This document shows positions 1-64,000 of a stretch of 64,000 nucleotides of DNA, in pieces (the first letter of the stretch is position 1; every line of letters starts with the position of its first letter). Origin of the DNA: Cytobacillus oceanisediminis 2691 (lineage in GTDB: Bacteria; Bacillota; Bacilli; Bacillales; Cytobacillaceae); NCBI RefSeq assembly GCF_007678455.1, contig NZ_VEEP01000010.1:62001-126000 (forward strand). The letters run 5' to 3'. Position numbers and translations under genes: made by a program. A model generated the notes under the pieces. The model had not been told where the DNA came from, did no database searches, and saw only the letters and a program-made list of their open reading frames with translations.

Positions 1-175
1 AAAACACCGCCGCCACATAGCCAATATGAAAAAAACCAACGATTATTCCCGATTGCGTCGAGGACAACCCCCACTCCCTCTCCACAACCGGCATCACCGC
101 AGAAAAATTAAACCACACCTGCATTGCCAGAAATTGAGCAAACGATAAAGTCCATAACAAACGAGTCAAACCCAT
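1..175 (-). CDS. MFS transporter, N-terminal fragment cut by the window edge
   Basis: An open frame runs leftward off the window from an ATG at 173-175, preceded by an AGAGAGG ribosome binding site. The 58 visible residues begin MGLTRLLWTLSFAQFLAMQ and continue through a hydrophobic first helix. A loop with VVEREWGLSSTQSG follows, then the start of a second helix. This is the usual beginning of a 12-helix major facilitator superfamily exporter, in which the loop places the protein before helix 2. The substrate cannot be told from this fragment. The 52-bp repeat array lies directly upstream of the start. Confidence 0.7.
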   Translation of the reverse strand, partial: MGLTRLLWTLSFAQFLAMQVWFNFSAVMPVVEREWGLSSTQSGIIVGFFHIGYVAAVF

Positions 176-244
176 CACCGCCTCTCTCTTTTAACATTAA
201 AATACCGAATTTTCGGAATTTTAACAAGGTGAGTTTTTCCTAGG

Positions 245-655
245 GCAGTTACCCATCAAACCTGTCCGAACTCCCACTTACTTCGGACAGCTTTTCTGCA
301 TTTCCCGCTAAACCTGTCCGAACTCCAGCTTACTTCGGACAGCTTTTCTTCGTTTCGCACTAAACCTGTCCGAACTTGGACTTACTTCGGACAGCTTTTC
401 TGCATTTCCCGTTAAACCTGTCCGAACTTCGACTTACTTCGGACAGCTTTTCTGCATTTCCCGCTAAACCTGTCCGAACTCCGACTTACTTCGGACAGCT
501 TTTCTCCGTTTTCCACTAAAGTTGTCCGAACTTGGACTTACTTCGGACAGCTTTTCACCTCCAGCACCCAAACCTGTCAAAATTACCTCACTTTCTTGAC
601 AACTTTTCACCTCCAACACCCAAACCTGTCAAGATCCCCTCGATATCCTCCCACC
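245..655. repeat. 52-bp periodic inverted-arm array A (about 8 units)
   Basis: Units start at 261, 313, 365, 417, 469, 521, 573 and 625, an exact 52-bp spacing. Six units carry the arms CTGTCCGAA and TTCGGACAG around an 11-nt loop, followed on the plus strand by CTTTTCT. The last two carry TGTCAA/TTGACA arms instead, the same arms as the array at 36.2 kb. The array lies between the yceI terminator and the MFS gene. It contains no open frame of its own. Function unknown. Confidence 0.9.
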
Positions 656-674
656 AACCACAATCCAAAGCAAA

Positions 675-709
675 CCAAAAAAACCGTTCAGAGTATCTCC
701 TGAACGGTT
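675..709 (-). terminator. Rho-independent terminator of yceI
   Basis: A perfect 10-bp stem (AACCGTTCAG/CTGAACGGTT) with an 8-nt loop is followed on the minus strand by a run of seven T. It lies 13 bases after the yceI stop codon. Confidence 0.9.
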
Positions 710-721
710 TCCAAATCGAAA

Positions 722-1249
722 TTATGCTGCTGGGTTTACTTCTAGTTCTACTTTGATCTTGATGTCTTTACCAACCAGAACGCCGCCTGTTTCTAGTGCT
801 GCATTCCATGTAAGACCGAAGTCTTCACGGTTTACCTTTGCTTCTGCTTCGAAGCCGTATACTTCGACGCCCCATGGGTTTGTGCCTTTGCCGCCGTATT
901 CGACATCGAATGTGACTGGCTTTGTTACGTCTTTGATTGTCAGGTCGCCAGTTACTTTGTAATCGTCGCCATCGCGAGTGATGTTTGTTGATTTGAAATC
1001 AATTGTTGGGTAGTTTTCAACATCAAAGAAGTCTGCTGATTTCAGGTGGTTCTCGCGGTCCTCGCTGCGTGTGTCGATGCTTGCAACATCGATTTTGAAT
1101 GTGATTGAAGCTGTTGTTAAATCTGCCAGGTCTGCTGCCTCAACATCAGCTGTATAAGAGCCGAATTGTCCTTTTACTTTTGATACCATCATGTGTTTTA
1201 CTTCAAATCCGATTGCTGAGTGCGCCTGGTCTACTACAAATTTAGCCAT
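722..1249 (-). CDS. yceI: YceI family protein
   Basis: 175 residues, full length for the YceI lipocalin-like beta-barrel family, which binds isoprenoid or quinone-like lipids in a hydrophobic pocket. Visible family features are the N-terminal HSAIGFEVKHMMVSKVKGQF-type strand pair, the ENHLKSADFFDVENYP segment near residue 70, LTIKDVTKPVTF near 105 and NREDFGLTWN near 140. No signal peptide is seen, so a cytoplasmic location is likely, unlike many Gram-negative members. The ATG follows GGGGGAATTTATA. The promoter region carries a perfect MhqR-like operator, which places the gene in electrophile/quinone stress. It is monocistronic with its own terminator. Confidence 0.9.
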   Translation of the reverse strand: MAKFVVDQAHSAIGFEVKHMMVSKVKGQFGSYTADVEAADLADLTTASITFKIDVASIDTRSEDRENHLKSADFFDVENYPTIDFKSTNITRDGDDYKVTGDLTIKDVTKPVTFDVEYGGKGTNPWGVEVYGFEAEAKVNREDFGLTWNAALETGGVLVGKDIKIKVELEVNPAA

Positions 1250-1273
1250 TATAAATTCCCCCTGTTTTGTTTT

Positions 1274-1339
1274 TATCTCGAATTCGAGATATGATTCTAA
1301 AAAAATATCTCAAAACTAATTATTTTTAATTCGAGATAA
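1274..1339 (-). promoter_or_regulatory. MhqR-like operator region of yceI
   Basis: The palindrome TATCTCGAATTCGAGATA at 1274-1291 is perfect over 18 bp and matches the known B. subtilis MhqR operator (ATCTCGAATTCGAGAT core). A second, looser pair of half sites (TATCTC near 1306 and CGAGATA ending at 1338) lies upstream. The same two-site layout occurs before the mhqO-like gene at 31.1 kb. MhqR represses quinone-detoxification genes, so derepression of yceI by quinones or other electrophiles is the inference. Confidence 0.75.
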
Positions 1340-1419
1340 ATTTATCATGAATTCAAGGTGACTGTCAATACCTTATCAACATTTTTTTTAGCAGAATTAA
1401 AGTTACTGTTTATCAAATT

Positions 1420-2064
1420 TTATAATGCTTTTCCCTCCTTCCCTTTCAGCCTGATCTCTTCGATCCTCCACTTTTCCGTCATATCGTAAAAGCCCCCACC
1501 TTTTGACATGACGAATTGATAATTGTTTTCCAAATCGTCAACGGTAAGATAAGTAAGGACAATTTTTCTTTTTTCAACATTAAACTCGCTAAGGTCCAGG
1601 ACTACACCAGGGTTCCAATCATGAGTACGATATTTAAAAGTAATAGTGCATGGACAATTGCCAGCACCATCAAAAGTGCCATAACCTATGAAATTTTGAT
1701 GCAATATTAATTCCATCGCTTCTTCATTATTCCCCGCCGCTTTAAAAGCTTCAACAACTTCGATCACATCCAAAAAGTCCTGATATGAAACAGCGGATTG
1801 CGCTGCGGCCATTTCATCCTCCAAGGTTGAAAGATTCCCGGCCAAAGTATCATTCTCATTCTTCAGATCATCCGCGATCCTCGACCGGTTTTCGACCTCG
1901 ATTTCCAGACTGGCAACCTTCTCTTCTAACCGCTTTTTGTCCTCCGCCAACCTCGAAGCCGAATCTGCTGTTCTGGCATTATCCAAAAGAGCAATCACTG
2001 TGATGACCAATAAAATAATGAGTACTGAGGTAACGTAATTTTTCTTCCCGCCCACCATTTTCAC
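1420..2064 (-). CDS. Hypothetical membrane-anchored coiled-coil protein
   Basis: 214 residues, not recognised as a named family. The N terminus has a short basic stretch (GGKKNY), then one transmembrane segment at about 11-28. A strongly charged heptad-rich stretch at about 32-92 is probably a coiled coil. A compact C-terminal domain follows, with a CPCTITFKYR motif near 138. This architecture suggests a single-pass protein with an extracytoplasmic sensor or structural domain. The start is probably GTG at 2064 with AAAAGG upstream; the ATG at 2058 is too close to GGGGTG. It lies 13 bp downstream of the next gene, so the two are probably cotranscribed. Confidence 0.7.
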   Translation of the reverse strand: MKMVGGKKNYVTSVLIILLVITVIALLDNARTADSASRLAEDKKRLEEKVASLEIEVENRSRIADDLKNENDTLAGNLSTLEDEMAAAQSAVSYQDFLDVIEVVEAFKAAGNNEEAMELILHQNFIGYGTFDGAGNCPCTITFKYRTHDWNPGVVLDLSEFNVEKRKIVLTYLTVDDLENNYQFVMSKGGGFYDMTEKWRIEEIRLKGKEGKAL

Positions 2065-2077
2065 CCCAATTGCCTTT

Positions 2078-2524
2078 TTAAAATTTCACGTTGACTTCTT
2101 CTGCGTCCTCCCAATTCGGATCAACTTGAGGAATGTATTTTTTCAATTCATCAGAGTAATCTTCAGGCTCTACCATGTTGAAAAGCTCAATATTCACCTC
2201 GGTATCATCTTTTTTCAATAATCCAAGGTAGCTCGATGACCCTCTCCAGAAATGGTAAAAGCCTTTAATTGACTTAATCTCTGCCGATTCCAGGTCTGAT
2301 TTGATCCATCCATCCTCAACTACAAAAACCACTTTCGGCTTGATTAAATAAATCGTCGCACGAACGAAAATCGGGACAAAGAACAAACACCCGATTCCAA
2401 ATGCTATCAAAATCCAATTAAGATTTAGGACGCCAAACAACAATGCCAGCAAACCCGGAACTGCGAAAACCGCTGACGCTAAAAATTTTACAACCAGCCT
2501 TCTCCGCCTCATCACTACCTTCAT
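2078..2524 (-). CDS. Hypothetical protein with two membrane segments
   Basis: 148 residues. A basic N terminus (MKVVMRRRRLVVKF) precedes two hydrophobic helices at about 14-32 and 36-58. The cytoplasmic or surface domain then resembles a small PH-like beta fold (KPKVVFVVEDGWIKSD) and ends in an acidic tail. The ATG follows GGGAAGGTGGC. It is the first gene of a two-gene minus-strand unit with the coiled-coil protein at 1420-2064. No function can be assigned; the pairing suggests a shared envelope role. Confidence 0.65.
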   Translation of the reverse strand: MKVVMRRRRLVVKFLASAVFAVPGLLALLFGVLNLNWILIAFGIGCLFFVPIFVRATIYLIKPKVVFVVEDGWIKSDLESAEIKSIKGFYHFWRGSSSYLGLLKKDDTEVNIELFNMVEPEDYSDELKKYIPQVDPNWEDAEEVNVKF

Positions 2525-2645
2525 ACTTTTGCCACCTTCCCATAGACATTTATAGGAAAATTATAAACTCTCATCCTTCCATTTTCAAAAATTTTCCACA
2601 ACATCTACAGCAAAAAATCCGCCCTCGTGTCGAAGGCGGATGCTT

Positions 2646-3548
2646 TTACGATCTCAGTTCAAAATAATCCATCGTGGAAGTCTCTTCAAAACCGCATGAT
2701 TTATAGAGGTTAAGCGCATTGGAATTGTCTGCCGCTACCTGCAGCATGATTTCCTCTGTGTTTGCCTCTTTCAGTTTTTCGATTGCCAGCAATAAAAGTG
2801 CCCGTCCGTATCCTTTGCGGCGGTGCTCCGGCAGTATGCCAAGGCCAAAAATCGCGCCAAGCTTCGAGGTCACCTGCAGATTCACTTTCCCGATGATTTG
2901 TCCGTCTTTTTCAACAAGGTACGAAGTCATCCCCCGCTTTTCCTCTTCCTCGGGAAGAATCATATCCTCGGCTTCGACACTTTCTTCGTCATCATTAAAA
3001 TAAATCACATTTTGCCTGGCAATCTCCTTCGCGTCCGCATTCGTCGCTTTCCTGAAAGCGAGACCTCCCCGCTTCTCTGTCGCAAAGCCCAGCGCCTCAT
3101 TTTTCAAAAACATCTCATATTCCGTGTGCTTATATTGCGCTCCACTCCCGGCAATAAACCCTTGACCGGCAGCCGAATCGCGGTCACTTAACAGCAGCAT
3201 GCTTCCTGAACCCCTGCGTTTCCACTCATTGACAACAAGCTCAAACAATTTTGAAAAAATCCCTTGGCGCCGATACTCTGGATCGACCATCCCATTTACT
3301 TCCCATGGTCCGCCAAAGCTGCCAATGCCAATATACCCAATCAGTCTCTCCCCATCGAAGTACATGAATTCATTTACTGCCTGAATGCCTTTTTCATTCC
3401 CGCCTACGCCCAGTTTATAATCAAGCTCGAGCTTCAAAGCAGTACGGTCATGTTCCATGCATCGCTCCTGGAGTTGGCCGACTATTTCATAATCATCTTC
3501 ATCAATTCCCTCTTTTAATTTGATCCACGGTTTCCCGATTTTCCTCAC
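2646..3548 (-). CDS. Tandem GNAT-domain N-acetyltransferase
   Basis: Two GNAT acetyl-CoA folds follow one another. The first has its pyrophosphate-binding loop at EYRRQGIFSKL, the second at EHRRKGYGRALL near the C terminus. The open frame extends upstream to 3605. That would overlap the previous gene by more than 100 bp, so a GTG at 3548 preceded by GATGGGG is the likelier start; this choice is uncertain. The substrate is unknown. Double-GNAT proteins of this size in Bacillus acetylate small amines or antibiotics. Confidence 0.8.
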   Translation of the reverse strand: MRKIGKPWIKLKEGIDEDDYEIVGQLQERCMEHDRTALKLELDYKLGVGGNEKGIQAVNEFMYFDGERLIGYIGIGSFGGPWEVNGMVDPEYRRQGIFSKLFELVVNEWKRRGSGSMLLLSDRDSAAGQGFIAGSGAQYKHTEYEMFLKNEALGFATEKRGGLAFRKATNADAKEIARQNVIYFNDDEESVEAEDMILPEEEEKRGMTSYLVEKDGQIIGKVNLQVTSKLGAIFGLGILPEHRRKGYGRALLLLAIEKLKEANTEEIMLQVAADNSNALNLYKSCGFEETSTMDYFELRS

Positions 3549-3744
3549 AAGCAGCACCCCATCTGTATAAAATCCCCACAATAAAGGATGTAACCATGAT
3601 AACAAGCGGAACCGCCATACTGCGGTCTACCCCTTCCATGATCCCAGCCACCATGATTCCCAACAGCATAAAACCTGATAGGGTAAAATAGACTAAAGAC
3701 TGATCCTTCTTCTGTTTGGTCGTATATTTTATTCGCTTAAACAC
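3502..3744 (-). CDS. Small membrane protein, 80 residues
   Basis: A GTG start at 3744 follows AGAGGTGTGAACCG, a good binding site. The product has a basic N terminus (MFKRIKYTTKQKK) and two hydrophobic segments at about 17-35 and 43-61, then a charged tail. I do not recognise a family. Its 3' end overlaps the GNAT gene, so the pair may be translationally coupled. Confidence 0.55.
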   Translation of the reverse strand: MFKRIKYTTKQKKDQSLVYFTLSGFMLLGIMVAGIMEGVDRSMAVPLVIMVTSFIVGILYRWGAACEENRETVDQIKRGN

Positions 3745-3839
3745 CGGTTCACACCTCTTTCTCCCAAGAAAATTCTAACAAACCATCATGTAAAAATAAC
3801 ATCCAGAATATTTTTTTAAAAAACCGGTCTAAAACAGTG

Positions 3840-3890
3840 AAAAAAATAAAAACAGCATGCTAAATCTCATATGATTTTTAGCATGCTGTT
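3840..3890 (-). terminator. Strong hairpin terminator
   Basis: A 14-bp stem (AACAGCATGCTAAA with TTTAGCATGCTGTT) is followed on the minus strand by TTTTTATTTTTTT. It would end a leftward transcript entering from 3.9-4.1 kb, where no clear gene is visible. Confidence 0.75.
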
Positions 3891-4168
3891 ATTGTTGCCA
3901 TAAGAATTTATGCCATTTGAACATTAGAGTTTGCACTATCATTAATACGCCATGATCTTGATGCACAACAAATGGTCCGGCTTTAGATGACAGTCCTTGT
4001 CCAACAAAGCACCCTCTAAATTAATAATGAAATGAATACGTATTGTATATTGTCTTCTTACTCACGAGCAGCTTAATTGAAACCAGAGATAAAGATTGTA
4101 AATCCAATGTATTAGTGATAGCCTGTACAGACATAGTGTCTTTTCCTATGTAAAGGAGTAAATACACT
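3891..4168. other. Intergenic stretch, no gene assigned
   Basis: No convincing open frame on either strand. On the minus strand a TTG-started 20-codon frame (near 3951-4013) follows TTAGAGGG and runs toward the strong leftward terminator. It could be a small peptide or a gene remnant, but nothing else supports it. Confidence 0.4.
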
Positions 4169-4321
4169 ATGCTTAGTAAGGATGAACACTTACTATTTAT
4201 AAGAGAACTTGGACGTTTACAGAACGAGTTAAAATACTGTAGCGATGACCAAGTAGGGAATGCTATTCAACAGGACATTCTACTACTCCTAAACGCATTA
4301 TCTTTGACTGCTAGAAATTAG
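4169..4321 (+). CDS. Small helical protein, 50 residues
   Basis: ATG at 4169 follows AAAGGAG with a 10-nt spacer. The 50-residue product (MLSKDEHLLFIRELGRLQ at the start, SLTARN at the end) is predicted to form two amphipathic helices. Its stop codon lies inside the stem of an intrinsic terminator, as expected for a real monocistronic small gene. The pattern REL-x2-L near residue 12 and a DILLL block near 36 recall the product at 57161-57373, so the two may be distant relatives. Function unknown. Confidence 0.65.
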   Translation: MLSKDEHLLFIRELGRLQNELKYCSDDQVGNAIQQDILLLLNALSLTARN

Positions 4322-4331
4322 CAGTTTTTTT
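4307..4331 (+). terminator. Terminator of the 50-residue gene
   Basis: ACTGCTA/TAGCAGT stem with a 5-nt loop followed by seven T on the plus strand. The stop codon of the small gene is part of the stem. Confidence 0.85.
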
Positions 4332-4509
4332 AATTCCGTCCATATGTATAAATACACTATCTTACTAAACATTCCTGCTTTGTATGTTCAATATGACTCT
4401 TTAGCTTCTGTTTCTAAAATTATGGAGTGACATTAGGATTAGAGATGATGTGGCAAATAAGAGGATAATCCCTACCCATAGTCACATTCCACCATAAATA
4501 CCTCGTATA

Positions 4510-4550
4510 CTCCTTCAACAAATGGCTCCCAGTCATACTGGCAGCCATTT
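4510..4550 (-). terminator. Probable terminator of the first doxX
   Basis: A 13-bp stem with one mismatch (AAATGGCTGCCAG/CTGGGAGCCATTT read on the minus strand) lies about 30 bases after the doxX stop. The T tract is weak. The 180 bases to its left hold no gene, only a second copy of the motif TAAATACACTAT that also precedes the 50-residue gene. Confidence 0.55.
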
Positions 4551-4577
4551 CTATTTAAAAGGGGGATTTTACAAAGG

Positions 4578-5093
4578 TTAAGCAGCGTTGCGTTCGACGG
4601 CTTCTCCGCGTTTGAATACAGTTTTGCGGATGAATGGAACAACCCAGCGGTCCAATCCGTATTTACCGGCGTTGAAGCCAGCAGCCAGGATGATGAACCC
4701 GAAGAAGATGTCAGTTGGGTTGTGAGATACGGTTCCGGCAAGGAAGAAGCTGAAGTTCATCACAAGTCCAAAGAACATCGCGGCAGTTGTCAGTGTTCCA
4801 AGCAGCAATCCAAGTCCGACAAGGAATTCCCCCAGCGGGACGATTGTATTGAAAATATCAACATTCGGGATCGCGAAGTTTTCAAGGAAGTTCACGTACC
4901 AGCCATACACCATATTTCCATCTGGACCTTTAACCGGGTTTGCGACAGCTCCTTTTAAAAAGCCTGTAGCGTCGAATCCAGGGCCAGTCAATTTGCCCCA
5001 TCCAGCAGTCATCCAGTTGTATCCAAGCCATACCCTAATGACAGTCAATATACCAGCAGCAACATTGTTTTCTCTTAACCATTTAGCAAACAT
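4578..5093 (-). CDS. DoxX family membrane protein, copy 1
   Basis: 171 residues with four hydrophobic segments, typical of the DoxX/SURF4-like family of small membrane proteins linked to quinone and thiol redox stress; MhqP of B. subtilis belongs to it. Features are RVWLGYNWMTAGWGKL near residue 25, an NVDIFNTIVPLGEFLVGLGLLLG helix pair, and FFGFIILAAGFNAGKYGLDRWVVPF near the C terminus. ATG at 5093 is spaced 8 nt from GGAG; the upstream GTG has no spacer. The protein and its promoter are nearly identical to 7244-7759. The promoter has an MhqR-like dyad on the -35 and an exact Rex site. Confidence 0.9.
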   Translation of the reverse strand: MFAKWLRENNVAAGILTVIRVWLGYNWMTAGWGKLTGPGFDATGFLKGAVANPVKGPDGNMVYGWYVNFLENFAIPNVDIFNTIVPLGEFLVGLGLLLGTLTTAAMFFGLVMNFSFFLAGTVSHNPTDIFFGFIILAAGFNAGKYGLDRWVVPFIRKTVFKRGEAVERNAA

Positions 5094-5114
5094 GTTCCTC
5101 ACTCCAATAAGTTA

Positions 5115-5185
5115 ATTAGTATTATTACACTCTTAAGATATCAAATTCATCTTGAAAATAGTGCGTTTTGTGAACAAATTCACAA
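5115..5185 (-). promoter_or_regulatory. doxX copy 1 promoter with MhqR-like dyad and Rex site
   Basis: Reading leftward, TTGTGAACAAATTCACAA at 5168-5185 is an exact match to the Rex consensus (TTGTGAA-N4-TTCACAA). Downstream, TTGATA (5139-5144) and ACTAAT (5115-5120) with an 18-bp spacer form a plausible promoter. The -35 is embedded in a dyad with AAGAT and ATCTT arms (5135-5153) resembling an MhqR half-site pair. Confidence 0.65.
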
Positions 5186-5342
5186 TTCCGTTGAAATCTT
5201 TTGAACGAATGGTGACAATGGCGTTTTTAGAGGACAATTTTTAAAAAGGCTGCCTTCTCTTGACTATTGATGATCATCTTTCTTCCGCAATCCAACCAAC
5301 TTCCGTACAACAGGAAGAGGCAAAACTTCCTTCCTGCCCCCT

Positions 5343-5371
5343 GCATATCGCTCCAAAATTTAGACATCATA
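5343..5371 (+). promoter_or_regulatory. Probable sigma-G promoter of the yhcN-like gene
   Basis: GCATA at 5343-5347 and CATCATA at 5365-5371 with a 17-bp spacer fit the forespore sigma-G consensus (GMATR, CATnnTA). The ATG lies 32 bases downstream, and members of this lipoprotein family are sporulation-expressed in B. subtilis. Confidence 0.5.
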
Positions 5372-5403
5372 AAGATGACTAAACCAAACTAGGAGTGATC
5401 TAG

Positions 5404-6102
5404 ATGAAAAAATCAATCATCATTGCAGGATGTGCAGTTTTTACAATGGGCCTGGCCGGATGCGGAGCGAATAATAATGCAGCCGAAAACAATCGTGACC
5501 AGCAGGTAGAAATCAACCAGGTTAGACGTGGTCCTGTAGCTACCGAGGATAACAGACTTCAGCTTGCTGACCGTACGGAACGCCAAATTGAGCAGATGCC
5601 CGAGGTTGATGATGCACGGGTCATCATCTCCGATAACAATGCGTATGTTGGAGTAAGACTGGCGGACAATAACCTCGACAACGATGGAAATGCTCAGGTC
5701 AATGATGCACTGGATGGCAATGGCAGGACTTTTGCCAAAAATGGCCGCGTTGACCAGGATGACAGCTCAGCCGGGAATGATGGCATTATTGACGGGCAGG
5801 GCGATGCTGGAAAAGACCGCAGGAATGATGGCAATAATGGTGCCAATATATTGGGCAATGGAAATGACAATGACATGAATGGAACAGTCCGCAATAATGG
5901 CAAGACAGTAACTTTATTGGAAAAGCAGATTGAGCAAAGAGTCCGCCAGACTAACAAAGGGATCGACAGAGTTTATGTTTCTGTTGACCGCACCGCTTAT
6001 AACAGAATGGGAACCTTCGCCGATGATATCCGCACCGACAGAAACAGGGACGGCCTGTTCGAAGATTTCCGCAATTCGATGGACGATCTCTTCAGAAGAT
6101 AA
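5404..6102 (+). CDS. YhcN/YlaJ family sporulation lipoprotein
   Basis: 232 residues. The signal peptide MKKSIIIAGCAVFTMGLAGC ends in a lipobox (LAGC), so the mature protein is lipid-anchored at Cys20. The DARVIISDNNAYVGVRL block near residue 75 and GIDRVYVSVDRTAYNRM near 190 are the two strands characteristic of YhcN/YlaJ spore membrane lipoproteins. Between them lies a long insertion very rich in Asn, Asp and Gly (about 95-165), unusual for the family and probably disordered. A sigma-G-like promoter and a dedicated terminator flank the gene. The likely location is the inner spore membrane, with a role in germination or outgrowth. Confidence 0.85.
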   Translation: MKKSIIIAGCAVFTMGLAGCGANNNAAENNRDQQVEINQVRRGPVATEDNRLQLADRTERQIEQMPEVDDARVIISDNNAYVGVRLADNNLDNDGNAQVNDALDGNGRTFAKNGRVDQDDSSAGNDGIIDGQGDAGKDRRNDGNNGANILGNGNDNDMNGTVRNNGKTVTLLEKQIEQRVRQTNKGIDRVYVSVDRTAYNRMGTFADDIRTDRNRDGLFEDFRNSMDDLFRR

Positions 6103-6106
6103 AATC

Positions 6107-6138
6107 AAAAGCATAGGATTTGCTTCCTATGCTTTTTT
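6107..6138 (+). terminator. Terminator of the sporulation lipoprotein gene
   Basis: AAAGCATAGGA/TCCTATGCTTT stem with a 6-nt loop followed by TTTT on the plus strand, directly after the stop codon. Confidence 0.9.
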
Positions 6139-6212
6139 GCTGCCCATTAAAAACAGGAATTTCTCCCTTTCCTCGCGAAATATATCTTAGATCTATACTA
6201 AGGGAGATTAAC

Positions 6213-7184
6213 ATGGTCGTTGACACTGAGATAAAAGAGGAGATCTTTGAAGCGGTCACACGCTTGTTTGGAATCGAAATTCAAAGCTGGAATCCAATCC
6301 ATTTAGGATATAAAAACTTAAAATGGCAGGTCAAAACAACTGCCGGCGATTTATTTGTAAAGCAATATAACAAGCAGCGATATCCGGAGGAAAGGGTTCC
6401 CGGCCTGGAAAAAGCACTGCAGATTCAAAACATGTTGTACGAGGAGGGCCTGCCGTGTCCTAAGCTTTTTCCCTATAAAGGGAATTTCGTCTTAAATACG
6501 GAGAATGGCGAACGCTTCGTTCTCATGGGTTTTAATAAGGGATTCACCCTCCCTCCAGGCAGCGCTAACTCCTATCAAATGTATAGTCTGGGAAAGGTCA
6601 TTGGCAGGATGCACGTGCTGCTTGAGAAAAATATAGCCAGGGAACCGCTTCATTGGGATCTTTTATCAAAACCTGAAATGCTGGAAAACTGGAATGAGAG
6701 ATATGAAGAAGCCATTGCTCTTGATTGCAGCAAAACCCTTCAAAATCTGGAGATACAAAGAAGGATTCTCGCGGAAAACGATACATCCTTATTTACTCAA
6801 TGTGATAAAGGCTGGGCACATTGGGACTTGTTTGCGGATAATATTTTATTCAGCGAGAATGGGGTTTCTTCAATTCTTGATTTTGACCGGATGAATGTTG
6901 TCTATACCGATTTTGATATTTCACGGCCGATCTTGTCATGCTGCGTTGATGAAAATCGAATGAACGTGGATGGCGTTTCGGCATTTGTCAGAGGTTATCG
7001 GGAGTACAAGCCCCTGCCTTTTGCACAACTGATAAAATCGATAAAACTAACCTGGTGGAGAGAAGCTGAATGGGTCCGGGTTGAGAAGCCTGGAGACTCC
7101 ACGCCCCTTAAACGGTTCAGTGAAGAGAATGTGTGGATAGCGGAAAATTGGGATTGCCTGGAGGACTTGTTTTCAGGAATATAA
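6213..7184 (+). CDS. Aminoglycoside phosphotransferase-like (APH/ChoK fold) protein
   Basis: 323 residues from the ATG at 6213, which follows AAGGGAG by 6 nt; the longer upstream frame lacks a binding site and runs through the preceding terminator. The protein-kinase-like fold shows a G-loop-proximal KNLKWQVKT strand, a lysine in LFVKQYN, the Brenner catalytic motif HWDLFADNILF near residue 205 and the metal-binding SILDFDRM near 225. These match the phosphotransferase family that includes spore-coat kinases such as CotS/YtaA. With a sporulation lipoprotein upstream, a spore-coat or capsule role is as likely as small-molecule phosphorylation. Confidence 0.8.
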   Translation: MVVDTEIKEEIFEAVTRLFGIEIQSWNPIHLGYKNLKWQVKTTAGDLFVKQYNKQRYPEERVPGLEKALQIQNMLYEEGLPCPKLFPYKGNFVLNTENGERFVLMGFNKGFTLPPGSANSYQMYSLGKVIGRMHVLLEKNIAREPLHWDLLSKPEMLENWNERYEEAIALDCSKTLQNLEIQRRILAENDTSLFTQCDKGWAHWDLFADNILFSENGVSSILDFDRMNVVYTDFDISRPILSCCVDENRMNVDGVSAFVRGYREYKPLPFAQLIKSIKLTWWREAEWVRVEKPGDSTPLKRFSEENVWIAENWDCLEDLFSGI

Positions 7185-7211
7185 AAATGCTGCCAGGATT
7201 TCCCGGCAGCA
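7183..7211 (-). terminator. Terminator of the second doxX (shared with the phosphotransferase)
   Basis: TGCTGCC and GGCAGCA arms flank a G/C-rich loop. On the minus strand the stem is followed by TTTTTATA. The genes converge here, so it may serve both. Confidence 0.8.
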
Positions 7212-7243
7212 CGATTTATGAATATGGGGGGAGTTAACTCTGG

Positions 7244-7759
7244 TTATGCTGCGTTTCGGACACCATCTTCACCGCGTTTGAATACTGTTTTGCGGATGAA
7301 TGGAACAACCCAGCGGTCTAATCCATATTTACCAGCGTTGAAACCAGCAGCCAGGATGATGAATCCGAAGAAGATGTCAGTTGGGTTGTGAGATACAGTT
7401 CCGGCTAAGAAGAAACTGAAGTTCATCACTAGGCCGAAGAACATTGCGGCAGTTGTCAGTGTTCCAAGCAGCAATCCAAGGCCAACAAGGAATTCCCCTA
7501 GCGGCACGATTGTATTGAAAATATCGACATTCGGGATCGCGAAGTTTTCAAGGAAGTTCACGTACCAGCCATATACCATGTGTCCATCTGGACCTTTAAC
7601 CGGGTTTGCGACTGCTCCTTTTAAAAATCCAGTAGCGTCGAATCCAGGACCAGTCAACTTGCCCCAGCCAGCAGTCATCCAGTTGTATCCAAGCCATACC
7701 CTAATCACAGTCAAGATACCAGCGGCAATATTGTTCTCTCTTAACCATTTTGCAATCAT
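7244..7759 (-). CDS. DoxX family membrane protein, copy 2
   Basis: 171 residues. It differs from copy 1 at only a few positions: Phe/Ile near the start, Val/Ile near residue 12, Asn/His near 59, and the tail DGVRNAA instead of AVERNAA. Membrane topology and motifs are the same. The similarity extends through the ribosome binding site and about 110 bp of promoter DNA, so this is a recent segmental duplication rather than two ancient paralogues. ATG at 7759 is chosen for the same spacing reason as copy 1. Confidence 0.9.
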   Translation of the reverse strand: MIAKWLRENNIAAGILTVIRVWLGYNWMTAGWGKLTGPGFDATGFLKGAVANPVKGPDGHMVYGWYVNFLENFAIPNVDIFNTIVPLGEFLVGLGLLLGTLTTAAMFFGLVMNFSFFLAGTVSHNPTDIFFGFIILAAGFNAGKYGLDRWVVPFIRKTVFKRGEDGVRNAA

Positions 7760-7780
7760 GTTCCTCACTCCAATAATTTA

Positions 7781-7851
7781 ATTATTATTATTACACTCTT
7801 AAGATATCAAATATATCTCGAAAATAGGGTTATTTGTGAAACTGTTCACAT
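7781..7851 (-). promoter_or_regulatory. doxX copy 2 promoter with MhqR-like dyad and Rex-like site
   Basis: A Rex-like site TTGTGAAACTGTTCACAT lies at 7834-7851 (one arm base off). TTGATA (7805-7810) and AATAAT (7781-7786) are 18 bp apart. The -35 is covered by the dyad AGATAT/ATATCT at 7802-7818, followed by CTCGA as in MhqR operators. The arrangement matches copy 1, although individual bases differ. Confidence 0.6.
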
Positions 7852-7889
7852 TTCTGTTGAAATGTTTTGAACGAATTTTGACAGCCTTT

Positions 7890-8050
7890 CATTTTAGGGA
7901 TCCTTTTGCTTCTAAAAGCACCTTTATGATTGCGATTCCAGCCGCATAAGGGTCCCCTTCTTCTCTAAATACATCCCCTTTCTTGCCTCATAAGGGTCCC
8001 TCTCCTCACTAAACGCACTCTTTCTTTCCCTTTCCAGCCATATAAAGAGG
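7890..8050. repeat. Degenerate repeat, CATAAGGGTCCC units
   Basis: CATAAGGGTCCC occurs at about 7945 and 7989, and a related CATATAAAG at 8039, in pyrimidine-rich DNA. The spacing (44 then 50) is irregular. It may be a decayed member of the 52-bp array class, but that link is weak. Confidence 0.4.
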
Positions 8051-8120
8051 ATTTAAACCGGCAGTTCTAGAATGTAAAAAATACGAGTCATGATTAGTAC
8101 GTGGAGGGAGGATTTTTAAC

Positions 8121-8543
8121 GTGTACGAACTGAAAATAAAAGAAAATGATCATAGTGTCATCAGCTTTATCGAGAGTGTAGAAAGCCCAAAGAAGCGTGA
8201 CGATGCGTACAAATTATTGGATATTTTTACAGATACGACAGGATATCAAGCTAAAATGTGGGGGCCAAGCATCATTGGTTTCGGATCCTACCACTATAAA
8301 TATGAATCCGGCCATGAAGGCGATGCCCCGCTTGTCGGCTTTTCACCGCGCAAAGCCAAGATCAGCTTGTATTTTGCCACTGGCGACACCGAAAGAGAGG
8401 CTTTGTTGAGGGATTTCGGCAAACACACCTCAGGAAAAGCATGTGTGTACATCAACAAAGTGGACGATATTGATACTGAAGTATTGAAAGCACTGATTCA
8501 TCAGTCTGTTGTCTTTTTAAAAGAAAGATACCCTGCCAGATAA
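8121..8543 (+). CDS. DUF1801 domain protein
   Basis: 140 residues starting at GTG 8121 behind GGAGGGAGGATTTTTAAC. The sequence matches the DUF1801 (YdhG-like) fold: KRDDAYKLLDIFTDTTGYQAKMWGPSIIGFGSYHYKYESG near the start, the GFSPRKAKISLYF strand, and GKACVYINKVDDID with an LKALI helix at the end. The family is of unknown biochemical function and is often found beside SRPBCC/AHSA1 genes, as here. The next gene starts 12 bp downstream behind its own GGAGG, so the two form an operon. Confidence 0.85.
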   Translation: MYELKIKENDHSVISFIESVESPKKRDDAYKLLDIFTDTTGYQAKMWGPSIIGFGSYHYKYESGHEGDAPLVGFSPRKAKISLYFATGDTEREALLRDFGKHTSGKACVYINKVDDIDTEVLKALIHQSVVFLKERYPAR

Positions 8544-8555
8544 GGAGGAATACGA

Positions 8556-9014
8556 ATGGAACCTGTAACAATCCCAGATCTTACTGCCAGGCCATATGGC
8601 TTCACCGTTGAAAGGATCATGAGTTCCCCGCCTGAGGTTCTTTTTGAAGCGTGGACCGAAAAGTTCGACGAATGGTTTGCGGCCCCCGGCACGCTAATTA
8701 TGAAGGCCGAGGTCAATTCAGTTTTTTTCTTTGAAACAGTGTTTAAATTGGACGAAAAAAGTGAGATACAGCGGCATCCTCATTACGGAAGATTTCTGCA
8801 AATCGTACCGAATCGCCTGATTGAATTCACCTGGCTGACAGGTGCAGGTGGAACAGAGGGTGCAGAAACAGTGGTCACGATTGAATTAACATCTCATCAA
8901 AATGGGACACTTTTAACCCTGTCACACAAAGGTTTCCCTAATGAAGAATCAAAAAGCCGCCATGATTCGGCTTGGGAAATGATCCTTGAACATCTTGATG
9001 AGAAAATGAGATAA
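8556..9014 (+). CDS. SRPBCC (AHSA1-like) domain protein
   Basis: 152 residues. Family landmarks are the opening FTVERIMSSPPEVLFEAWTE, FDEWFAAPGTLIM near residue 45, YGRFLQIVPNRLIEFTWLT near 80 and ETVVTIELTSHQNGTLLTLSHKGFP near 110. The helix-grip fold binds hydrophobic ligands; many bacterial AHSA1 proteins have no known ligand. The gene is preceded by AAGGAGG and is cotranscribed with the DUF1801 gene. Confidence 0.85.
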   Translation: MEPVTIPDLTARPYGFTVERIMSSPPEVLFEAWTEKFDEWFAAPGTLIMKAEVNSVFFFETVFKLDEKSEIQRHPHYGRFLQIVPNRLIEFTWLTGAGGTEGAETVVTIELTSHQNGTLLTLSHKGFPNEESKSRHDSAWEMILEHLDEKMR

Positions 9015-9129
9015 ATGGTTCCCAATCTCCCCTCCTGCAACAAAAATGTAAATAACTGGTCTTTTTAAAGACATATAAAACGGGAATTAAAAGGGCAAGA
9101 GTAGTTATTTTCAGATGGAGGGACCGATG

Positions 9130-9450
9130 ATGAAAAAATCGACCAAAAATTTTGTACTGGCTTCCTTGCTATCAGCGGGCGGCGCTGTACTTCTGACAGC
9201 TGCCTACCGCAAGAGCCAGCGGGATGCGATACGTTTCCTTGAGGATACCGACATGAGGAACAGCGCGAAAATTGACCAGATGGAAAGTGTCGATGCGGGC
9301 ATCGATCCCGCGGAAAAAGGGCTTACCCAGCTAGACTCTGCGATGCGCGCTGAGTGGATCGCCAATGGATTCCCGCAGACTCATATGGAAATGGAAGTAT
9401 TGGAGAAGGAAACAGATGTTGAAAACAACACGAACTATGCACCGATGTAA
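9130..9450 (+). CDS. Hypothetical protein with N-terminal membrane anchor
   Basis: 106 residues from the ATG at 9130, chosen because GGAGGG lies 7 nt upstream; earlier ATGs at 9115 and 9127 are too close or lack a site. KKSTKNFVLASLLSAGGAVLLTAAYRKSQRD forms one signal-anchor or uncleaved signal helix. The rest is hydrophilic and acidic and ends NNTNYAPM. I do not recognise a family. A bidirectional terminator follows. Confidence 0.6.
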   Translation: MKKSTKNFVLASLLSAGGAVLLTAAYRKSQRDAIRFLEDTDMRNSAKIDQMESVDAGIDPAEKGLTQLDSAMRAEWIANGFPQTHMEMEVLEKETDVENNTNYAPM

Positions 9451-9457
9451 AAGGTAT

Positions 9458-9494
9458 AAAAAGAACCTCACCATTGTCTGGTGAGGTTCCTTTT
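9458..9494. terminator. Bidirectional terminator
   Basis: GAACCTCACCA/TGGTGAGGTTC stem with a 5-nt loop and A/T tracts on both sides, between convergent genes. Confidence 0.9.
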
Positions 9495-10677
9495 ACGCAT
9501 CATGCACAAGCCTGTTTTCTTTTTTACCATGTAAAAAGTAATAGAAGACAAAACCTATGAGAATCAGCGGCACCATGGCAAGATACAAGCCGTTATAACC
9601 ATAATTCGGCACCATGAAGCCGAGCAAGAATGGCCCAACACCTATGCCCATGTCCATTGCAATGAAAAACGTGGAGGTTGCGAGTCCCATGCGGTGCGGC
9701 GGTGTCATTTTGATGGCAACCGTCTGGGCGATGGATTGAAAGTTTCCATATCCTAAACCGATCAGCGCTGCAGCTGCCAGGAAAATCAGACTGGAACTGA
9801 CCTGGCTCAGGGCATACATTCCGACCGCAAATAAAAGCAATGCAGGGTATGCCACGCTGTTTGCGCCTCTGGCATCCATCAGTTTGCCAGTGAATGGCCG
9901 TGAGAATAAAACGGCGATCGCATAAACGAAGAAGTACATGCTGCCCACCTCAACAAGGCCTGCCTCTTTCGCATATGACGCGATAAAAGAGAGCGTTCCT
10001 GAATATGAAAGCGCGATGATGAACATGACAATCGATACCGGAAGGGCATTTGGTTCAAAATAATTAGCCAGGCTGAACCTTCTGCTTTTCGTTCCATCGG
10101 CCTGGTAGTCCACGACCGGTTCTTTGATTGTGAGTGCAATCGGCAAACACGCAGCACCGACGACCAGGGAGAATATGAACATGCTTATATAACCAAACTC
10201 ATTGATCATCGCCAGGCCAATCAGCGGGCCAATGGCTGTAGATAAAATCACACTCAAGCTAAAATAGCTGATCCCTTCCCCTTTCCTGCTGGCAGGAACA
10301 ACCTGCGCCACAATCGTTCCGGTTGCTGTCGAAGCAAACCCGATCCCAATCCCATGCATGAAACGGATGACAAGCAGAAAATAGATGTTAGAAGGAATGA
10401 GATAAAGAGCAGATATAAGAACAAAAAACAGAATTCCTCCAAGCAACATCTTTTTGCTGCCAATCCTTGCAATTTCTTTACCGCCATACAATCTGGCAAA
10501 AAGAACCCCAATGATGAAAATACTCGAGGCCAGCCCCGCCATACTGCTGGTAGCGTCGTATGTATCGGCAGCGTATGAGGCCATTGTCACAATCAAAAGA
10601 TACATCGACAACATAATGACGAAGTTCACGACCGAGATTGAAATAAAATCCTTCGTCCAAAGTTTTTCTTTTGGCAT
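9493..10677 (-). CDS. MFS transporter
   Basis: 394 residues, about 12 hydrophobic segments. It has the MFS motif A region ARLYGGKEIARIGSKK in the loop between helices 2 and 3, and the RFMHGIGIGFASTATGTIVAQVVP segment of helices 4-5. This is the layout of a drug/metabolite proton antiporter of the YhhS/SetA-like group. ATG at 10677 is spaced 7 nt from GAGGAGG, whereas the TTG one codon upstream is not. No neighbour gives a substrate. Confidence 0.85.
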   Translation of the reverse strand: MPKEKLWTKDFISISVVNFVIMLSMYLLIVTMASYAADTYDATSSMAGLASSIFIIGVLFARLYGGKEIARIGSKKMLLGGILFFVLISALYLIPSNIYFLLVIRFMHGIGIGFASTATGTIVAQVVPASRKGEGISYFSLSVILSTAIGPLIGLAMINEFGYISMFIFSLVVGAACLPIALTIKEPVVDYQADGTKSRRFSLANYFEPNALPVSIVMFIIALSYSGTLSFIASYAKEAGLVEVGSMYFFVYAIAVLFSRPFTGKLMDARGANSVAYPALLLFAVGMYALSQVSSSLIFLAAAALIGLGYGNFQSIAQTVAIKMTPPHRMGLATSTFFIAMDMGIGVGPFLLGFMVPNYGYNGLYLAMVPLILIGFVFYYFLHGKKENRLVHDA

Positions 10678-10855
10678 CAAGCTTCCTCCTCGCTTTACTT
10701 GTTGAATGCAATAGTCTATTTTGCTTGATAAAATTATTTCGGAAAACGAATTAAATTATAACGCTTTAACATGGATGTGTCCAGAGCCTTAAGTATCTGC
10801 CTGCATGCAACCATACTTTTAAAAATGCTATAAACCTTGTAGAGGTGGAGTTACC

Positions 10856-11065
10856 ATGATCAAAAACATCACGGACAGCGCCACTAACCTCCCTTCCGAG
10901 CTGATGGCGAGATATGACATAACCGTTGTTTAGGATTATCTGAAAAAAGCAGAGCTGACTCCACAGGAATTTTTTCATAAAATGTTTGCTTCTAACGAGC
11001 TGCCAAAGACGTCAAAGATTACTCGGTACATATGCCGGGAAAATGGGATGATAATATCTTTTTAG
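10856..11065 (+). pseudogene. degV family pseudogene (internal deletion and stop)
   Basis: ATG at 10856 follows AGAGGTGG and encodes MIKNITDSATNLPSELM, then RYDITVV, the exact opening of DegV fatty-acid-binding proteins, interrupted by TAG at 10931-10933. The same frame continues with LTPQEFFHKMFASNELPKTS, which in intact DegV lies some 20 residues further on. It then decays and stops at 11065. So the gene has lost an internal segment and about three quarters of its C terminus. Intact DegV proteins bind fatty acids for FakA-type kinases. Confidence 0.75.
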
Positions 11066-11166
11066 ACGGGATAAAATAAGAATACTTCAGCCACGCCTCC
11101 CCTCACACCACAGTTTTGTTCCAATCATAAGCGGGTAGTTTTATTTATTATGAAAGGGGAGTACAT

Positions 11167-11895
11167 ATGTGGAATGCAGCATTTTGGGGAGCAGTGTCAG
11201 GATCTGCAGTATTGCTAGGTTCCCTGGCAGCAATGATTTTTTCCATTCCTAAAAAGGTCATTGGTTGGATCATGGCCTTTGGCACAGGTGTCCTCATTGG
11301 CGCCGCTTCCTATGAACTTTTAGGAGATGCGGTTTACGAAGGCGGAATTTTCGCAAGCAGCATCGGGTTTGTCGCAGGTGCTTCTATCTTCACTCTGCTA
11401 GATATACTAGTATCCAGAAAAGGAGCATCCGACCGGAAACGTTCCGGCAAGCAGGCAGCTGAAAATGCAGGAATTGCGATCTTTATAGGGACAGTCATGG
11501 ATGCCATACCAGAGTCGATCATGATTGGCGCAAGCCTTCTTGAACAAAATACTGTTAGCTTCCTTCTCGTCATCGCCATTTTCGTCAGCAACATTCCTGA
11601 AGGACTTTCCAGTACAGCAGGATTGAGGAAAAGTGGATATTCACGCCTGAAAATCTCAGTGATGTGGGTTTCCGTCCTGGTGATTGCCACGCTTTCTTCC
11701 TGGTCTGGCTACTTTTTTCTCAAAGATGCCTCGGAGGCTTTCATGTCTGGAATCTCAGGATTCGCAGGCGGCGGCATTATTGCCATGATCGCATCCACGA
11801 TGATGCCAGAAGCTTACGAAGAAAGCGGACCCGTCACCGGCCTGATCACCGCGCTTGGTCTGCTGGCTTCATTGGTTCTGCATCATCTGTCATAA
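11167..11895 (+). CDS. ZIP family divalent metal transporter
   Basis: 242 residues with about eight membrane helices. Metal-site signatures are FIGTVMDAIPESIMIG near residue 110 and VSNIPEGLSSTAGLRK near 140, equivalent to the two conserved metal-coordinating helices of ZupT-like ZIP importers, although the usual HxxxE pairs are partly replaced (DAIPES, SNIPEG). A variable charged loop (SRKGASDRKRSGKQ) lies after helix 3. ATG follows AAAGGGGAG. The likely substrate is zinc or another divalent cation. A 52-bp array follows the stop. Confidence 0.85.
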   Translation: MWNAAFWGAVSGSAVLLGSLAAMIFSIPKKVIGWIMAFGTGVLIGAASYELLGDAVYEGGIFASSIGFVAGASIFTLLDILVSRKGASDRKRSGKQAAENAGIAIFIGTVMDAIPESIMIGASLLEQNTVSFLLVIAIFVSNIPEGLSSTAGLRKSGYSRLKISVMWVSVLVIATLSSWSGYFFLKDASEAFMSGISGFAGGGIIAMIASTMMPEAYEESGPVTGLITALGLLASLVLHHLS

Positions 11896-11934
11896 ACTAT
11901 GCCGGGCGACAAGCCCGGTCGTTTTCTTGGAACT

Positions 11935-12175
11935 TTTCCTCTTTCTCGGGCACATATTCCCCTTTTATCTGACCCAACTCCTTCACTTTCCTCTTTTACG
12001 GTCACATAATCCCTTTTTATGTGACCCAACTCCTTCACTTTCCTCTTTTACGGGCACATAATCCCCTTTTATGTGACCGAAATCCTTCACTTTGCTCTTT
12101 TTCGGGCACATATTCCCCTTTTATGTGACCCAACTCCTTCACTTTGCTCTTTTACGGGCAGATAGGACTCTTCAG
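11935..12175. repeat. 52-bp periodic inverted-arm array B (about 5 units)
   Basis: CACATA anchors occur at 11951, 12003, 12055 and 12107, and CAGATA at 12159, all 52 bp apart. In the second unit GGTCACATA (12000-12008) and TATGTGACC (12018-12026) are perfect complementary arms around a 9-nt loop. Units are joined by a T/C-rich plus-strand tract. The array sits between convergent genes (ZIP and putP). Confidence 0.88.
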
Positions 12176-12265
12176 CATTACCGTTCCCTTATGTATCTTC
12201 CAAATCAAAAACCTATGAAGCTTCATCATCGAGAGCTATGTCAAGAAGCCGGGAAAGTTCAAATA

Positions 12266-12294
12266 AAGGCTGCCAGCATCATACCGGCAGCCTT
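12266..12294 (-). terminator. Terminator of putP
   Basis: AAGGCTGCC/GGCAGCCTT stem with an 11-nt loop, followed on the minus strand by TATTTG, just after the putP stop. Confidence 0.8.
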
Positions 12295-12301
12295 CACTCT
12301 T

Positions 12302-13771
12302 TTATTCAGTCATAATGTTTTCCATTTCATTGAATTCTTCTTTTACCGCTTTGCCTGGTCCTGTTGTGATTTTACTTACAACGATCACGGCAATCAGGCT
12401 CAGGAAGAATCCTGGGATCATTTCATACATGAACTCTGATAGTCCATCGATGCTGATCCAGATGATGACGGTTAGCGCACCGACAATGATTCCGGAGAGT
12501 GCCCCCCATCGGTTCATGTTCTTCCAGTATAGGCTCAGGAGCATGACCGGTCCGAATGCAGCACCGAAACCAGCCCATGCGTTACCGACCAATGAAAGTA
12601 TTGTATCGTTTGGAGTGTATGAAAGCGCGATTCCGACCAATGCTACAAGCAGCACGGCTGCACGTCCAACAAATACTAATTCCTTGTCCGATGCTTCGCG
12701 GCGGAAGAACGCTTTGTAAAAGTCCTCCGTCAGCGCACTTGATGTAACAAGCAGCTGAGAAGAAATCGTACTCATGATCGCAGCTAAGATCGCAGCGAGC
12801 AAGAATCCCGTGATATATGGGTTAAACAGGATGTTTGCAAACATGATGAATACTGTTTCAGGGTTATCAAGTGCAACATCATTTACCTGAACATAAGCTA
12901 TCCCAACCAGTCCTACTGCCAAAGCACCGATAATCGATACGATCATCCAAGTCATCGCGATTCTTCGTGCAGGCTTAAGCTCTTCTACAGAATTGATTGC
13001 CATAAAGCGTACAATGATGTGAGGCTGGCCAAAGTAACCAAGACCCCATGCCAATAGTGAAATGATTCCAAGGAAAGTCGTCCCCTTGAAGAGATCCATC
13101 ATTGTAGGATCAATTGCACTTACTGTTTCCATGACATTTGTTGGTCCTCCAAGTTCTGTGAAAGCAACCACAGGCACCAAGACAAGCGCAAGGAACATGA
13201 TGACACCTTGTACGAAGTCAGTCAAACTAACAGCAAGAAAGCCGCCGAATAGCGTATAAATGATGACGACACCAGCTGTCACGAACAATCCCGTACGATA
13301 ATCAAGCCCGAATGCCGATTCGAACAAAGTACCGCCCGAAACAAAACCCGCTGAGGTGTACAGCGTGAAGAAAATGATAATAACAACTGCAGAGACAGAA
13401 CGCAGAATTTTAGTTTTATCTGAAAAGCGGTTTTCAAGGAAATCGGGGATTGTAATTGAATCATTTGCCAACTCCGTATAAGTTCGAAGTCTTGGAGCTA
13501 AAATGAGGTAGTTCAAATAGGCACCAATCGATAGCCCAATTGCGATCCAGGCGCTGGAAATACCCGAGGCGTACATTGCTCCAGGCAAGCCCATCATCAT
13601 CCAGCCGCTCATATCAGACGCACCTGCTGAAAGAGCAGTTACCGACGGCCCAAGACCTCGCCCTCCAAGCATATAGTCTGACAGATCAGACGTTTTGCGG
13701 TATGCATACAATCCAATGAGGATCATTGCAATAAAGTAAATCCCTAAAGATATAAATACTTCAAAAGTCAT
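12302..13771 (-). CDS. putP: Sodium/proline symporter
   Basis: 489 residues, full length for PutP of the sodium:solute symporter family (13 helices, LeuT-like core). Visible landmarks are SDLSDYMLGGRGLGPSVTALSAGASDMSGWMMMGLPGA in helices 1-2, where the SAGASDMSGW stretch contributes sodium and proline ligands. Others are WGLGYFGQPHIIVRFMAI near residue 240 and the helix-8 STISSQLLVTSSAL sodium-site region near 335. The ATG follows GAAAAGGAGAG. No put catabolic genes adjoin it, so uptake for osmoprotection or nutrition cannot be separated. A cre-like palindrome and an inverted-repeat pair lie upstream. Confidence 0.93.
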   Translation of the reverse strand: MTFEVFISLGIYFIAMILIGLYAYRKTSDLSDYMLGGRGLGPSVTALSAGASDMSGWMMMGLPGAMYASGISSAWIAIGLSIGAYLNYLILAPRLRTYTELANDSITIPDFLENRFSDKTKILRSVSAVVIIIFFTLYTSAGFVSGGTLFESAFGLDYRTGLFVTAGVVIIYTLFGGFLAVSLTDFVQGVIMFLALVLVPVVAFTELGGPTNVMETVSAIDPTMMDLFKGTTFLGIISLLAWGLGYFGQPHIIVRFMAINSVEELKPARRIAMTWMIVSIIGALAVGLVGIAYVQVNDVALDNPETVFIMFANILFNPYITGFLLAAILAAIMSTISSQLLVTSSALTEDFYKAFFRREASDKELVFVGRAAVLLVALVGIALSYTPNDTILSLVGNAWAGFGAAFGPVMLLSLYWKNMNRWGALSGIIVGALTVIIWISIDGLSEFMYEMIPGFFLSLIAVIVVSKITTGPGKAVKEEFNEMENIMTE

Positions 13772-13803
13772 GAAATCTCTCCTTTTCGTTTTCCCTAAAC
13801 GAA

Positions 13804-13884
13804 ATAATTAACATAGTGGTAATATACTCAGGCATACAAAAAAATTCAGCCGAACCACACTGAAAAAATCTTTATGTTAATTAT
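13804..13884 (-). promoter_or_regulatory. Inverted repeat pair flanking the putP promoter region
   Basis: ATAATTAACATA (13804-13815) and TATGTTAATTAT (13873-13884) are exact 12-bp inverse copies separated by 57 bp. A TATATT -10-like box lies between them on the minus strand. This geometry suits a looping or dimer-pair regulator such as a PutR-type protein; the identity is inference. Confidence 0.45.
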
Positions 13885-14014
13885 GCCGTCCAAGTTTTTT
13901 TTGCCCTCAGGGGGCTTACGGTTATCTAACCTAACAAACATCCTGAATTGTTTCAAGGATGTTACACCTTATTTTGAACAGGCAAAAACCGCGCCCTGAC
14001 TAGTCCGTTGGGAA

Positions 14015-14028
14015 TGGAAGCGCTTCCA
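14015..14028. promoter_or_regulatory. cre-like palindrome (CcpA)
   Basis: TGGAAGCGCTTCCA is a perfect 14-bp palindrome that fits the catabolite responsive element consensus (WTGNAANCGNWNNCW-like). It lies 245 bp upstream of the putP start, and downstream of the gene at 14206, so its target is uncertain; putP is the more sensible candidate. Confidence 0.6.
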
Positions 14029-14106
14029 AAATTAATAGAAGTAAATATATTTAAAAAATTCAGAAATGCTTATTCAGCGACTGTGCAAGTAATATTTATC
14101 CAAATT

Positions 14107-14132
14107 AAAACTCCATGAAAGCAAGGAGTTTT
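14107..14132 (-). terminator. Terminator of the small membrane gene
   Basis: AAAACTCC/GGAGTTTT stem with a 10-nt loop, with T-rich sequence on both sides. Confidence 0.6.
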
Positions 14133-14205
14133 GATTATAATCCACAATTGAACAGTCATTTGCAATCACGGCACTTTCACATCAAGACAGACAAAATAAG
14201 GCTGC

Positions 14206-14523
14206 TCAATGTGATGAATGACTAACCAGGTAAAGCACCATGAACAAACTGCCCATTCCAAGAACAATCAGACTTGCATAAAACAATTTTCGCGCTAAAC
14301 CTCCGATGAAATAGATGTTCAGCAGAACATAATAAATAAAGGCACTGCCGGCGATGAAAAGCAAATATTCTTTAAGGTACCCGACTGGCATTGGGTTAGT
14401 GATACTTGTCAGTACTAGCCCTCCAAATATGAATAGACCGATTATATTCATTACCTTTTTCAAATCTGAGTCCCGGTCCTTCTCATTTTTCGCATTTAGC
14501 TGAGTTTTCATCTTCCACCCCAT
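14206..14523 (-). CDS. Small integral membrane protein
   Basis: Up to 105 residues; the in-frame ATG at 14511 (after GGGGTGGAAG) is an alternative start giving 101. A charged N terminus (NAKNEKDRDSDLKK) precedes three hydrophobic helices at about 24-42, 52-70 and 80-100. I do not recognise a family. It is monocistronic and transcribed away from the spore amidase. Confidence 0.6.
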   Translation of the reverse strand: MGWKMKTQLNAKNEKDRDSDLKKVMNIIGLFIFGGLVLTSITNPMPVGYLKEYLLFIAGSAFIYYVLLNIYFIGGLARKLFYASLIVLGMGSLFMVLYLVSHSSH

Positions 14524-14611
14524 TAATCAGACTTACTAAGTTCTACGATTTCAAACATCAAAGGTTCCAGTAAAAAAGAAAAACTACCCTCTTCCCAAGA
14601 CAGGCACCCTT

Positions 14612-14638
14612 ACCAATACATTTCCCCAGCATATCCTA
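14612..14638 (+). promoter_or_regulatory. Probable sigma-K promoter of the spore amidase
   Basis: CATATCCTA at 14630-14638 fits the mother-cell sigma-K -10 (CATAnnnTA), with an ACC at 14612-14614 at the expected distance for the -35. B. subtilis cwlC is sigma-K controlled. The gene starts at 14671. Confidence 0.5.
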
Positions 14639-14670
14639 TATGGAAAGCAAATTATAAAGGAGGGAGTTTG

Positions 14671-15489
14671 ATGAAACTATATTTAGATCCTGGCCACGGC
14701 GGCTCGGATCCTGGCGCGCAGGGAAATGGTCTCCGTGAAAAGGATTTGACCCTCGATATTGCGCTTAAACTCCGTTCAATACTGGAAAATAACTATAAAA
14801 ACGTTGAAATCAGGATGAGCAGGACAGGCGATGTCACGAAAAGTCTGGTTCAGCGTACTGATGAAGCCAATTCATGGGATGCTGATTTTTATCTGTCGAT
14901 CCACATAAACTCTGACAATGGTTCAGCCAGCGGGTACGAGGATTATATCTATAGCAGCCTTTCAAATAATTCATCAACCGCGAATTACCGCGATACCATC
15001 CACACTGAAGTCATGAAACTGAACCAGCTCAATGACCGCGGCAAGAAGAATGCCGATTTTCATGTCCTACGAGAATCAAAGATGGATGCCATGCTCTCAG
15101 AAAACGGCTTTATCGATAATGCCCAGGATGCCGCCCTCATGAAGCAGGAATCCTGGCGACGCGATGTTGCCCGGGGACATGCCAATGGCATTGCGAAAGC
15201 ATCCAATCTGACACCGAAGGATAATGTCGATCGGGAAGAATCAGCGACCGATAGCGTACAATCTCTACACAAAGTGATTGCCGGTTCTTTTAAGGATAGA
15301 TCGAATGCTGATCAGCTAGCCGCAGACCTGAAAGCAAAAAGGTTTGAAAGCTTCGTAACAACTGCTGAGATTTCAGGCGAGACCTGGTACCGTGTACAAG
15401 CTGGGGCCTTTTCGAATCGTGAAAATGCAGAAACTCTGATCAAGCAGATTGAAAGCCAGGGAATCGATGCATTTATCACGACAGACTAA
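14671..15489 (+). CDS. N-acetylmuramoyl-L-alanine amidase with SPOR repeats (CwlC-like)
   Basis: 272 residues from ATG 14671, 7 nt after AAAGGAGG. Residues 1-175 form an Amidase_3 zinc hydrolase with the ligand motifs LDPGHGGSDPGAQGN (His9), EKDLTLDIA (Glu23), SIHINS (His, near 75) and the catalytic SENGFIDN near 145. Residues about 198-272 contain two SPOR-type repeats (KVIAGSFKDRSNAD and RVQAGAFSNRENAE) that bind glycan strands lacking stem peptides. This is the architecture and size of CwlC, which cleaves the mother-cell wall late in sporulation. No signal peptide is present, also as in CwlC. A sigma-K-like promoter agrees. Confidence 0.9.
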   Translation: MKLYLDPGHGGSDPGAQGNGLREKDLTLDIALKLRSILENNYKNVEIRMSRTGDVTKSLVQRTDEANSWDADFYLSIHINSDNGSASGYEDYIYSSLSNNSSTANYRDTIHTEVMKLNQLNDRGKKNADFHVLRESKMDAMLSENGFIDNAQDAALMKQESWRRDVARGHANGIAKASNLTPKDNVDREESATDSVQSLHKVIAGSFKDRSNADQLAADLKAKRFESFVTTAEISGETWYRVQAGAFSNRENAETLIKQIESQGIDAFITTD

Positions 15490-15497
15490 TATGTATG

Positions 15498-15530
15498 AAC
15501 AGCCGGATCCTTCCCGGATTCGGCTGTTTT
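15498..15530. terminator. Bidirectional terminator between amidase and pepF
   Basis: ACAGCCGGATCC/GGATTCGGCTGT stem (one mismatch), short loop, T tract on the plus strand. Confidence 0.85.
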
Positions 15531-15537
15531 CATGCAG

Positions 15538-17352
15538 TTACTGCTCGTAGCTTTCTTCCAGCTCGGTGATGAGCTTACCGACATATTCAACTGCCTCATG
15601 GATTGGTTCCGGCCTGGACATGTCGACTCCTGCCTTTTTGATTAAGTCCAATGGCTTCATCGTACCTCCAGCCTTCAACACTTCGAGCCATTTTTCCACT
15701 GCCGGCTTGCCTTCTTCAAGTATTTGCCGGGAAACCAGCGTGGAGATGGTTAATCCGGCAGAATACGTATATGGATATAAGCCCATATAGTAGTGTGGCT
15801 GATGCATCCAGGTCAGGCCGGCTCCTTCATCCATTTCAACAGAATTTCCCCAGAAATTTTTCAAAACCTCCAATTTTAACTTGGATAATAAATCTGCTGT
15901 CAACGGTTCTCCCTTTTCGGCCAGATTGTATACCCTGCGTTGGAGCTCTCCCTCAAGCAGGTGGGTAACAAAATTATGATAATATGTCCCCAATAACTGC
16001 AGGATGACCCAGCGCCTTTTACGAGTGTCGTTTGTGTTTTTCAATAAATGATTTCCAAGAAGCATCTCGTTCATCGTTGACGGCGCTTCGATAAAGTACC
16101 TAGAGGGGCGGGTGTTCGTCATCCTCTGATTTTTACCTGCCAGGTAAAAATGGCCGGCATGGCCCAATTCATGGGCGAGTGTGAATGCGCCGCGCATCGT
16201 ATCTGGCCATGTCATCAAAACGTATGGATGTGCGCCATATGGACTCGAGCAAAAAGCACCCGTACTTTTCCCTACATTGTCCGCATAATCAACCCATCTC
16301 TCGGAAAAAGCCATCTTGATCATCTCGCTGTACTCTGGCCCCATTATTTCTAACGCTTCTTTCACTGTTTCAGCCGCTTCCTCGTAGCTAGTCTCTATTT
16401 TATAATCCGGGTCCAAAGGGGCTTTAAGATCGGCGTTTTTCATCTTATCCAGGCCTAAGACACGCTTTTTTAAATTTGCATAGCGCCTCATATGCGGAGC
16501 CAATTCTTTCTGAATGACATCCAGCTGGTTATCGTACATCTCCTGGGTGACCTGCTGATCATGCAGAAGCATTGCCGTGGCAGACTCATAGTTCCTTAGC
16601 CTGGCCATTGTCACTTCTTGATTCACCTGGGTTGCGTAGGTTGCAGCAAAGGTATGTTTATAACGGTTCAAGGTCTTGTTAAAAGATTCATATGAATTCC
16701 GCCTTACCGTGCTGGAAGGTGATGAGGCATATTTTCCTGCATACAAAGCAAAAGATAAAGGAATTTCATTTTCCTCATCATCAATAAAAGGATCGAATTG
16801 CATATCAGACAATTTGCCGCGATTATAAATATTGTAAGGCGAACTGAACAATGAACCGAGAGCTGCCAGCGTTCCCTCCGTTTCCTCACTAAGTGCATAC
16901 TGCTTCCGATCCTGCAGGTCGCTTAAATACTTTTTGAAAGGGTCTAATCCTGGCTCCTCATTTAAAAAACTCTCTAGTTTCCCTTTCGGAAGCTTGATGA
17001 TTTCCGTCTCTGCAAAAGCCAGCTCCGCATTGACAATCGACTGGGCATCACTTGCGAAAGCCGCATCCTTCTGCCTTTCAGAATCGGAATGGTCAACCGA
17101 TTGCCGCAAATCTGCATACATCGAGACAAGGTTAAGACGCTCCAACAGCTTCTCTCTTGCCTCAAGGCATTCGAGCAGTTCAGCTGCACTATTCCCAAGA
17201 CTCCCCTTATATTGAGTAACTTTCGGCAAATCTTCCTTGACAGCCTTCAGTTCCCTCTCCCAGTCCTCTCTCGTTTCAAAAAGAGCCGTCAAATCCCATG
17301 TCTGTTCTTGATCCACATCCTGCCTTTTCAATCGTTCATTTGATTTCGTCAT
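15538..17352 (-). CDS. pepF: Oligoendopeptidase F (M3B metallopeptidase)
   Basis: 604 residues, the usual length for PepF. The zinc motif HELGH is at residues 394-398, with the third ligand glutamate in the downstream FIEAPSTMNEML segment. The substrate-binding LTWMHQPHYYMGLYPYTYSAGL block is near 510. PepF is a cytoplasmic peptidase that cleaves peptides of roughly 7-17 residues; in B. subtilis paralogues affect sporulation signalling and competence. The ATG follows GAGGAGGGG. It is monocistronic, with a shared downstream terminator. Confidence 0.95.
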   Translation of the reverse strand: MTKSNERLKRQDVDQEQTWDLTALFETREDWERELKAVKEDLPKVTQYKGSLGNSAAELLECLEAREKLLERLNLVSMYADLRQSVDHSDSERQKDAAFASDAQSIVNAELAFAETEIIKLPKGKLESFLNEEPGLDPFKKYLSDLQDRKQYALSEETEGTLAALGSLFSSPYNIYNRGKLSDMQFDPFIDDEENEIPLSFALYAGKYASSPSSTVRRNSYESFNKTLNRYKHTFAATYATQVNQEVTMARLRNYESATAMLLHDQQVTQEMYDNQLDVIQKELAPHMRRYANLKKRVLGLDKMKNADLKAPLDPDYKIETSYEEAAETVKEALEIMGPEYSEMIKMAFSERWVDYADNVGKSTGAFCSSPYGAHPYVLMTWPDTMRGAFTLAHELGHAGHFYLAGKNQRMTNTRPSRYFIEAPSTMNEMLLGNHLLKNTNDTRKRRWVILQLLGTYYHNFVTHLLEGELQRRVYNLAEKGEPLTADLLSKLKLEVLKNFWGNSVEMDEGAGLTWMHQPHYYMGLYPYTYSAGLTISTLVSRQILEEGKPAVEKWLEVLKAGGTMKPLDLIKKAGVDMSRPEPIHEAVEYVGKLITELEESYEQ

Positions 17353-17442
17353 TTGCTCCCCTCCTCATTATTTTTCGTCTATTACAGCTATACCACAACA
17401 AAAAATCAATACACTTGGAATCTTTGGACGTCTCAGAGCAGT

Positions 17443-17475
17443 AAAAAGCCTGGCACTCAAACAAATGCCAGGCTT
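17443..17475 (-). terminator. Terminator of the SDR gene
   Basis: AAGCCTGGCA/TGCCAGGCTT perfect 10-bp stem, followed on the minus strand by TTTT. Confidence 0.9.
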
Positions 17476-17486
17476 GGTCTTCACTG

Positions 17487-18272
17487 TCAGATTTCCATCG
17501 TCCATCTTTCTTCTTGCGTCTCTTTAAGCTGCTTTTCTGTCTCCTCAGGATAGACCGTCCGGAATTTATGATGGTCGGCAGGAATGATCTCAACCATTTT
17601 TGCGATCATGTCCTCAGGATCAAACTGATCCTTCAGTCCTTCTTCCTGCTTTTCCATATCCTCTTTCCTGGTAAAATTCTTCTCCTCATCGTACCACTTC
17701 CATTTTCCCTCAGCTGCACGCTTATTGAAGCCCGTTTCAAATGCTCCAGGGTTAATCGTCGCCACTTTCACATTGAATTCCGCAAGCTCTGACTTCATTG
17801 TTTGCGCGATTCCTTCAATTGCATGCTTGGTAGCCGTATAAGGTCCAACATAAGGCGTAGCCGATATGCCAGCCATCGAGCTCATGAAAATGATTTTCCC
17901 GCTGCCTTTCTTCACCAGCTTTCGCGCTGCGATTTGCACCGTTTCAAGCGTGGCAAACACATTCACTTCAAAAAGCGCCCGGATCCGGCCCATCGGCACC
18001 TCGGCCAGCGGCCCACCCTCATTGATCGCCGCATTCGCGACAAACACATCAAAATCATATTCACGGATCTGTTCACGATCCCGCTCATTGGTTATATCAA
18101 GCTTGAACACTTCCATATCAAGCCCAAGATCCTTAGCCTCTCGCATCAAATCCGTCTTCTGCGAAGTCAGCTCAGTCGTCGCAATCACACGGTGACCCTT
18201 TTTCGCCAGGCCCAGAGACGCTCCTCGGCCAAGACCGCTCCCGGCACCCGTGATGAAAATCGTTTTCTCCAT
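17487..18272 (-). CDS. Short-chain dehydrogenase/reductase
   Basis: 261 residues from ATG 18272, which follows GGAGGAATCAGAC; the long upstream extension has no binding site and reads through the neighbouring intergenic region. The classical SDR layout is complete: nucleotide loop TGAGSGLG at 8-15, NAA near 80, catalytic Ser near 132 (MSSMAG) and Y145-x3-K149. The IATTE segment after strand 2 lacks an acidic residue at its end, which hints at NADP preference. Substrate unknown. The C-terminal region is extended and highly charged, and ends ERWTMEI. Confidence 0.88.
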   Translation of the reverse strand: MEKTIFITGAGSGLGRGASLGLAKKGHRVIATTELTSQKTDLMREAKDLGLDMEVFKLDITNERDREQIREYDFDVFVANAAINEGGPLAEVPMGRIRALFEVNVFATLETVQIAARKLVKKGSGKIIFMSSMAGISATPYVGPYTATKHAIEGIAQTMKSELAEFNVKVATINPGAFETGFNKRAAEGKWKWYDEEKNFTRKEDMEKQEEGLKDQFDPEDMIAKMVEIIPADHHKFRTVYPEETEKQLKETQEERWTMEI

Positions 18273-18350
18273 GTCTGATTCCTCCAATCCTATAACAATA
18301 GTTCCCTCTTCCCACGATAATGTCAGACGAAACATAGAAGTCTTACATGT

Positions 18351-18380
18351 AAAAAAGCCCAGAGCATTAACTCTGAGCCT
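18351..18380 (-). terminator. Terminator at the end of the GNAT gene
   Basis: A stem with arms AGGCTCAGAG and CTCTGGGCT read on the minus strand, followed by TTTTTT. The stop codon of the GNAT gene lies within the hairpin. Confidence 0.8.
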
Positions 18381-18861
18381 GTTTCTGCTTGCAATCAATA
18401 TAGTGACTTGATTTTGGATACCGATCACCCTTCGAAAACCCAATAGAACAATAAAATAGATCCCCTTGTTCCGTGTCAGTATGAAGCACCAGAACCTTAT
18501 AATGTTTATTCGCTTCATCCATAATCCTTTTTACCAGAAGGCTTCCGATCCCGTGTCTCCTATACGCCTTCCTTACATAAAACCTTCTCAGCCTGCCAAT
18601 TTCCTTTTCATTCGAAAACGGGTCTTGATTCAAGCCGCCAATCGCAATCAGAGTACCTTCCTCACTGAAAACGCCAAACAACCCTTCCCCAGCATCGCTG
18701 AACGTATTACTGCCATATTTATAGTCATTGATCAACCTTTCCACAAACCGAAAGCCCTCTTGCTTGCTTTCAGTCACCAGGTCATCCAGCTCAATATCCA
18801 GCAGGTTATTTATTTGCTTGATCTCATATTTTCCGATTAAGTCCCCCTCCCGTTCAATCAA
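18367..18861 (-). CDS. GNAT family N-acetyltransferase
   Basis: About 164 residues. The acetyl-CoA loop is RRFYVRKAYRRHGIGSLLVKRIMDEA near residue 95, followed by VLVLHTDTEQGDLFYCSIGFSKG. The start is unclear: the frame opens at TTG 18861, overlapping the stop of the upstream gene by 4 bp. A strong GGGAGGGGG lies just inside the frame, but the following codons are TTA, ATC and GGA, so an unusual start or a coupled TTG start must be used. It is the last gene of the minus-strand cluster from 19.8 kb. Confidence 0.75.
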   Translation of the reverse strand: MIEREGDLIGKYEIKQINNLLDIELDDLVTESKQEGFRFVERLINDYKYGSNTFSDAGEGLFGVFSEEGTLIAIGGLNQDPFSNEKEIGRLRRFYVRKAYRRHGIGSLLVKRIMDEANKHYKVLVLHTDTEQGDLFYCSIGFSKGDRYPKSSHYIDCKQKQAQS

Positions 18862-19379
18862 TCATTTATTTGTTCCGCTTCACAACGCAGGCTATAAAAA
18901 TACTGAATAATCTCCAATTCGTTTTTGATCGATTCCCTCAGCTTTATTAAAGTTCGCTTCCCTGCCCTCCGGTCGATCAACGCAAGAATTTTCACGACCA
19001 TATCTTCGGATTTCAAAGCCTGATCTATTGGCAGATTCAAAAATTCTTCTACACTATCGTAAAAATCGTACTGTGCATAGATTCCTTCTTTTTTTACCAA
19101 TTCGTGTGCTGTAACACCTATCTCACGATTAATTCCGGGATCATCATAGCCCATTTCATTCAGTCTGTGTAATTCACGATCCTTTCTATGAAGTCTTATA
19201 TCAGAAGTAATCGTACACATATTAAGAACTTCCTTTTTATCCACTGTGACAAATGCCCTTCCCATCTGATCGTGTGCCCTTCGATAGTTAGTGACTGTAA
19301 AATTCACTCTCCCTTTAAGAGAATCGCATATTAAACTATCCAATCTTTTCTTCAACTTACTCCATAGTTGGCTGCGCAA
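18858..19379 (-). CDS. SF0329-type conserved hypothetical protein
   Basis: 173 residues beginning at TTG 19379, 9 nt after GGAGGAG, immediately behind the stop of the upstream gene. The opening (RSQLWSKLKKRLDSLICDSLKGRV, then RRAHDQMGRAFVTVDKKEVLNM) fits what I recall of proteins named SF0329 family, whose function is unknown. It has no membrane segment or known catalytic motif. The gene sits between a deoxyribosyltransferase-like gene and a GNAT gene with zero or negative spacing, so all three are cotranscribed. Confidence 0.75.
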   Translation of the reverse strand: MRSQLWSKLKKRLDSLICDSLKGRVNFTVTNYRRAHDQMGRAFVTVDKKEVLNMCTITSDIRLHRKDRELHRLNEMGYDDPGINREIGVTAHELVKKEGIYAQYDFYDSVEEFLNLPIDQALKSEDMVVKILALIDRRAGKRTLIKLRESIKNELEIIQYFYSLRCEAEQIND

Positions 19380-19775
19380 TTATGCAAGCTCCTCCTCCAT
19401 AACCTCTTGTATTAACTCTTCCAAACTCCCAATACATTTCTGCACTTCAGGCAAATGATAGAACGTACTGGTTGTTTCGAAATGATCCACTTCGCCATTT
19501 GGTGAATATAGATAGATTCGTTTCCCAAGTCCAAGTGCTATCCCCATTTCGATATGGCTGCCTTTTCCTGCTGGCAAAAGAACGATCACGACATCGGCCT
19601 CCATGACTGCGGCCTTTTCTTTTTGGCCTATTTCTTTTAAGTCTTTAAATGTAGAGGCTCTTTCATTCCTCGTCCAATCATATGTCTGAATATAACCTCT
19701 ATCGATCAGCTGCTTGCTGATATACCGAACTGCCTCTATGTTCTTAAAGCTCGATGCAGCGTAAAACTTTTTCAC
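19380..19775 (-). CDS. Nucleoside 2-deoxyribosyltransferase-like protein
   Basis: 131 residues with a GTG start behind GGGGGAAAAGGAAA. MKKFYAASSFKNIEAVRYI, DVVIVLLPAGKGSHIEMGIALGLGKRIYLYSPN near residue 65 and the DWTRNERA segment match the DUF4406/nucleoside 2-deoxyribosyltransferase fold. The E-x-G motif (HIEMG) supplies the catalytic Glu of the family, so the site may be active. It could process deoxynucleosides, or be one of the many uncharacterised relatives. Confidence 0.75.
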   Translation of the reverse strand: MKKFYAASSFKNIEAVRYISKQLIDRGYIQTYDWTRNERASTFKDLKEIGQKEKAAVMEADVVIVLLPAGKGSHIEMGIALGLGKRIYLYSPNGEVDHFETTSTFYHLPEVQKCIGSLEELIQEVMEEELA

Positions 19776-19833
19776 TTTCCTTTTCCCCCTCTAAAAAAAG
19801 ACCGCCGTCCAAAGGCAGCCTACGCTATAAAAC

Positions 19834-20634
19834 TCACTTCCAAACTTCCTCCAGCGTATCCCTGAAAAGCTGGTCCAGCTTTGGGGTGAAATCAGGCAAA
19901 TCAATTTCAAGTGTTGATGCATATTCTCTTAATCGTGTAATCTCTTCGTTCAGGAATTCGTTGATGACATCAATTTTCGGTTCAAAATCCAGTTCATCCC
20001 CGCTTATTTTCCTTTTCAGCAAGGTATCAATCTCGCCCTTCAATTCCCCTTCAGGCAAAAGGTCCTCGAGTAGTTTCGGAAATTCTAATGGCGGGAACTC
20101 GTTGTACTTTTCAATCCATCGGGCAGCCAGGACCGGCCTTAGGACATAAAAATACTTTTTGATTTTCACTTGATCTCCCTGCAAGTACTCCCTGAAATTA
20201 TTGCTCGCCATATTCAAATAATGGTGCAGGCAGGAATTCGGCGCGAAAACCTCTTTGCTTAGCTCCTTCATCTTGTCGACAGTTGAAAAATCCTCATAGT
20301 ACACGATCCCTGATCGCAGCCATTCCATTAACGGCGGATTTGATTTTCTGAATAACTTCAGGGCCTTGGTCAGTTCCCACCCGGTGATATCCAGCAAATC
20401 ATTGATCGGCAATTCGATCACATCTCTTTTCTTGCCGATCCCCATCTGGTCAATCGTCAGATAGTCTTCTTTTTTATGAACATAGATGAAACGGACATCA
20501 TAATCACTATCCTTTGAAGGAAATTCCCAGGCCCTGCTGCCGGATTCAACTGCATAAAGGATTTTCACATCAAAGTCTTCTTCGATTTTTGTAAGGGATT
20601 TTAAAATGGTCTCTTTCAAAACGATTCTCTCCAT
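19834..20634 (-). CDS. YcgL-type nucleotidyltransferase
   Basis: About 266 residues. The polymerase-beta signature GSRAWEFPSKDSDYDVRFIY near residue 33 has the paired aspartates of the metal site, and the rest (LLDITGWELTKALKLFRKSNPPLMEWLRS, NPLLHHYL-like helices) matches the B. subtilis YcgL family of predicted nucleotidyltransferases. ATG 20634 touches the stop of the upstream gene; a TTG at 20619 behind GGAGAG is an alternative start. Substrate unknown. Confidence 0.85.
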   Translation of the reverse strand: MERIVLKETILKSLTKIEEDFDVKILYAVESGSRAWEFPSKDSDYDVRFIYVHKKEDYLTIDQMGIGKKRDVIELPINDLLDITGWELTKALKLFRKSNPPLMEWLRSGIVYYEDFSTVDKMKELSKEVFAPNSCLHHYLNMASNNFREYLQGDQVKIKKYFYVLRPVLAARWIEKYNEFPPLEFPKLLEDLLPEGELKGEIDTLLKRKISGDELDFEPKIDVINEFLNEEITRLREYASTLEIDLPDFTPKLDQLFRDTLEEVWK

Positions 20635-20991
20635 TCACTTTGCTGTTTTCACGGCCCATCTGATGGCCAAAAATAGATACAGGATTGCGGCAAATATAAT
20701 GACGCTGATCATATAAAAAACTGGACTATCATATTCCCTGTTGATTCCGTGCATCCTGTCATACTCTTCAGCTGATATAAAATATGACCTGATGCTCATC
20801 ACCGTAAACAATAACAGCAGCAAAGCAAGAATGGCCTTTTTATGTAAAATCAACCTCTTCAAACTCACCCGGAAAGCCTTTGAAAACGCCACATTACCAT
20901 CCAAACGATATCGATCGTTAAAAGGAGTCAGGAAATAGACCATCAGCCCGCCCCAGACAACTGCAAAGACCACTATTGCTGTGAGTTGCAT
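20635..20991 (-). CDS. Membrane protein of unknown function
   Basis: 118 residues with three hydrophobic segments: 1-20, 53-70 and 90-112. A hydrophilic loop carries FNDRYRLDGNVAFSKAFRVSLKRL. ATG follows GGGGGATCTGA and overlaps the upstream gene by 19 bp, so translation is coupled. No family recognised. Confidence 0.6.
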   Translation of the reverse strand: MQLTAIVVFAVVWGGLMVYFLTPFNDRYRLDGNVAFSKAFRVSLKRLILHKKAILALLLLLFTVMSIRSYFISAEEYDRMHGINREYDSPVFYMISVIIFAAILYLFLAIRWAVKTAK

Positions 20992-21275
20992 TCAGATCCC
21001 CCGCTCGGTTGCTTTCCTGCCAGGTGTTTTTTATACGCAACCGGACTTTGCAAATGCTCCGGAATGATTTCTGACACCTGCTTCTGCTCCGAAACCTCCT
21101 TTATATCCGGCGACATGATCACCAGCCTTTTACGAATATCATTCAGCAAGTAAACCGCTCTGAATAAACTGCCTGCAATCACCCCAAATGCAATTACACC
21201 GCCAAAAATCGGCCCGATCACTAGTAAAAAATATCCCAGAACCAGGCTTAGTAAGATCGCTAATAACAAATACAT
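20973..21275 (-). CDS. Small membrane protein
   Basis: 100 residues: two hydrophobic helices in the first 45 residues, then a basic stretch (NDIRKRL) and a polar tail ending GGSECNSQQ. ATG follows GGAGAGAGCGGGC. It lies 12 bp after the 59-residue gene and overlaps the next, so it belongs to the same transcript. No function assigned. Confidence 0.6.
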   Translation of the reverse strand: MYLLLAILLSLVLGYFLLVIGPIFGGVIAFGVIAGSLFRAVYLLNDIRKRLVIMSPDIKEVSEQKQVSEIIPEHLQSPVAYKKHLAGKQPSGGSECNSQQ

Positions 21276-21287
21276 GCCCGCTCTCTC

Positions 21288-21467
21288 CTAATTCAATAAA
21301 ATGAAATTCCCTCGAAACTCTCTCTCATTGACCGCAATCCTCGTCGTCAAATCTTTAGTGCGCAGCACATACTCTTTTACACCGATAAATTCGGAATCAG
21401 CAATCAAATAGAATTGTGTCCCTTTCTTCAATCCCCTGAAATTCTTTTTAAGCATATATCTCTTCAT
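21288..21467 (-). CDS. Small conserved-looking protein, 59 residues
   Basis: ATG 21467 follows AGGAG by 8 nt. The product starts MKRYMLKKNFRGLKKGTQFY and ends NFILLN, with a compact beta-rich appearance (TQFYLIADSEFIGVKEYVL), basic at the N terminus. It is the first gene of a minus-strand operon leading into the 100- and 118-residue membrane proteins and the nucleotidyltransferase. It falls below common gene-calling lengths. No function is known to me. Confidence 0.65.
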   Translation of the reverse strand: MKRYMLKKNFRGLKKGTQFYLIADSEFIGVKEYVLRTKDLTTRIAVNEREFRGNFILLN

Positions 21468-21504
21468 TCTCGTTGCTCCTGTAGTTTCTCTTCGTTTATT
21501 TCAA

Positions 21505-21540
21505 CAAAAAGAAGCGTGAATCCTGCTGATTGACGCTTCT
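21505..21540 (-). terminator. Hairpin terminator before the 59-residue gene
   Basis: Arms AGAAGCGT and ACGCTTCT with further pairing inside (CAATC/GATTC-like), followed by TTTTTG on the minus strand. It is the second hairpin after the zinc-finger gene and lies 38 bases before the next ATG, so it may also act as an attenuator. Confidence 0.65.
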
Positions 21541-21564
21541 GCTGGTAATATTCAATTACTCTAA

Positions 21565-21594
21565 AAGAAAAAATGCTGCCAGGATTGGCAGCAT
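21565..21594 (-). terminator. Terminator of the zinc-finger gene
   Basis: ATGCTGCCA/TGGCAGCAT perfect stem with a 4-nt loop, followed by TTTTTTCTTTT on the minus strand. Confidence 0.9.
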
Positions 21595-21607
21595 ACATTC
21601 TATTCAA

Positions 21608-21817
21608 TTAACGTGAAGCTTTCGGCGGCTGGCACACTTCGCACTTGCGCTGATGATTATCCTTGAACTTCTTGAATGATTTTTCGAAATTGTTGCCGCA
21701 TTCGCATTTAAACAGTAGTTTTTGCGAAAAGCCATGGTACTCCGTCGTCAAAAGCTTACTCGCCGAATTTTTCTCTACAAACTCTTTAATCTTATCGATC
21801 GTCCATCGCTTGTTCAT
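21608..21817 (-). CDS. Small zinc-ribbon protein
   Basis: 69 residues, ATG after GGAGGTATAAAG. The C-terminal half has CECGNNFEKSF and, 19 residues on, CEVC: four cysteines spaced like a treble-clef or zinc-ribbon knuckle. The N-terminal half (RWTIDKIKEFVEKNSASKLL) is helical. Such standalone modules resemble the DNA-binding ends of homing or restriction nucleases. Function unknown. It has its own terminator. Confidence 0.65.
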   Translation of the reverse strand: MNKRWTIDKIKEFVEKNSASKLLTTEYHGFSQKLLFKCECGNNFEKSFKKFKDNHQRKCEVCQPPKASR

Positions 21818-21943
21818 CTTTATACCTCCATATTTGAATCGCCAGGCGGAGGCTTATCAGGCATCCGTGCAATTTTGGGTGAAATTCATATAATCCTAAG
21901 TTCCTCATTATACCATGTGCAGACATACAATTATATAAACTGT

Positions 21944-22117
21944 TTATTCCTTATTATCCTTTTCAAGCAGCTCTATAATCCGATCCAGTTTTTGTTCCAT
22001 GCTCTTCTGCTTGTCAGGCCCTATGACCAGTGACCGAACTGCATAGAAAACCGCCGCGAACATTCCGATTAGAAAAATGAAAAATAATAGCTGAAATAAC
22101 AGATCCCCCATATTCAT
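21944..22117 (-). CDS. DUF4083 family small membrane protein
   Basis: 57 residues from the ATG at 22117, spaced from AAGGGTGGG; the upstream start at 22126 has no site. One hydrophobic helix (GDLLFQLLFFIFLIGMFAAVFYAVRSLV) is followed by the family tail KSMEQKLDRIIELLEKDNKE. Typical of Bacillus DUF4083 proteins of unknown function. Confidence 0.75.
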   Translation of the reverse strand: MNMGDLLFQLLFFIFLIGMFAAVFYAVRSLVIGPDKQKSMEQKLDRIIELLEKDNKE

Positions 22118-22247
22118 TTTACCCACCCTTTTTTACCCAATTTTATCATAATTTTGTGATACTCAGTTTTTTAATAGACCTAATCCATTTACATTCCACC
22201 CCTGCTGGATTTACTATTAAACTAAATTCTGGACAGGGGTGGTAATT

Positions 22248-23324
22248 TTGGGAAAGTTTAGAGTGGGAATAATCGGAACGGGTTTTGGCGCAAAAGTCCA
22301 TGCACCAATGATGGACTACCACGTAGGGTTCGAGGTTGTAGCTGTATCGAGTGTATCGAGGGGCAATATTGAGGAAGCAAGGAACGCAAGCGGGATTGAA
22401 AATATCTATACTGACTGGCGGCAAATGCTTGAAGAGGAAGCTCTCGATTTAGTAGTGGTCGCATCTGCAGTTAATTTACATAAGGAAATGGTTAAAGCTG
22501 CCTTTGAGAAGGGCGTCCATGTAGTATGTGAAAAACCAATGGCTCTGAATGTTGCCGAAACAGAAGAAATGATTACGGAGAGAGACAAGGCGGGAAAACT
22601 TGGGCTGATCAACCATGAATTCCGCTTCCTTCCGGCCCGTACAAGGGTAAAGGAAATCCTTGAGAGTGGGAAACTCGGGGAAGTTTTACATGTCCGTTAC
22701 TTGTGCTCATTTGCGAGCTATACTGGCCTGGTATCAAAACCCCGCGGCTGGCTGGGACAGGAAGAAAAAGGCGGCGGCATGCTTGGCGCGATTGGCTCCC
22801 ATATGACAGACTCCCTTCAATGGTGGCTTGATAGCAAATTTAAAGAGGTGTTTGCGCAGCTCCCAATCCATGTTCCCAATCAGACGGATGATAACGGGAA
22901 TACAGAACACCGTACAGCGGATGATGCTTTCCAGATCATCGGCTCACTGGAAAACGGCGCGACTGTAACACTGGAACTCATTTCTGCTGCGCGCAAAACC
23001 GAGAACACATGGCGTCTTGAAATATTCGGTACGGAAGGTACACTTGTAATGCTGGATGACAATAAGGTCCTGCTTTCCGCCGGAGATTCACCACTCGAAG
23101 AAGTTGACCTGGTGCCGGATATAGAAGCTCCTTCTGGTATGCCAGAGGTTGCAGCCCGATATTATAACGGCTTCCAGAGGGCTTTGGATGCGCTACATGA
23201 AACGCTGGTTTCCGGAGAAAAGCACCCCTATCTCGCAGATTTTGAGCAGGCACATTCGACACAAAAAGTATTGGACGCAGTCAGGGCCTCTGCTCGCGAA
23301 GGCAGGAAAGCAGAAGTGAAATAA
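22248..23324 (+). CDS. Gfo/Idh/MocA family oxidoreductase
   Basis: 358 residues. TTG 22248 is chosen because AGGGGTGG lies 6 nt upstream and MGKFRVGIIGTGFGAKVH is the normal start; the GTG at 22239 overlaps that site. The Rossmann GTGFGA loop, the CEKPMALN motif near residue 93 (catalytic-loop Lys) and the GGGMLGAIGSHMTDSLQWWL helix near 177 with its conserved His are all present. The family oxidises sugar or polyol hydroxyls with NAD(P). The gene stands alone, so the substrate is not indicated. Confidence 0.9.
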   Translation: MGKFRVGIIGTGFGAKVHAPMMDYHVGFEVVAVSSVSRGNIEEARNASGIENIYTDWRQMLEEEALDLVVVASAVNLHKEMVKAAFEKGVHVVCEKPMALNVAETEEMITERDKAGKLGLINHEFRFLPARTRVKEILESGKLGEVLHVRYLCSFASYTGLVSKPRGWLGQEEKGGGMLGAIGSHMTDSLQWWLDSKFKEVFAQLPIHVPNQTDDNGNTEHRTADDAFQIIGSLENGATVTLELISAARKTENTWRLEIFGTEGTLVMLDDNKVLLSAGDSPLEEVDLVPDIEAPSGMPEVAARYYNGFQRALDALHETLVSGEKHPYLADFEQAHSTQKVLDAVRASAREGRKAEVK

Positions 23325-23390
23325 ACGATCCCAGTTTGGAATTACAGCCACAAGTATGTGAGGAAAAGTCTAAAGATGGCTCACATCCAA

Positions 23391-23418
23391 ATTATTAATC
23401 AAACGTTTGATTAATAAT
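23391..23418. repeat. Perfect 28-bp palindrome
   Basis: The sequence is perfectly self-complementary around ACGT at 23404/23405; the core is AATCAAACGTTTGATT. A second copy of the core occurs at 52987-53008. It lies 67 bp after the dehydrogenase stop and before its terminator, so it is not an ordinary promoter operator for either neighbour. Confidence 0.85.
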
Positions 23419-23479
23419 GCCTAACGCTGTGGCCGATGGGAAAAATGGGTTTAATCAACCCTGTGGTTTTGCAAAATAA

Positions 23480-23523
23480 CCAGGCATGAGTCCCATATCC
23501 AATTGGACTCATGCCTTTTTTAT
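23480..23523 (+). terminator. Terminator of the dehydrogenase gene
   Basis: GGCATGAGTCC/GGACTCATGCC stem followed by TTTTTT on the plus strand. Confidence 0.9.
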
Positions 23524-23561
23524 CCCGAGAAAGAAACCTAATCAAATATTAGGCTGTCGTT

Positions 23562-23738
23562 CTACATCTCACGAAGCATAGTATTCAATGTGCTTAATTC
23601 CTCTTCAATCGCGGCAAGACGCTTTTCCAGCGGATGGAGATTGCCTTTTACGGATTCCAATTTCTCGAGATTATGCTGGAGCTGCAGGTACTCATCCTTT
23701 AGTTCTACGATTTTGTATTCAATTTCTCTTTTATCCAT
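23562..23738 (-). CDS. SE1832-type small coiled-coil protein
   Basis: 58 residues from ATG 23738 (7 nt after GGGGG); the ATG at 23744 is too close. The whole chain (DKREIEYKIVELKDEYLQLQ, then LEKRLAAIEEELSTLN) is charged and heptad-like, matching small proteins annotated as SE1832 family. It is probably a dimeric coiled coil. Function unknown. Confidence 0.7.
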   Translation of the reverse strand: MDKREIEYKIVELKDEYLQLQHNLEKLESVKGNLHPLEKRLAAIEEELSTLNTMLREM

Positions 23739-23839
23739 TTCCATTCCCCCTGCTTTGACGTTTTCTTCCTATAGGATAGCATTCTCCAAGCTTTTGGGCA
23801 CACAAAAAGGCGTACAGCATTGTACGCCCTTCCATCTGA

Positions 23840-24037
23840 TTATTTATTCACTTTTGATAAAAGCGTGATGCTGTAGATAGCTGCGAGACCTACAAGAATG
23901 TAGACTACCTTTGCGATTGGGCTGTCCATGCCGCCGAAGATTCCTCCGACTAGGTCCCATTCAAATAATCCAACTAAAAGCCAATTTAGACCGCCGACAA
24001 TAAGCAATACTAATGATAACAGATTTAAAGTTTTCAA
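23840..24037 (-). CDS. DUF378 family membrane protein
   Basis: 65 residues from TTG 24037, 5 nt after GGCGGTG; longer upstream starts lie in the regulatory region. Two helices with the family signature LLIVGGLNWLLVGLFEWDLV and a second AKVVYILVGLAAIYSI. DUF378 (YuzA-like) proteins are of unknown function. The gene is divergent from a MerR-B12 regulator and shares its TTGTATA-rich control region, so it is the regulator's most likely target. Confidence 0.85.
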   Translation of the reverse strand: MKTLNLLSLVLLIVGGLNWLLVGLFEWDLVGGIFGGMDSPIAKVVYILVGLAAIYSITLLSKVNK

Positions 24038-24050
24038 GATAACACCGCCT

Positions 24051-24189
24051 AATGTATAATTTTTGTATAACCTTTCGAAATTAATTATACAAAACCTATA
24101 CAAATAATGCAAACATTTTAGATAATATTTTCAGAAAGTTGATTTAACAACATTTTGTCTGTGTAATTTTTGTATAACTTATCTATAAT
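24051..24189. promoter_or_regulatory. Divergent control region with repeated TTGTATA boxes
   Basis: Boxes reading TTGTATA(A) or its complement lie at 24063-24070, 24085-24092, 24097-24103 and 24170-24177, plus a partial TGTATAA at 24053. The last sits just before a TATAAT (24184-24189) for the MerR gene. LitR/CarH-type B12 regulators bind AT-rich repeated sites in their own divergent promoters, so autoregulation is the inference. Confidence 0.55.
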
Positions 24190-24200
24190 GAGGAGTGGAG

Positions 24201-25082
24201 GTGAATAGTTTGTATAGCATTAAACAGGTTTCTGAACGATTGGATATTCCTGCGGTCACAATCAGGGCTTGGGAAAACCGCTACAATGTCGTTACGCCTA
24301 AAAGGACGGAGGGCGGCCACCGGTTATATAGCGAGAAAGATGTTGAAACACTCAAATGGATCAAGAAACAGGTGCATGAAAAAGACATGAAAATCAGTGA
24401 TGCGGTCCGGCTTTTGCAGGAATCTGCGCCAGCACCTGCTACACCTCCATCTGAAAATAGTAAATTCAGCGAGTTGAAAGATGAGCTCTACAATGCCCTG
24501 GTCAATCTAGATTCCCAGAAAGCGAATCAGCTTACGGATCTCGCTTTTTCTTTATATGACTTTGAAGAGGTCTTCCATTTTATCCTGGTTCAGGTTTTGT
24601 ATAAGGTCGGGGATGAGTGGGAGAAGGACGTTATCAGTGTCGCCCAGGAGCATTTTGCTTCGCAGTTCATCCTTAACCGCTGCAGCCAATTTTTGCGGGT
24701 CCTCCCTGTTCACCCGGCACTCCCAAAGGTACTGGCCTTTTGTCCAGAGGGGGAACACCACCAAATCGGGCTGATGGTCTTCAGTTTATTCTTGAAAAAG
24801 AAAGGCCATGACGTCATCTATTTAGGCCCTAACACCCCTCTTGAGGGATTGGCGGATTTGATAAAAATGAAGGACATCAGCATTGTGGCCATCTCGATGA
24901 CCAACCCTTCTCCGATTGGCAAGCTGGAGGATTGGATTCGTTCTAGTCTGAAAATGGATCCATCCCTGAAATTCATCGTTGGAGGAAGCTGCGTCAAAGA
25001 CTGTCCGAAGCTTGAATCCAAATCGGTCACCTACTCGCTCGGTTCCGACTGGGATGAATGGTATGCCTCATATATGCGATGA
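24201..25082 (+). CDS. MerR family regulator with B12-binding domain (LitR/CarH-like)
   Basis: About 293 residues; GTG 24201 (after AGGAG) and TTG 24210 (6 nt after GGAGGTG) are both plausible starts. Residues 1-75 form a MerR winged helix (YSIKQVSERLDIPAVTIRAWENRYNVVTPKRTEGGHRLYS). Then come the linker, a helical bundle (about 90-170), and a Rossmann-like cobalamin-binding domain with the E-x-H motif in EGEHHQIGL near 178 and the IVAISMTNPSPIG loop. In CarH/LitR this His ligates adenosylcobalamin, making the protein a light-sensitive repressor. The light response here is inference. Confidence 0.85.
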   Translation: MNSLYSIKQVSERLDIPAVTIRAWENRYNVVTPKRTEGGHRLYSEKDVETLKWIKKQVHEKDMKISDAVRLLQESAPAPATPPSENSKFSELKDELYNALVNLDSQKANQLTDLAFSLYDFEEVFHFILVQVLYKVGDEWEKDVISVAQEHFASQFILNRCSQFLRVLPVHPALPKVLAFCPEGEHHQIGLMVFSLFLKKKGHDVIYLGPNTPLEGLADLIKMKDISIVAISMTNPSPIGKLEDWIRSSLKMDPSLKFIVGGSCVKDCPKLESKSVTYSLGSDWDEWYASYMR

Positions 25083-25170
25083 TGTTTAACAAAAATGCCT
25101 TAGACAAGCTGACACTATAGAAAAGCGAAATGATAAGCTTGAACTGTAGTATTATGAGGGAGGATTATTT

Positions 25171-27294
25171 GTGAAAAAACTTTTACATCCAATTACCGAT
25201 TGGGTCTCAACAAAGCGCGGCATGTGGATCACACTTATCGCCTGGCTTGTCCTGATGGTCGGCTTAAGTGCTGGTCCGATGCTTAGCGAGTACAAAACGA
25301 CCAACTTTCAATCGCTTCCTGATGAAGCAAAATCGATGATTGCCGAGAAAAAGACGGAAAAACTTTTCCCGAACGAACAGGGAACGCCGGGAATCCTGGT
25401 TTTTCATAATAAAAATGGTGACATCAATCTGGATGAAGTCAAAGAAATATTGAACGGAATCATCGCTGAAGATATTGACGGAATTGACAATATTGTCAAT
25501 ATCAGTGCGCTCCCGCCCCAGGCATTGGGCGGCTTTATCTCTGAGGATGGGTCGACGATGATCGTCCCGATGGAGCTGGAAAAGGGACTCGGAAACAGCG
25601 AGTATTCCGAGATCAACGACAAGACACTCGAAACCGGCAATAAGATTGCTAAAAATCTTGAAAGCACAGAGTTTTATATTACAGGACCAGCCGGGATTGC
25701 CGGAGATACCGTCAAGCTGTTTGAACAAGCTGACTTTGTCCTGCTGATCGCAACAGTCCTTATCATTTTGATTTTGCTGATTGTCATTTACCGCTCACCC
25801 CTGCTCGCGATCATCCCGCTGCTTGCGACGGTCATCGTCTATCAGGTCGTGAACCAAACTGTAGCGCTCATGGGTGCAGGTGGCCTGGAGGTCAGCAGCC
25901 AGACTTCTTCGATCATGAGTATCCTGCTTTTTGCAGCGGTCATTGACTATTCCTTGTTTGTTTTCTCCCGCTATCGCGAGGAGCTGAACAAATATGAAAG
26001 CAAATATGAAGCAATGAAATATGCGATGCGTGCAACTGGCGAGCCTGTGTTCTTTGCAGGTGGCACTGTTCTCGCTGCCATGCTTATCCTGTTCTTTGCC
26101 GATTTCCGTGATTACCTGAATTTCGCACCCGTTTTCGGGACGGCCATGTTCTTCATCATAATTGCATCGGTCACGCTGCTGCCGGCGCTGTTCACGTTAT
26201 TCGGACGCAAAGCATTCTGGCCGAAGGTTCCAAAATACGGTCAGGAAACCGAAGTAAAGCATGGGATCTGGGGGCCGGTCGCCAGATTCGTTGTCAACAA
26301 GCCTGTCATCTCGGGCGGACTCGTCGCTGTTTTCCTGGTTATCACCGCATTCAATGTCCTCAACCTCGACTTTGAATTCGATACGGTAAAAAAATTCCCT
26401 GAAGACCTGCCGTCACGAGTCGGGTATGAAATCGTCGAGGCCCGGTACGATAAAGGGGAACTGGCACCAACAACCATGCTTGTTGAAAGTGATGACGCTT
26501 TTACAGAGGAAGATACAAATGCCATCATCGAACAATGGCAAAAATATGATGAAATTGCGTCCGTCCGGGTTTCTGCACAATCCGAAGATCAGAAGGCCCT
26601 GAAGCTCAGCGTTGCTTTATCGATGAATCCATATTCCATAGAAGCTATTGATTTCATCGGGAAACTGCGCGAAGAAACGCCTGGGTTATTGAAGGATCTT
26701 TCGATTGACGGCGAAGCTTATTATAGCGGAGTCACAGCAAAGCTTCTGGACGAACGCGAAATCAATAACAGAGATATCGTAAAAATCGTACTCCTTGAAA
26801 CCATTTTGATTTTGGCTCTATTATTCGCTCTCACTCGATCACTGAAGATGTCCATCTACATGATGGGGACTATTCTGCTGTCCTATTTATCAGCACTGGG
26901 GCTGGGAATCTTCCTCGTCGACGTCCTATTCGGCTTCGACGCATTAAGCTCCCGCGTCCCTGTCTACGCCTTCATCTTCCTGGTGGCACTGGGAATCGAC
27001 TATAATATCATCCTTGCCTCCCGATTCATGGAAGAGCGAAAAACACACAGAGTGAAGGATGCCCTCGAAACCGCGATCCGCAATACCGGCGGCGTGATCT
27101 CATCAGCCGGTGTCATCCTGGCCGCAACCTTTGCAGCCCTAACGACCATGCCAATCGCCGACTTGTTCGTATTCGGCTTCATCGTCGCCGTCGGCATCCT
27201 GCTCGACACCTTCCTGGTACGCGGCATGCTGCTGCCTGCTCTGATCCTATTCTTTGAAAAAGATCAGAAAACGGCTGTAGTGCAGGAAAAATAA
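25171..27294 (+). CDS. MMPL/RND family transporter
   Basis: 707 residues with the duplicated six-helix RND-like layout. The first hydrophobic repeat (about 20-40, 185-370) includes SSIMSILLFAAVIDYSLFVFSRYREEL, and the second (about 540-700) includes VYAFIFLVALGIDYNIILASRFMEE; both have the D-Y motif used for proton relay. Two extracytoplasmic domains lie between. This matches YdgH/YdfJ-type MMPL exporters of Bacillus, thought to export lipids or drugs. GTG start after GGGAGG. The gene is 88 bp downstream of the MerR-B12 regulator, possibly in one transcript. Confidence 0.9.
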   Translation: MKKLLHPITDWVSTKRGMWITLIAWLVLMVGLSAGPMLSEYKTTNFQSLPDEAKSMIAEKKTEKLFPNEQGTPGILVFHNKNGDINLDEVKEILNGIIAEDIDGIDNIVNISALPPQALGGFISEDGSTMIVPMELEKGLGNSEYSEINDKTLETGNKIAKNLESTEFYITGPAGIAGDTVKLFEQADFVLLIATVLIILILLIVIYRSPLLAIIPLLATVIVYQVVNQTVALMGAGGLEVSSQTSSIMSILLFAAVIDYSLFVFSRYREELNKYESKYEAMKYAMRATGEPVFFAGGTVLAAMLILFFADFRDYLNFAPVFGTAMFFIIIASVTLLPALFTLFGRKAFWPKVPKYGQETEVKHGIWGPVARFVVNKPVISGGLVAVFLVITAFNVLNLDFEFDTVKKFPEDLPSRVGYEIVEARYDKGELAPTTMLVESDDAFTEEDTNAIIEQWQKYDEIASVRVSAQSEDQKALKLSVALSMNPYSIEAIDFIGKLREETPGLLKDLSIDGEAYYSGVTAKLLDEREINNRDIVKIVLLETILILALLFALTRSLKMSIYMMGTILLSYLSALGLGIFLVDVLFGFDALSSRVPVYAFIFLVALGIDYNIILASRFMEERKTHRVKDALETAIRNTGGVISSAGVILAATFAALTTMPIADLFVFGFIVAVGILLDTFLVRGMLLPALILFFEKDQKTAVVQEK

Positions 27295-27295
27295 G

Positions 27296-27334
27296 AAAAG
27301 GCAGTCCCGTTTTGATATGGGACTGCCTTTTTTC
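27296..27334 (+). terminator. Terminator of the MMPL gene
   Basis: AAAAGGCAGTCCC/GGGACTGCCTTTT stem followed by TT on the plus strand. Confidence 0.9.
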
Positions 27335-27339
27335 ATGAC

Positions 27340-27690
27340 CAGAGGTGTGTTCGTTTTTCGATACCGATGACGGACATTTTTTCTCGATTCACTCATGTTT
27401 CTGTCCATCATCACCTTGATGACGGACACTTTTTCTCGATTTCATCTTGTTTCTGTCCATCATCGCCTTGATGACGGACACTTTTTCTCGATTCCCTCGT
27501 GTTTCTGTCCGTCATAGCCTTGATGACGGACATTTTCCCACGATTCCCTAGTGTTTCTGTCCGTCATATCCTTGATGACGGACATTTTCCCACGATTTCC
27601 TCGTGTTTCTGTCCGTCACAGCCTTGATGACGGACACTTTTTCAGAATTTCCTCGTATTTCTGTCCGTCATAGCCTTAAAGCAAAAGCAC
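27340..27690. repeat. 52-bp periodic inverted-arm array D (6-7 units)
   Basis: GATGACGGAC starts at 27366, 27418, 27470, 27522, 27574 and 27626, exactly 52 bp apart, with a partial unit at the right end. Arms TGTCCGTCAT and ATGACGGACA pair over 10 bp around a 7-nt loop (AGCCTTG or similar). Each hairpin is followed on the plus strand by CTTTTTCTCGATT or CATTTTCC. It sits between convergent genes, after the MMPL terminator. Confidence 0.9.
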
Positions 27691-27701
27691 ATCAACCCAA
27701 T

Positions 27702-29162
27702 TCATGTTCCGCAAAACGTCCGATATGGCTTAGCTGTTGGCGGTGCGGGCTGGCAGAATTCGGCCTGCTCAGGTGAATGTTCGTATGGATTTGCCAGAAT
27801 TTCAAGCAATTTCAGCATGACGCTCATGTCACCTTTTACCGCGGCATTCAGTGCTTCCTCTACCCTGTGGTTGCGCGGAATGACTGCTGGATTGTTATTG
27901 CGCATCAGTTCATGGACATCTTCCTTTGATTCTTCCTGGCGCCCGAGCCTTTCCTGCCATTTTTCATGCCACTTTGTAAATTCGGTAGCCTTAAAAAACT
28001 CGGACCCTTCAAGCTTCCCGAAGGTCAGGGCTTTGAACGTATTCGTAAAGTCGGCTTCTGACTTATTCATGAGATTAAGGAGTTCGGAAATTAGTTCTTT
28101 GTCTTCTTTTTCCTCATTAAAAAGACCTAGCTTCCGCCTCATACCTGACAGGAACTCCGTTTCAAAAGCACCCGGATATTCAGAGAGGGCTTCCTCGGCC
28201 AGTTTTACCGCTTCATCTTCATCCTCATGTAACAATGGCAATAAAGCTTCGGCAAATCGAGAAAGATTCCAGCCGCCAATATACGGCTGATTTCCATAGG
28301 CATAGCGTCCCTCCCGATCAATCGAGCTGAATACAGTTGCCGGGTCGAAGGTATCCATAAAAGCACAAGGACCGTAATCAATCGTCTCACCGCTAATTGT
28401 CATATTATCCGTGTTCATGACACCGTGGATAAAGCCGACATGCTGCCACTTCGCGATCAGGGCTGCCTGTTTCTTGATCACTTTTTTCAAGAATAAGAGG
28501 TATCGGTTACCCTCCCCTTCGAGTTCAGGATAATGGCGTTTGATTGCATAATCAGCCAGCTCCCGGAGGTCTTCCTTCTTCCCCCAGTTGGCAGCAAATT
28601 GGAATGTTCCTACTCTCAGATGGCTCGCTGCCACGCGTGTCAAAACTGCTCCGGTCTGCATCGTTTCCCGGATGATTTCCTCTCCCGTCACAGCCACAGC
28701 GAGGCTTCTTGTTGTTGGGATCCCTAAGCCCGTCATCGCTTCACTAATGATAAACTCGCGCAGCATCGGCCCAAGTCCTGCACGGCCATCGCCGCCTCGT
28801 GAATACGGAGTCCGGCCTGAACCCTTCAGCTGGATGTCAAACCTGTCGCCGTCAGGGGTGATTTGCTCACCAAGCAGGACAGCCCGGCCATCCCCCAGCA
28901 TCGTAAAATGTCCAAACTGGTGTCCCGCATATGCCTGGGAAAGGGGAGTTCCTCCTTGTGGAATCTCGTTCCCGCCAAAGATTGCAGCCCCTTCGTCACC
29001 TTGAAGTGCCTCGCTGTTCAAACCCAGTTCTTCCGCAAGTGACTCATTAAAAATCACTACCTCAGGTGCTTTCACTGGAGTCGGTGTTTGCAGACTATAA
29101 AATATGTTCGGCAGCCGCGAATAGCTATTATCCATTTTCCAGCCAGCATGGTTGTCAGTCAT
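27702..29162 (-). CDS. selO: SelO family protein adenylyltransferase
   Basis: 486 residues, full length for YdiU/SelO, a pseudokinase-fold enzyme that transfers AMP to Ser/Thr/Tyr of target proteins. Landmarks are the [25 protein letters not shown] block near 110, [12 protein letters not shown] near 155, [25 protein letters not shown] near 245 (catalytic and metal residues) and the C-terminal YRTFCGT with its conserved cysteine. ATG follows AGGGAGG. In other bacteria SelO responds to oxidative stress; the neighbouring WrbA/MhqO pair fits that theme but is a separate transcript. Confidence 0.95.
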
Positions 29163-29442
29163 TGGATTACCTCCCTTTGTTCGTACTGTTTAGCTTTAAT
29201 ATACCCTCGCCTGAAAAAGGAAAGCGCTGTTTCGGCAGAAAGGAATATATAACCAGTAGAATCCATATATACATTTTACCATCATCTAGGGAGTGATAAT
29301 GATATAGCAGCTTATCAAACTGCAGGGAAAGTCAGCTTCGCCTTTCCGTTGCCGCAGCGGTTATTGCCAGCCTGCATGGGGAGCCTGGGTGTTTATTAGG
29401 CCTGATTTAGAAGATATTCCCGAAGATTAAAATGGACCTCAA
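29163..29442. other. Intergenic stretch, no gene assigned
   Basis: Contains the selO promoter region at the left. The rest, to the wrbA terminator, has no start with a binding site. A 27-codon plus-strand stretch near 29320-29402 (SQLRLSVAAAVIASLHGEPG) looks protein-like and may be a gene remnant, but I cannot assign it. Confidence 0.4.
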
Positions 29443-29476
29443 TGAAAAAAGCCTAATTCCCCAAGGAATTAGACTT
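29443..29476 (-). terminator. Terminator of wrbA
   Basis: AAGTCTAATTCC/GGAATTAGGCTT stem (one G-T type mismatch) followed by TTTT on the minus strand. Confidence 0.85.
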
Positions 29477-29486
29477 TTGCCATTGC

Positions 29487-30092
29487 TTATTGATTCCCGT
29501 TCTTCACCCAGCCGGCAACGGTCACGGTGCGTTTTGCCTGATGTTTTACCGCTGCTTCTACATCCTCGACCATATTGCCGTCCTGGTCGACTGTTACGCT
29601 AGTGCCGTATGGGTTGCCGCCAGCTCCGAATGTGACTGGATCGGTATAGCCAGGAGCTGCGACGATGGCGCCCCAGTGGTACATCGTTGTGTAAAGTGAC
29701 AGAATGGTTGCCTCTTGTCCGCCATGCGGATTCTGTGCAGAGGACATCGCACTGACGACTTTGTTCACCAGCTTGCCCTTTGCCCACAGACCGCCTGTCG
29801 TATCAAGGAATTGTTTCATTTGCGATGGCATGTTCCCGAATCGTGTAGGGACACTGAAGATGATGGCATCTGCCCATTCCAGATCATCCGGAGTCACTTC
29901 AGGGATATCCTTTGTTGCCTCAACTGTCGCCTTCCATGCTTTATTGCCTTCGATAGCTGATTCAGGAGCCAATTCTTTCACCTTAAAAACTTTGACTTCC
30001 GCTCCTGCTTCCTTCGCGCCTTCTGCAGCCCATTTGGATAGCTGCACATTCGTTCCACCCATGCTGTAAAAAATAACTGCCAATTTAACCAT
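29487..30092 (-). CDS. wrbA: NAD(P)H:quinone oxidoreductase, WrbA type
   Basis: 201 residues from ATG 30092, which follows AAAGGAGG by 8 nt; a longer frame lacks a site. The flavodoxin-like fold has the FMN phosphate loop FYSMGGTNVQLSKW at 9-22, SVPTRFGNMPSQMKQFLDTTGGLW near 80 and MSSAQNPHGGQEATILSLYTTMYHWGAIV near 112, all WrbA signatures. It reduces quinones by two electrons, avoiding semiquinones. It lies 56 bp downstream of the MhqO-like gene on the same strand, so both probably follow the MhqR-like promoter. Confidence 0.92.
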   Translation of the reverse strand: MVKLAVIFYSMGGTNVQLSKWAAEGAKEAGAEVKVFKVKELAPESAIEGNKAWKATVEATKDIPEVTPDDLEWADAIIFSVPTRFGNMPSQMKQFLDTTGGLWAKGKLVNKVVSAMSSAQNPHGGQEATILSLYTTMYHWGAIVAAPGYTDPVTFGAGGNPYGTSVTVDQDGNMVEDVEAAVKHQAKRTVTVAGWVKNGNQ

Positions 30093-30148
30093 TTTATCTG
30101 CCTCCTTTAGTAGTATGATTCCACACTTGTCCAAACTGCAAACTCGGC

Positions 30149-31132
30149 TTACAGGTATTCTTTTTCGATTTTACGCGTGCTTCGTACAGTATCAATCGGA
30201 CGCACGAAATCCTCGATCTGCTCCCGCTTTGATTCAAGGAACGGCGGAAGGGATAGCTTTTCACCAAGGGTTTCATATGGCTCATCACCCATGAAGCCCG
30301 GTCCGTCAGTTGCCCATTCGAACAGGATTCCCGGTGCCACACGGGCGTACAATGATTCAAAGAAGAACCGATCAACATAACCGGATGTACCGAATCCTGC
30401 AGCTTTCATATGATCGATCCACTCATAAAGAACCGATGTGTCAGCAACACGGAATGCCGCATGGTGCACAGTTCCGAATCCCTGGCGGCCAGCAGGCAGC
30501 ACTTTATTGTCTTCAACAATGACCTGCGCGCCGTTCCCGCCTTCACCCATTTCAAACAGATGCAGGGAACCCTCTTTTCCCACTTCACGCATATGCATCA
30601 CTTTTTCAAGTACCTCTTTAAAATAATCGAAACGTGAAATGCGGACATGAAGCGGTCCAAGACCAGTAATCGCGTACTCCAGCGGTACAGGTCCATTTTG
30701 CCATGGCGTACCCGAAGCTACACCTTCATTATGCTCATCGGATACCAGCATATACTGCTGATCGTCAAAATCGATGAATGAAATCGTCTTCTTGCCGAAC
30801 AACTCCTTGATGCCAGTGTGTTTGACTTCATATTTATCAAAGCGTTTGACCCAGTATTCCAGCGCGGCATCTGTCGGCACACGGAAACCGGTTTTGTAAA
30901 TCTCATCAGTTCCGTGAGATCCTTTAGGAATCCCAGGGAAATCAAAGAATGTCATATCCGTGCCAGCAGACCCTTTATCATCCGCAAAAAATAAATGATA
31001 CGTACGGATATCATCCTGATTGACCGTTTTTTTCACAAGACGCATTCCGAGTACATAGGTGAAAAACTCGTAGTTTTTTTCAGCACTGCTCGTAATCGCT
31101 GTTACATGATGTATTCCTCTTAATTCGTTCAT
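30149..31132 (-). CDS. mhqO: Ring-cleaving dioxygenase, MhqO-like
   Basis: 327 residues with two VOC (glyoxalase-like) modules, the layout of Bacillus MhqO/MhqE extradiol-type dioxygenases that open hydroquinone rings. Metal-ligand positions are visible in GIHHVTAI (His near 7), GTVHHAAFRV (His near 222) and FESLYARVAPGILFEWATD (Glu near 275). ATG follows AAAGGAGAG. Two MhqR-like operators lie just upstream. Together with WrbA this makes a quinone-detoxification operon: reduction by WrbA, ring opening by this enzyme. Confidence 0.92.
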   Translation of the reverse strand: MNELRGIHHVTAITSSAEKNYEFFTYVLGMRLVKKTVNQDDIRTYHLFFADDKGSAGTDMTFFDFPGIPKGSHGTDEIYKTGFRVPTDAALEYWVKRFDKYEVKHTGIKELFGKKTISFIDFDDQQYMLVSDEHNEGVASGTPWQNGPVPLEYAITGLGPLHVRISRFDYFKEVLEKVMHMREVGKEGSLHLFEMGEGGNGAQVIVEDNKVLPAGRQGFGTVHHAAFRVADTSVLYEWIDHMKAAGFGTSGYVDRFFFESLYARVAPGILFEWATDGPGFMGDEPYETLGEKLSLPPFLESKREQIEDFVRPIDTVRSTRKIEKEYL

Positions 31133-31145
31133 GGTCTCTCTCCTT

Positions 31146-31239
31146 TATCTTGAAATCGAGATATATTTTCAAAAAAATATCTATCCTTACTATAACCTGT
31201 TTTCATCTCGAAAAAACAAATTATCTTGAATTCGAGATA
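31146..31239 (-). promoter_or_regulatory. MhqR-like operator pair of the mhqO-wrbA operon
   Basis: TATCTTGAAATCGAGATA at 31146-31163 and TATCTTGAATTCGAGATA at 31222-31239 both match the B. subtilis MhqR operator with one or two changes, and an ATCTCGAAA half site lies at 31205. Their spacing brackets a TATAGT -10-like box. The yceI promoter has the same pair layout. Confidence 0.8.
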
Positions 31240-31282
31240 ATTTTATCACGCAACAGCACAAAGTGCAAGAAAGAAGTCTCCA

Positions 31283-31310
31283 ACAAAAAAGCCTTTGGGG
31301 TATCCCAAAG
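31283..31310 (-). terminator. Terminator of the small GNAT gene
   Basis: CTTTGGG/CCCCAAAG-type stem with a short loop followed by TTTTTT on the minus strand. Confidence 0.8.
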
Positions 31311-31312
31311 AC

Positions 31313-31594
31313 TCAACCCTTTAATACCCCGCTGTATTCAGGCTTCCTCTCAAGCTCTTTTTTTGCATAAGAACAAACAGGATCAATCTTCAAGCCCTCA
31401 TTCTTCGCTTTTTCAGCAACATGGCGGACCAGCTCCTCCGCTATGCCTTTACCTCGGTAATCTGGATCCACACCAGTGTGATTGACCACGAGAAAATCAT
31501 CGCCATCCCTCGTAAACGTCACTTCCCCAACCTCGAGTCCATCTGCATCCTTCGCAACAAAACGGCCATCTTCTTCAGAAAATTCAAATGCCAT
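31313..31594 (-). CDS. YjdJ-type small GNAT-like acetyltransferase
   Basis: 93 residues. The short GNAT-like fold (Acetyltransf_CG type) has the acetyl-CoA loop VNHTGVDPDYRGKGIAEELVRHVAEKA near residue 38 and the family C terminus KIDPVCSYAKKELERKPEY. Members of this size (YjdJ, human NATD1-like) have no firm substrate. Monocistronic. Confidence 0.88.
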   Translation of the reverse strand: MAFEFSEEDGRFVAKDADGLEVGEVTFTRDGDDFLVVNHTGVDPDYRGKGIAEELVRHVAEKAKNEGLKIDPVCSYAKKELERKPEYSGVLKG

Positions 31595-31700
31595 CCTTAC
31601 ACCTCCGCAGTTTCATTCAAGATACCTAATTATACCCTTATAACCCTCAATCATGCATATATCAAGCCCCAAATCGGTAATCTAAGAAAAAACAGAACGG

Positions 31701-32327
31701 ATGATACAAGTGGAAAAAGTGAGGATAAGTGAGTTTGACAAGATCGTCGAGCTGGGGAAACAAGGTCAAAAGGCCTTGAACCAATATTGGCTCGATTACA
31801 CCCTTTATGCTTCAGTTGAATATTGGCTGATGGTTCTATTCCTTATCGGCCCGCTTATCTTATTGTTTTTTAAAATCGACCGGACAAAGATCTTCAGAAT
31901 CGCTTTCTATGGTTACAGTGTCCATGTTTTCTTCGGATATGAAGATCTTTTTGGAAGGAATATGGGCTTCTGGAATTATCCCTTTCCAGTTCTCCCGGTT
32001 TTACCAGGAATCTCGCTCGACTCAAGTCTGATCCCTGTAACTTTTATGCTCGTGTATCAATGGTCTATTAACCACAAAAAGAACTATTATCTTTATGCAA
32101 TCCTGACTGCAGTCATCCTCTCATTTGCATTCAAACCAATGTTGGTCGGTTTGGGGCTGTTTAAAATGTATGGAAACCTCCACTATGTCCACTTATTTTT
32201 GAGTTATTTATCTGTGCTCATTTTAGCGAAATTATTGACAAATTTTTTTGTATGGATGAAGTCACGGCCAAAAAGAGGTCACGACCTGAGCACCTCAAAA
32301 ACCGAAAGAAGGCCCGATTCTACATAA
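31701..32327 (+). CDS. CBO0543-type integral membrane protein (1)
   Basis: Up to 208 residues with five to six hydrophobic helices. A polar N-terminal extension (ISEFDKIVELGKQGQKALNQYWLDYTLYASVEYW) precedes them. FFGYEDLFGRNMGFWNYPFPVLPVLPGISLDSSLIPV has the W-x-Y-P aromatic motif typical of proteins named CBO0543 family. The start is uncertain because no clear binding site precedes the first ATG. It converges on another member of the same type. Confidence 0.65.
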   Translation: MIQVEKVRISEFDKIVELGKQGQKALNQYWLDYTLYASVEYWLMVLFLIGPLILLFFKIDRTKIFRIAFYGYSVHVFFGYEDLFGRNMGFWNYPFPVLPVLPGISLDSSLIPVTFMLVYQWSINHKKNYYLYAILTAVILSFAFKPMLVGLGLFKMYGNLHYVHLFLSYLSVLILAKLLTNFFVWMKSRPKRGHDLSTSKTERRPDST

Positions 32328-32342
32328 GGATTCGGGCCTTCA
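32305..32342. terminator. Bidirectional terminator
   Basis: AAGGCCCGA/TCGGGCCTT stem with additional pairing, between two convergent membrane-protein genes. The plus-strand gene stops inside it. Confidence 0.85.
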
Positions 32343-32870
32343 CCGAAAGACACTTCCCGGCACATCAAACTGATTCCATAAAAACAATATAAACACCGCA
32401 GAGGCTATCCAGGCAAACAATGGATTGTGAAAATGAAGCTTTAAAATAAGGAACATGACCGAATTGAATAACGCAGACCACCACAAGTTCCAGCCATTGA
32501 AGTATTTTATCAGCTGAAAATTAATGTCTACCAGCTCATTCACAAAATAGACAACCACCCATGCAAGATAATAAAGGATTTTTTTTATGATCCCATGCCT
32601 CGGAAAATGCGCCAAATAAGCCAGGCATGTGGCCGGATACTTGATCGCCATGATGGAAAAAGAAATATGGGTATTCGTGATTCCAGCACCTTCATCCCCG
32701 GGTGAAGGATTATACTTCCACATTGGATAATGATCGGATAATAAGTACATGTAGAGAAAGTCGCCCAGAATAAAAAAGAGAACGGTTGGATAGTACTTTC
32801 TCCAGTTCTTCCAGTCTCCCCATTTCATTAATATGCCTGCCCAAACCAGCCCATAAATTGTATTTACCAT
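32340..32870 (-). CDS. CBO0543-type integral membrane protein (2)
   Basis: 176 residues with five hydrophobic helices. KNWRKYYPTVLFFILGDFLYMYLLSDHYPMWKYNPS matches the N-terminal signature of CBO0543-type proteins, a family of unknown function found in Firmicutes. ATG follows AAAGAGGAG. The related gene at 31701 faces it head-on across 12 bp. Confidence 0.75.
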   Translation of the reverse strand: MVNTIYGLVWAGILMKWGDWKNWRKYYPTVLFFILGDFLYMYLLSDHYPMWKYNPSPGDEGAGITNTHISFSIMAIKYPATCLAYLAHFPRHGIIKKILYYLAWVVVYFVNELVDINFQLIKYFNGWNLWWSALFNSVMFLILKLHFHNPLFAWIASAVFILFLWNQFDVPGSVFR

Positions 32871-33105
32871 AAATTCTCCTCTTTTTTACAAATAAAGGAA
32901 ATCGAACTTAGTATAACCAAGAAGCCCTATTGACAATCATCGAATAACGTAAAAGTAGACAAGATACAAAATAGCTGTGAGCTTGAGGAAAGAGGTTCCC
33001 TACTTTCTGCCATCGAACGGCTGCCCAATAACACCAAAAAGCGCCATAAACCCATGGCGGCATTGGAAGGCAAATAACAGTGGATCTCACTGTAATTTTT
33101 TTCCC
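32871..33105. other. Intergenic stretch, no gene assigned
   Basis: 235 bases between the second CBO0543 gene and the pstS terminator. Open frames on the minus strand have no ribosome binding site and no recognisable product. Confidence 0.4.
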
Positions 33106-33109
33106 ATTA

Positions 33110-33141
33110 AAAAAGAAGAACAGGGACGTCCCCATTCTTCT
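33110..33141 (-). terminator. Terminator of pstS
   Basis: GAAGAATGGGGACG/CGTCCCTGTTCTTC stem (mismatched at one or two positions) followed by TTTTTT on the minus strand, directly after the pstS stop. Confidence 0.85.
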
Positions 33142-33150
33142 TTCACTTCC

Positions 33151-34122
33151 TTATTTCAGTTCTTCAAGTTCAGTTAATGTTCCCTGGATGTCTTCATCTG
33201 TCAATGGTGCGAAACCAGTTTCCGATGCGACTTCCTGTGCATTTTTCATAGTGTAGATTGCGTAGTCAAGTACTTGGGCCTTCTCTTTAGCCATGTTTAC
33301 ATTCAAGTATGTGAACACTGGGCGTGTGAATGGTCCGTATTCGCCATCTTCCTTGATCGTTGAAAGAGATGGTTCAACAGGTCCGTTGCCGAAATCGACG
33401 TTCACTGCTGCCAATTTATCTTTGTTGTTCGCATAATATCCGTAGCCGAAGAATCCAATGCCGTTCTTATCCTTGGAAACAAGATCAACCAGTGTTGAAT
33501 AATCCTGTTGCAGGTTGATGCCTTCAACCAGGTCTTTTTCTTCTAAAATATTTTCAAACATGAATTCGTATGTGCCATGGTTTTCATTCGGGCCATATGT
33601 GTTGATGGCTTCATCCGGGAAATCAGGGCGTACATCAGACCATTTCTTCTTGCCGCCTTCAGCAAGGAAGATGTCGATGACTTCTTCTTTCGTCAATTCC
33701 TTCGCCCATTCATTGTCCTTATTGATGACAATCGTCAAACCATCCAAAGCGACCTTCATTTCTTTTACATCGATGCCAAGCTCTTCAGCTTTTGCCTTTT
33801 CTTCGTCTTTGATCTGGCGAGATGCATCGTTATAGTCTGTTCCATTTTCAACAAGGAATTTCTTGAAACCAGCCGAAGTCCCTGAGCGGCTTACTTCCAC
33901 AGAAACATCTTCCTGCTTGCCCATGTAGTTTTCAGCCATTTTAGCCATGAATGGATAAACCGTACCAGAACCATCAATCACTACGCTGCCTTCAAGTTGA
34001 GTTTCATTTCCATTAGATCCATTCTTTGCTTCAGCGTTGCTTTCACCATCCGAACAAGCTGTTCCGAAAGCCATTACTCCAGCAAGCATTGTAAACATCG
34101 CTAACTTTTTAAAACCCTTCAT
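33151..34122 (-). CDS. pstS: Phosphate-binding lipoprotein PstS
   Basis: 323 residues. Signal peptide with the lipobox FGTAC at about residue 19-23. The phosphate-binding signatures are VVIDGSGTVYPFMAKMAENY near 47 and VEVSRSGTSAGFKKFL near 75, with VVINKDNEWAKELTKEEVIDIF in the middle. The protein captures phosphate for the PstCAB importer, but no pstC, pstA or pstB gene is next to it in this window; the downstream gene is unrelated and a terminator intervenes. ATG follows AGGGGG. A ladder of PHO boxes precedes it. Confidence 0.95.
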   Translation of the reverse strand: MKGFKKLAMFTMLAGVMAFGTACSDGESNAEAKNGSNGNETQLEGSVVIDGSGTVYPFMAKMAENYMGKQEDVSVEVSRSGTSAGFKKFLVENGTDYNDASRQIKDEEKAKAEELGIDVKEMKVALDGLTIVINKDNEWAKELTKEEVIDIFLAEGGKKKWSDVRPDFPDEAINTYGPNENHGTYEFMFENILEEKDLVEGINLQQDYSTLVDLVSKDKNGIGFFGYGYYANNKDKLAAVNVDFGNGPVEPSLSTIKEDGEYGPFTRPVFTYLNVNMAKEKAQVLDYAIYTMKNAQEVASETGFAPLTDEDIQGTLTELEELK

Positions 34123-34190
34123 TCCATAATTCCCCCTAATATGATGTCCGTTGCTACAAATACAAGATTACTAGAGAGTTATTAATGGGG

Positions 34191-34238
34191 TTTTAAGGAG
34201 TTGTAAATATATTGAAAAGGATTGTTAAGAATTGTGAA
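34191..34238 (-). promoter_or_regulatory. PhoP box ladder of pstS
   Basis: Read on the minus strand: TTCACA (34233-34238), TTAACA (34223-34228), TTTTCA (34213-34218), TTTACA (34202-34207) and TTAAAA (34191-34196). The starts are 10-11 bp apart, matching the B. subtilis PhoP binding pattern of TTnACA repeats on one helix face. The first boxes overlap the stop codon of the upstream GNAT gene. Confidence 0.8.
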
Positions 34239-35109
34239 CCTCTTTGATCATCCATACCTGTTCTTCCCATTGTTTGAATCCAATAGCGGTTAATAACTCT
34301 AATAACTTAGCATCCTCTTCAGGCGTATTGACCGTCGTCCTTTGGAATGACCGGTCCAGCGGCGAGAAAGAGTGCTTCAACAGCGTTTTCATAACATCAA
34401 CACGGTCTTCACGGTTTTCTGCCACTTCCAGCTGCAGCAGCCCGATGTTTGCAACTTCTCCCTCTTTATAAAACTTTTTAAAAAGAGAGTAACCGGCAAT
34501 CTCGTTCTGGTCATCACGAAGGATCATCGCACTGCCACCTTGAACATTGTCCTTGTGATTTTGCCAGGAGGTTTTATGACGGTAAAAATTCACCTGACTT
34601 AATTCTTGCGGTGCCACGTGCTCGACTTGATAGGTGGTTGCAGTATCAAAAGTACCTTCTGGAAATGGCTCATTGTACTGGAGGAATTTCAGCTTTTTCA
34701 CCAGCTTAAAACCAAGAGATTGATATAGTTGAATGGCACCTTCATTTCTTGAGATCGCCTCGAGAGTCGCGTACTTCACCTGATTCTCACGGTAAATATC
34801 CAATGCCTCCTTCATCAACTGCTTTCCGATACCTTTTCCCCGCAGCTCCTTCGCGATCCCGGTCCCTCCATTCCAGGCAATCACTTCACCATTAATCTTC
34901 TTGATGCCGCTCAGCACAATCCCGGCAGGCCTGCCTTCATAGTAAGCAATCACCGAGTGCTCCGGAGAAATACCATCTAGCCCAAAACGGTTCGCGAATG
35001 TCTCGATCGTTTTCGACTGGTCGTAAAAATAACCCTCAAACCCTCGATTGTAGGCTTCTACCCCGTCTTTTAACGGACAATCACTCAGTCTTTTAATCTC
35101 AACTTTCAT
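34225..35109 (-). CDS. Two-domain GNAT N-acetyltransferase
   Basis: 294 residues. The first GNAT domain has GGTGIAKELRGKGIGKQLMKEALDIY near 82 and ISRNEGAIQLYQSLGFKLVKKL near 118; the second half (about 160-290) is a degenerate GNAT with KTLLKHSFSPLDRS. The opening VEIKRLSDCPLKDGVEAYNRGFEGY is common in Bacillus proteins of this class. ATG follows AAGAGGAG. Upstream lies a palindromic AAAATAAAC/GTTTATTTT pair (35138-35161) that may bind a TetR-type regulator. Substrate unknown. Confidence 0.85.
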   Translation of the reverse strand: MKVEIKRLSDCPLKDGVEAYNRGFEGYFYDQSKTIETFANRFGLDGISPEHSVIAYYEGRPAGIVLSGIKKINGEVIAWNGGTGIAKELRGKGIGKQLMKEALDIYRENQVKYATLEAISRNEGAIQLYQSLGFKLVKKLKFLQYNEPFPEGTFDTATTYQVEHVAPQELSQVNFYRHKTSWQNHKDNVQGGSAMILRDDQNEIAGYSLFKKFYKEGEVANIGLLQLEVAENREDRVDVMKTLLKHSFSPLDRSFQRTTVNTPEEDAKLLELLTAIGFKQWEEQVWMIKEVHNS

Positions 35110-35225
35110 GAAGAATCTCCTCTTTTCTTTTTAAAATAAACCGACTGTTTAGTTTATTTTATGCTCTGTTTTCATAAAATTGCAAAAATATTTTTTCGAC
35201 AGTATCCAAACTTTTATGCTTTACA

Positions 35226-35348
35226 AAAAGGGATGTCTACATCCAGGGAGGAACATGGCTCTATTCAGCCGAAGGAAAACTCTTGTGGAAGCATATCGAT
35301 GAATCACCAGAAGATCACGCAAAATCGATGAAGTTTTGGAGCAAATAA
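35226..35348 (+). pseudogene. Remnant of a peroxiredoxin-like (AhpC/TSA) gene, C-terminal end
   Basis: A plus-strand frame without a usable start reads RDVYIQGGTWLYSAEGKLLW, then KHIDESPEDHAKSMKFW, then a stop and a terminator. The QGG-x-W-L-Y-S-x-E-G-K-L-L-W-x-H-I-D-E pattern is the last strand and helix of peroxiredoxin-like thioredoxin-fold proteins. The N-terminal three quarters, including the cysteine, are gone. Confidence 0.45.
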
Positions 35349-35398
35349 AAAAACGCTGATCAGCCTGCTGCGATCAGCGTTTCTTCTCGTCTTTTTTA
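35348..35398. terminator. Bidirectional terminator
   Basis: AACGCTGATC/GATCAGCGTT perfect 10-bp stem with a 10-nt loop. T tracts follow on both strands (TTCTTCTCGTCTTTTTT on plus, TTTTTTTATTT on minus). Confidence 0.9.
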
Positions 35399-35480
35399 TC
35401 AGATGCTTCTTCAAATAGTTGAGAAAGATAACCTTTAAGCTCAAAACCTTCTTCATTCATAAACTCAGTGATTTGTTTCA
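35374..35480 (-). CDS. Coupled small ORF pair (7 and 28 codons), possibly one frameshifted small gene
   Basis: ATG 35478-35480 follows CGGAGG and encodes MKQITEL, then TGA, which is directly followed by ATG (35458-35460). That ATG opens a 28-residue frame, MNEEGFELKGYLSQLFEEAS then DKKDEKKR, with its stop inside the terminator. Without the stop the two would read as one 35-residue protein, so this is either a translationally coupled pair or a small gene with a one-base loss. No family known. Confidence 0.45.
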
Positions 35481-35638
35481 TTGTAATCTACCTCCGTTTT
35501 AATTTGTTGTTAGAAATAGTATTCCCACTCTAGCAAACTTTTAATCAGCCAAAGATTGGCAGTCTATTATTTTAGACGGATAATAGTTAGAAAAGTTGCA
35601 TAAAATTTAGAAAAAAGAGGGCTGAATCAAATGCCCTC

Positions 35639-36127
35639 TCACTTATTTAACTTCCACATGCTGTAATTGAGCTGAAGAGCGTACGACACCCAGGCAATAT
35701 AAGGCAGCATCAACCTGCCTGCTATTTTATCCTTTTGATAGTATTGATAAGTTGTCAACGTAATCATACCGAGCAGCAATCCGATCTCCGCAAAAGCCGT
35801 CCCGCGCAGATTCCACTTAAAAAACAAGAAAGACCAGAGAAAGTTCAATCCGAGCTGGATATCATAAAGGGTTTCCGCCGCAGCCGTCGGTTCCTTTTTC
35901 ATCGAAACCCGGTAATTAGCAAGTCCCATCGTAGCATACAGACCGGTCCACATAACCGGAAACACCCACGAAGGAGGCGCATAATTAGGCTGCCTCAGCT
36001 TCCTGTATTTCTCTTTCGCATTCCGCGTCGCAAGCATCCCTGTTACCATGCCGCCAACCACCGGAATCAATATCTCCTTCACCAATTTTCCCTTGTCGAC
36101 TCTTCCATTCACCGATAACACACTCAT
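35639..36127 (-). CDS. TspO/MBR family protein
   Basis: 162 residues, five membrane helices, the size of the tryptophan-rich sensory protein family. The signature YAPPSWVFPVMWTGLYATMGLANYRV near residue 48 and the LGLNFLWSFLFFKWNLRGTAFAEI helix near 92 are typical. TspO binds porphyrins and other tetrapyrroles, and in bacteria affects tetrapyrrole export or oxidative stress signalling. ATG follows AAGGTGAG. An N-terminal extension of about 20 polar residues is present. Confidence 0.9.
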   Translation of the reverse strand: MSVLSVNGRVDKGKLVKEILIPVVGGMVTGMLATRNAKEKYRKLRQPNYAPPSWVFPVMWTGLYATMGLANYRVSMKKEPTAAAETLYDIQLGLNFLWSFLFFKWNLRGTAFAEIGLLLGMITLTTYQYYQKDKIAGRLMLPYIAWVSYALQLNYSMWKLNK

Positions 36128-36213
36128 CTTTGTTTCTCACCTTCCTTTTTCTTACTTTTACCTAATGCTAGAGAAAAAAACATTTGAATGTGCAAAAATA
36201 AATGGTGGTCTGA

Positions 36214-36895
36214 TGACTATTTTGACAGTTTTTCTCCTTGAGACCTTGTCCCTGTCTTAATTACAGGCTTTTCTTGACAGCTTTTCTCCTTGTGACCTTA
36301 TACCTGTCAAGATTCCGGGCTTTTCTTGACAGCTTTTCCCCTTGAGACCTTGTACCTGTCTTAATTACAGGCTTATCTTGACAGCTTATCTCCTTGTGAC
36401 CTTAAACCTGTCAGGATTCCGGGCTTTTCTTGACAACTTTTCTCCTTGAGACCTTGTCCCTGTCTTAATTACAGGCTTATCTTGACAGCTTTTCTCCTTG
36501 AGACCTTGTACCTGTCTTAATTACAGGCTTATCTTGACAGCTTTTCTCCTTGTGACCTTAAACCTGTCAGGATTCCGGGCTTTCCTTGACAGCTTTTCTC
36601 CTTGAGGCCTTAAACCTGTCTTAATTACGGGATTTTCTTGACAGCTTTTCTCCTTGAGGCCTTATACATGTCAAGATTCCGGGCTTTTCTTGACAGCTTT
36701 TCCCCTTGAGGCCTTAAACCTGTCTTAATTACGGGCTTTTCTTGACAGCTTTTCTCCTTGAGGCCTTTAACCTGTCAAAATTGCAGGCCATTCTTGACAG
36801 CTTTTCTCCTTAAAATCTCAAACCTGTCATAATACCGCTTTTACCTTGACAGCTTTTCCTCCGATTATCCTCAAACTTGTCCAAAGGCAATACTA
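36214..36895. repeat. 52-bp periodic inverted-arm array C (13 units)
   Basis: TTGACAG anchors fall at 36222, 36274, 36326, 36378 and 36430 and continue at 52-bp steps to 36846. Arms CTGTCAAG and CTTGACAG pair in many units; others read CCTGTCTTAATTACAGG, a smaller hairpin. The plus strand carries GACAGCTTTTCTCCTTGAG between units. The blocks GACAGCTTTTCT and TAAACCTGTC are shared with array A. It lies upstream of the tspO gene and has no open frame. Confidence 0.92.
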
Positions 36896-36896
36896 T

Positions 36897-36925
36897 AAAA
36901 AAACGCCAGCCAAATGGCTGACGCT
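36897..36925 (-). terminator. Terminator of the 47-residue gene
   Basis: AGCGTCAGCCA/TGGCTGGCGT-type stem followed by TTTTTTT on the minus strand. Confidence 0.85.
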
Positions 36926-36938
36926 ATCTCCAATCTTC

Positions 36939-37082
36939 CTATTTCACAAACACATAAGGGTTGCCGCTGAGGGATTTTCTAATCTCTGGAGTAAGAGTGA
37001 CGCTGGCTTCCTGCGGCTTTGCAGAACTAGTAACCTGTTTTTTTTCTCCGATCCCATCGTAGAACATTGGCTCTGTAGGCAT
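36939..37082 (-). CDS. Small hydrophilic protein, 47 residues
   Basis: ATG 37082 follows GGGGG with 7 nt spacing. The product starts MPTEPMFYDGIGEKKQV and ends SGNPYVFVK; it is soluble and without known motifs. The dedicated terminator 13 bases after the stop supports a real small gene. Confidence 0.55.
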   Translation of the reverse strand: MPTEPMFYDGIGEKKQVTSSAKPQEASVTLTPEIRKSLSGNPYVFVK

Positions 37083-37373
37083 TTCTTGTCCCCCTATAAT
37101 CGTTTTGTTGACATGAGTACGATTAACCATGTGCCTCATGTTTGATGCCGTTTACTGCTTTTTGACAAGCTCCCGATACTAAGCCCCCAGTTTGCCGTCA
37201 CCGTACAGCGGCTTGCTTTTCATAGTCTTTGATAACATTGCTGGGACAGCCGCCTGAAGCACAACCCCAATAGAACTTTGTGCCTATATACATTTTATAA
37301 CATATATACCCGACTAATGTATAGAAAATTCTAACTATTAAGACTGCATTATTGTTCCTTCCCTCTATATCAC
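37083..37373. other. Intergenic stretch with one doubtful short ORF
   Basis: On the minus strand an ATG at 37291-37293 opens a 31-residue Cys-containing frame (MYIGTKFYWGCASGGCPSN, then VIKDYEKQAAVR). No Shine-Dalgarno sequence precedes it; instead a TATAAAAT-like box overlaps the start. It could be a leaderless peptide or chance. Nothing else is seen here. Confidence 0.3.
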
Positions 37374-37404
37374 CTAAAAAAAAGAAGCATGAACACCATG
37401 CTTC
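37374..37404 (-). terminator. Terminator of the ABC-F gene
   Basis: GAAGCATG/CATGCTTC perfect stem with a 5-nt loop followed by TTTTTTTT on the minus strand, right after the ABC-F stop. Confidence 0.92.
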
Positions 37405-37411
37405 CTCTCGA

Positions 37412-39301
37412 TTACTCCCCGGCACTAAGCCACATTTCCATCGCCAGTTCGAGTTCGTTATTAAGCTGCTGCTTCCTGCTGTACAACTGATCCAACTCGA
37501 CATAATCCTGTTGAACGCCCATCACCAGATCAAGCTCCGAAATTTCTTTTTCCAGGCTTTCGATTTTCTTTAAGAGCTTTGCATCCGGCCCCGCTTTCGC
37601 AGGATGCGGCTCTTTCTTCTTTAAAACAGGAACCTGCTCGGCTACGGCCTGCTCCCTTTTATAATCATCGTAATTCCCCTCATAGCTCTTCAAGCCAAAG
37701 TCCTCGACCGCAATCACGCGCTCTCCGATTTTATTGATAAAATAGCGATCGTGTGAAATGAAGAAAATCGTGCCTTTGAAATCCTCAAGAGCGGCCTCAA
37801 GGGTTTCAATCGAATCAATATCCAGATGGTTCGTCGGCTCATCGAGAATCAGCAAATTGATATCCTGGAACATCAGCATCGCCAGCTTCAGTCTGATCCG
37901 CTCGCCCCCTGAAAGGAATTTCACCTTTTTGAAGACAGTTTTTTTATAAAACATGAACTTCGCCAGGTACTCGCGCGCTTTTCCCTCGACAATCGAGATA
38001 TCCTCCCGGAAGCATTCAAGCACGGTCAGCTCTTCGTTCGCAAACACAATCTTCTGCGGCAGATAGGCAGCCATCACATTCGCGCCCAATTCAACCATAC
38101 CTGCATCAGGCCGTTCCTCGCCGAGAAGCATCTTAAGAATGGTCGTCTTGCCACTTCCATTTGGGCCAACAAGACCCACTCGTTCTCCATAATGAATCAT
38201 CAAATCGGCGCCATCAAAAATCACCTTATCTTCATAGCGCTTAGAAACACCAAAAGCCTTGATCGTTTCATTCCCGGATCTCATCGTTTCGTTAAAATGA
38301 AGCCTCATGTTCCGTCGTTCAAAAATCGGCTTATCGATGCGATCCAGCTTATCGAGCTTCTTCTGGATGCTCGCCGCTCGCCTGAAGAACTTGTTATTGT
38401 CCGCCCTCAGCGCCCAATCGCGGAGGCTCGTCACCTGATCCTCCATATTATTGATCTTTTTCTGCTGCTCGCGGAACTGATCGTATTGCACCCGCATATT
38501 CTCTTCCTTTTGGCTGATAAAACTTGAATAGTTCCCCCTGTAACTGATCGTTTCCATATCCTCAATTTCAACAATTTTGTTGACCACATTATCAAGGAAA
38601 TAGCGATCATGCGAGACAATCAGCACAATGCCTTTATAATTTTTCAAAAAGCCTTCAAGCCATTCAATGGAATCCATATCGAGGTGATTCGTCGGCTCAT
38701 CCAGCAGCAGGATATCCGGCTGATGGACCAGAATCTTCCCGAGACCTACCGTCGTCTTCTCCCCGCCGCTCAGCAAATCGAAATCCCTCTGTAAAAAGTC
38801 CTCTGTGAACTTAAGCCCGGTGCAAACCTTGCTTAGCTTCTCCTCTTGTTCGTAACCGCCCCTTGCTTCAAATACATTCACCAGATCACTATACTTATTT
38901 AACGCTTTTTCAAGAGCCCCATCCTGTAAAAGCTGCATCTGCCCTTCCAGCTCACGCATCTGTTTTTCAACCCCATGGACCTCTTCAAAAGCCAGATTCA
39001 AAACATCAATCACTTTTAGACCGGCTGGGTATGACGGCATTTGTTCCAAATAAGCGAATGACGCACCCCGCGGCCTGTGGATCAAACCTTCATCATAACC
39101 TGGACTCGAGGTCTGCGGGTAGCCAGGATAATAATGCATCGGCTCAATTCCGCAAATCACCTTGAGGATCGTGCTTTTCCCGCTTCCGTTCGCCCCGACA
39201 ATCCCCACCTTATCCCCTTCAAAAGCTTCCAATGTAAAACTGTTCACGACCAGCGTCGCTTCCATATATTTTTTTATTCCATGCACTTTCAGTTCTAACA
39301 T
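37412..39301 (-). CDS. ABC-F family ATPase (probable ribosome-protection type)
   Basis: 629 residues from ATG 39301 (after AAGGAATTTGT); the longer frame to 39352 has no site. Two ATPase domains: Walker A GANGSGKST and GPNGSGKTT, signatures LSGGEKTTVG and LSGGERIRLK, and two DEPTNHLD Walker B boxes. The interdomain linker (about 240-310, basic and helical) would reach the ribosomal exit site, and a C-terminal coiled coil follows. No membrane domain exists. NBD1 has an insertion (YYPGYPQTSSPGYDEGLIHR). A leader with a short ORF and an intrinsic terminator upstream is the usual control of antibiotic-resistance ABC-F genes such as vmlR and msr types. The drug class is not predictable. Confidence 0.92.
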   Translation of the reverse strand: MLELKVHGIKKYMEATLVVNSFTLEAFEGDKVGIVGANGSGKSTILKVICGIEPMHYYPGYPQTSSPGYDEGLIHRPRGASFAYLEQMPSYPAGLKVIDVLNLAFEEVHGVEKQMRELEGQMQLLQDGALEKALNKYSDLVNVFEARGGYEQEEKLSKVCTGLKFTEDFLQRDFDLLSGGEKTTVGLGKILVHQPDILLLDEPTNHLDMDSIEWLEGFLKNYKGIVLIVSHDRYFLDNVVNKIVEIEDMETISYRGNYSSFISQKEENMRVQYDQFREQQKKINNMEDQVTSLRDWALRADNNKFFRRAASIQKKLDKLDRIDKPIFERRNMRLHFNETMRSGNETIKAFGVSKRYEDKVIFDGADLMIHYGERVGLVGPNGSGKTTILKMLLGEERPDAGMVELGANVMAAYLPQKIVFANEELTVLECFREDISIVEGKAREYLAKFMFYKKTVFKKVKFLSGGERIRLKLAMLMFQDINLLILDEPTNHLDIDSIETLEAALEDFKGTIFFISHDRYFINKIGERVIAVEDFGLKSYEGNYDDYKREQAVAEQVPVLKKKEPHPAKAGPDAKLLKKIESLEKEISELDLVMGVQQDYVELDQLYSRKQQLNNELELAMEMWLSAGE

Positions 39302-39410
39302 ACAAATTCCTTCTTTCATCCATAATGAAGCTACGCTTTTTATGGACAGCACAAAGAAGAACTTATCTACTATTCAATTTTTGACTCACACAGCTTTCCC
39401 GCTGCCAAAA

Positions 39411-39441
39411 TAAAAAAGACTGCAGAAATCCCTACAGTCTT
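39411..39441 (-). terminator. Leader attenuator of the ABC-F gene
   Basis: AAGACTGTAG/CTGCAGTCTT stem with a 6-nt loop followed by TTTTATTTT on the minus strand. It lies between the promoter and the ABC-F start (110 bases upstream of ATG), so it must be passed for expression. Confidence 0.8.
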
Positions 39442-39613
39442 GAATCAACATCTTCAGCAGGCCAAAATAAGCCATGCGAAAATACACCTATCCCGATTCA
39501 GTAAAGTAAGTTTCCTTCTAATTGCCGTCATTCCATAAAGAGCATAACGAAATAAACCTATGCAAATAGGCTTTTCACACTCAATACAAAATTCTTATTA
39601 ATAAAATTAATAA

Positions 39614-39637
39614 TCAGCAATTAGATGTTGGTTCCAT
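39614..39637 (-). CDS. Leader peptide MEPTSNC of the ABC-F gene
   Basis: A seven-codon ORF (ATG 39635-39637, TGA 39614-39616) sits behind a strong AGGAGGG, 33 bases after the -10 box. The segment AAAGTAAGTTT between its binding site and ATG is exactly complementary to AAACTTACTTT 125 nt downstream (39503-39513). Initiation or stalling on the leader would therefore change the fold ahead of the attenuator. Confidence 0.65.
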   Translation of the reverse strand: MEPTSNC

Positions 39638-39669
39638 AAACTTACTTTCCCTCCTAAACCATTTGCTTT

Positions 39670-39698
39670 ATTATCTCAGCTTTGCATAATTTTGTAAA
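39670..39698 (-). promoter_or_regulatory. Sigma-A promoter of the ABC-F leader
   Basis: TTTACA (39693-39698) and GATAAT (39670-39675) with a 17-bp spacer, read leftward. This gives a leader of about 360 nt. Confidence 0.75.
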
Positions 39699-39780
39699 TG
39701 CAGTATTTTTCACACTTCTTCTTTCTTCCGGACAGGCATAGGATGGTAGAAAACTTGTCCTTCAGAAAGGATTCCGTGTT

Positions 39781-40701
39781 ATGTTACCGTTTCGAACCAG
39801 GCTTACTGCTTCTTTTTATGCTTTACTATCAGTCAGTTTTTGGGGAGTTTCCTTTGTTTCTGCGAAAGCCGTTCTCGGAAAGCTTGACCCCTATTCCCTA
39901 TTGGTGCTTCGCTTTGGCATCGGTGCTTTGTTTCTGCTGATAATTTTGCTGATCAATCGTTCCCGGCTCCGTATTTCGGTTGGTTACATCCCTCATCTGG
40001 TTGTCCTCGGGATTCTGGGTGTGTTCATTCATCAGGTCCTGCAGGCAACGTCATTGTTGACGATCAATGCCTCATCTGCCGGATGGCTGATTTCGTTCTC
40101 ACCGATTTTCACCGTCCTTCTTTCAGTGTTATTTTTGCATGAAAAGATGGATGTGAAAAAAGCAATTGGAATGCTGGTGGCAATCTCAGGCGTTTTTATC
40201 GTCACGACCACCCGAAGCGGCCATTCCTTCGAGTTCGCGCTGAACATCGGCTTCATCCTGATGATCCTTAGCACGCTGAACTGGGCAGTTTATTCGATCC
40301 TTTTAAAAAAGCTGCAAATCCCATATCCCGCTCTCGTTGTTACCTTCTACATGAGCTTGATCGGCTTCATTCTCACTCTGCCTTTTATGATCCGGAACAG
40401 AGGCTGGGAGTCGGTCCCTTTGCTGACAGAGACCGAATGGGCACATTTGCTGTTCCTCGGGATATTCGTCTCTGGAATTGGGTATTGGTATTGGGGAAAG
40501 GCGCTTGAGGTCCTGGATGCTTCGAGGGTATCTATTTTCATTTACCTTGAACCGCTGGTCACCCTGATTGCGGCCATTATTCTTTTACATGAAAAATTTA
40601 TCCTCATAAGTGCGGCCGGCGGAATCATAATTATGATAGGAGTGGCCATCGTCAATGGCGGCCTTGCACGTTTAGTGGCGAGTGTCATTTTAAAGAAATG
40701 A
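39781..40701 (+). CDS. EamA family (DMT) transporter
   Basis: 306 residues, ten hydrophobic helices in two EamA repeats. LLSVSFWGVSFVSAKAVL opens the first and TLNWAVYSILLKKLQIPYPA the second; helix 9 carries SIFIYLEPLVTLIAAIILLHEK. Such drug/metabolite exporters often export amino acids or cysteine metabolites. ATG follows AAAGGA. The next gene, cysteine dioxygenase, is overlapped or directly adjoined, so an export role linked to sulfur amino acids is possible. Confidence 0.9.
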   Translation: MLPFRTRLTASFYALLSVSFWGVSFVSAKAVLGKLDPYSLLVLRFGIGALFLLIILLINRSRLRISVGYIPHLVVLGILGVFIHQVLQATSLLTINASSAGWLISFSPIFTVLLSVLFLHEKMDVKKAIGMLVAISGVFIVTTTRSGHSFEFALNIGFILMILSTLNWAVYSILLKKLQIPYPALVVTFYMSLIGFILTLPFMIRNRGWESVPLLTETEWAHLLFLGIFVSGIGYWYWGKALEVLDASRVSIFIYLEPLVTLIAAIILLHEKFILISAAGGIIIMIGVAIVNGGLARLVASVILKK

Positions 40702-40718
40702 AGAAGGTGGGAGCGCGC

Positions 40719-41279
40719 ATGAATTTGAATCCTAAGGCAAGGAATGTGTTAGATTCTTTAAAGAATCCTTCCAGGCAAGAGATGAAGGAAGCGCTGGTTA
40801 AAATCAATATGACGATTGAAGAGTTGGAGACTTTCCTCGAATCGCCATCCGGAAAGCCTTATTACCGCAAGCTTCTGTACAAAAGCGAGGATGTCGAGCT
40901 GCTTGTGATGAACTGGTCGGATTTAGAATGTGCTCCCCATGACCACGGCGATTCCCATGGTTGGATCCACGTCCTGAACGGGACTTCCATCAACTACGTC
41001 TACGAAGTCAAGAACAGCAAGCTTCCGAAGGAGTTGTTCAAGGAGTACCATCATCGAGATCAGCTTTTTTTCGCGCCTAAAAATGGTGTCCATAAAATGC
41101 AGGGTGATGGTACAGAGGGACTCGTTACCCTCCATCTCTATTCCCCGCCAATCACCGGAATGAAAGTCTACGACCTCGAAAAATGCGCAGCCTGTGTTGT
41201 TTCAGATGATTGCGGAGCATGGTGGCCAGATGAACAGCACCAAAAACTGAAAGAAATCAAGCTAAAAAAAGAAGCATAG
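40719..41279 (+). CDS. Cysteine dioxygenase
   Basis: 186 residues from ATG 40719 (after GGTGGGAG); an upstream ATG at 40698 overlaps the EamA stop. The cupin fold carries iron ligands His74 and His76 in CAPHDHGDSHGW and the third His in NGVHKMQ near 125, as in type I cysteine dioxygenases, which convert L-cysteine to cysteine sulfinate. The C-terminal extension has a four-cysteine pattern (CAACVVSDDC) not part of the catalytic core. It forms an operon with the EamA exporter upstream. Confidence 0.9.
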   Translation: MNLNPKARNVLDSLKNPSRQEMKEALVKINMTIEELETFLESPSGKPYYRKLLYKSEDVELLVMNWSDLECAPHDHGDSHGWIHVLNGTSINYVYEVKNSKLPKELFKEYHHRDQLFFAPKNGVHKMQGDGTEGLVTLHLYSPPITGMKVYDLEKCAACVVSDDCGAWWPDEQHQKLKEIKLKKEA

Positions 41280-41311
41280 GGACGCTGAACTGCACCACGT
41301 CCCCATGCTTT
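41268..41311 (+). terminator. Terminator of the cysteine dioxygenase gene
   Basis: AAGCATAGGGACG/CGTCCCCATGCTT stem (one mismatch) with a 13-nt loop, convergent with the DUF1456 gene. Confidence 0.75.
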
Positions 41312-41313
41312 CC

Positions 41314-41799
41314 TTATTCCCTATTCTTCAAGGTCAGGCCTTTCAGGAAATTACGGGCGAACTTATCACCGCATTCACGGTAATTCTTATGCCCTTCCTT
41401 CCGCAAAATCGCTCCAAGCTCGCCTTTGGAAACCCGGACACCGGCAAGATCGAAAAGCTCAAGGATGTCCTCGCTCGTCAGCGACAGGGCAATTTTCACC
41501 TTCTTTAACAGCTGGTTATTCACACTTTCCCCAGTCAAAGGCGGAGCACCCGTTTCCCCAGGCCGTTTCCCTCTTTTAAACGTAACCAGGCCATTCAAGA
41601 ACTGCTCCATCATCGCATTGTTGACCCTTATGTAATCCTCGGGCAGTTCATCGTACTCATCTTCATCCACTTTCTTCAGCATCAGCTGCACATCTTCTTT
41701 CCTCATGGCCACGCCGCCAAGCCTGAACATCTCCGCCATATCGGTATCCTTGATATCCAGGGCGTAACGTAAACGGATCAATATATCATTGTTTAGCAT
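41314..41799 (-). CDS. DUF1456 (YehS-like) protein
   Basis: 161 residues from ATG 41799, 7 nt after AGGAGG. The product contains two copies of the DUF1456 repeat: NNDILIRLRYALDIKDTDMAEMFRLGG near the start and NQLLKKVKIALSLTSEDILELFDLAGVRVSKGELGAILRKEGHKNYRECGD in the second half. Each repeat is a small helical domain of unknown function, possibly nucleic-acid binding. Monocistronic. Confidence 0.92.
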   Translation of the reverse strand: MLNNDILIRLRYALDIKDTDMAEMFRLGGVAMRKEDVQLMLKKVDEDEYDELPEDYIRVNNAMMEQFLNGLVTFKRGKRPGETGAPPLTGESVNNQLLKKVKIALSLTSEDILELFDLAGVRVSKGELGAILRKEGHKNYRECGDKFARNFLKGLTLKNRE

Positions 41800-41951
41800 T
41801 GGAAGTCCTCCTATAGCTTGCCTCATCACTAGTATTGTTCAATTGTAGCATATTTACTTCATGTGCTGGAAAGTAGGATAAAAACGGTTTTGCAGCCAAA
41901 GAAGCATAGGAACGGACTTTTCCCCTCTCAAAAAGAAGCACAGGTACTTAT

Positions 41952-42416
41952 TTATTCATGTCTTAAAACGGAAAAAACAGCTTCCCTGATTTCTTTATAA
42001 CCTGTGCAGCGGCATATGTTTGATTCGAGCCAGTCTTTTATTTCAGCTTCGTCTGCCCCTGGTTTTTTATTGACGAGTCCATGGCAGTTCATCAGAAATC
42101 CGGATGTACAGTAGCCGCATTGAAAGCCAAATTTTTCAATAAAAGCTCTCTGAATCGGTGTGTCTTCAAGACCTTCAATGGTGGTGATTTCTTTCCCCTC
42201 TGCTTCGACGGCGAGCATCAGACAGGATTTCATTGGAACGCCATCTGCCAGTATCGTGCAGGCTCCGCAATCGCCATTCAAGCATCCAGGCTTTGCACCT
42301 GTTAGCCCAAGTCTTACTCTGATGACATACAACAGCGTATCAGCTGGTCTAATAGTCAGGTTATTTTCATCGTTGTTAACTATGAGCGAAACACTAGTAA
42401 CTGCATCATTGGACAT
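41952..42416 (-). CDS. pucE: Molybdenum hydroxylase 2Fe-2S subunit (PucE-like)
   Basis: 154 residues from ATG 42416 (after GGAGGGTG). The plant-type cluster is bound by CLNGDCGAC with a later Cys (SCLML), and the second cluster by CGYCTSGF and CRCTGY near 105 and 137, the full ligand set. This small subunit passes electrons from the Mo site to FAD in xanthine dehydrogenase-type enzymes. It ends a five-gene minus-strand operon and lies 5 bp after the FAD subunit gene. Confidence 0.92.
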   Translation of the reverse strand: MSNDAVTSVSLIVNNDENNLTIRPADTLLYVIRVRLGLTGAKPGCLNGDCGACTILADGVPMKSCLMLAVEAEGKEITTIEGLEDTPIQRAFIEKFGFQCGYCTSGFLMNCHGLVNKKPGADEAEIKDWLESNICRCTGYKEIREAVFSVLRHE

Positions 42417-42421
42417 ATTAA

Positions 42422-43252
42422 TCACCCTCCAACTGCCTGAATCGCATCAATAATCGTATTTTTCAACACAAATAAGCGGTACTCTGCTGAACCCTCCACA
42501 TCATTCAGGACAGGTCCAGGGACGAATGGCATTGCTTTCTCTGCTCTCTCCTCAACTGAGAGGGCCAAGTCATTCAGCACAAGCTCCATTTCTTTTGAAC
42601 GGAACGGGAATGGACAGACTCCGCTGAATGCCATCCTGATTTCATCTTCTATTTTAATGGCGGCTACTGTCACAAGCGGATAGCCAATGTTCCATTGTTT
42701 CCGTCTTTTAATGCTTACATATGGTTTGGTTAAATACTTCTTTTCAATCAGGATCGAAAAAATAAATTCTTCTTCGTTTAATTGGATTTCACCATTAAAA
42801 ATATTATTGATCGGCTTATAGACGATTCCTTCCGCTCCGGCAATTACACAAATGCACTCTGAAACTAGCAGGGGCAAAATCGCTTCCCGGTAAAAAATCT
42901 GACCGCATATATTTCCCGCAAGAGTGATTTTATTGCGTGCGGTCCTGTCTGCAATCCCGCTGACTGTTTTGCCGAGCAGCGGAAATTGATTGGACTCTTC
43001 AATGGAGGTCAAGGTCGCTCCTCCTCCAATGACTAAATAATTCTCGTGGAGGAATAGAGCAGAATAGTCAGGAATTCCTTTTAAGTCAATCGCCGCATCA
43101 GTATAGACAAGATTTAATCTTCCTAAAGTAATCAACTCGGTTCCGCCTGAAAAGTACATTGGCTTTTTCTTATCCCTTCTCAAATCCTGAAAAATCCTGA
43201 CAGCCTCCTGAAACGTTTGTGGTTTAACATATTCAAAATTAAATGGGATCAT
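42422..43252 (-). CDS. pucC: Molybdenum hydroxylase FAD-binding subunit (PucC-like)
   Basis: 276 residues. The PCMH-type FAD domain has YFSGGTELITLGRLN near residue 34 and RTARNKITLAGNICGQIFYREAILPLLVSECICVIAG near 103, the flavin-contacting loops of CO dehydrogenase/xanthine dehydrogenase medium subunits. ATG overlaps the stop of the Mo subunit gene by 4 bp (ATGA), so translation is coupled. Confidence 0.92.
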   Translation of the reverse strand: MIPFNFEYVKPQTFQEAVRIFQDLRRDKKKPMYFSGGTELITLGRLNLVYTDAAIDLKGIPDYSALFLHENYLVIGGGATLTSIEESNQFPLLGKTVSGIADRTARNKITLAGNICGQIFYREAILPLLVSECICVIAGAEGIVYKPINNIFNGEIQLNEEEFIFSILIEKKYLTKPYVSIKRRKQWNIGYPLVTVAAIKIEDEIRMAFSGVCPFPFRSKEMELVLNDLALSVEERAEKAMPFVPGPVLNDVEGSAEYRLFVLKNTIIDAIQAVGG

Positions 43253-45570
43253 TGCTTTACACCTTCACGCATGCGCCATAATTGTTCCGGAATTAGCGGA
43301 AGATGCTGCAGCTGAACACCAAGTCCCACAGATAAACAATTCGCCAGCGCCGCAGGCATTCCCAGCAATCCATGCTCACCGGCTCCTCTTGCCCCGTATG
43401 GTGCCGCAAGATGAGGGGTTTCGATGAAGTCGATGATATAATCAGGTTCCTCACCATAACGAAGTGGCCGATAGGTCCGAAGTTGCGGATTCAGTACTCT
43501 GCCATACTCATCAAATACAAATGTTTCCCTTCCCGCGAATGCAATACCCATGCTCATCGCCCCCATTACCTGGCCTAAAGCAGCTTTTTCATTCATTACT
43601 TTACCTATGTCAATCACAGAATAGGCTTTCAGGATCCGGTAAGTATAGTCACGGGTATCCAGCTCCACTTCGATTCCCTGGGCTGCTACTGTCCATTCGG
43701 GTCCCGGGTTTCCTTTCCCCGTTTCCCGATCCAAATAGGTGATCCGGGTTAATGTATAGGTACCAGTGGCGATGATCTGTCCTCCAAGTGTGTTTCCGGC
43801 CGGATACTTATATCCATAAGCTAAATCCTTTATTTCCAGGCTGATAGTCGGATTATCGATAAAATACACCTTCTCATTGGCGACCTCCAGATCCACAGCA
43901 GGAACTCTTAAAACACAGGCCGCACGCTCCTTGAGCTGCCGGATTGCATCCTCCGCCGCCTCGAGAACTGCCCTCCCTGCCATGAAGACCCCCCGGCTAC
44001 CGACCGTCTTCCAATGTTCAGGTGTGGTTTGAGTATCAACGAGCATTTTCACATGGATCCTGTTTATATCCATCTTCATCCGTTCAGCCAGTATCTGCGC
44101 AAGCACAGTTTTCGTCCCCGTTCCAATTTCCACCACACCGGACATCAGGTTAATGCTTCCGTCAGAGTTAAAAGTAAGGAGCACACCGGAGGATGCATCG
44201 GTATCAAAGGTCGATGTTTTCCAGATGCAGCATGCTCCCTTCACTCTGATTCTTCGGCTATCTATTTGAATCCGCTGCCCCTCTTGCCAATTCATCAATT
44301 CCCGCAATCGATGGATGCATTCAGGCAGGTTGCCGACCGTGCTTGAAGTAAGCTGAACCTGTGTTGGCGTGGTATCTCCAGGAAGGATCGAATTTATATA
44401 GCGCAGCTCAAGCGGATCCATCGATAATTTTTCAGCCAGTACATCCATTGTCCGTTCAAAGGCAAACAGTACTTCAGAATGGCTATAGCCCCGATAGGCC
44501 CCGGCATAAGGGTGGTTAGTATAAATACAGTAAGAGTTGCACCATATATTTTCGATCTCATATGGACCCGTACAATCCACCGCTCCTGCTCGGCTTATGT
44601 CCACTGCTTTGTCGGAATAGGCACCGCCATCGAACAAGAATTGGATTTGCGCAGCCTTCAGCTTCCCATCACTTGTCGCACCTAATTTTACAGTTGCGTC
44701 AAGCCCGATATGTACGGGTGAAGTAATCATATCCTCTTCTCTTGTGTTGACAAGTTTGACAGGGCGACCGCTGACTGCTTTTGAAGCTAAGTAAGCAAGC
44801 ACCTCTAATTGGACCGAGGCTTTCCCGCCATAGGCACCGCCGACGAATGGCGTATTGACGATGACTTTACCAGGCTCAATTCCAAAATACCAATCCATTA
44901 GTTTTTTTATGGCATAAGGAGCCTGGGTTGAAGCCATAAAAACGACTGTTCCGTCCGGACGGATTTCGGCTATTGTACTCCGGGTTTCCATCGCCGCGTG
45001 GTCGGAAGGGCGGAAGGATATCGTAAACTCGGCAACCACATCGCTTTCTCGAAAACCCTTTTCTATGTTTCCTTTTCGTATTTTGTTCAAATTTGCAATA
45101 TTAGTATTGGGAATAGGGGATACACCCGGCTGCTTTTCATAGCTTGCGATATTTTCATGGACAAGGGGGGCATCCTTTTTGATCGCTTCTGTAGGGGAAT
45201 TGACAACTGGAAGAGGCTCATAGGAAACTTTGATTGCATCCACAGCCATTTTTGCAATAACAGGCGTCTCGGCGACCACCATTGCAACAGGCTCGCCGTG
45301 ATATCTCACCTTCTCGTAGGCGATTGGAGGTCTGTCCTTAATTTCCTCCCCTACTAGAGGATATGGTTCACCACCCAATATCGCTTTTACTCCGGGGATT
45401 TTCCAGGCTTCCGTAAAATCGAGCGAAATTATCCTGGCATGGGCATAGGGACTAATAAGCATTTTTGCGTGCAATGTTCGCGGAGATCCAAAGTCACCGG
45501 TATATTTTGCCGCTCCCGTAACTTTTTCAAATGCATCCTTGCGAATGACACTCTTCCCAATATACTCCAC
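43249..45570 (-). CDS. pucD: Molybdenum hydroxylase Mo-cofactor subunit (PucD-like)
   Basis: 773 residues. The xanthine dehydrogenase large-subunit fold opens IGKSVIRKDAFEKVTGAAKYTGDF. Molybdopterin contacts appear in PFVGGAYGGKASVQLEVLA near 242 and AYRGYSHSEVLFAFERTMD near 356, and the catalytic Glu lies in GARGAGEHGLLGMPAA near the C terminus. The substrate could be xanthine or another N-heterocycle; the neighbours resemble the purine catabolic puc genes. The gene starts 18 bp after the cofactor-maturation gene. Confidence 0.92.
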   Translation of the reverse strand: MEYIGKSVIRKDAFEKVTGAAKYTGDFGSPRTLHAKMLISPYAHARIISLDFTEAWKIPGVKAILGGEPYPLVGEEIKDRPPIAYEKVRYHGEPVAMVVAETPVIAKMAVDAIKVSYEPLPVVNSPTEAIKKDAPLVHENIASYEKQPGVSPIPNTNIANLNKIRKGNIEKGFRESDVVAEFTISFRPSDHAAMETRSTIAEIRPDGTVVFMASTQAPYAIKKLMDWYFGIEPGKVIVNTPFVGGAYGGKASVQLEVLAYLASKAVSGRPVKLVNTREEDMITSPVHIGLDATVKLGATSDGKLKAAQIQFLFDGGAYSDKAVDISRAGAVDCTGPYEIENIWCNSYCIYTNHPYAGAYRGYSHSEVLFAFERTMDVLAEKLSMDPLELRYINSILPGDTTPTQVQLTSSTVGNLPECIHRLRELMNWQEGQRIQIDSRRIRVKGACCIWKTSTFDTDASSGVLLTFNSDGSINLMSGVVEIGTGTKTVLAQILAERMKMDINRIHVKMLVDTQTTPEHWKTVGSRGVFMAGRAVLEAAEDAIRQLKERAACVLRVPAVDLEVANEKVYFIDNPTISLEIKDLAYGYKYPAGNTLGGQIIATGTYTLTRITYLDRETGKGNPGPEWTVAAQGIEVELDTRDYTYRILKAYSVIDIGKVMNEKAALGQVMGAMSMGIAFAGRETFVFDEYGRVLNPQLRTYRPLRYGEEPDYIIDFIETPHLAAPYGARGAGEHGLLGMPAALANCLSVGLGVQLQHLPLIPEQLWRMREGVKQ

Positions 45571-45588
45571 CTAAACTCCCCCCTTGGT

Positions 45589-46191
45589 TCATTCCAAGGC
45601 TTGCAAAATAACGCAATCCTCTTCAGTATCCACATCAAAAAAAAGCAGCGGATCATGGAAATCAATGATTTTGCCTTTATTGAAAAGCTCCCCGCGGAGA
45701 ATTTTCCTTGCTCCCTGATCCCCCTTCAATTTCTGGAGATACGGAAAGCATTCCGAAGAAAATAACACCGGCGGCATAGGAATCTGCCTCTTCCCCGCCG
45801 CTATATAAAAACAGCCAGGCTCCTTTTTATAAGAGTCTATTAAAATATTTATTACCTCTCTATTAATAAAAGGCTGGTCTGCCAGAAGAATCATGACAGC
45901 ATCCGCTTTTGCCTCAATGGCTTTCTTCAGTCCGCACTGAATCGACAATCCCTGGCCATCGTTCGCACGGAGGCAATCCATACGGCTCCATTTTATAGGT
46001 AGTGTTTTGCACTTAAGCCAGTCAAGCGAATCCTCTGTTCTTGTCACCACAATAGTATGGTCGAGATGGGACTCCAAAGCTTCATTCAGGGCGACGGATC
46101 CTAAAGGAAGCTGATGATAAGGCAAATACCGTTTATCCCTGCCCATTCGTTTGCTTTCGCCGGCTGCCAGATAGATTCCGATAATGTTCAT
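45589..46191 (-). CDS. pucB: MobA-like NTP transferase (PucB-like, Mo cofactor cytidylyltransferase)
   Basis: 200 residues with the nucleotidyltransferase loop YLAAGESKRMGRDKRYLPY at 8-26 and the ADAVMILLADQPFINREVINILIDSY segment near 95. This MocA/PucB type attaches CMP to molybdopterin, giving the cytosine dinucleotide cofactor used by hydroxylases. Its start overlaps the XdhC stop by 4 bp. The order XdhC then MocA-like then structural genes fits a maturation-first operon. Confidence 0.9.
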   Translation of the reverse strand: MNIIGIYLAAGESKRMGRDKRYLPYHQLPLGSVALNEALESHLDHTIVVTRTEDSLDWLKCKTLPIKWSRMDCLRANDGQGLSIQCGLKKAIEAKADAVMILLADQPFINREVINILIDSYKKEPGCFYIAAGKRQIPMPPVLFSSECFPYLQKLKGDQGARKILRGELFNKGKIIDFHDPLLFFDVDTEEDCVILQALE

Positions 46192-47213
46192 GAATCAGCC
46201 TTCCCCGTTGTCCTCATTTTTCCGATCATCTCAGCCACTATGCTGACGGCTATTTCCTCAGGACCCTCTGCCCCGATCGTAAGTCCAACTGGTGAGGAAA
46301 CATGATTAGGGATACGCTCACTTCCTAATAGTCGCTGCGTACGTTTCCGGGAACCTAACACACCTAAATAAAACAACGGTTTGTTCAGCAACCGCGAAAG
46401 GATATATTGATCTTTTTGGAATTGATGGGTCATCACCACCACAAAATCCTTTTCAGTAAAACTGAGGGTTTTCATAACTTCTTCCGGAGGACCTACAATA
46501 AGTTCATTTGCCTCCGGGAAACTATCATGATGGCAAAAAGCAGGGCGCCAATCAATCACACAAACTTCAAAGCCAGTACGTGACGCCAATGAAACTAGCG
46601 GTTTCGCATCCTTTCCTGCCCCAAAGACATACAACAGCGGCTTGGGTGCGATTTCATGAATGTAAAATAAATCGGAAGCATGCTTGCTCCTAATTAAGCC
46701 TTTTTTCAGGTCGTATGCATGGACTCCTTCATCAACGGCTTCAAAAAACTCGCCGATTCCGAAGTTTGAACCATCTTCAACCGCATAGAAGTCTTCCAAT
46801 TGCTCGAGGCTTTTGGTGAAGCGGATGATTCTGGTTACTTTCTGTTTTTCCTCCAGTCTATTTTTTAACAACAGAAGGTTTTGCCGCAATTCTCCTGCCA
46901 CAGGCTCCAATAAAACCGTGATCACCCCATTGCAGCCTGCTCCCTGACCCCATGACGAATCGTCTTCAGCGCTCAAATCGTATTCAACGGTACATGTTCG
47001 CCCTTCACACCAGACTTGTTTCGCTCTTTCATTAAGATCCTCTTCCAGGCAGCCTGCTGTCAATGTCCCTACTGTCCGATCGTTATCCAGTATCAGCATC
47101 ATGGATCCTTCCTTCTTATAAGCGGACCCTTTTACAAGAATAATAGTCGCGAGCACCATGGGCTGTTGCGCAGAACAACCGATTGTCTCCAAAATTCGAT
47201 ATAGATCCTCCAC
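46188..47213 (-). CDS. pucA: XdhC/PucA family cofactor insertion protein
   Basis: 341 residues. The N-terminal XdhC domain (ILVKGSAYKKEGSMMLILDNDRTVGTLTAGCLEEDL) and the C-terminal Rossmann domain (LLYVFGAGKDAKPLVSLASRTGFEVCVIDWRP near 195, LGVLGSRKRTQRLL near 280) are complete. XdhC proteins sulfurate and insert the Mo cofactor. GTG 47213 follows GGGGGG. It is the first clear gene of the hydroxylase operon; the FUSC gene ends 57 bp upstream without a terminator and may be part of it. Confidence 0.92.
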   Translation of the reverse strand: MEDLYRILETIGCSAQQPMVLATIILVKGSAYKKEGSMMLILDNDRTVGTLTAGCLEEDLNERAKQVWCEGRTCTVEYDLSAEDDSSWGQGAGCNGVITVLLEPVAGELRQNLLLLKNRLEEKQKVTRIIRFTKSLEQLEDFYAVEDGSNFGIGEFFEAVDEGVHAYDLKKGLIRSKHASDLFYIHEIAPKPLLYVFGAGKDAKPLVSLASRTGFEVCVIDWRPAFCHHDSFPEANELIVGPPEEVMKTLSFTEKDFVVVMTHQFQKDQYILSRLLNKPLFYLGVLGSRKRTQRLLGSERIPNHVSSPVGLTIGAEGPEEIAVSIVAEMIGKMRTTGKADS

Positions 47214-47269
47214 GAATTCCCCCCACTTTATCTACACATCTCTATATGGATATTCTGCATTGCAAATTT

Positions 47270-48286
47270 TTATATTAATTCTTTTAAGAAATTGCTTGTT
47301 GCGATATAGAATGACCCCTTAAATCCCTCGTGGGAAACCTGCGGTAATGCCTGCAATTCGGAATTAAGAACATGATACAGGGTTGCTTGTTCGGTTTTAT
47401 CCCACTTATCCGTCTCAATTTGAAGGGAAGTCCCAACATTCTTGAAATGGTTGCTGAAATTTTTTATTTGCCTGCCCATATCCGCTTGCTCTCCAGGCGT
47501 TAACAGGAGCTCCTTTTCCCAATTTTTAAAATTACCGGTGACTGTAGAAAGATAGGTATGTGCTTTCTCCAGCTTTTGTATTTCAGATTGGCATCTGGAA
47601 ATGTTGAATTTATGTTTTTTGCCAAAAGGGTTGAACTTCAGGCTTTTGGAGGCGCTCTTCAACAAGGTCTTGGCGGTGCTTAGCTCCTGCTGGAATTGGT
47701 TTATACTGCTCTCGACTTCAGTCGATTTCCCCTGTCCCCATTCAAATTCAATCCAGTGCGAAACTTCCGCAAATATATCGGATATCTGCCGTGTCAGTCT
47801 TCCAACGGACGCAGCTGCCTGTTTTGTGTAATCAGGAGGATAGAAAAACATGTGAATCAATAAAGCAATCACTGCCCCAACGATGGTATCGACAATCCGG
47901 TCCATCGCATAACCCTTTGAATTCCGTTCAAAAACGAAAATAAATAAAATCGTGAGGGCTACCTGATGCAATACCGTTTCATCACGTCTCAGCCATTTTG
48001 CGATGAATGTCCCACCTAACATCAATAGCCCCAGCATCCAGCCATTCATGCTTAAACGGCTGACAAGGTATACGGTGGTTATGACACCAATCACCGTCCC
48101 GACAACACGATGAATCGAAAAAAAGATCGATTGATAGACGGTCGTCTGTAAGCATAAAACAACGGAAAGCGGCGCCAGGTAAGGGTGATCTGAGCCAACA
48201 AGCTTGGCCACCTCCCAGGAAATTGCCGAAGCAATCGCCATTTTCCAAATCAAAACGGTTTTATTTTCCAACTCTTTTAGTTGCAT
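47270..48286 (-). CDS. FUSC family aromatic acid exporter-like protein
   Basis: 338 residues. Six hydrophobic helices in the first 150 residues (ISWEVAKLVGSDHPYLAPLSVVLCL and HRVVGTVIGVITTVYLV are FUSC/ArAE signatures) are followed by a soluble helical domain of about 180 residues. It resembles B. subtilis YgaE/YqjA-type proteins. It lies upstream of the molybdenum hydroxylase operon on the same strand, so export of an aromatic acid or of the heterocyclic product is a reasonable but unproven link. Confidence 0.85.
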   Translation of the reverse strand: MQLKELENKTVLIWKMAIASAISWEVAKLVGSDHPYLAPLSVVLCLQTTVYQSIFFSIHRVVGTVIGVITTVYLVSRLSMNGWMLGLLMLGGTFIAKWLRRDETVLHQVALTILFIFVFERNSKGYAMDRIVDTIVGAVIALLIHMFFYPPDYTKQAAASVGRLTRQISDIFAEVSHWIEFEWGQGKSTEVESSINQFQQELSTAKTLLKSASKSLKFNPFGKKHKFNISRCQSEIQKLEKAHTYLSTVTGNFKNWEKELLLTPGEQADMGRQIKNFSNHFKNVGTSLQIETDKWDKTEQATLYHVLNSELQALPQVSHEGFKGSFYIATSNFLKELI

Positions 48287-48461
48287 GCCATCATTCTCTC
48301 ATTCGTTTTTCCGTTATTTTTCTATTTTCCATAGGTTCTTATACAGAGGAGGAAAGTCACTTTCTTATCAATTTGAAATTTCATTTAACAAGTGGAAAAC
48401 TTTTCGAAAATCAGCTCGTCATTTTTCGTCACCCAGATGCCAGCATCATGAGTCATGGGCA

Positions 48462-48492
48462 CAAAAAAGCCATGATCAGAATCATGGCTTTT
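48462..48492. terminator. Bidirectional terminator
   Basis: AAAAGCCATGAT/ATCATGGCTTTT perfect 12-bp stem with a 4-nt loop, between nrdB and the FUSC gene. On the minus strand a T tract follows. Confidence 0.92.
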
Positions 48493-48617
48493 CCCGTAAA
48501 ATATATTTCTGGTAATTTTCCAAGGTCATTGCGTTTTCGGCCAAAACTCGGAATAATAGCCAGTTCGAAGCTAAAGGCTCTATTATATGCACTAGATACC
48601 AGGACCAATAGCCACCT

Positions 48618-49655
48618 CTAAAGCTCATCAAACCCATTCTCATCCGATGTTTTCGTGTACTGTCTTGATTTTTGCTCAAAGAAATCGGTCTTGCCAAGGT
48701 CTACCTCCTGATAAGCGATGATCCATCTTAGCGGATTGGTGCGATGTCCTTCGAATGGCGCTGCAAATCCCAGCTGTTCTGCCCGTTTGTTGGCCATGAA
48801 TTTTATATAAGCCTCCACGTCTGACATCAGCAGGCCATCGATTTGGTTGCCGATAATATAATCAGCCCACTCAATCTCCAGCCGGGCAGCTTCCCGGAAG
48901 GCTGCAGTCCCAAACTCCCTCAATGATTGTGAGTCATACTTAGGGTTTTCACGGAGAATCTCTTTGAAAATCTTCTCAAATAATCCTACATGCAGCTGTT
49001 CATCACGGTTGATGTAGTTGATCATCGTGCTGGTGCCAACCATTTTCTGATTCCGCGCCAGGTTATAAAAGAAGGAGAATCCCGAGTAGAAGAACAGGCC
49101 TTCAAGGATGACGTCATAAACGATGGAATGCAGCAGATTCTCGACATCAGGATTTTCAGCAAAATCCTTATACCCATCTGTTATAAACTCATTCCGCTTG
49201 CGCAGGATCGGTTCTGTCCTCCAATAATCGAACACTTCCTCTTGCTTCGCTTTCGATACAATGCTTGACAGCACATAGCTGTAGGAATGATTATGGATCA
49301 CTTCCTGCTGCGCCAGGATGATCATCAGCGCATTTAGACTGGAATCGGTTAAATAATCGGCCACCTTGCCGGCATAGTCTGTCTGTATGCTGTCGAGCAA
49401 TGCCAGGAGCCCGATGATTTTTAAAAAGGCATCCTTTTCCTTTTCAGACAGCTGGGAAAATTGCTTGATATCCTTTGACATATTGATTTCAAAAGGGGTC
49501 CAGAAATTGCCCAGCATTCTCTTGTATTTTGGATATGCCCACGGAAAGCGGACATCATCCCAATTCAGGATATTTGAACTTTGCCCATTAATAATCCCGG
49601 TCGAGGCATTTGGTGCACCGGCATCGACCAGTGATCTCTTCTTCAATTGGTTCAT
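48618..49655 (-). CDS. nrdB: Class I ribonucleotide reductase, beta subunit
   Basis: 345 residues from ATG 49655, behind GGAAGGGACGG and 19 bp after the nrdA stop. All radical-cofactor residues are visible: Asp in LLDSIQTDYAGK, Glu and His in QEVIHNHSYSYVL with the radical Tyr four residues after the His, Glu in ILEGLFFYSGF, and Glu and His in INRDEQLHVGLFEKIF. The tail ends SDENGFDEL, the usual flexible docking peptide for the alpha subunit. It supplies the tyrosyl radical for dNTP synthesis. Confidence 0.96.
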   Translation of the reverse strand: MNQLKKRSLVDAGAPNASTGIINGQSSNILNWDDVRFPWAYPKYKRMLGNFWTPFEINMSKDIKQFSQLSEKEKDAFLKIIGLLALLDSIQTDYAGKVADYLTDSSLNALMIILAQQEVIHNHSYSYVLSSIVSKAKQEEVFDYWRTEPILRKRNEFITDGYKDFAENPDVENLLHSIVYDVILEGLFFYSGFSFFYNLARNQKMVGTSTMINYINRDEQLHVGLFEKIFKEILRENPKYDSQSLREFGTAAFREAARLEIEWADYIIGNQIDGLLMSDVEAYIKFMANKRAEQLGFAAPFEGHRTNPLRWIIAYQEVDLGKTDFFEQKSRQYTKTSDENGFDEL

Positions 49656-49674
49656 CTTTTTCCGTCCCTTCCTC

Positions 49675-51897
49675 TTAGCTATGGCAGCTCTCGCATTCGT
49701 CCCACTCACTGCTTGATGTCGAACGGACATAATAAGTTGTTTTCAGGCCAGATTTCCAGGCATCCATATGCAGGTCCAGCAGCGCTTTTGCCTTGATGGT
49801 ATTTTTCACATAAAAATTAAATGAAATGGATTGGTCGATATGGCGCTGGCGCCGCGCATTCTGTTTGATGCTCCAATGCTGGTCAACATTGTAGGCCGTC
49901 TTGTAAAACCACATTGTTTCTGCTGATAGATCAGGTGCAGTCACTGGAATCTTGTAATCTTTCTTTTCCTCAGAATATTCGAGCCTGAAAATTGGATCAA
50001 TACTTGCTGTCGAACCCGCCAGAATCGATGTTGAAGAGTTAGGTGCCACCGCCATCAGGTAACCGTTCCGGATGCCATTCTGCTTTACCTCTTCGGCTAA
50101 ATCATCCCATCTTTCACCGTTGTACTGTCTCTTCTCGAAAAACTGTCCTGTCGACCAATCGGAACCTTCAAAATAAGGATATGCCCCTTTTTCTTTTGCC
50201 TGCTCAAGGCTTGCGCTGATGGTTAAGCAGGCAATCTCTTCATAGAGGGCATCACAATATTCTGCCGCCTCTTCGCTTTCCCATTTGATTCCTTTCAGAG
50301 CCAGAAGATGGTGCCAGCCGAATGTTCCCAGACCGATTCCCCGATAATTCTTGTTGGTTATTTGTGCCTGCAGCACAGGGATTTCATTGATATCGATGAC
50401 ATTATCCATCATCCTGACTTGAATATTGATCACTCGTTCAAGTACATCATCCATTACACTTTTGGCAAGGGAAATCGAGGACAGGTTGCAGACGACAAAA
50501 TCACCCGGCTTTTTATAAATTAAAATTCTTCCGTCCTCGATTGTTTCTTCTTCAAGGAGAGTTGGGCTCATGTTCTGGGTGATTTCCGTGCATAGGTTGC
50601 TGCAGTAAATCATCCCTTTATGGTGATTGGCATTCAGCCTGTTGACCTGATCCCTGTAAAACATGTAAGGCGTGCCGGTTTCTAGCTGAGAGACCATGAT
50701 CGATTTAAAGATTTCAATTGCCGGCACCACTTCACGTGACAACCCTGGATGGTTGACGCATGCCCAATACTTTTCCCGGAATGAACCTGCACCCTTTTCC
50801 TCATCAAAATGATCTTCAAGCGAAAATCCCATTACCCGCCTTACTTCATGTGGATCAAACAGATACCAGTCGCCCCGTTTTTCTACCTGTTCCATAAATA
50901 AATCAGGAATGCAAATGCCTGTGAATATATCATGGGTCCGCTGGCGCTCGTCACCATTGTTCAGCTTTGCATCAAGGAACGGGAAGATATCTTTATGCCA
51001 GACATCAAGGTAAACAGCAATTGCACCCTGCCGCTGCCCTAATTGATCGACCGAAACCGCGGTGTTATTCAGCTGTTTCATCCACGGGATCACTCCGGAA
51101 CTGATTCCTTTGAAACCTTTGATATCACTGCCGCGGCTTCTGATTTTGCCCAGGTACACGCCTATGCCGCCGCCATTCTTGCTCAAGGTTGAGATATCCG
51201 TGTTGGAATCATAGATGCTTCTTAAATCATCCGCTACCGTATCAATAAAGCAGCTCGACAGCTGGCCATAGCTTTTGCCAGCATTCGCAAGTGTCGGTGT
51301 TGCTACGGTCATATAGAGATTGGACAGCGCCCAGTATGCCTCCTCTACCAATCCAAGCCGCTTTTCCATCGGTTCTTCTGCCAGCAAGGTCATCGCGATG
51401 ATCATGAATCTCTCCTGCGGCAGCTCCGCAAAATCGCCTTTTTGAGTGCGTGCAAGATACCTTTCCGCCATCGTGGCAAGCCCTATGTAGGTAAATAATT
51501 TGTCTCTCTCGGGATCGATCACTTTTTCAAGATATTCGATTTCTTCCTGGGAATAAGCCTTTACTATTCGGCTATCATAAATCCCGATTCCTATCAGTCT
51601 ATTGATTAAATCATAGAAGGATCCATAACCAACTCCTTCCCGAAATCCTGCACTAAGCTTGTACAATTTCTTCAAGTAAAAGCGTGCTGCCACATAGGTC
51701 CAGTCAGGTTCAATACGGCCGATTCGTTCGACTGCTGTCAAAATTAACATGTTCTCGAGTTGATCGTCTGTCATATTCTTGGCTTCAAGGACCTGGTCGA
51801 CCTTTTCTTTGAATGGTGAAAAATTTAATTGAGGGAACGATTGTTCAATTTCTGCAATCCGTTTGGCTGCATGATCATCCTTTACTTGAATTTTCAT
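49675..51897 (-). CDS. nrdA: Class I ribonucleotide reductase, alpha subunit
   Basis: 740 residues. The catalytic barrel has the redox cysteine in GQLSSCFIDTVADDL, the thiyl-radical Cys in SNLCTEITQNMSP, VVCNLSSISLAKSV, the partner loop APNSSTSILAGSTASIDPIF, and the C-terminal reducing pair DECESCHS. No N-terminal ATP-cone motif is evident, so overall-activity control by dATP is probably absent. ATG follows GGAGGAG and overlaps the thioesterase stop by 23 bp. The operon is under a predicted NrdR box and a cobalamin riboswitch. Confidence 0.96.
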   Translation of the reverse strand: MKIQVKDDHAAKRIAEIEQSFPQLNFSPFKEKVDQVLEAKNMTDDQLENMLILTAVERIGRIEPDWTYVAARFYLKKLYKLSAGFREGVGYGSFYDLINRLIGIGIYDSRIVKAYSQEEIEYLEKVIDPERDKLFTYIGLATMAERYLARTQKGDFAELPQERFMIIAMTLLAEEPMEKRLGLVEEAYWALSNLYMTVATPTLANAGKSYGQLSSCFIDTVADDLRSIYDSNTDISTLSKNGGGIGVYLGKIRSRGSDIKGFKGISSGVIPWMKQLNNTAVSVDQLGQRQGAIAVYLDVWHKDIFPFLDAKLNNGDERQRTHDIFTGICIPDLFMEQVEKRGDWYLFDPHEVRRVMGFSLEDHFDEEKGAGSFREKYWACVNHPGLSREVVPAIEIFKSIMVSQLETGTPYMFYRDQVNRLNANHHKGMIYCSNLCTEITQNMSPTLLEEETIEDGRILIYKKPGDFVVCNLSSISLAKSVMDDVLERVINIQVRMMDNVIDINEIPVLQAQITNKNYRGIGLGTFGWHHLLALKGIKWESEEAAEYCDALYEEIACLTISASLEQAKEKGAYPYFEGSDWSTGQFFEKRQYNGERWDDLAEEVKQNGIRNGYLMAVAPNSSTSILAGSTASIDPIFRLEYSEEKKDYKIPVTAPDLSAETMWFYKTAYNVDQHWSIKQNARRQRHIDQSISFNFYVKNTIKAKALLDLHMDAWKSGLKTTYYVRSTSSSEWDECESCHS

Positions 51898-52384
51898 CGA
51901 TGACTCCTCCTGCTTGTTTACTTTTTTTCTTTTCCAGCCTATGCTGCCTTCTCATGTCCGCCGTGTTGAACAGCTCCCATTCCTCAATACTTTCCGGAAT
52001 GACCCCGGCGACTGGAACGGGCACACCTTTTTCATCCTTTGCCACCATGGTTAAAATCGAGGTGGTCGTCAAAGTCTTTTTACGCGTATTCAAGTTCTCG
52101 CTTTCCACTTTCACGAACACTTCCATCGACGTCCTCCCTGTTGAAATCACCACAGCTTCAAGCGTTAAGATATCGCCCACTACTGCCGATGACAGGAAAT
52201 TCACTGAGTCAATCGAAGCCGTAACAACTGCCATCCTGCTGTGCTTCATCGCTGCAATCGCTGCGATTTCATCAATATAGGACAACACGGTGCCGCCAAA
52301 AATCGTTCCAAGATGATTCGTGTCCGGAGGCAAAACCAGCCGGTTCTGCAAAGTCCTGGACACATTTGTAGATAATCCTTCCAT
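51875..52384 (-). CDS. Acyl-CoA thioesterase (hotdog fold, YkhA-like)
   Basis: 169 residues. The single hotdog domain has PPDTNHLGTIFGGTVLSYIDEIAAIAAMKHS with the catalytic Asn/Asp pair, then VVTASIDSVNFLSSAVVGDILTLEAVV and the EVFVKVESENLNTRKK strand, matching the hexameric YkhA/YciA-type acyl-CoA thioesterases. The lysine-rich tail has RRQHRLEKKKSK. It is the first gene after the cobalamin riboswitch and is overlapped by nrdA, a gene order I do not recognise from other reductase operons. ATG follows GGAGGTCAGGA. Confidence 0.92.
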   Translation of the reverse strand: MEGLSTNVSRTLQNRLVLPPDTNHLGTIFGGTVLSYIDEIAAIAAMKHSRMAVVTASIDSVNFLSSAVVGDILTLEAVVISTGRTSMEVFVKVESENLNTRKKTLTTTSILTMVAKDEKGVPVPVAGVIPESIEEWELFNTADMRRQHRLEKKKSKQAGGVIDENSSKG

Positions 52385-52421
52385 TCCTGACCTCCTGTTT
52401 GAAAAATGCTCCCTGAAAATG

Positions 52422-52449
52422 AGAAAAACCCATCTCGAAAGATGGGTTT
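52422..52449 (-). terminator. Riboswitch-controlled terminator
   Basis: AAACCCATCT/AGATGGGTTT perfect stem with a 4-nt TTCG-type loop, followed by TTCTC on the minus strand. It lies between the cobalamin aptamer and the thioesterase start and is the natural expression platform. Confidence 0.88.
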
Positions 52450-52552
52450 AAGTAACGTTGATCAATTAACACCTCATATGTATCTGCAAAACTACATGAG
52501 CCTATCAATTTATCCCCGTAATACCTTCCCAATTCCCGAAGAAGATAACACG

Positions 52553-52732
52553 CATAAATATGGCAGGTCTCCTGACTTGTGCTTCACCCTACTTTAAGGC
52601 CTTCCCATCCATTTTTAAGACAGTGGTTCATCCTTATTTCGTCAGCACTTACAGTTGCGGGAACAGTTCTGGACTTTCACCAGATTCCCTATTAAGTCTT
52701 GTTCAGACACCATACTTACCGGCAATTTCAAT
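52553..52732 (-). ncRNA. Cobalamin riboswitch
   Basis: Read on the minus strand, all conserved blocks are present: TTAATAGGGAATCTGGTGAA, AGTCCAGAACTGTTCCCGC, AACTGTAAGTGCTGACGA, CCACTG, GATGGGAAGGC and the B12 box GTCAGGAGACCTGCC. An intrinsic terminator follows 105 bases downstream, then the thioesterase-nrdA-nrdB operon. With adenosylcobalamin bound the switch should terminate transcription. Such switches occur before class I reductases where a B12-dependent class II enzyme can replace them. Confidence 0.95.
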
Positions 52733-52756
52733 ATTTAGTTATATTAATCTCTTTCC

Positions 52757-52790
52757 AACACAATATATCGTGTTATGAATTGATAGTAAA
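52757..52790 (-). promoter_or_regulatory. Promoter with NrdR box for the reductase operon
   Basis: TTTACT (52785-52790) and TATATT (52762-52767), 17 bp apart, form a sigma-A promoter reading into the riboswitch. The -10 is covered by ACACAATATATCGTGT (52758-52773), which differs at one position from the NrdR-box consensus aCaCwAtATaTwGtGt. A much weaker second copy lies 32 bp further (about 52726-52741), the usual tandem distance. Confidence 0.75.
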
Positions 52791-52840
52791 TCATCTCTGA
52801 GGGTTTTTCAACTATTTTCATAACAGCACGCCAATTATGA

Positions 52841-52896
52841 GTGTGGTCGATATATTGCGAAATGTGGCCGATATAATTAAATTTTCGCCAATAAAT
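52841..52896. repeat. 21-bp periodic GGTCGATATA element (copy 1)
   Basis: GTGGTCGATATA at 52843 and GTGGCCGATATA at 52864 are 21 bp apart and are followed by ATTTTCGCCAATAA. The same arrangement occurs at 55331 and 62533. Upstream of the nrd promoter; no open frame. Confidence 0.75.
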
Positions 52897-52986
52897 TGAA
52901 ACGCTGATGCTTGGAACATAACCCCGCAAGCGGAGAATCCCATGGGGCCGGCCACGCTCAACCTGAATTCGCTTATTATCAATAAA

Positions 52987-53008
52987 TTTAATCAAACGTT
53001 TGATTAAA
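52987..53008. repeat. 22-bp palindrome, second copy of AATCAAACGTTTGATT
   Basis: Perfectly self-complementary over 22 bp, centred at 52997/52998; the central 18 bp match the palindrome at 23391-23418. It lies between the nrd regulatory region and the VOC gene terminator. Confidence 0.85.
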
Positions 53009-53020
53009 CATTACGGGCAC

Positions 53021-53061
53021 AAAAAAAATCCACAAGAAGAAGTCTTTTGTGGATTTTTTTT
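53021..53061. terminator. Bidirectional terminator of the VOC gene
   Basis: AAAAATCCACAA/TTGTGGATTTTT stem with A and T tracts on both sides. Confidence 0.9.
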
Positions 53062-53120
53062 GGCCTTGCCTCGTGCGCACTTATTCAATCATCTCGGATA
53101 TTGTTCACATATCAAAGATT

Positions 53121-53516
53121 CTATTTCGCATTCTCATCAGGTTGATGAATTCCGAAGACATTCCCTTCAGTATCGATATAATATCCTTGCCACGCCATTC
53201 CAGGGAGGGCATATTTGGGTATTGAAACATTGCCGCCGTTCTCGAGAATTTTCGCTTCAGTTTCATCATAGTTTTCTACTCCCATTGTGCATGCAAATCC
53301 ATTTAATGCTTGGTTAGCTTCTGGAGGAGCACTCTGCCGCTGCATTAATGCACCATTGATTCCAGGCTCTTTTTCTTCGCCAGTCACAGCACCGAAGTAT
53401 GGCATTCCTGCATATTCACTCCAATCTTGAAATGACCATCCGAATACCTCTCCATAAAACTTCTTAGCCCGATCCATATCACTTACATGAACTTCAAAAT
53501 GAACTAATCTACCCAT
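53121..53516 (-). CDS. VOC family protein (glyoxalase-like)
   Basis: 131 residues. The vicinal-oxygen-chelate fold opens RLVHFEVHVSDMDRAKKFYGEVFGWSFQDW, with YFGAVTGEEKEPGINGALM in the middle and WQGYYIDTEGNVFGIHQPD at the end. Of the usual metal ligands one His (near 6) and a Glu equivalent are visible, so binding is uncertain. Substrate unknown. ATG follows CAGGAGGTCATC. Confidence 0.88.
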   Translation of the reverse strand: MGRLVHFEVHVSDMDRAKKFYGEVFGWSFQDWSEYAGMPYFGAVTGEEKEPGINGALMQRQSAPPEANQALNGFACTMGVENYDETEAKILENGGNVSIPKYALPGMAWQGYYIDTEGNVFGIHQPDENAK

Positions 53517-53633
53517 GATGACCTCCTGAATAAAAATTAGATGCTATTTATGTATATCGTAAGGACAAACTTATCTCCCTTTATTATAGGATATCCAAAC
53601 AAATATATTCAATATTTTAAAAAATCCAACTCT

Positions 53634-54116
53634 TTATTCGTCACCATGTATTGGCAAAACGGTAGAATCCTTGATTTCCCTCAAAGCAAGGCTTGTTTGT
53701 ATCCTGGTGACCCCCAGCTCATTCAGCTTTCTAATAAATATCTCCAGGCTTTTGCGATCCTTGCAGGCAACCTTTAGCAGATAATCATACTCGCCTGATA
53801 AGCAATGACACTCGAGGACTTCCTTCATTGCTTCCAATGAACCTTCCAGTGATGCGAGCTTTTCAGCCTGGTGCATATTGGTGCTTATAAATATAAAGCA
53901 TAGCAAATCAAAACCAAGCTTCTCATGATTTAAAATCGCGACCTGCTTTTTGATATATCCTTCAGACTCCAATCTCTTGATTCTTGCATGAACCGCCGGT
54001 GCCGATAAATTCACACGCTTTGACAGTTCAAGATTGCTTAGCTGTGCATCCTTTTGCAGTAAATCCAAAATTCTAATATCCACATTGTCCAAAACTTTGC
54101 TGACAATCGACTCCAT
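53634..54116 (-). CDS. Lrp/AsnC family transcriptional regulator
   Basis: 160 residues: an N-terminal winged helix (DNVDIRILDLLQKDAQLSNLELSKRVNLSAPAVHARIKRLESEGYI) and a C-terminal RAM ligand domain (CHCLSGEYDYLLKVACKDRKSLEIFI, then GVTRIQTSLALREIKDSTVLP). ATG follows AAGGATGATGAG. It is divergent from an EamA exporter across 211 bp of AT-rich DNA, so regulation of amino-acid export by this protein is the simplest reading. Confidence 0.92.
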   Translation of the reverse strand: MESIVSKVLDNVDIRILDLLQKDAQLSNLELSKRVNLSAPAVHARIKRLESEGYIKKQVAILNHEKLGFDLLCFIFISTNMHQAEKLASLEGSLEAMKEVLECHCLSGEYDYLLKVACKDRKSLEIFIRKLNELGVTRIQTSLALREIKDSTVLPIHGDE

Positions 54117-54327
54117 GACTCATCATCCTTTTCAATTATTCAAAAAACAGATCTAACCACTATTCGAAAATGAATTTTTTAAACTAAAAATCTATATTAC
54201 TTTCATTTATTTCAAATAATATAAATTATACAAAATATCATTATGTTTTTTAACTAAAATGTTAAAATAATTCATATGAACAATGTCATTGTGCACAATG
54301 GCTCTTTTAGAAGGGGAGCTAAATGAC

Positions 54328-55269
54328 GTGAAATATTATATCTTATTGCTACTGACCAGCTTTCTTTGGGGCGGTAATTTTATCGTGGGAAAAACGCTAG
54401 TTGAGCATGCTTCCCCTGCCACCCTGACCATCCTAAGATGGGCTATTGCAATCATCTTCCTGATCCCGCTTGTCTGGCGGATAGAAAAAAAGCTGATTCC
54501 TCCAAAGGAATCGATCCTCCCGTTATTTTTGATGGGGGTCACTGGCGTGGCCTTGTTTCAGGCATTGCAATTTATGGCCCTGGAAAAGACGTCGGCTACC
54601 AACGTCGGTTTAATATCGACGTTAAACATGTTTTCAATTGCTGCATTCTCTTTCTTTTTTCTAAAGGAAAAAATAAACTCTCTTCAGGTCCTTTCAATGG
54701 TCGTCTCATTATTTGGCGTTTTGCTTGTTCTTTCAAAAGGAAATTTCGAGTCATTGTTTGCCTTGAAGGTCAACACTGGGGATATCTATATGCTGGCAGC
54801 AGTGGGCATGTGGGGAATGTATTCGGTCTTTAGCAAATGGGCGATGGCATCCGTTACACCGATGATGTCCACCCTTTATTCTGGCATTTTCGGTTTGCTG
54901 GTCCTTCTGCCTTTTACGATTTCAGATTTCACAGTCACAAACGTAAATGCATCATTCATCCAATCTATTTTATATACAGGCCTGATCTCCACAGTCCTTT
55001 GCATGGTCCTATGGAATATCGGGGTAAATAAACTCGGCCCAAGTGCCGCCGGGCTGTTTCTGAATTTCAACCCAGTATTCACAGCTGTTTTAGCCTTTGC
55101 TTTTTTGGGTGAGAAAATGACATGGACCCAGGGCGCCGGCAGTATCATCGTCATCGCAGGCTGCTTCTTATTTACCTTTTTGAAAAACAAGCCTGCTCCT
55201 TTAAAAGAAAAGCAGCTGGCAATTTCTAGACCTATTTTAGCTGGAGAGCCAATCAAGCAAAGAAATTAA
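54328..55269 (+). CDS. EamA family (DMT) transporter
   Basis: 313 residues from GTG 54328, 9 nt after AAGGGGAG; an upstream ATG at 54283 has no site. Ten helices in two EamA repeats: LTSFLWGGNFIVGKTLVEHASP opens the first, AAVGMWGMYSVFSKWAM the second, and SAAGLFLNFNPVFTAVLAFAFLGEKMTW is helix 9. Divergent pairing with an Lrp-type regulator suggests an amino-acid or related metabolite exporter. Confidence 0.9.
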   Translation: MKYYILLLLTSFLWGGNFIVGKTLVEHASPATLTILRWAIAIIFLIPLVWRIEKKLIPPKESILPLFLMGVTGVALFQALQFMALEKTSATNVGLISTLNMFSIAAFSFFFLKEKINSLQVLSMVVSLFGVLLVLSKGNFESLFALKVNTGDIYMLAAVGMWGMYSVFSKWAMASVTPMMSTLYSGIFGLLVLLPFTISDFTVTNVNASFIQSILYTGLISTVLCMVLWNIGVNKLGPSAAGLFLNFNPVFTAVLAFAFLGEKMTWTQGAGSIIVIAGCFLFTFLKNKPAPLKEKQLAISRPILAGEPIKQRN

Positions 55270-55275
55270 CAAAGA

Positions 55276-55309
55276 ACAGCCTTATGCATAACCGGATAAG
55301 GCTTTTTTA
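55276..55309 (+). terminator. Terminator of the EamA gene
   Basis: AGCCTTAT/ATAAGGCT stem followed by TTTTTT on the plus strand. Confidence 0.88.
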
Positions 55310-55330
55310 TGTTTCTGGATTCCATAATGA

Positions 55331-55446
55331 GTTGGTCGATATATTGCGAAATGTGGTCGATATAATCTTAAATGTGGTCGATAAAATCAAAAATCCGCTG
55401 ATATATTTTAAAATGTGGTCGATATATTGGAATTTTCGCCAATAAC
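55331..55446. repeat. 21-bp periodic GGTCGATATA element (copy 2)
   Basis: GGTCGATA cores at 55334, 55355 and 55376, a CGCTGATATA variant at about 55396, another GGTCGATATA at 55417 and CGCCAATAA at 55437 follow each other every 20-21 bp. This is the longest of the three copies and lies upstream of narK. Confidence 0.85.
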
Positions 55447-55671
55447 CGGCGCCCCGACATGCTTTTTGCCTTTATTCGAGGCTAATCTCGATCTCGTTGT
55501 CATGTAATCGCACACTTTTTATGTTTTCTCCATGTAAATTCATCCGTTTCCAAAATCTAAAGAGCCTCCCCACACCCAAACACCCCTATAGGTGTTTTCC
55601 CTCAGACTTTCACTGCTCCCTGTCAAAATTTGTTCAAGACTTTTTGACAGAATTGTGATGGTGTCTCCAGA

Positions 55672-55717
55672 TGTGAGGTTCGTCACAACTGATGTGTGAT
55701 ATAAATGGTTTATTAAT
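55672..55717 (+). promoter_or_regulatory. Fnr box and promoter of narK
   Basis: TGTGAGGTTCGTCACA at 55672-55687 is an exact TGTGA-N6-TCACA Fnr site. A TATTAAT at 55711-55717 lies about 31 bp downstream of its centre, as expected for an Fnr-activated -10 with the site near -41. Confidence 0.75.
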
Positions 55718-55753
55718 CTTGTAAACACTCATATCACATATGGAGGAATTAAA

Positions 55754-57061
55754 ATGGCTCGCATAAATACATGGAACCCTGAAGACGATCGTTTCTGGCA
55801 ATCTGAAGGAAAAAAACATGCCCAACGTAACTTATGGATTTCGGTACCTTCCTTGATGCTCGCATTCATTGTCTGGCAAATCTGGTCTGTGGTTGCAATT
55901 CGCCTTAATGATATTGGTTTTAATTTTACTGATCAACAGCTGTTCGCATTGGCAGCCATGCCTGGTCTTGTTGGTGCCACGCTGCGGTTTGTGTACACAT
56001 TTGGAGTAGGAATGATCGGCGGCCGCAACTGGACAGTCCTGACAACTGCAGTGCTCGCAATTCCCGCTGTCGGCATCGGCTTCGCGGTCCAGAATCCTGA
56101 CACACCTTACTCAGTGATGCTTTTACTCGCTGCACTTTGCGGCCTGGGTGGCGGAAACTTTTCCAGTTCTTCATCCAACATCAGCTTCTTTTTCCCGAAA
56201 AAAGCACGTGGTACTGCACTTGGTATCAATGGCGGTTTAGGCAACATGGGTGTATCTGTTGTTCAATTCGTAACACCACTAATCATTACAACTGGAACCT
56301 TCGCTTTTATCGCTGGCGATGGACAGAAATTATCTAACGGCCAGGAAGTATGGCTTCAAAACGCAGCATTCATCTGGCTGATCCCAATCGCAATTGTCAC
56401 AATCGCTGCATGGTTCGGCATGGATAACCTGCCTGGCACAAAGCAATCGTTCTCTGATCAATTCGTCATTGTAAAAAGAAAGCACACTTGGATCATGACA
56501 TGGCTATACGTGGCAACATTCGGATCTTTCATCGGTTACTCAGCGGCATTCCCGCTTTTATTGAAAACGCAGTTCCCTGAATATATCTCACTAGCCTTCC
56601 TTGGCGCCTTCCTTGCTGCGGGTGCACGCCCTATCGGCGGATGGATGGCTGATAAAATGGGCGGAGCAAAGCTGACATCCATCGTCCTGGTTGTGATGAT
56701 GGCTGGTGCTGGAAGCGTCATTTACTTCCTTGGCACGAAGCAATTTGGCGGCTTCCTGGCTTCATTCATGGTTCTGTTCATCGCTTCTGGCATCGGTTCT
56801 GGATCAACATTCCAGATGATCCCTGGAATCTTTGTTCCGAAAGAAGCAGCCCCAGTACTCGGCTTTACGGCAGCATTCGCAGCGTACGGATCCTTCCTGA
56901 TTCCAAAGCTGTTCGGCTGGTCCGTGAAAATTTCCGGAGGGTATGTACCAGCATTCTCCATCTTCATCGGCTTCTATGTGATCTCAATCGTCCTCAACTG
57001 GTACTATTACCAGAGGAAAGAATCTGTGGCCGTATTTGAAGCACAAAAGACAACAGCGTAA
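55754..57061 (+). CDS. narK: Nitrate/nitrite transporter NarK
   Basis: 435 residues, 12 helices. The nitrate-nitrite porter signatures GGGNFSSSSSNISFFFPKKARGTALGINGGLGNMGVSVVQ (about 130-170, containing the first G-rich helix) and GIGSGSTFQMIPGIF near 355 define the NNP branch of MFS. Conserved Arg residues that bind the anion lie in TLRFVYTF and GARPIGGWMADK. ATG follows GGAGG. An Fnr box upstream implies anaerobic induction; no nitrate reductase is in the window. Confidence 0.95.
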   Translation: MARINTWNPEDDRFWQSEGKKHAQRNLWISVPSLMLAFIVWQIWSVVAIRLNDIGFNFTDQQLFALAAMPGLVGATLRFVYTFGVGMIGGRNWTVLTTAVLAIPAVGIGFAVQNPDTPYSVMLLLAALCGLGGGNFSSSSSNISFFFPKKARGTALGINGGLGNMGVSVVQFVTPLIITTGTFAFIAGDGQKLSNGQEVWLQNAAFIWLIPIAIVTIAAWFGMDNLPGTKQSFSDQFVIVKRKHTWIMTWLYVATFGSFIGYSAAFPLLLKTQFPEYISLAFLGAFLAAGARPIGGWMADKMGGAKLTSIVLVVMMAGAGSVIYFLGTKQFGGFLASFMVLFIASGIGSGSTFQMIPGIFVPKEAAPVLGFTAAFAAYGSFLIPKLFGWSVKISGGYVPAFSIFIGFYVISIVLNWYYYQRKESVAVFEAQKTTA

Positions 57062-57065
57062 ATTT

Positions 57066-57100
57066 GAAAGCCTCTCCCATTTTGCGGGGGAGGCTTTTTA
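57066..57100 (+). terminator. Terminator of narK
   Basis: AAGCCTCTCCC/GGGGGAGGCTT stem followed by TTTTA on the plus strand. Confidence 0.88.
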
Positions 57101-57160
57101 CCATATTTTATGTTTTAAAGCCAGAAATTTTGGGTATATAGAACTATACAGATAGAGAGG

Positions 57161-57373
57161 ATGATTATTTTTCCAAAGGGGGAGATTAAGCTGCTAACAC
57201 TTTTTCTATTCCAAAGGGAACTGATCCAACTGAAAATTGAATATCAGTCAAGTGCCGACACATTCATCAAACAGCAAATTCTTAAAGACATTGCGCTCCT
57301 GACAGAAGCAATAAATGAAATGAAAGAGATGTTGGAAGCAAAACGCTCCATGCATTATGCCGATGATATATAG
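57161..57373 (+). CDS. Small helical protein of unknown function
   Basis: Up to 70 residues; start unclear. ATG 57161 has AGAGAGG directly adjacent without spacing. AAGGGGGAG at 57176 is well spaced only from a CTG at 57191. The conserved-looking part is LFQRELIQLKIEYQSSADTF then IKQQILKDIALLTEAI, two amphipathic helices recalling the 50-residue protein at 4169. A bidirectional terminator follows immediately. Confidence 0.55.
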   Translation: MIIFPKGEIKLLTLFLFQRELIQLKIEYQSSADTFIKQQILKDIALLTEAINEMKEMLEAKRSMHYADDI

Positions 57374-57374
57374 C

Positions 57375-57407
57375 AAAAAGAAACCGTATTTTGCACGGTT
57401 TCTTTTC
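57375..57407. terminator. Bidirectional terminator
   Basis: AAAGAAACCGT/ACGGTTTCTTT stem with an 8-nt loop between convergent genes. Confidence 0.9.
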
Positions 57408-57411
57408 TTTA

Positions 57412-58404
57412 TTATTCTTCTGCTGATTTTTCAATTGGCGCAGGTTTGCCAAAAAAGTACCCCTGGAACAGCTGATATCCTTTTTCCTTTAGCCACTCAA
57501 AATCTTCCGCAGATTCAATTCCTTCCGCAAGCGGAACAGATCCCAGTTTCTTCGCTTCAGTTAAGAATGCAGAAGCAGTCCGCTGCTTTTGAAGATTTGC
57601 AGCCACTCCCTGTACATACTTCATATCTAGTTTCATATAATGCGGCTGCAGGTCGGAAAGCAGCTCCAATGTGCTGTACCCTTCACCCACATCATCAAGC
57701 GCGTAACGGAAACCTTTTTCTTTGTAAAAAGTGAGGATTCTTTTCAGATGATCCGTATCCTCGACATTTTCTGTTTCAACGACTTCAAAAACAAGCCGTC
57801 CCGGATCGACTCCCAGTCGGTCAGCCAGCATCGTCGTCGACTTCAGGCAGAATTCAGGAGAATAAATCGATGTCGGAATAAAATTGATGAACGCCTTCTT
57901 ATCCGTAAATGAGGCGGCCCTGACGGCGGCCATACGGCAAATCCGATCAAGAGCATACAACCGGTCACGCTTTTTGGCAGCTCCGAAAATTGCACCAGGA
58001 TAAATCACCGAACCATCCTCTCGGTAAAATCTGGCTAGCATCTCATGGGCGTAAACCTTGCCTCCAGCATCAACTATCGGTTGGGCATGGCAAGTAACCA
58101 GCTCTTTTCGGATAACCTCGTCGATCCATTCACTTTCGAGGATTTCTTCTGCTTCCGAGAGAAGCCTCCATTTTTCTTCATCCAGCCGAAAAAACACCTT
58201 GCCCGGCTCCATATGATCATGGCAAAAATCAAGGAAATCCCTCATCCCTGCTTCGCTAACAACCAGTGAACCCCCTTCCGACCGCACCAGTTCACCGTTA
58301 CGCTCCATGTGACGAACCACTTCAGGAAAAATGGTAACATTCTGCTCCCCTTCTACCCTTATCTCAAACTGTAAATTTCCAACCACACACGCATTGCAAC
58401 TCAT
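57412..58404 (-). CDS. EAL domain protein with N-terminal sensor-like domain
   Basis: 330 residues. Residues 1-95 form a small unassigned domain opening with CNAC and followed by a BLUF-less, PAS-less beta-rich stretch. Residues about 100-325 are an EAL fold for cyclic-di-GMP. The EAL tripeptide is HEMLAR, so Glu is kept but Ala is Met. Other catalytic positions are present: FINFIPTS (Asn), FEVVETE, ALDDVGEGYS (two Asp), MKLD (Lys), AEGIE and FQGYFFGKP (Gln). Activity as a phosphodiesterase is therefore possible. Confidence 0.85.
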   Translation of the reverse strand: MSCNACVVGNLQFEIRVEGEQNVTIFPEVVRHMERNGELVRSEGGSLVVSEAGMRDFLDFCHDHMEPGKVFFRLDEEKWRLLSEAEEILESEWIDEVIRKELVTCHAQPIVDAGGKVYAHEMLARFYREDGSVIYPGAIFGAAKKRDRLYALDRICRMAAVRAASFTDKKAFINFIPTSIYSPEFCLKSTTMLADRLGVDPGRLVFEVVETENVEDTDHLKRILTFYKEKGFRYALDDVGEGYSTLELLSDLQPHYMKLDMKYVQGVAANLQKQRTASAFLTEAKKLGSVPLAEGIESAEDFEWLKEKGYQLFQGYFFGKPAPIEKSAEE

Positions 58405-58535
58405 AGTATATAGCGTCCTCTCAAGTTAGGTAATTCTTACTATATCACTGTGTTAATAATAGGTAAATTTAATAGTTACATTAAACCAGATTTCTGCTGA
58501 GGCATGGTCCTGTTCCACTAACTACAGTTGCGCAA

Positions 58536-58578
58536 ACAAAAAAGCGCCTCATCCGTTTTATCGGAAAAGGCACGCTTT
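58536..58578 (-). terminator. Terminator of the amine oxidase gene
   Basis: A long imperfect stem (GCGTGCCT/AGGCGC with inner TCCG/CGGA pairing) followed by TTTTTT on the minus strand. Confidence 0.75.
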
Positions 58579-58594
58579 CGTTTTATATCTATCG

Positions 58595-59701
58595 TTACAG
58601 TTTATTCTCATCAACCAGTTTCATCAAAACAGATGCCGCTCGCTCCGCTGACAAAAGAGCTCCTTCAAGATGCCCGCCATGACCAGGCGCTGTCTCAGTA
58701 CCTGCAAAAATAACCCTCTTGCCCCACGAACTCATTCCTGCCGGGAGGCCATAGTCCGGAAAGCTGGTCAACGGAGGAAGATCTTGTTCCACTGCTGTTT
58801 GAGGATCACCTGCCCAATCTTTATACAGGAAAGCCATCGGTTTTTCAGCCGAAGGGCCAAAAAGCCGTGTCAATTGGTCAATGACAAGATAATGTAAGTG
58901 TTCTTCACCAAGTTCTTGCCGGATTTTTGCCGGAATGCCGAAAAAGCCAAAAAGTGCGCCGTACCCTGTTTCTGGCGATGCATCATGGATCTCCTGCAAA
59001 GGACCAGACCAGCTGGTGACCTGGCCGGAAAGACCGTCTTCCCTCCAGAATGGACGGTCATAAATCGCAATCGCTTTGGCCTGGCCCGCCATCCATGTTG
59101 GCTTGTCTTTCATGCTCGCTAAAATTCCATCTGGAAGAGAAGGTGAAAAGTCGATCCTTTCAGCGATGATCCGAGGCGGCAATGCCAGGATTACCGCTCC
59201 AGCATGAATGCTCTTCTTTTTCCCTGTAAGTTCTTCCGCTTCGATTGTCACTTGATCATCGAGTTGGATAGCCGTAACCCGTGTATTCAGCTCGATCGTG
59301 CCCGAAGGAAGCGTGAATGCGATGGCATCAATAAGGGATTGGATACCGCCAGCCAGACGCACAGACCTCTCAACAGCACCTTCTGCCAAAACATGCCGCT
59401 GGATGGGGCCAGTTTTCGATTGCTCATAAAGCATTGCGCCCGAGGTATGCTGTTCAATAGTGGACAATCCAAGTTCTTTGACCAAATTAGTGATGACAGG
59501 TTCATGATCCGGCCAGAACCAGGTAGGACCCAGATCAAACTTGCCGAGCTCCGGCATGTCTTGGGCCTCCATGCTCAAAACCCTGCCTCCAATTCGATCA
59601 CGCGCCTCCAACACCCGGCAGCTGATTCCATTTGCCTGAAGCAAAGCAGCAGCACGAAGCCCTGCCAGACCCGCTCCGACAATGACGACCGGTTCATTCA
59701 T
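58595..59701 (-). CDS. Flavin monoamine oxidase family protein
   Basis: 368 residues from ATG 59701 (after GGAGGGAACAACT). The dinucleotide loop VIVGAGLAGLRAAALLQANG at 6-25 and the ARDRIGGRV motif define the FAD amine oxidase family, and the C-terminal KRVIFAGTETAPGHGGHLEGALLSAERAAS closes the FAD site. There is no signal peptide. It is somewhat shorter than polyamine or monoamine oxidases (about 450), so the substrate domain is reduced. The substrate is unknown. Confidence 0.88.
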   Translation of the reverse strand: MNEPVVIVGAGLAGLRAAALLQANGISCRVLEARDRIGGRVLSMEAQDMPELGKFDLGPTWFWPDHEPVITNLVKELGLSTIEQHTSGAMLYEQSKTGPIQRHVLAEGAVERSVRLAGGIQSLIDAIAFTLPSGTIELNTRVTAIQLDDQVTIEAEELTGKKKSIHAGAVILALPPRIIAERIDFSPSLPDGILASMKDKPTWMAGQAKAIAIYDRPFWREDGLSGQVTSWSGPLQEIHDASPETGYGALFGFFGIPAKIRQELGEEHLHYLVIDQLTRLFGPSAEKPMAFLYKDWAGDPQTAVEQDLPPLTSFPDYGLPAGMSSWGKRVIFAGTETAPGHGGHLEGALLSAERAASVLMKLVDENKL

Positions 59702-59734
59702 AGTTGTTCCCTCCAATAATTAACACTTGTTCGG

Positions 59735-60500
59735 ATTCGGGTACAGATTCGGAAATTTCTCCCGCTCTTAACGTTGATTTTGTCCGAAGTTGACCCAGGT
59801 TCGGACGTTTCTCCGGCTCTTCCCGTTGACTTTGTCCGAAGTTGACCCGGGTTGGACATTTCTCCGGCTTTTCTTGATGACTTTGTCCGAAGTCAGACCA
59901 GGTTCGGACATTTCACGAACTCTTTACGATGATTTTGTCCGAAGTTGACCCAAGTTCAGACATTTCTCCGGCTTTCCATACTGATTTTGTCCGAAGTTGA
60001 CCCAGGTTCGGACATTTCTCCGGCTTTCCATACTGATTTTGTCCGAAGTTGACCCAGGTTCGGACATTTCTCAGGCTCTTACCGATGACTTTGTCCGAAG
60101 TCAGATCAGGTTCGGACATTTCTGTAGCTCTTACCGATGACTTTGTCCGAAGTCAGACCAGGTTCGGACATTTCACGAGCTCTTCACGATGACTTTGTCC
60201 GAAGTTAGATCAGGTTCGGACATTTCACGAGCTCTTCCCGATGACTTTGTCCGAAGTTAGATCAGGTTCGGACATTTCACGAGCTCTTCACGATGACTTT
60301 GTCCGAAGTCAGATCAGGTTCGGACATTTCTCCTGCTCTTACTGATGATCTTGTCCGAAGGTGAACCTGGTTCGGACATTTCTCCCGCTCTTACCGTGAA
60401 CTTGTCCGAAGTCAGACCAGGTTCGGACATTTCACAAGCTCTTCACGATGATTTTGTCCGAAATAGCCCCAAGTTCGGGCATTTAGACTTGTCCGAAAAA
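59735..60500. repeat. 52-bp periodic inverted-arm array E (about 15 units)
   Basis: TTCGGAC cores fall at 59748, 59800, 59852, 59903, 59955, 60007, 60059, 60111, 60163, 60215, 60267, 60319, 60371, 60422 and 60474: every step is 52 bp except two of 51, each next to a unit missing one base. Arms TTCGGACA and TGTCCGAA pair; the plus strand carries ATTTCTCCGGCTCTT between them. It lies between the amine oxidase and maltose acetyltransferase genes and contains no gene. Confidence 0.93.
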
Positions 60501-60545
60501 AAGCATAATCTCCCCCACAACACTTCAACTTCAAAACCTTCCGAC

Positions 60546-61106
60546 TTACAACTCAATCCGCTTAATCACTTTAGCCGGGTTACCGCCAACGACGACATTA
60601 TCCGGGACATCCTTCGTCACGACTGCTCCTGATGCAATCACCACATTGTCTCCCACTGTAACTCCTGGATTTATGATGGCACCCCCGCCAATCCATACAT
60701 TGTTTCCAAACGTGATTGGCTTCGCATATTCCCTGCCAGAGTTACGTTTCGTCGGATGGAGCGGATGTGTGGCCGTATAGATTTGCACGCCAGGGGCGAG
60801 CATACAATTATCGCCAAAGCGGACTTCACTCACATCGAGGATGGTACAGTCAAAATTGGCATAAAAATTTTCTCCTACATGTGTGTTATAGCCATAATCA
60901 AATCGGATATTCGGCTCCATAAAAACAGCGTCTCCCGTAGAACCTAGCAATTCCTTTAGTAACTGCGTTCGTTTTTCTCCTTCCGTTTCCAGTGTTTGAT
61001 TATAGATCCTGACTTTGCGTCTGGCTTCCTCACGATCTTTTACCAGTACCGGATCAGCAGGGTTGTACATTTCCCCGGCCACCATCTTCTCTTTTTCCGT
61101 TTTCAT
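60546..61106 (-). CDS. maa: Hexapeptide maltose/galactoside O-acetyltransferase
   Basis: 186 residues from ATG 61106 (after GAAGGTC). Left-handed beta-helix repeats are clear: [55 protein letters not shown], with the catalytic His in the TATHPLHP motif and the acetyl-CoA segment [31 protein letters not shown]. This is the Maa/LacA subfamily, which acetylates maltose, glucose or galactosides. A SEC-C gene precedes it on the same strand, 34 bp away. Confidence 0.93.
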
Positions 61107-61140
61107 TTTATATGACCTTCTTTCGCTTTTATCAAATTGC

Positions 61141-62379
61141 CTATTTCCCGCAGCATTTCTTATACTTTTTCCCGCTTCCGCAAGGGCAGGGATCGTTGCG
61201 TCCAACTTTTTGTCTGGTGCTAAAATCGATTACATTTGAAGGACTGTGAGGCTGTAGAAAAGGATGCGCGGGCTTGGATTTCAAATGGTTTTCTCTTTCT
61301 TTTCTCAGTTCCGTTGGTTTGTAACCTTTCAGAGCCCACTTGCGCGTATTGTTGTAGACCTCCATGACATGTGCGGTCAGCTGCTGCACAAATTCGAAGG
61401 TAGGAAACTCTAAAGCACTTTGTAAATACTCAATCAATTTTGATGGAGGATCATTTGAATTGATCATATAAATTAATGCTTCCGCAATTTCATCTTTATC
61501 CTCTGCTGTCATGTCATATGATTCAGATAAAAAACGGAGGAATTTCACCATTTCGGGAGATTTATCAATGAATCCGGGTTGACCGGCAATAAAAAACTGC
61601 TTCTTGGTGAACGGATAATAATCAACATCCGGCCTTGAACGATGTTCTTCAATAATTTCTTCAACATTATTTATACTCTCATCTACGAGATATCCGTCCA
61701 AGCGATGGTAGTAAACACCCATTAGCTGATAATAGTCACTAGCCAGCCTGACTACCTGCGAGTATTTTCTAATATCCACTTCATTCTTCGTTAAATCTTC
61801 AAGCTTATCAATCATTTTTGAAGATTCGATGACACCATAATAATAGGTCATCCCGTGAATCAGCCGGATCCATTCTGAATTTCGCTGGATGCATTCCTGC
61901 AGCTTAGCCTGGTCAATTTGTTTAAATTGATCTAAAAGCTCAACCGGCATCGCGTATTGCTTTTGACCATTCAGCATGACCGGAAAAACGATTCCCAGGT
62001 TCATGAGCGAGTTTATGTTGTAATCGAGAGACACATCTTCAATTGGCAATAAGCCGGATTTCTTAATTAGTTTTTTTATCAGGTTGTACATTTCTTGATC
62101 AAATATTGATAACACCCTTTCAAGGTGTGCAGGAATGACCTGTGCAAGTTCAGCTGCAAGCTCTGCCTTTTTCAGGGTGCTCATTCCGCCAAGTTCAAGT
62201 TGTTTACGGATTGCGTCTAATTCAACTTTTGTCAGCACTGATAAAACATCAATCAGACGGACAGGTGCCTCAGCCTTCTTCCAGAACTTTTTTTCCATTT
62301 TCCCAAACTGACGATAAGATACCCCCAGATCTTCCAGGGCATTCATAAGATTTTTGTTTTTTTCATCTATTTTAGACAT
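61141..62379 (-). CDS. SEC-C motif protein
   Basis: 412 residues. The last 20 residues [19 protein letters not shown] form the SEC-C zinc-binding motif (CxCx8CC), best known from the SecA C terminus. The preceding 390 residues are helical and lack a SecA motor; they resemble uncharacterised SEC-C proteins. It may bind zinc and a protein partner such as SecB or a ribosomal component; that is inference. ATG follows AAAAAGGAG. Confidence 0.88.
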
Positions 62380-62444
62380 CTTTGACTCCTTTTTATCGCA
62401 TTTTCATGCTATGTAACTATGATTACGTGTCTTCTGCTTACACA

Positions 62445-62476
62445 GAAAAAGCGCACCTCAATTGATGTGCACTTTT
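62445..62476. terminator. Bidirectional terminator
   Basis: AAAAGCGCAC/GTGCACTTTT stem (one mismatch, inner TCAATTGA self-pairing) between the sstT and SEC-C genes. Confidence 0.75.
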
Positions 62477-62532
62477 ATCTTATCTTAATATAAGCTCCAA
62501 CTGGAAGCAAAGGGACTTCCCCTTGCCACCAG

Positions 62533-62611
62533 TGGATGTGGTCGATAAAATTGAAAATCCGCTGATATATCTGAGAATATGGTCGATATGTTTTAACTTT
62601 CGCCAATAAGT
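62533..62611. repeat. 21-bp periodic GGTCGATATA element (copy 3)
   Basis: GGTCGATAA at 62540, CGCTGATATAT at about 62561, GGTCGATATG at 62581 and CGCCAATAAG at 62601 repeat the order seen in copy 2 at 20-21 bp steps. It lies directly after the sstT stop. Confidence 0.85.
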
Positions 62612-62624
62612 GAAAAGCAGCCAA

Positions 62625-63863
62625 TTATGATGCTTTTTTGATGTTGATGACTTTTCCTTCCTGGCGCCATTTCTTGAATTCTACTGCAGCCGTGAATAGA
62701 ACGTCTGTCGATGAGTTAAGCGCTGTTTCAAAGGAGTCCTGAAGAACGCCAATGATAAAGCCTACTGCAACCACTTGCATCGCGACATCATTCGGGATGC
62801 CGAATAAGCTGGATGCAAGAGGGATCAGCAATAACGAACCGCCTGCAACGCCCGAAGCACCGGCAGCACTGATGGCGGCCATCACACTCAGAAGGATGGC
62901 AGTCGGAATATCCACCTGAATGCCAAGTGTATGGACTGCAGCAAGTGTCATGACGGAGATCGTCACGGCAGCTCCAGCCATATTAATCGTTGCGCCTAAT
63001 GGAATTGAAACAGAATAGGAGTCCTTATCAAGCCCTAATTCTTCGCAGATTTTAATATTCACAGGGATATTTGAAGCTGAACTTCGTGTAAAGAAGGCTG
63101 TAATCCCGCTTTCCTTCAAGCATTTAAAAACAAGCGGATATGGATTTTGCCTGATTAAAGTGAACACGATGATTGGATTGACGATAAGTGCAACTGCAAG
63201 CATGCATCCAATCAGGACAGCAAGCAATTTTCCATAGCCAAGCAAAGAACTGAGACCGTTTGTCGTGATCGATTCAAATACCAGGCCCATGATGCCAAGC
63301 GGAGCGAATTTTATCACCCATGCGACGATTTTGGACATCGCATCGGCAAAATTTCCAATTATCGTTTTTGTGGAATCTGCTGCACTCTTCAGGGCAAGAC
63401 CGATCAGGACAGCCCAGGCTAAAATACCGATATAATTAGCATTTATAATAGCGTTAACCGGATTATCTACAATGTTGAGCAATAAGGTTTTAAGTACCTC
63501 GACGACACTTCCTGGAGGCGTCACACCCTCAGCGCCAGCCGTAAGCTTTAAGCTGACCGGGAACATAAAGCTGGCAATAACGGCAATAAGTCCTGCCGCA
63601 AACGTTCCAAAAAGATACAGGAAAAGGATTGTTTTCATGTTTGTTTTCTGCCCGCGCCTATGCTGGGCAATCGCCGACATAACCAGGAATAATACCAAAA
63701 CAGGAGCAACTGCTTTCAGGGCCCCTACAAATAATGACCCAAAGATAGCAACCGGCTTTGCAATTTCAGGGATTGTCAGTGCCAGGATCACACCAATTAA
63801 TAGACCCGCAATAATTTGTTTCACCAGGCTTACTCGGTTCAACTTCTTCAGTAAATCGTTCAT
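62625..63863 (-). CDS. sstT: Serine/threonine sodium symporter SstT
   Basis: 412 residues from ATG 63863 (6 nt after GGGGGAG); earlier starts overlap that site. The DAACS elevator fold is clear: HP1-proximal [39 protein letters not shown] (the serine-rich substrate loop and NMxGA motif) and [26 protein letters not shown] (HP2). Length and motifs match SstT, which imports serine and threonine with sodium. It is the last gene of the window, with its promoter inside it. Confidence 0.93.
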
Positions 63864-63967
63864 CGTCATCTCCCCCACAAGTAAGTTCTCTTTTTGAGTG
63901 CATAAGGTCAGTTAAAGGACAATCATTAACTGTCCTCTTTAAAAATACAACTGTCCGCGTACTAAGT

Positions 63968-63996
63968 ATTATAGAGGCTGAAATATTATATTACAA
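63968..63996 (-). promoter_or_regulatory. Sigma-A promoter of sstT
   Basis: TTGTAA (63991-63996) and a perfect TATAAT (63968-63973), read leftward, with a 17-bp spacer. The leader of about 100 nt contains a small GGACA/TGTCC hairpin. Confidence 0.75.
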
Positions 63997-64000
63997 TACA

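Follow-up and report, generated by a model that had tools for sequence, protein, structure and literature searches.

REP/BIME and RAYT-linked repeats are short, palindromic, intergenic repeats that occur in many copies per genome, and MIRU/VNTR loci are intergenic tandem repeats of variable copy number. KOPS/SRS, in turn, are polar motifs whose strand bias follows the direction of replication. The Bacillus stem-loop repeats Bant-1, Bcr1, Bhal-1, and Bhal-2 measure 72-167 bp, and the word “tandem” is absent from the available portion of the article on them (PMC2267715). Among DNA-binding proteins, RemA has been reported to bind poorly conserved, AT-rich 7-bp repeats at 3-bp intervals, and RemA rings, like the octamers of AsnC/LrpC, have been proposed to wrap DNA (available portion of PMC8481266).

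The window described here, a stretch of 64,000 nucleotides from Cytobacillus oceanisediminis 2691, contains five tandem arrays with a 52-bp unit, whose coordinates were set by autocorrelation and lie near those of the earlier note:

Array 1, positions 239 to 658, plus strand: approximately 7-8 units of 52 bp with arms CTGTCCGAA-N11-TTCGGACAG, the last units having CTGTCAA/TTGACA.
Array 2, positions 11923 to 12185, plus strand: approximately 4.4-5 units of 52 bp with arms CACATAA-N7-TTATGTG.
Array 3, positions 27354 to 27688, plus strand: 6 units of 52 bp with arms TGTCCGTCAT-N7-ATGACGGACA.
Array 4, positions 36206 to 36859, plus strand: approximately 12 units of 52 bp with arms CTGTCA/TGACAG.
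Array 5, positions 59734 to 60484, plus strand: approximately 14 units of 52 bp, two of them 51 bp, with arms TGTCCGAA/TTCGGACA.

The earlier note’s claim of five arrays with a 52-bp step was borne out by Tandem Repeats Finder (period 52 for arrays 1-5, with 5.8, 4.4, 6.0, 12.2, and 14.3 copies, respectively) and by autocorrelation of the window over lags 20-300, in which 52 and its multiples dominate; 20 block shuffles gave zero signal at lag 52. That the step is kept almost without exception is true of arrays 1-4, all of which hold to 52, but two steps of array 5 measure 51 bp, and the one-base-shifted lags (51, 103, 155, 207, and 259) are confined to it. The only other periods above 21 that Tandem Repeats Finder returned for the window were a 23-bp row in array 5 and 156-bp multiples of array 1. 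The arrays do lie only between genes, as the note had also stated, since our own simple gene-calling script placed no gene over any of 19 arrays, five from the window and 14 from a 400-kb part of its genome. Mechanical ORFs of 95-115 aa reach the array edges. The flanking genes include those for YceI, a ZIP-like transporter, an SSF symporter, MMPL, SelO, TspO, an ABC-F type ATPase, an amine oxidase, and a hexapeptide acetyltransferase, and these ordinary, unlike functions argue against a single regulon.

An inverted repeat is present within each unit. In the TGTCC-type unit, for example, TGTCC-N17-GGACA is followed by 25 bp to give a total of 52, and in array 2 CACATAA-N7-TTATGTG is joined to 31 bp; arm sequence and arm distance vary between arrays, and the total is constant at 52. 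Certain arms recur, with TGTCCGAA/TTCGGACA common to arrays 1 and 5 and CTGTCAA/TTGACAG to array 4 and the end of array 1. Conservation is 0.870 in the arms vs. 0.801 in the rest of the unit, and is higher in the arms of 24 of 29 arrays. CRISPR was ruled out, as the spacers are repeated along with the rest of the unit. The description of the five repeat sequences as unrelated did not survive clustering: at a threshold of 31 of 52 positions (the best of 2000 shuffled pairs reaching 30), arrays 1-5 join one single-linkage cluster, with array 2 the least alike. Given this loose common descent and a shared palindromic design, the five arrays are not five independent cases.

Like REP/BIME and RAYT-linked repeats, these repeats are short, intergenic, palindromic, and present in many copies. 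Unlike REP/BIME, they are arranged head-to-tail at a fixed 52-bp step and are mostly not solitary; in 464 kb, perfect arms of at least 9 bases outside arrays gave no spacer peak at 25 or 31. Degenerate single units do exist. A further difference is that PF01797 (Y1_Tnp) has no match in three array-rich genomes, G006, G014, and G015, despite 187, 44, and 199 forward pattern matches, respectively; the window’s genome has one. A Y1 (HUH) transposase was rejected as the driver, there being no consistent co-occurrence with the arrays. The bcr and other Bacillus repeats are stem-loops like the array units but differ in their size of 72-167 bp (available portion of PMC2267715). At gathering score, Rfam matched only a cobalamin riboswitch in the window (52545-52729, minus strand) and none of the arrays, and plasmid and phage collections contained no match for array 4, the one array compared. 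No description of such arrays was found in the open full-text literature, although one may exist in subscription papers, and a search with the repeat letters returned only unrelated papers among the matches listed. In line with the earlier note, whose author knew of no described element with this rule, no named family matched in Rfam or in open full text.

Beyond the window, intergenic arrays of 52 bp are again in excess, both elsewhere in the genome and among relatives, and some of them have other sequences. A contiguous 400-kb stretch of the window’s genome contains 17 segments that repeat at lag 52 plus a single array at 53, and the 18 period-52 arrays per 464 kb extrapolate to roughly 190 per genome, making this a large feature. 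The pattern GTCCGAA-N{4,30}-TTCGGAC occurs at 127 places in the genome, all but one having N11 among the matches listed. In another example, TGTCC-N17-GGACA-N25-TGTCC was found in 32 of 61 neighborhood genomes, vs. none for its reversed control; these comprise the window’s own genome, 18 of 19 from the same genus, 7 of 17 from other genera of the family (three with just 1-3 matches), and 6 of 24 from other families of the order. Among 149 phylum-wide genomes, the same pattern was found in the window’s own and as one match in each of three others, which equals the control’s three single matches. A scan of named genomes gave at least 116 stretches from Mesobacillus, Neobacillus, Cytobacillus, Evansella, Texcoconibacillus, Aquibacillus, Peribacillus, and others. 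Arrays of 52 bp with other arms were also found, namely CACTC/GAGTG in G008 (same genus, no TGTCC match), GGCGACGAG/CTCGTCGCC in G057 (another family), and GTTACCAT/ATGGTCAC in G024.

A wider survey, with genes called by our own script, drew on 17 genomes of the order in 18 samples that total 2.064 Mb. It yielded 124 intergenic tandem arrays at lags 20-150, with 62 at 52, 4 at 51, and 3 at 53 (69 at 51-53). The set includes six samples that, being orthologous to the window, are not independent, several genomes picked for having pattern matches, and, in G041 and G057, stretches with places already known by pattern. The remaining intergenic lags were 20-21 (24 arrays), 40-42 (13), 27 and 34 (2 each), and 37, 62, and 73 (one each), with the rest at 88-134; every lag among the 12 coding arrays was divisible by three. 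No 52-bp array was present in G034 (100 kb) or G055 (80 kb), the latter having one at 51, and a set of seven genomes with no arrays or no known arrays yielded, over 400 kb, one two-unit 52-bp repeat among seven repeats.

The arrays are also dynamic. Array 2, for example, has 5 units in G000 and 14 at the same place in G061, a second genome of the species, and arrays 1, 3, 4, and 5 differ by about one unit between the two. In this one genome pair, then, copy number varies within the species, as it does at MIRU/VNTR loci; unlike those loci, the arrays have a period that is constant across unrelated sequences and families, and a helical phase within the unit. Only in the two nearest relatives was it possible to place arrays 1 and 2. 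At the place of array 4, all six relatives have an array with step 52, whose consensus unit matches that of the window at 62-96% identity, and array 5 is present in two of six relatives and absent in four. At the place of array 3, several units stand in G061 and in G019 (two or three in the latter, by eye), a single degenerate arm-25-arm unit is present in G009, G016, and G013, and in G018 the place was lost along with the neighboring gene. Finally, where one G013 array lies, the window’s genome has 149 bp of other sequence.

Such turnover would be expected if one ancestral 52-bp repeat had spread through the Bacillaceae as a functionless satellite, with recombination amplifying and contracting it and gene conversion and unequal exchange purging length variants. 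This is the main rival to the duplex-level model favored below, and it is a genuine possibility, though we doubt it. Apart from the differing unit numbers and the presence or absence of arrays at orthologous places, it is supported by the finding that 142 of 159 arrays fall in one single-linkage cluster and by the likeness of units across places and species, as in a G016 array that resembles both array 4 and the first C111 array. However, eight further clusters hold period 52 with other sequence, some of them in other families.

The pattern of change within arrays also bears on inheritance without function. Although adjacent units diverge at 16.2% of sites, the step between them is exactly 52 in 527 of 544 cases. 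Steps off an array’s mode numbered 17 of 544, vs. 112 of 396 in a simulation at an indel-to-substitution ratio of 0.09, a value representative of intergenic DNA outside the arrays, for which six pairwise comparisons gave 0.082-0.110 gap openings per mismatch. Length departures are thus about nine-fold below the simulation, which leaves out homogenization and the detection threshold. In the other classes, departures were 18 of 147 for arrays of period 20-21 and 1 of 22 for those of period 40-42. Homogenization of a functionless satellite should purge substitutions as it does indels, yet substitutions abound. To judge from the sequences, these results suggest that spacing matters more than letters in these arrays. 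The earlier note’s reading of a selected spacing with free sequence is therefore a fair one, indels being rare relative to substitutions and arrays of other sequence keeping 52, although periods of 51 and 53 occur.

A length of 52 bp corresponds to five turns of the double helix at 10.4 bp per turn. Within units, the fifth harmonic of AA/TT (10.4 bp) ranks top in 41.7% of the 453 units whose samples were not retrieved by pattern, a share that becomes 41.4% when all 1207 units are counted (it is not top in 58%); this compares with 9.0% of 3507 non-array intergenic windows and 6.6% of 12636 gene windows. The initial z-score of 25 ignores relatedness, and since 142 of the 159 arrays belong to one loose family, inherited phase accounts for part of the signal. 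Counted by single-linkage family, the harmonic is top in 5 of 9; outside the main family it recurs in 4 of 8 clusters, a further point against the functionless satellite. Greedy clusters of the 62 arrays gave 8/11, 6/16, 7/19, and 9/22, depending on the threshold (binomial p 5e-7 to 2e-3). The A/T maxima of 16 TGTCC-type arrays lie at 7.6, 18.0, 28.4, 38.8, and 49.2, and among five 51- or 53-bp arrays the harmonic is top in two, rank 2 in one, and rank 10 in two.

Static curvature was rejected, its mean z of 0.34 over 52 arrays being not above shuffles in one wedge model. A phase in AA/TT without static curvature points to contact or wrapping rather than a plain bend. The proposal that every unit presents the same helix face is partly supported, by AA/TT phased at 10.4 bp within units and not by intrinsic curvature in the wedge model. 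Were phase the only rule, three-turn arrays would be expected, and the absence of any intergenic array at lag 30-32 in 2.06 Mb counts against this. Helical quantization of all intergenic repeats is not claimed, as the 20-21 and 40-42 classes may fit helix turns by chance.

A separate feature, absent from the earlier note, is a strand bias linked to replication. With the leading strand assigned from local GC skew, 55 of 62 arrays have their purine-rich strand as the leading one. By neighbor context, this holds for 25 of 28 arrays beside co-directional leading genes, 5 of 5 at head-on pairs, 15 of 18 at convergent pairs, 9 of 10 at divergent pairs, and one array at the edge of the window. The bias suggests that amplification or use of the arrays is tied to fork direction, and the duplex model of length and phase alone does not account for it.

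One explanation with a built-in dependence on the fork is that the arms fold as single-strand hairpins, on the lagging-strand template or in RNA, and that a hairpin-reading enzyme or replication slippage amplifies the units. Of 154 arrays, some of them from loci retrieved by their arm pattern, 126 have a consensus stem of at least 7 uninterrupted pairs, vs. 5 when shuffled, and two-unit pieces of five arrays, taken as single-stranded DNA of both strands, fold at z -1.5 to -8.4. However, when an arm base changes, its partner seldom changes to match (in 18 of 423 cases for pairs that span the long loop and 21 of 616 for the short loop), and with so little unit-level compensation, selection on single-strand hairpins by compensatory change was rejected. 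In the stems of 161 distinct hairpins, a comparison of G-U with A-C, meant to identify a folded strand, gave 40 vs. 37. Moreover, loop lengths vary whereas 52 does not, a 10.4-bp A/T phase is meaningless for a single strand, and Y1 (HUH) transposase genes were not found in the array-rich genomes named above. Hairpin amplification is thus unlikely, even though the strand bias tracks replication in its favor.

Alternatively, the arrays may be polar marks that signal fork or terminus direction to a translocase or the replication machinery, as KOPS/SRS do. In the complete genome G061, TTGACAGCTTTTC is on the minus strand only at 0.45-2.40 Mb (56 of 56) and on the plus strand only from 2.66 Mb (44 listed of 63), with the switch between 2.402 and 2.661 Mb and no exception among the 16 clusters listed. 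The leading-strand purine share is also raised, at 0.57-0.62 in arrays vs. 0.51-0.52 in other intergenic DNA. The sister motif CGGACAGCTTTTC is less orderly, however, since 11 of its 17 clusters follow, 5 oppose, and one lies near the switch point, and no motif is common to all arrays, whose polarity could mirror composition. Although both are biased with replication, the arrays are long tracts without a single motif and not octamers like KOPS/SRS, and a role as polar marks seems very improbable.

Finally, tandem intrinsic terminators downstream of genes might be envisaged, given that many arrays begin approximately 50 bp past a stop codon, that a short hairpin is followed by CTTTTC in the pyrimidine-rich direction, and that convergent spacers are over-used (18 of 62 arrays vs. 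121 of the 854 spacers that measure at least 150 bp). Several genes nevertheless have their own terminators before their arrays, array 2 has no T-tract after its stem, and direction tracks replication, often against the flanking gene; all five arrays at head-on gene pairs oppose the gene-based expectation. We regard termination as the arrays’ role as scarcely credible.

Our preferred model, which we hold tentatively and at somewhat less than even confidence, is that length and helical phase are constrained at the level of the duplex and selected through a sequence-tolerant, putative architectural protein. The arrays would be long tracks of duplex DNA built of units exactly five helical turns in length, and successive units would show the same face to this protein, which may be of a wrapping or filament-forming type, like RemA or LrpC. 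The inverted-repeat arms could serve as symmetric contact points. Unit number would be altered by unequal recombination or slippage, and units of the wrong length would lose phase and be removed. Support for the length constraint comes from the fixed 52 with changing sequence and from the families with other arms that keep 52. As for the DNA-structural or protein-binding role suggested in the earlier note, the spacing constraint and AA/TT phase fit it, plain curvature is unsupported, and the protein is a putative component. The ring-forming Bacillus protein RemA, with its proposed wrapping of poorly conserved repeats, shows that proteins of this kind exist, and the targets of RemA/LrpC resemble the arrays in being poorly conserved, AT-rich, and helically periodic (available portion of PMC8481266). 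Known RemA sites lie upstream of promoters, whereas most of the arrays are found downstream of genes, and they are longer.

A broader and somewhat unlikely extension of the preferred model is that the arrays form a kind of satellite chromatin, in which hundreds of intergenic tracks per genome would be selected for five-turn length, rotational phase, and fork-relative strand, with letters nearly free, and would act as docking or wrapping rails for a putative architectural protein. If the length rule is selected, the arrays would constitute a natural experiment that parts DNA geometry from DNA sequence, and they would offer a direct assay for sequence-tolerant nucleoid proteins. They would also provide a route to test why bacterial intergenic DNA follows the direction of replication.

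A 20-21-bp period is found in 24 of the 124 intergenic arrays (18 samples, 17 genomes), and several of these genomes possess arrays similar to one in the window itself. In these arrays, roughly 10 bases of the unit are conserved while another 10 vary, and the core is particular to each array, for example TTCGCTATAAAA, AATTGCAC, or TATTCCGAC. The array of the window and three other features, including the window's sole Rfam match, are as follows:

Window 55327-55403 (55333-55428 by Tandem Repeats Finder): 21-bp array, core TGGTCGATATA
Window 52545-52729, minus strand: cobalamin riboswitch, Rfam match
G000:C111:144620-145305 (a contig of the window's own genome): 53-bp array, ~13 units
G000:C111:249762-249956: ~122-bp intergenic repeat

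The 53-bp array occurs alongside 52-bp arrays, and its 10.4-bp harmonic of AA/TT steps is not prominent, ranking tenth among the harmonics. At the end of array 5, one of the window's 52-bp arrays, the last unit is shortened, with its inverted-repeat arms just 8 bases apart, and is followed by an A-run (window 60464-60500). Arrays of 52 bp are also present in L099, L127, and L129, three scanned records titled Chryseobacterium sp. ISL-80, an organism name that looks wrong.

Finally, ~122-bp intergenic repeats were also seen in stretches of three other genomes (G015, G032, and G045), and these repeats perhaps represent a separate element.
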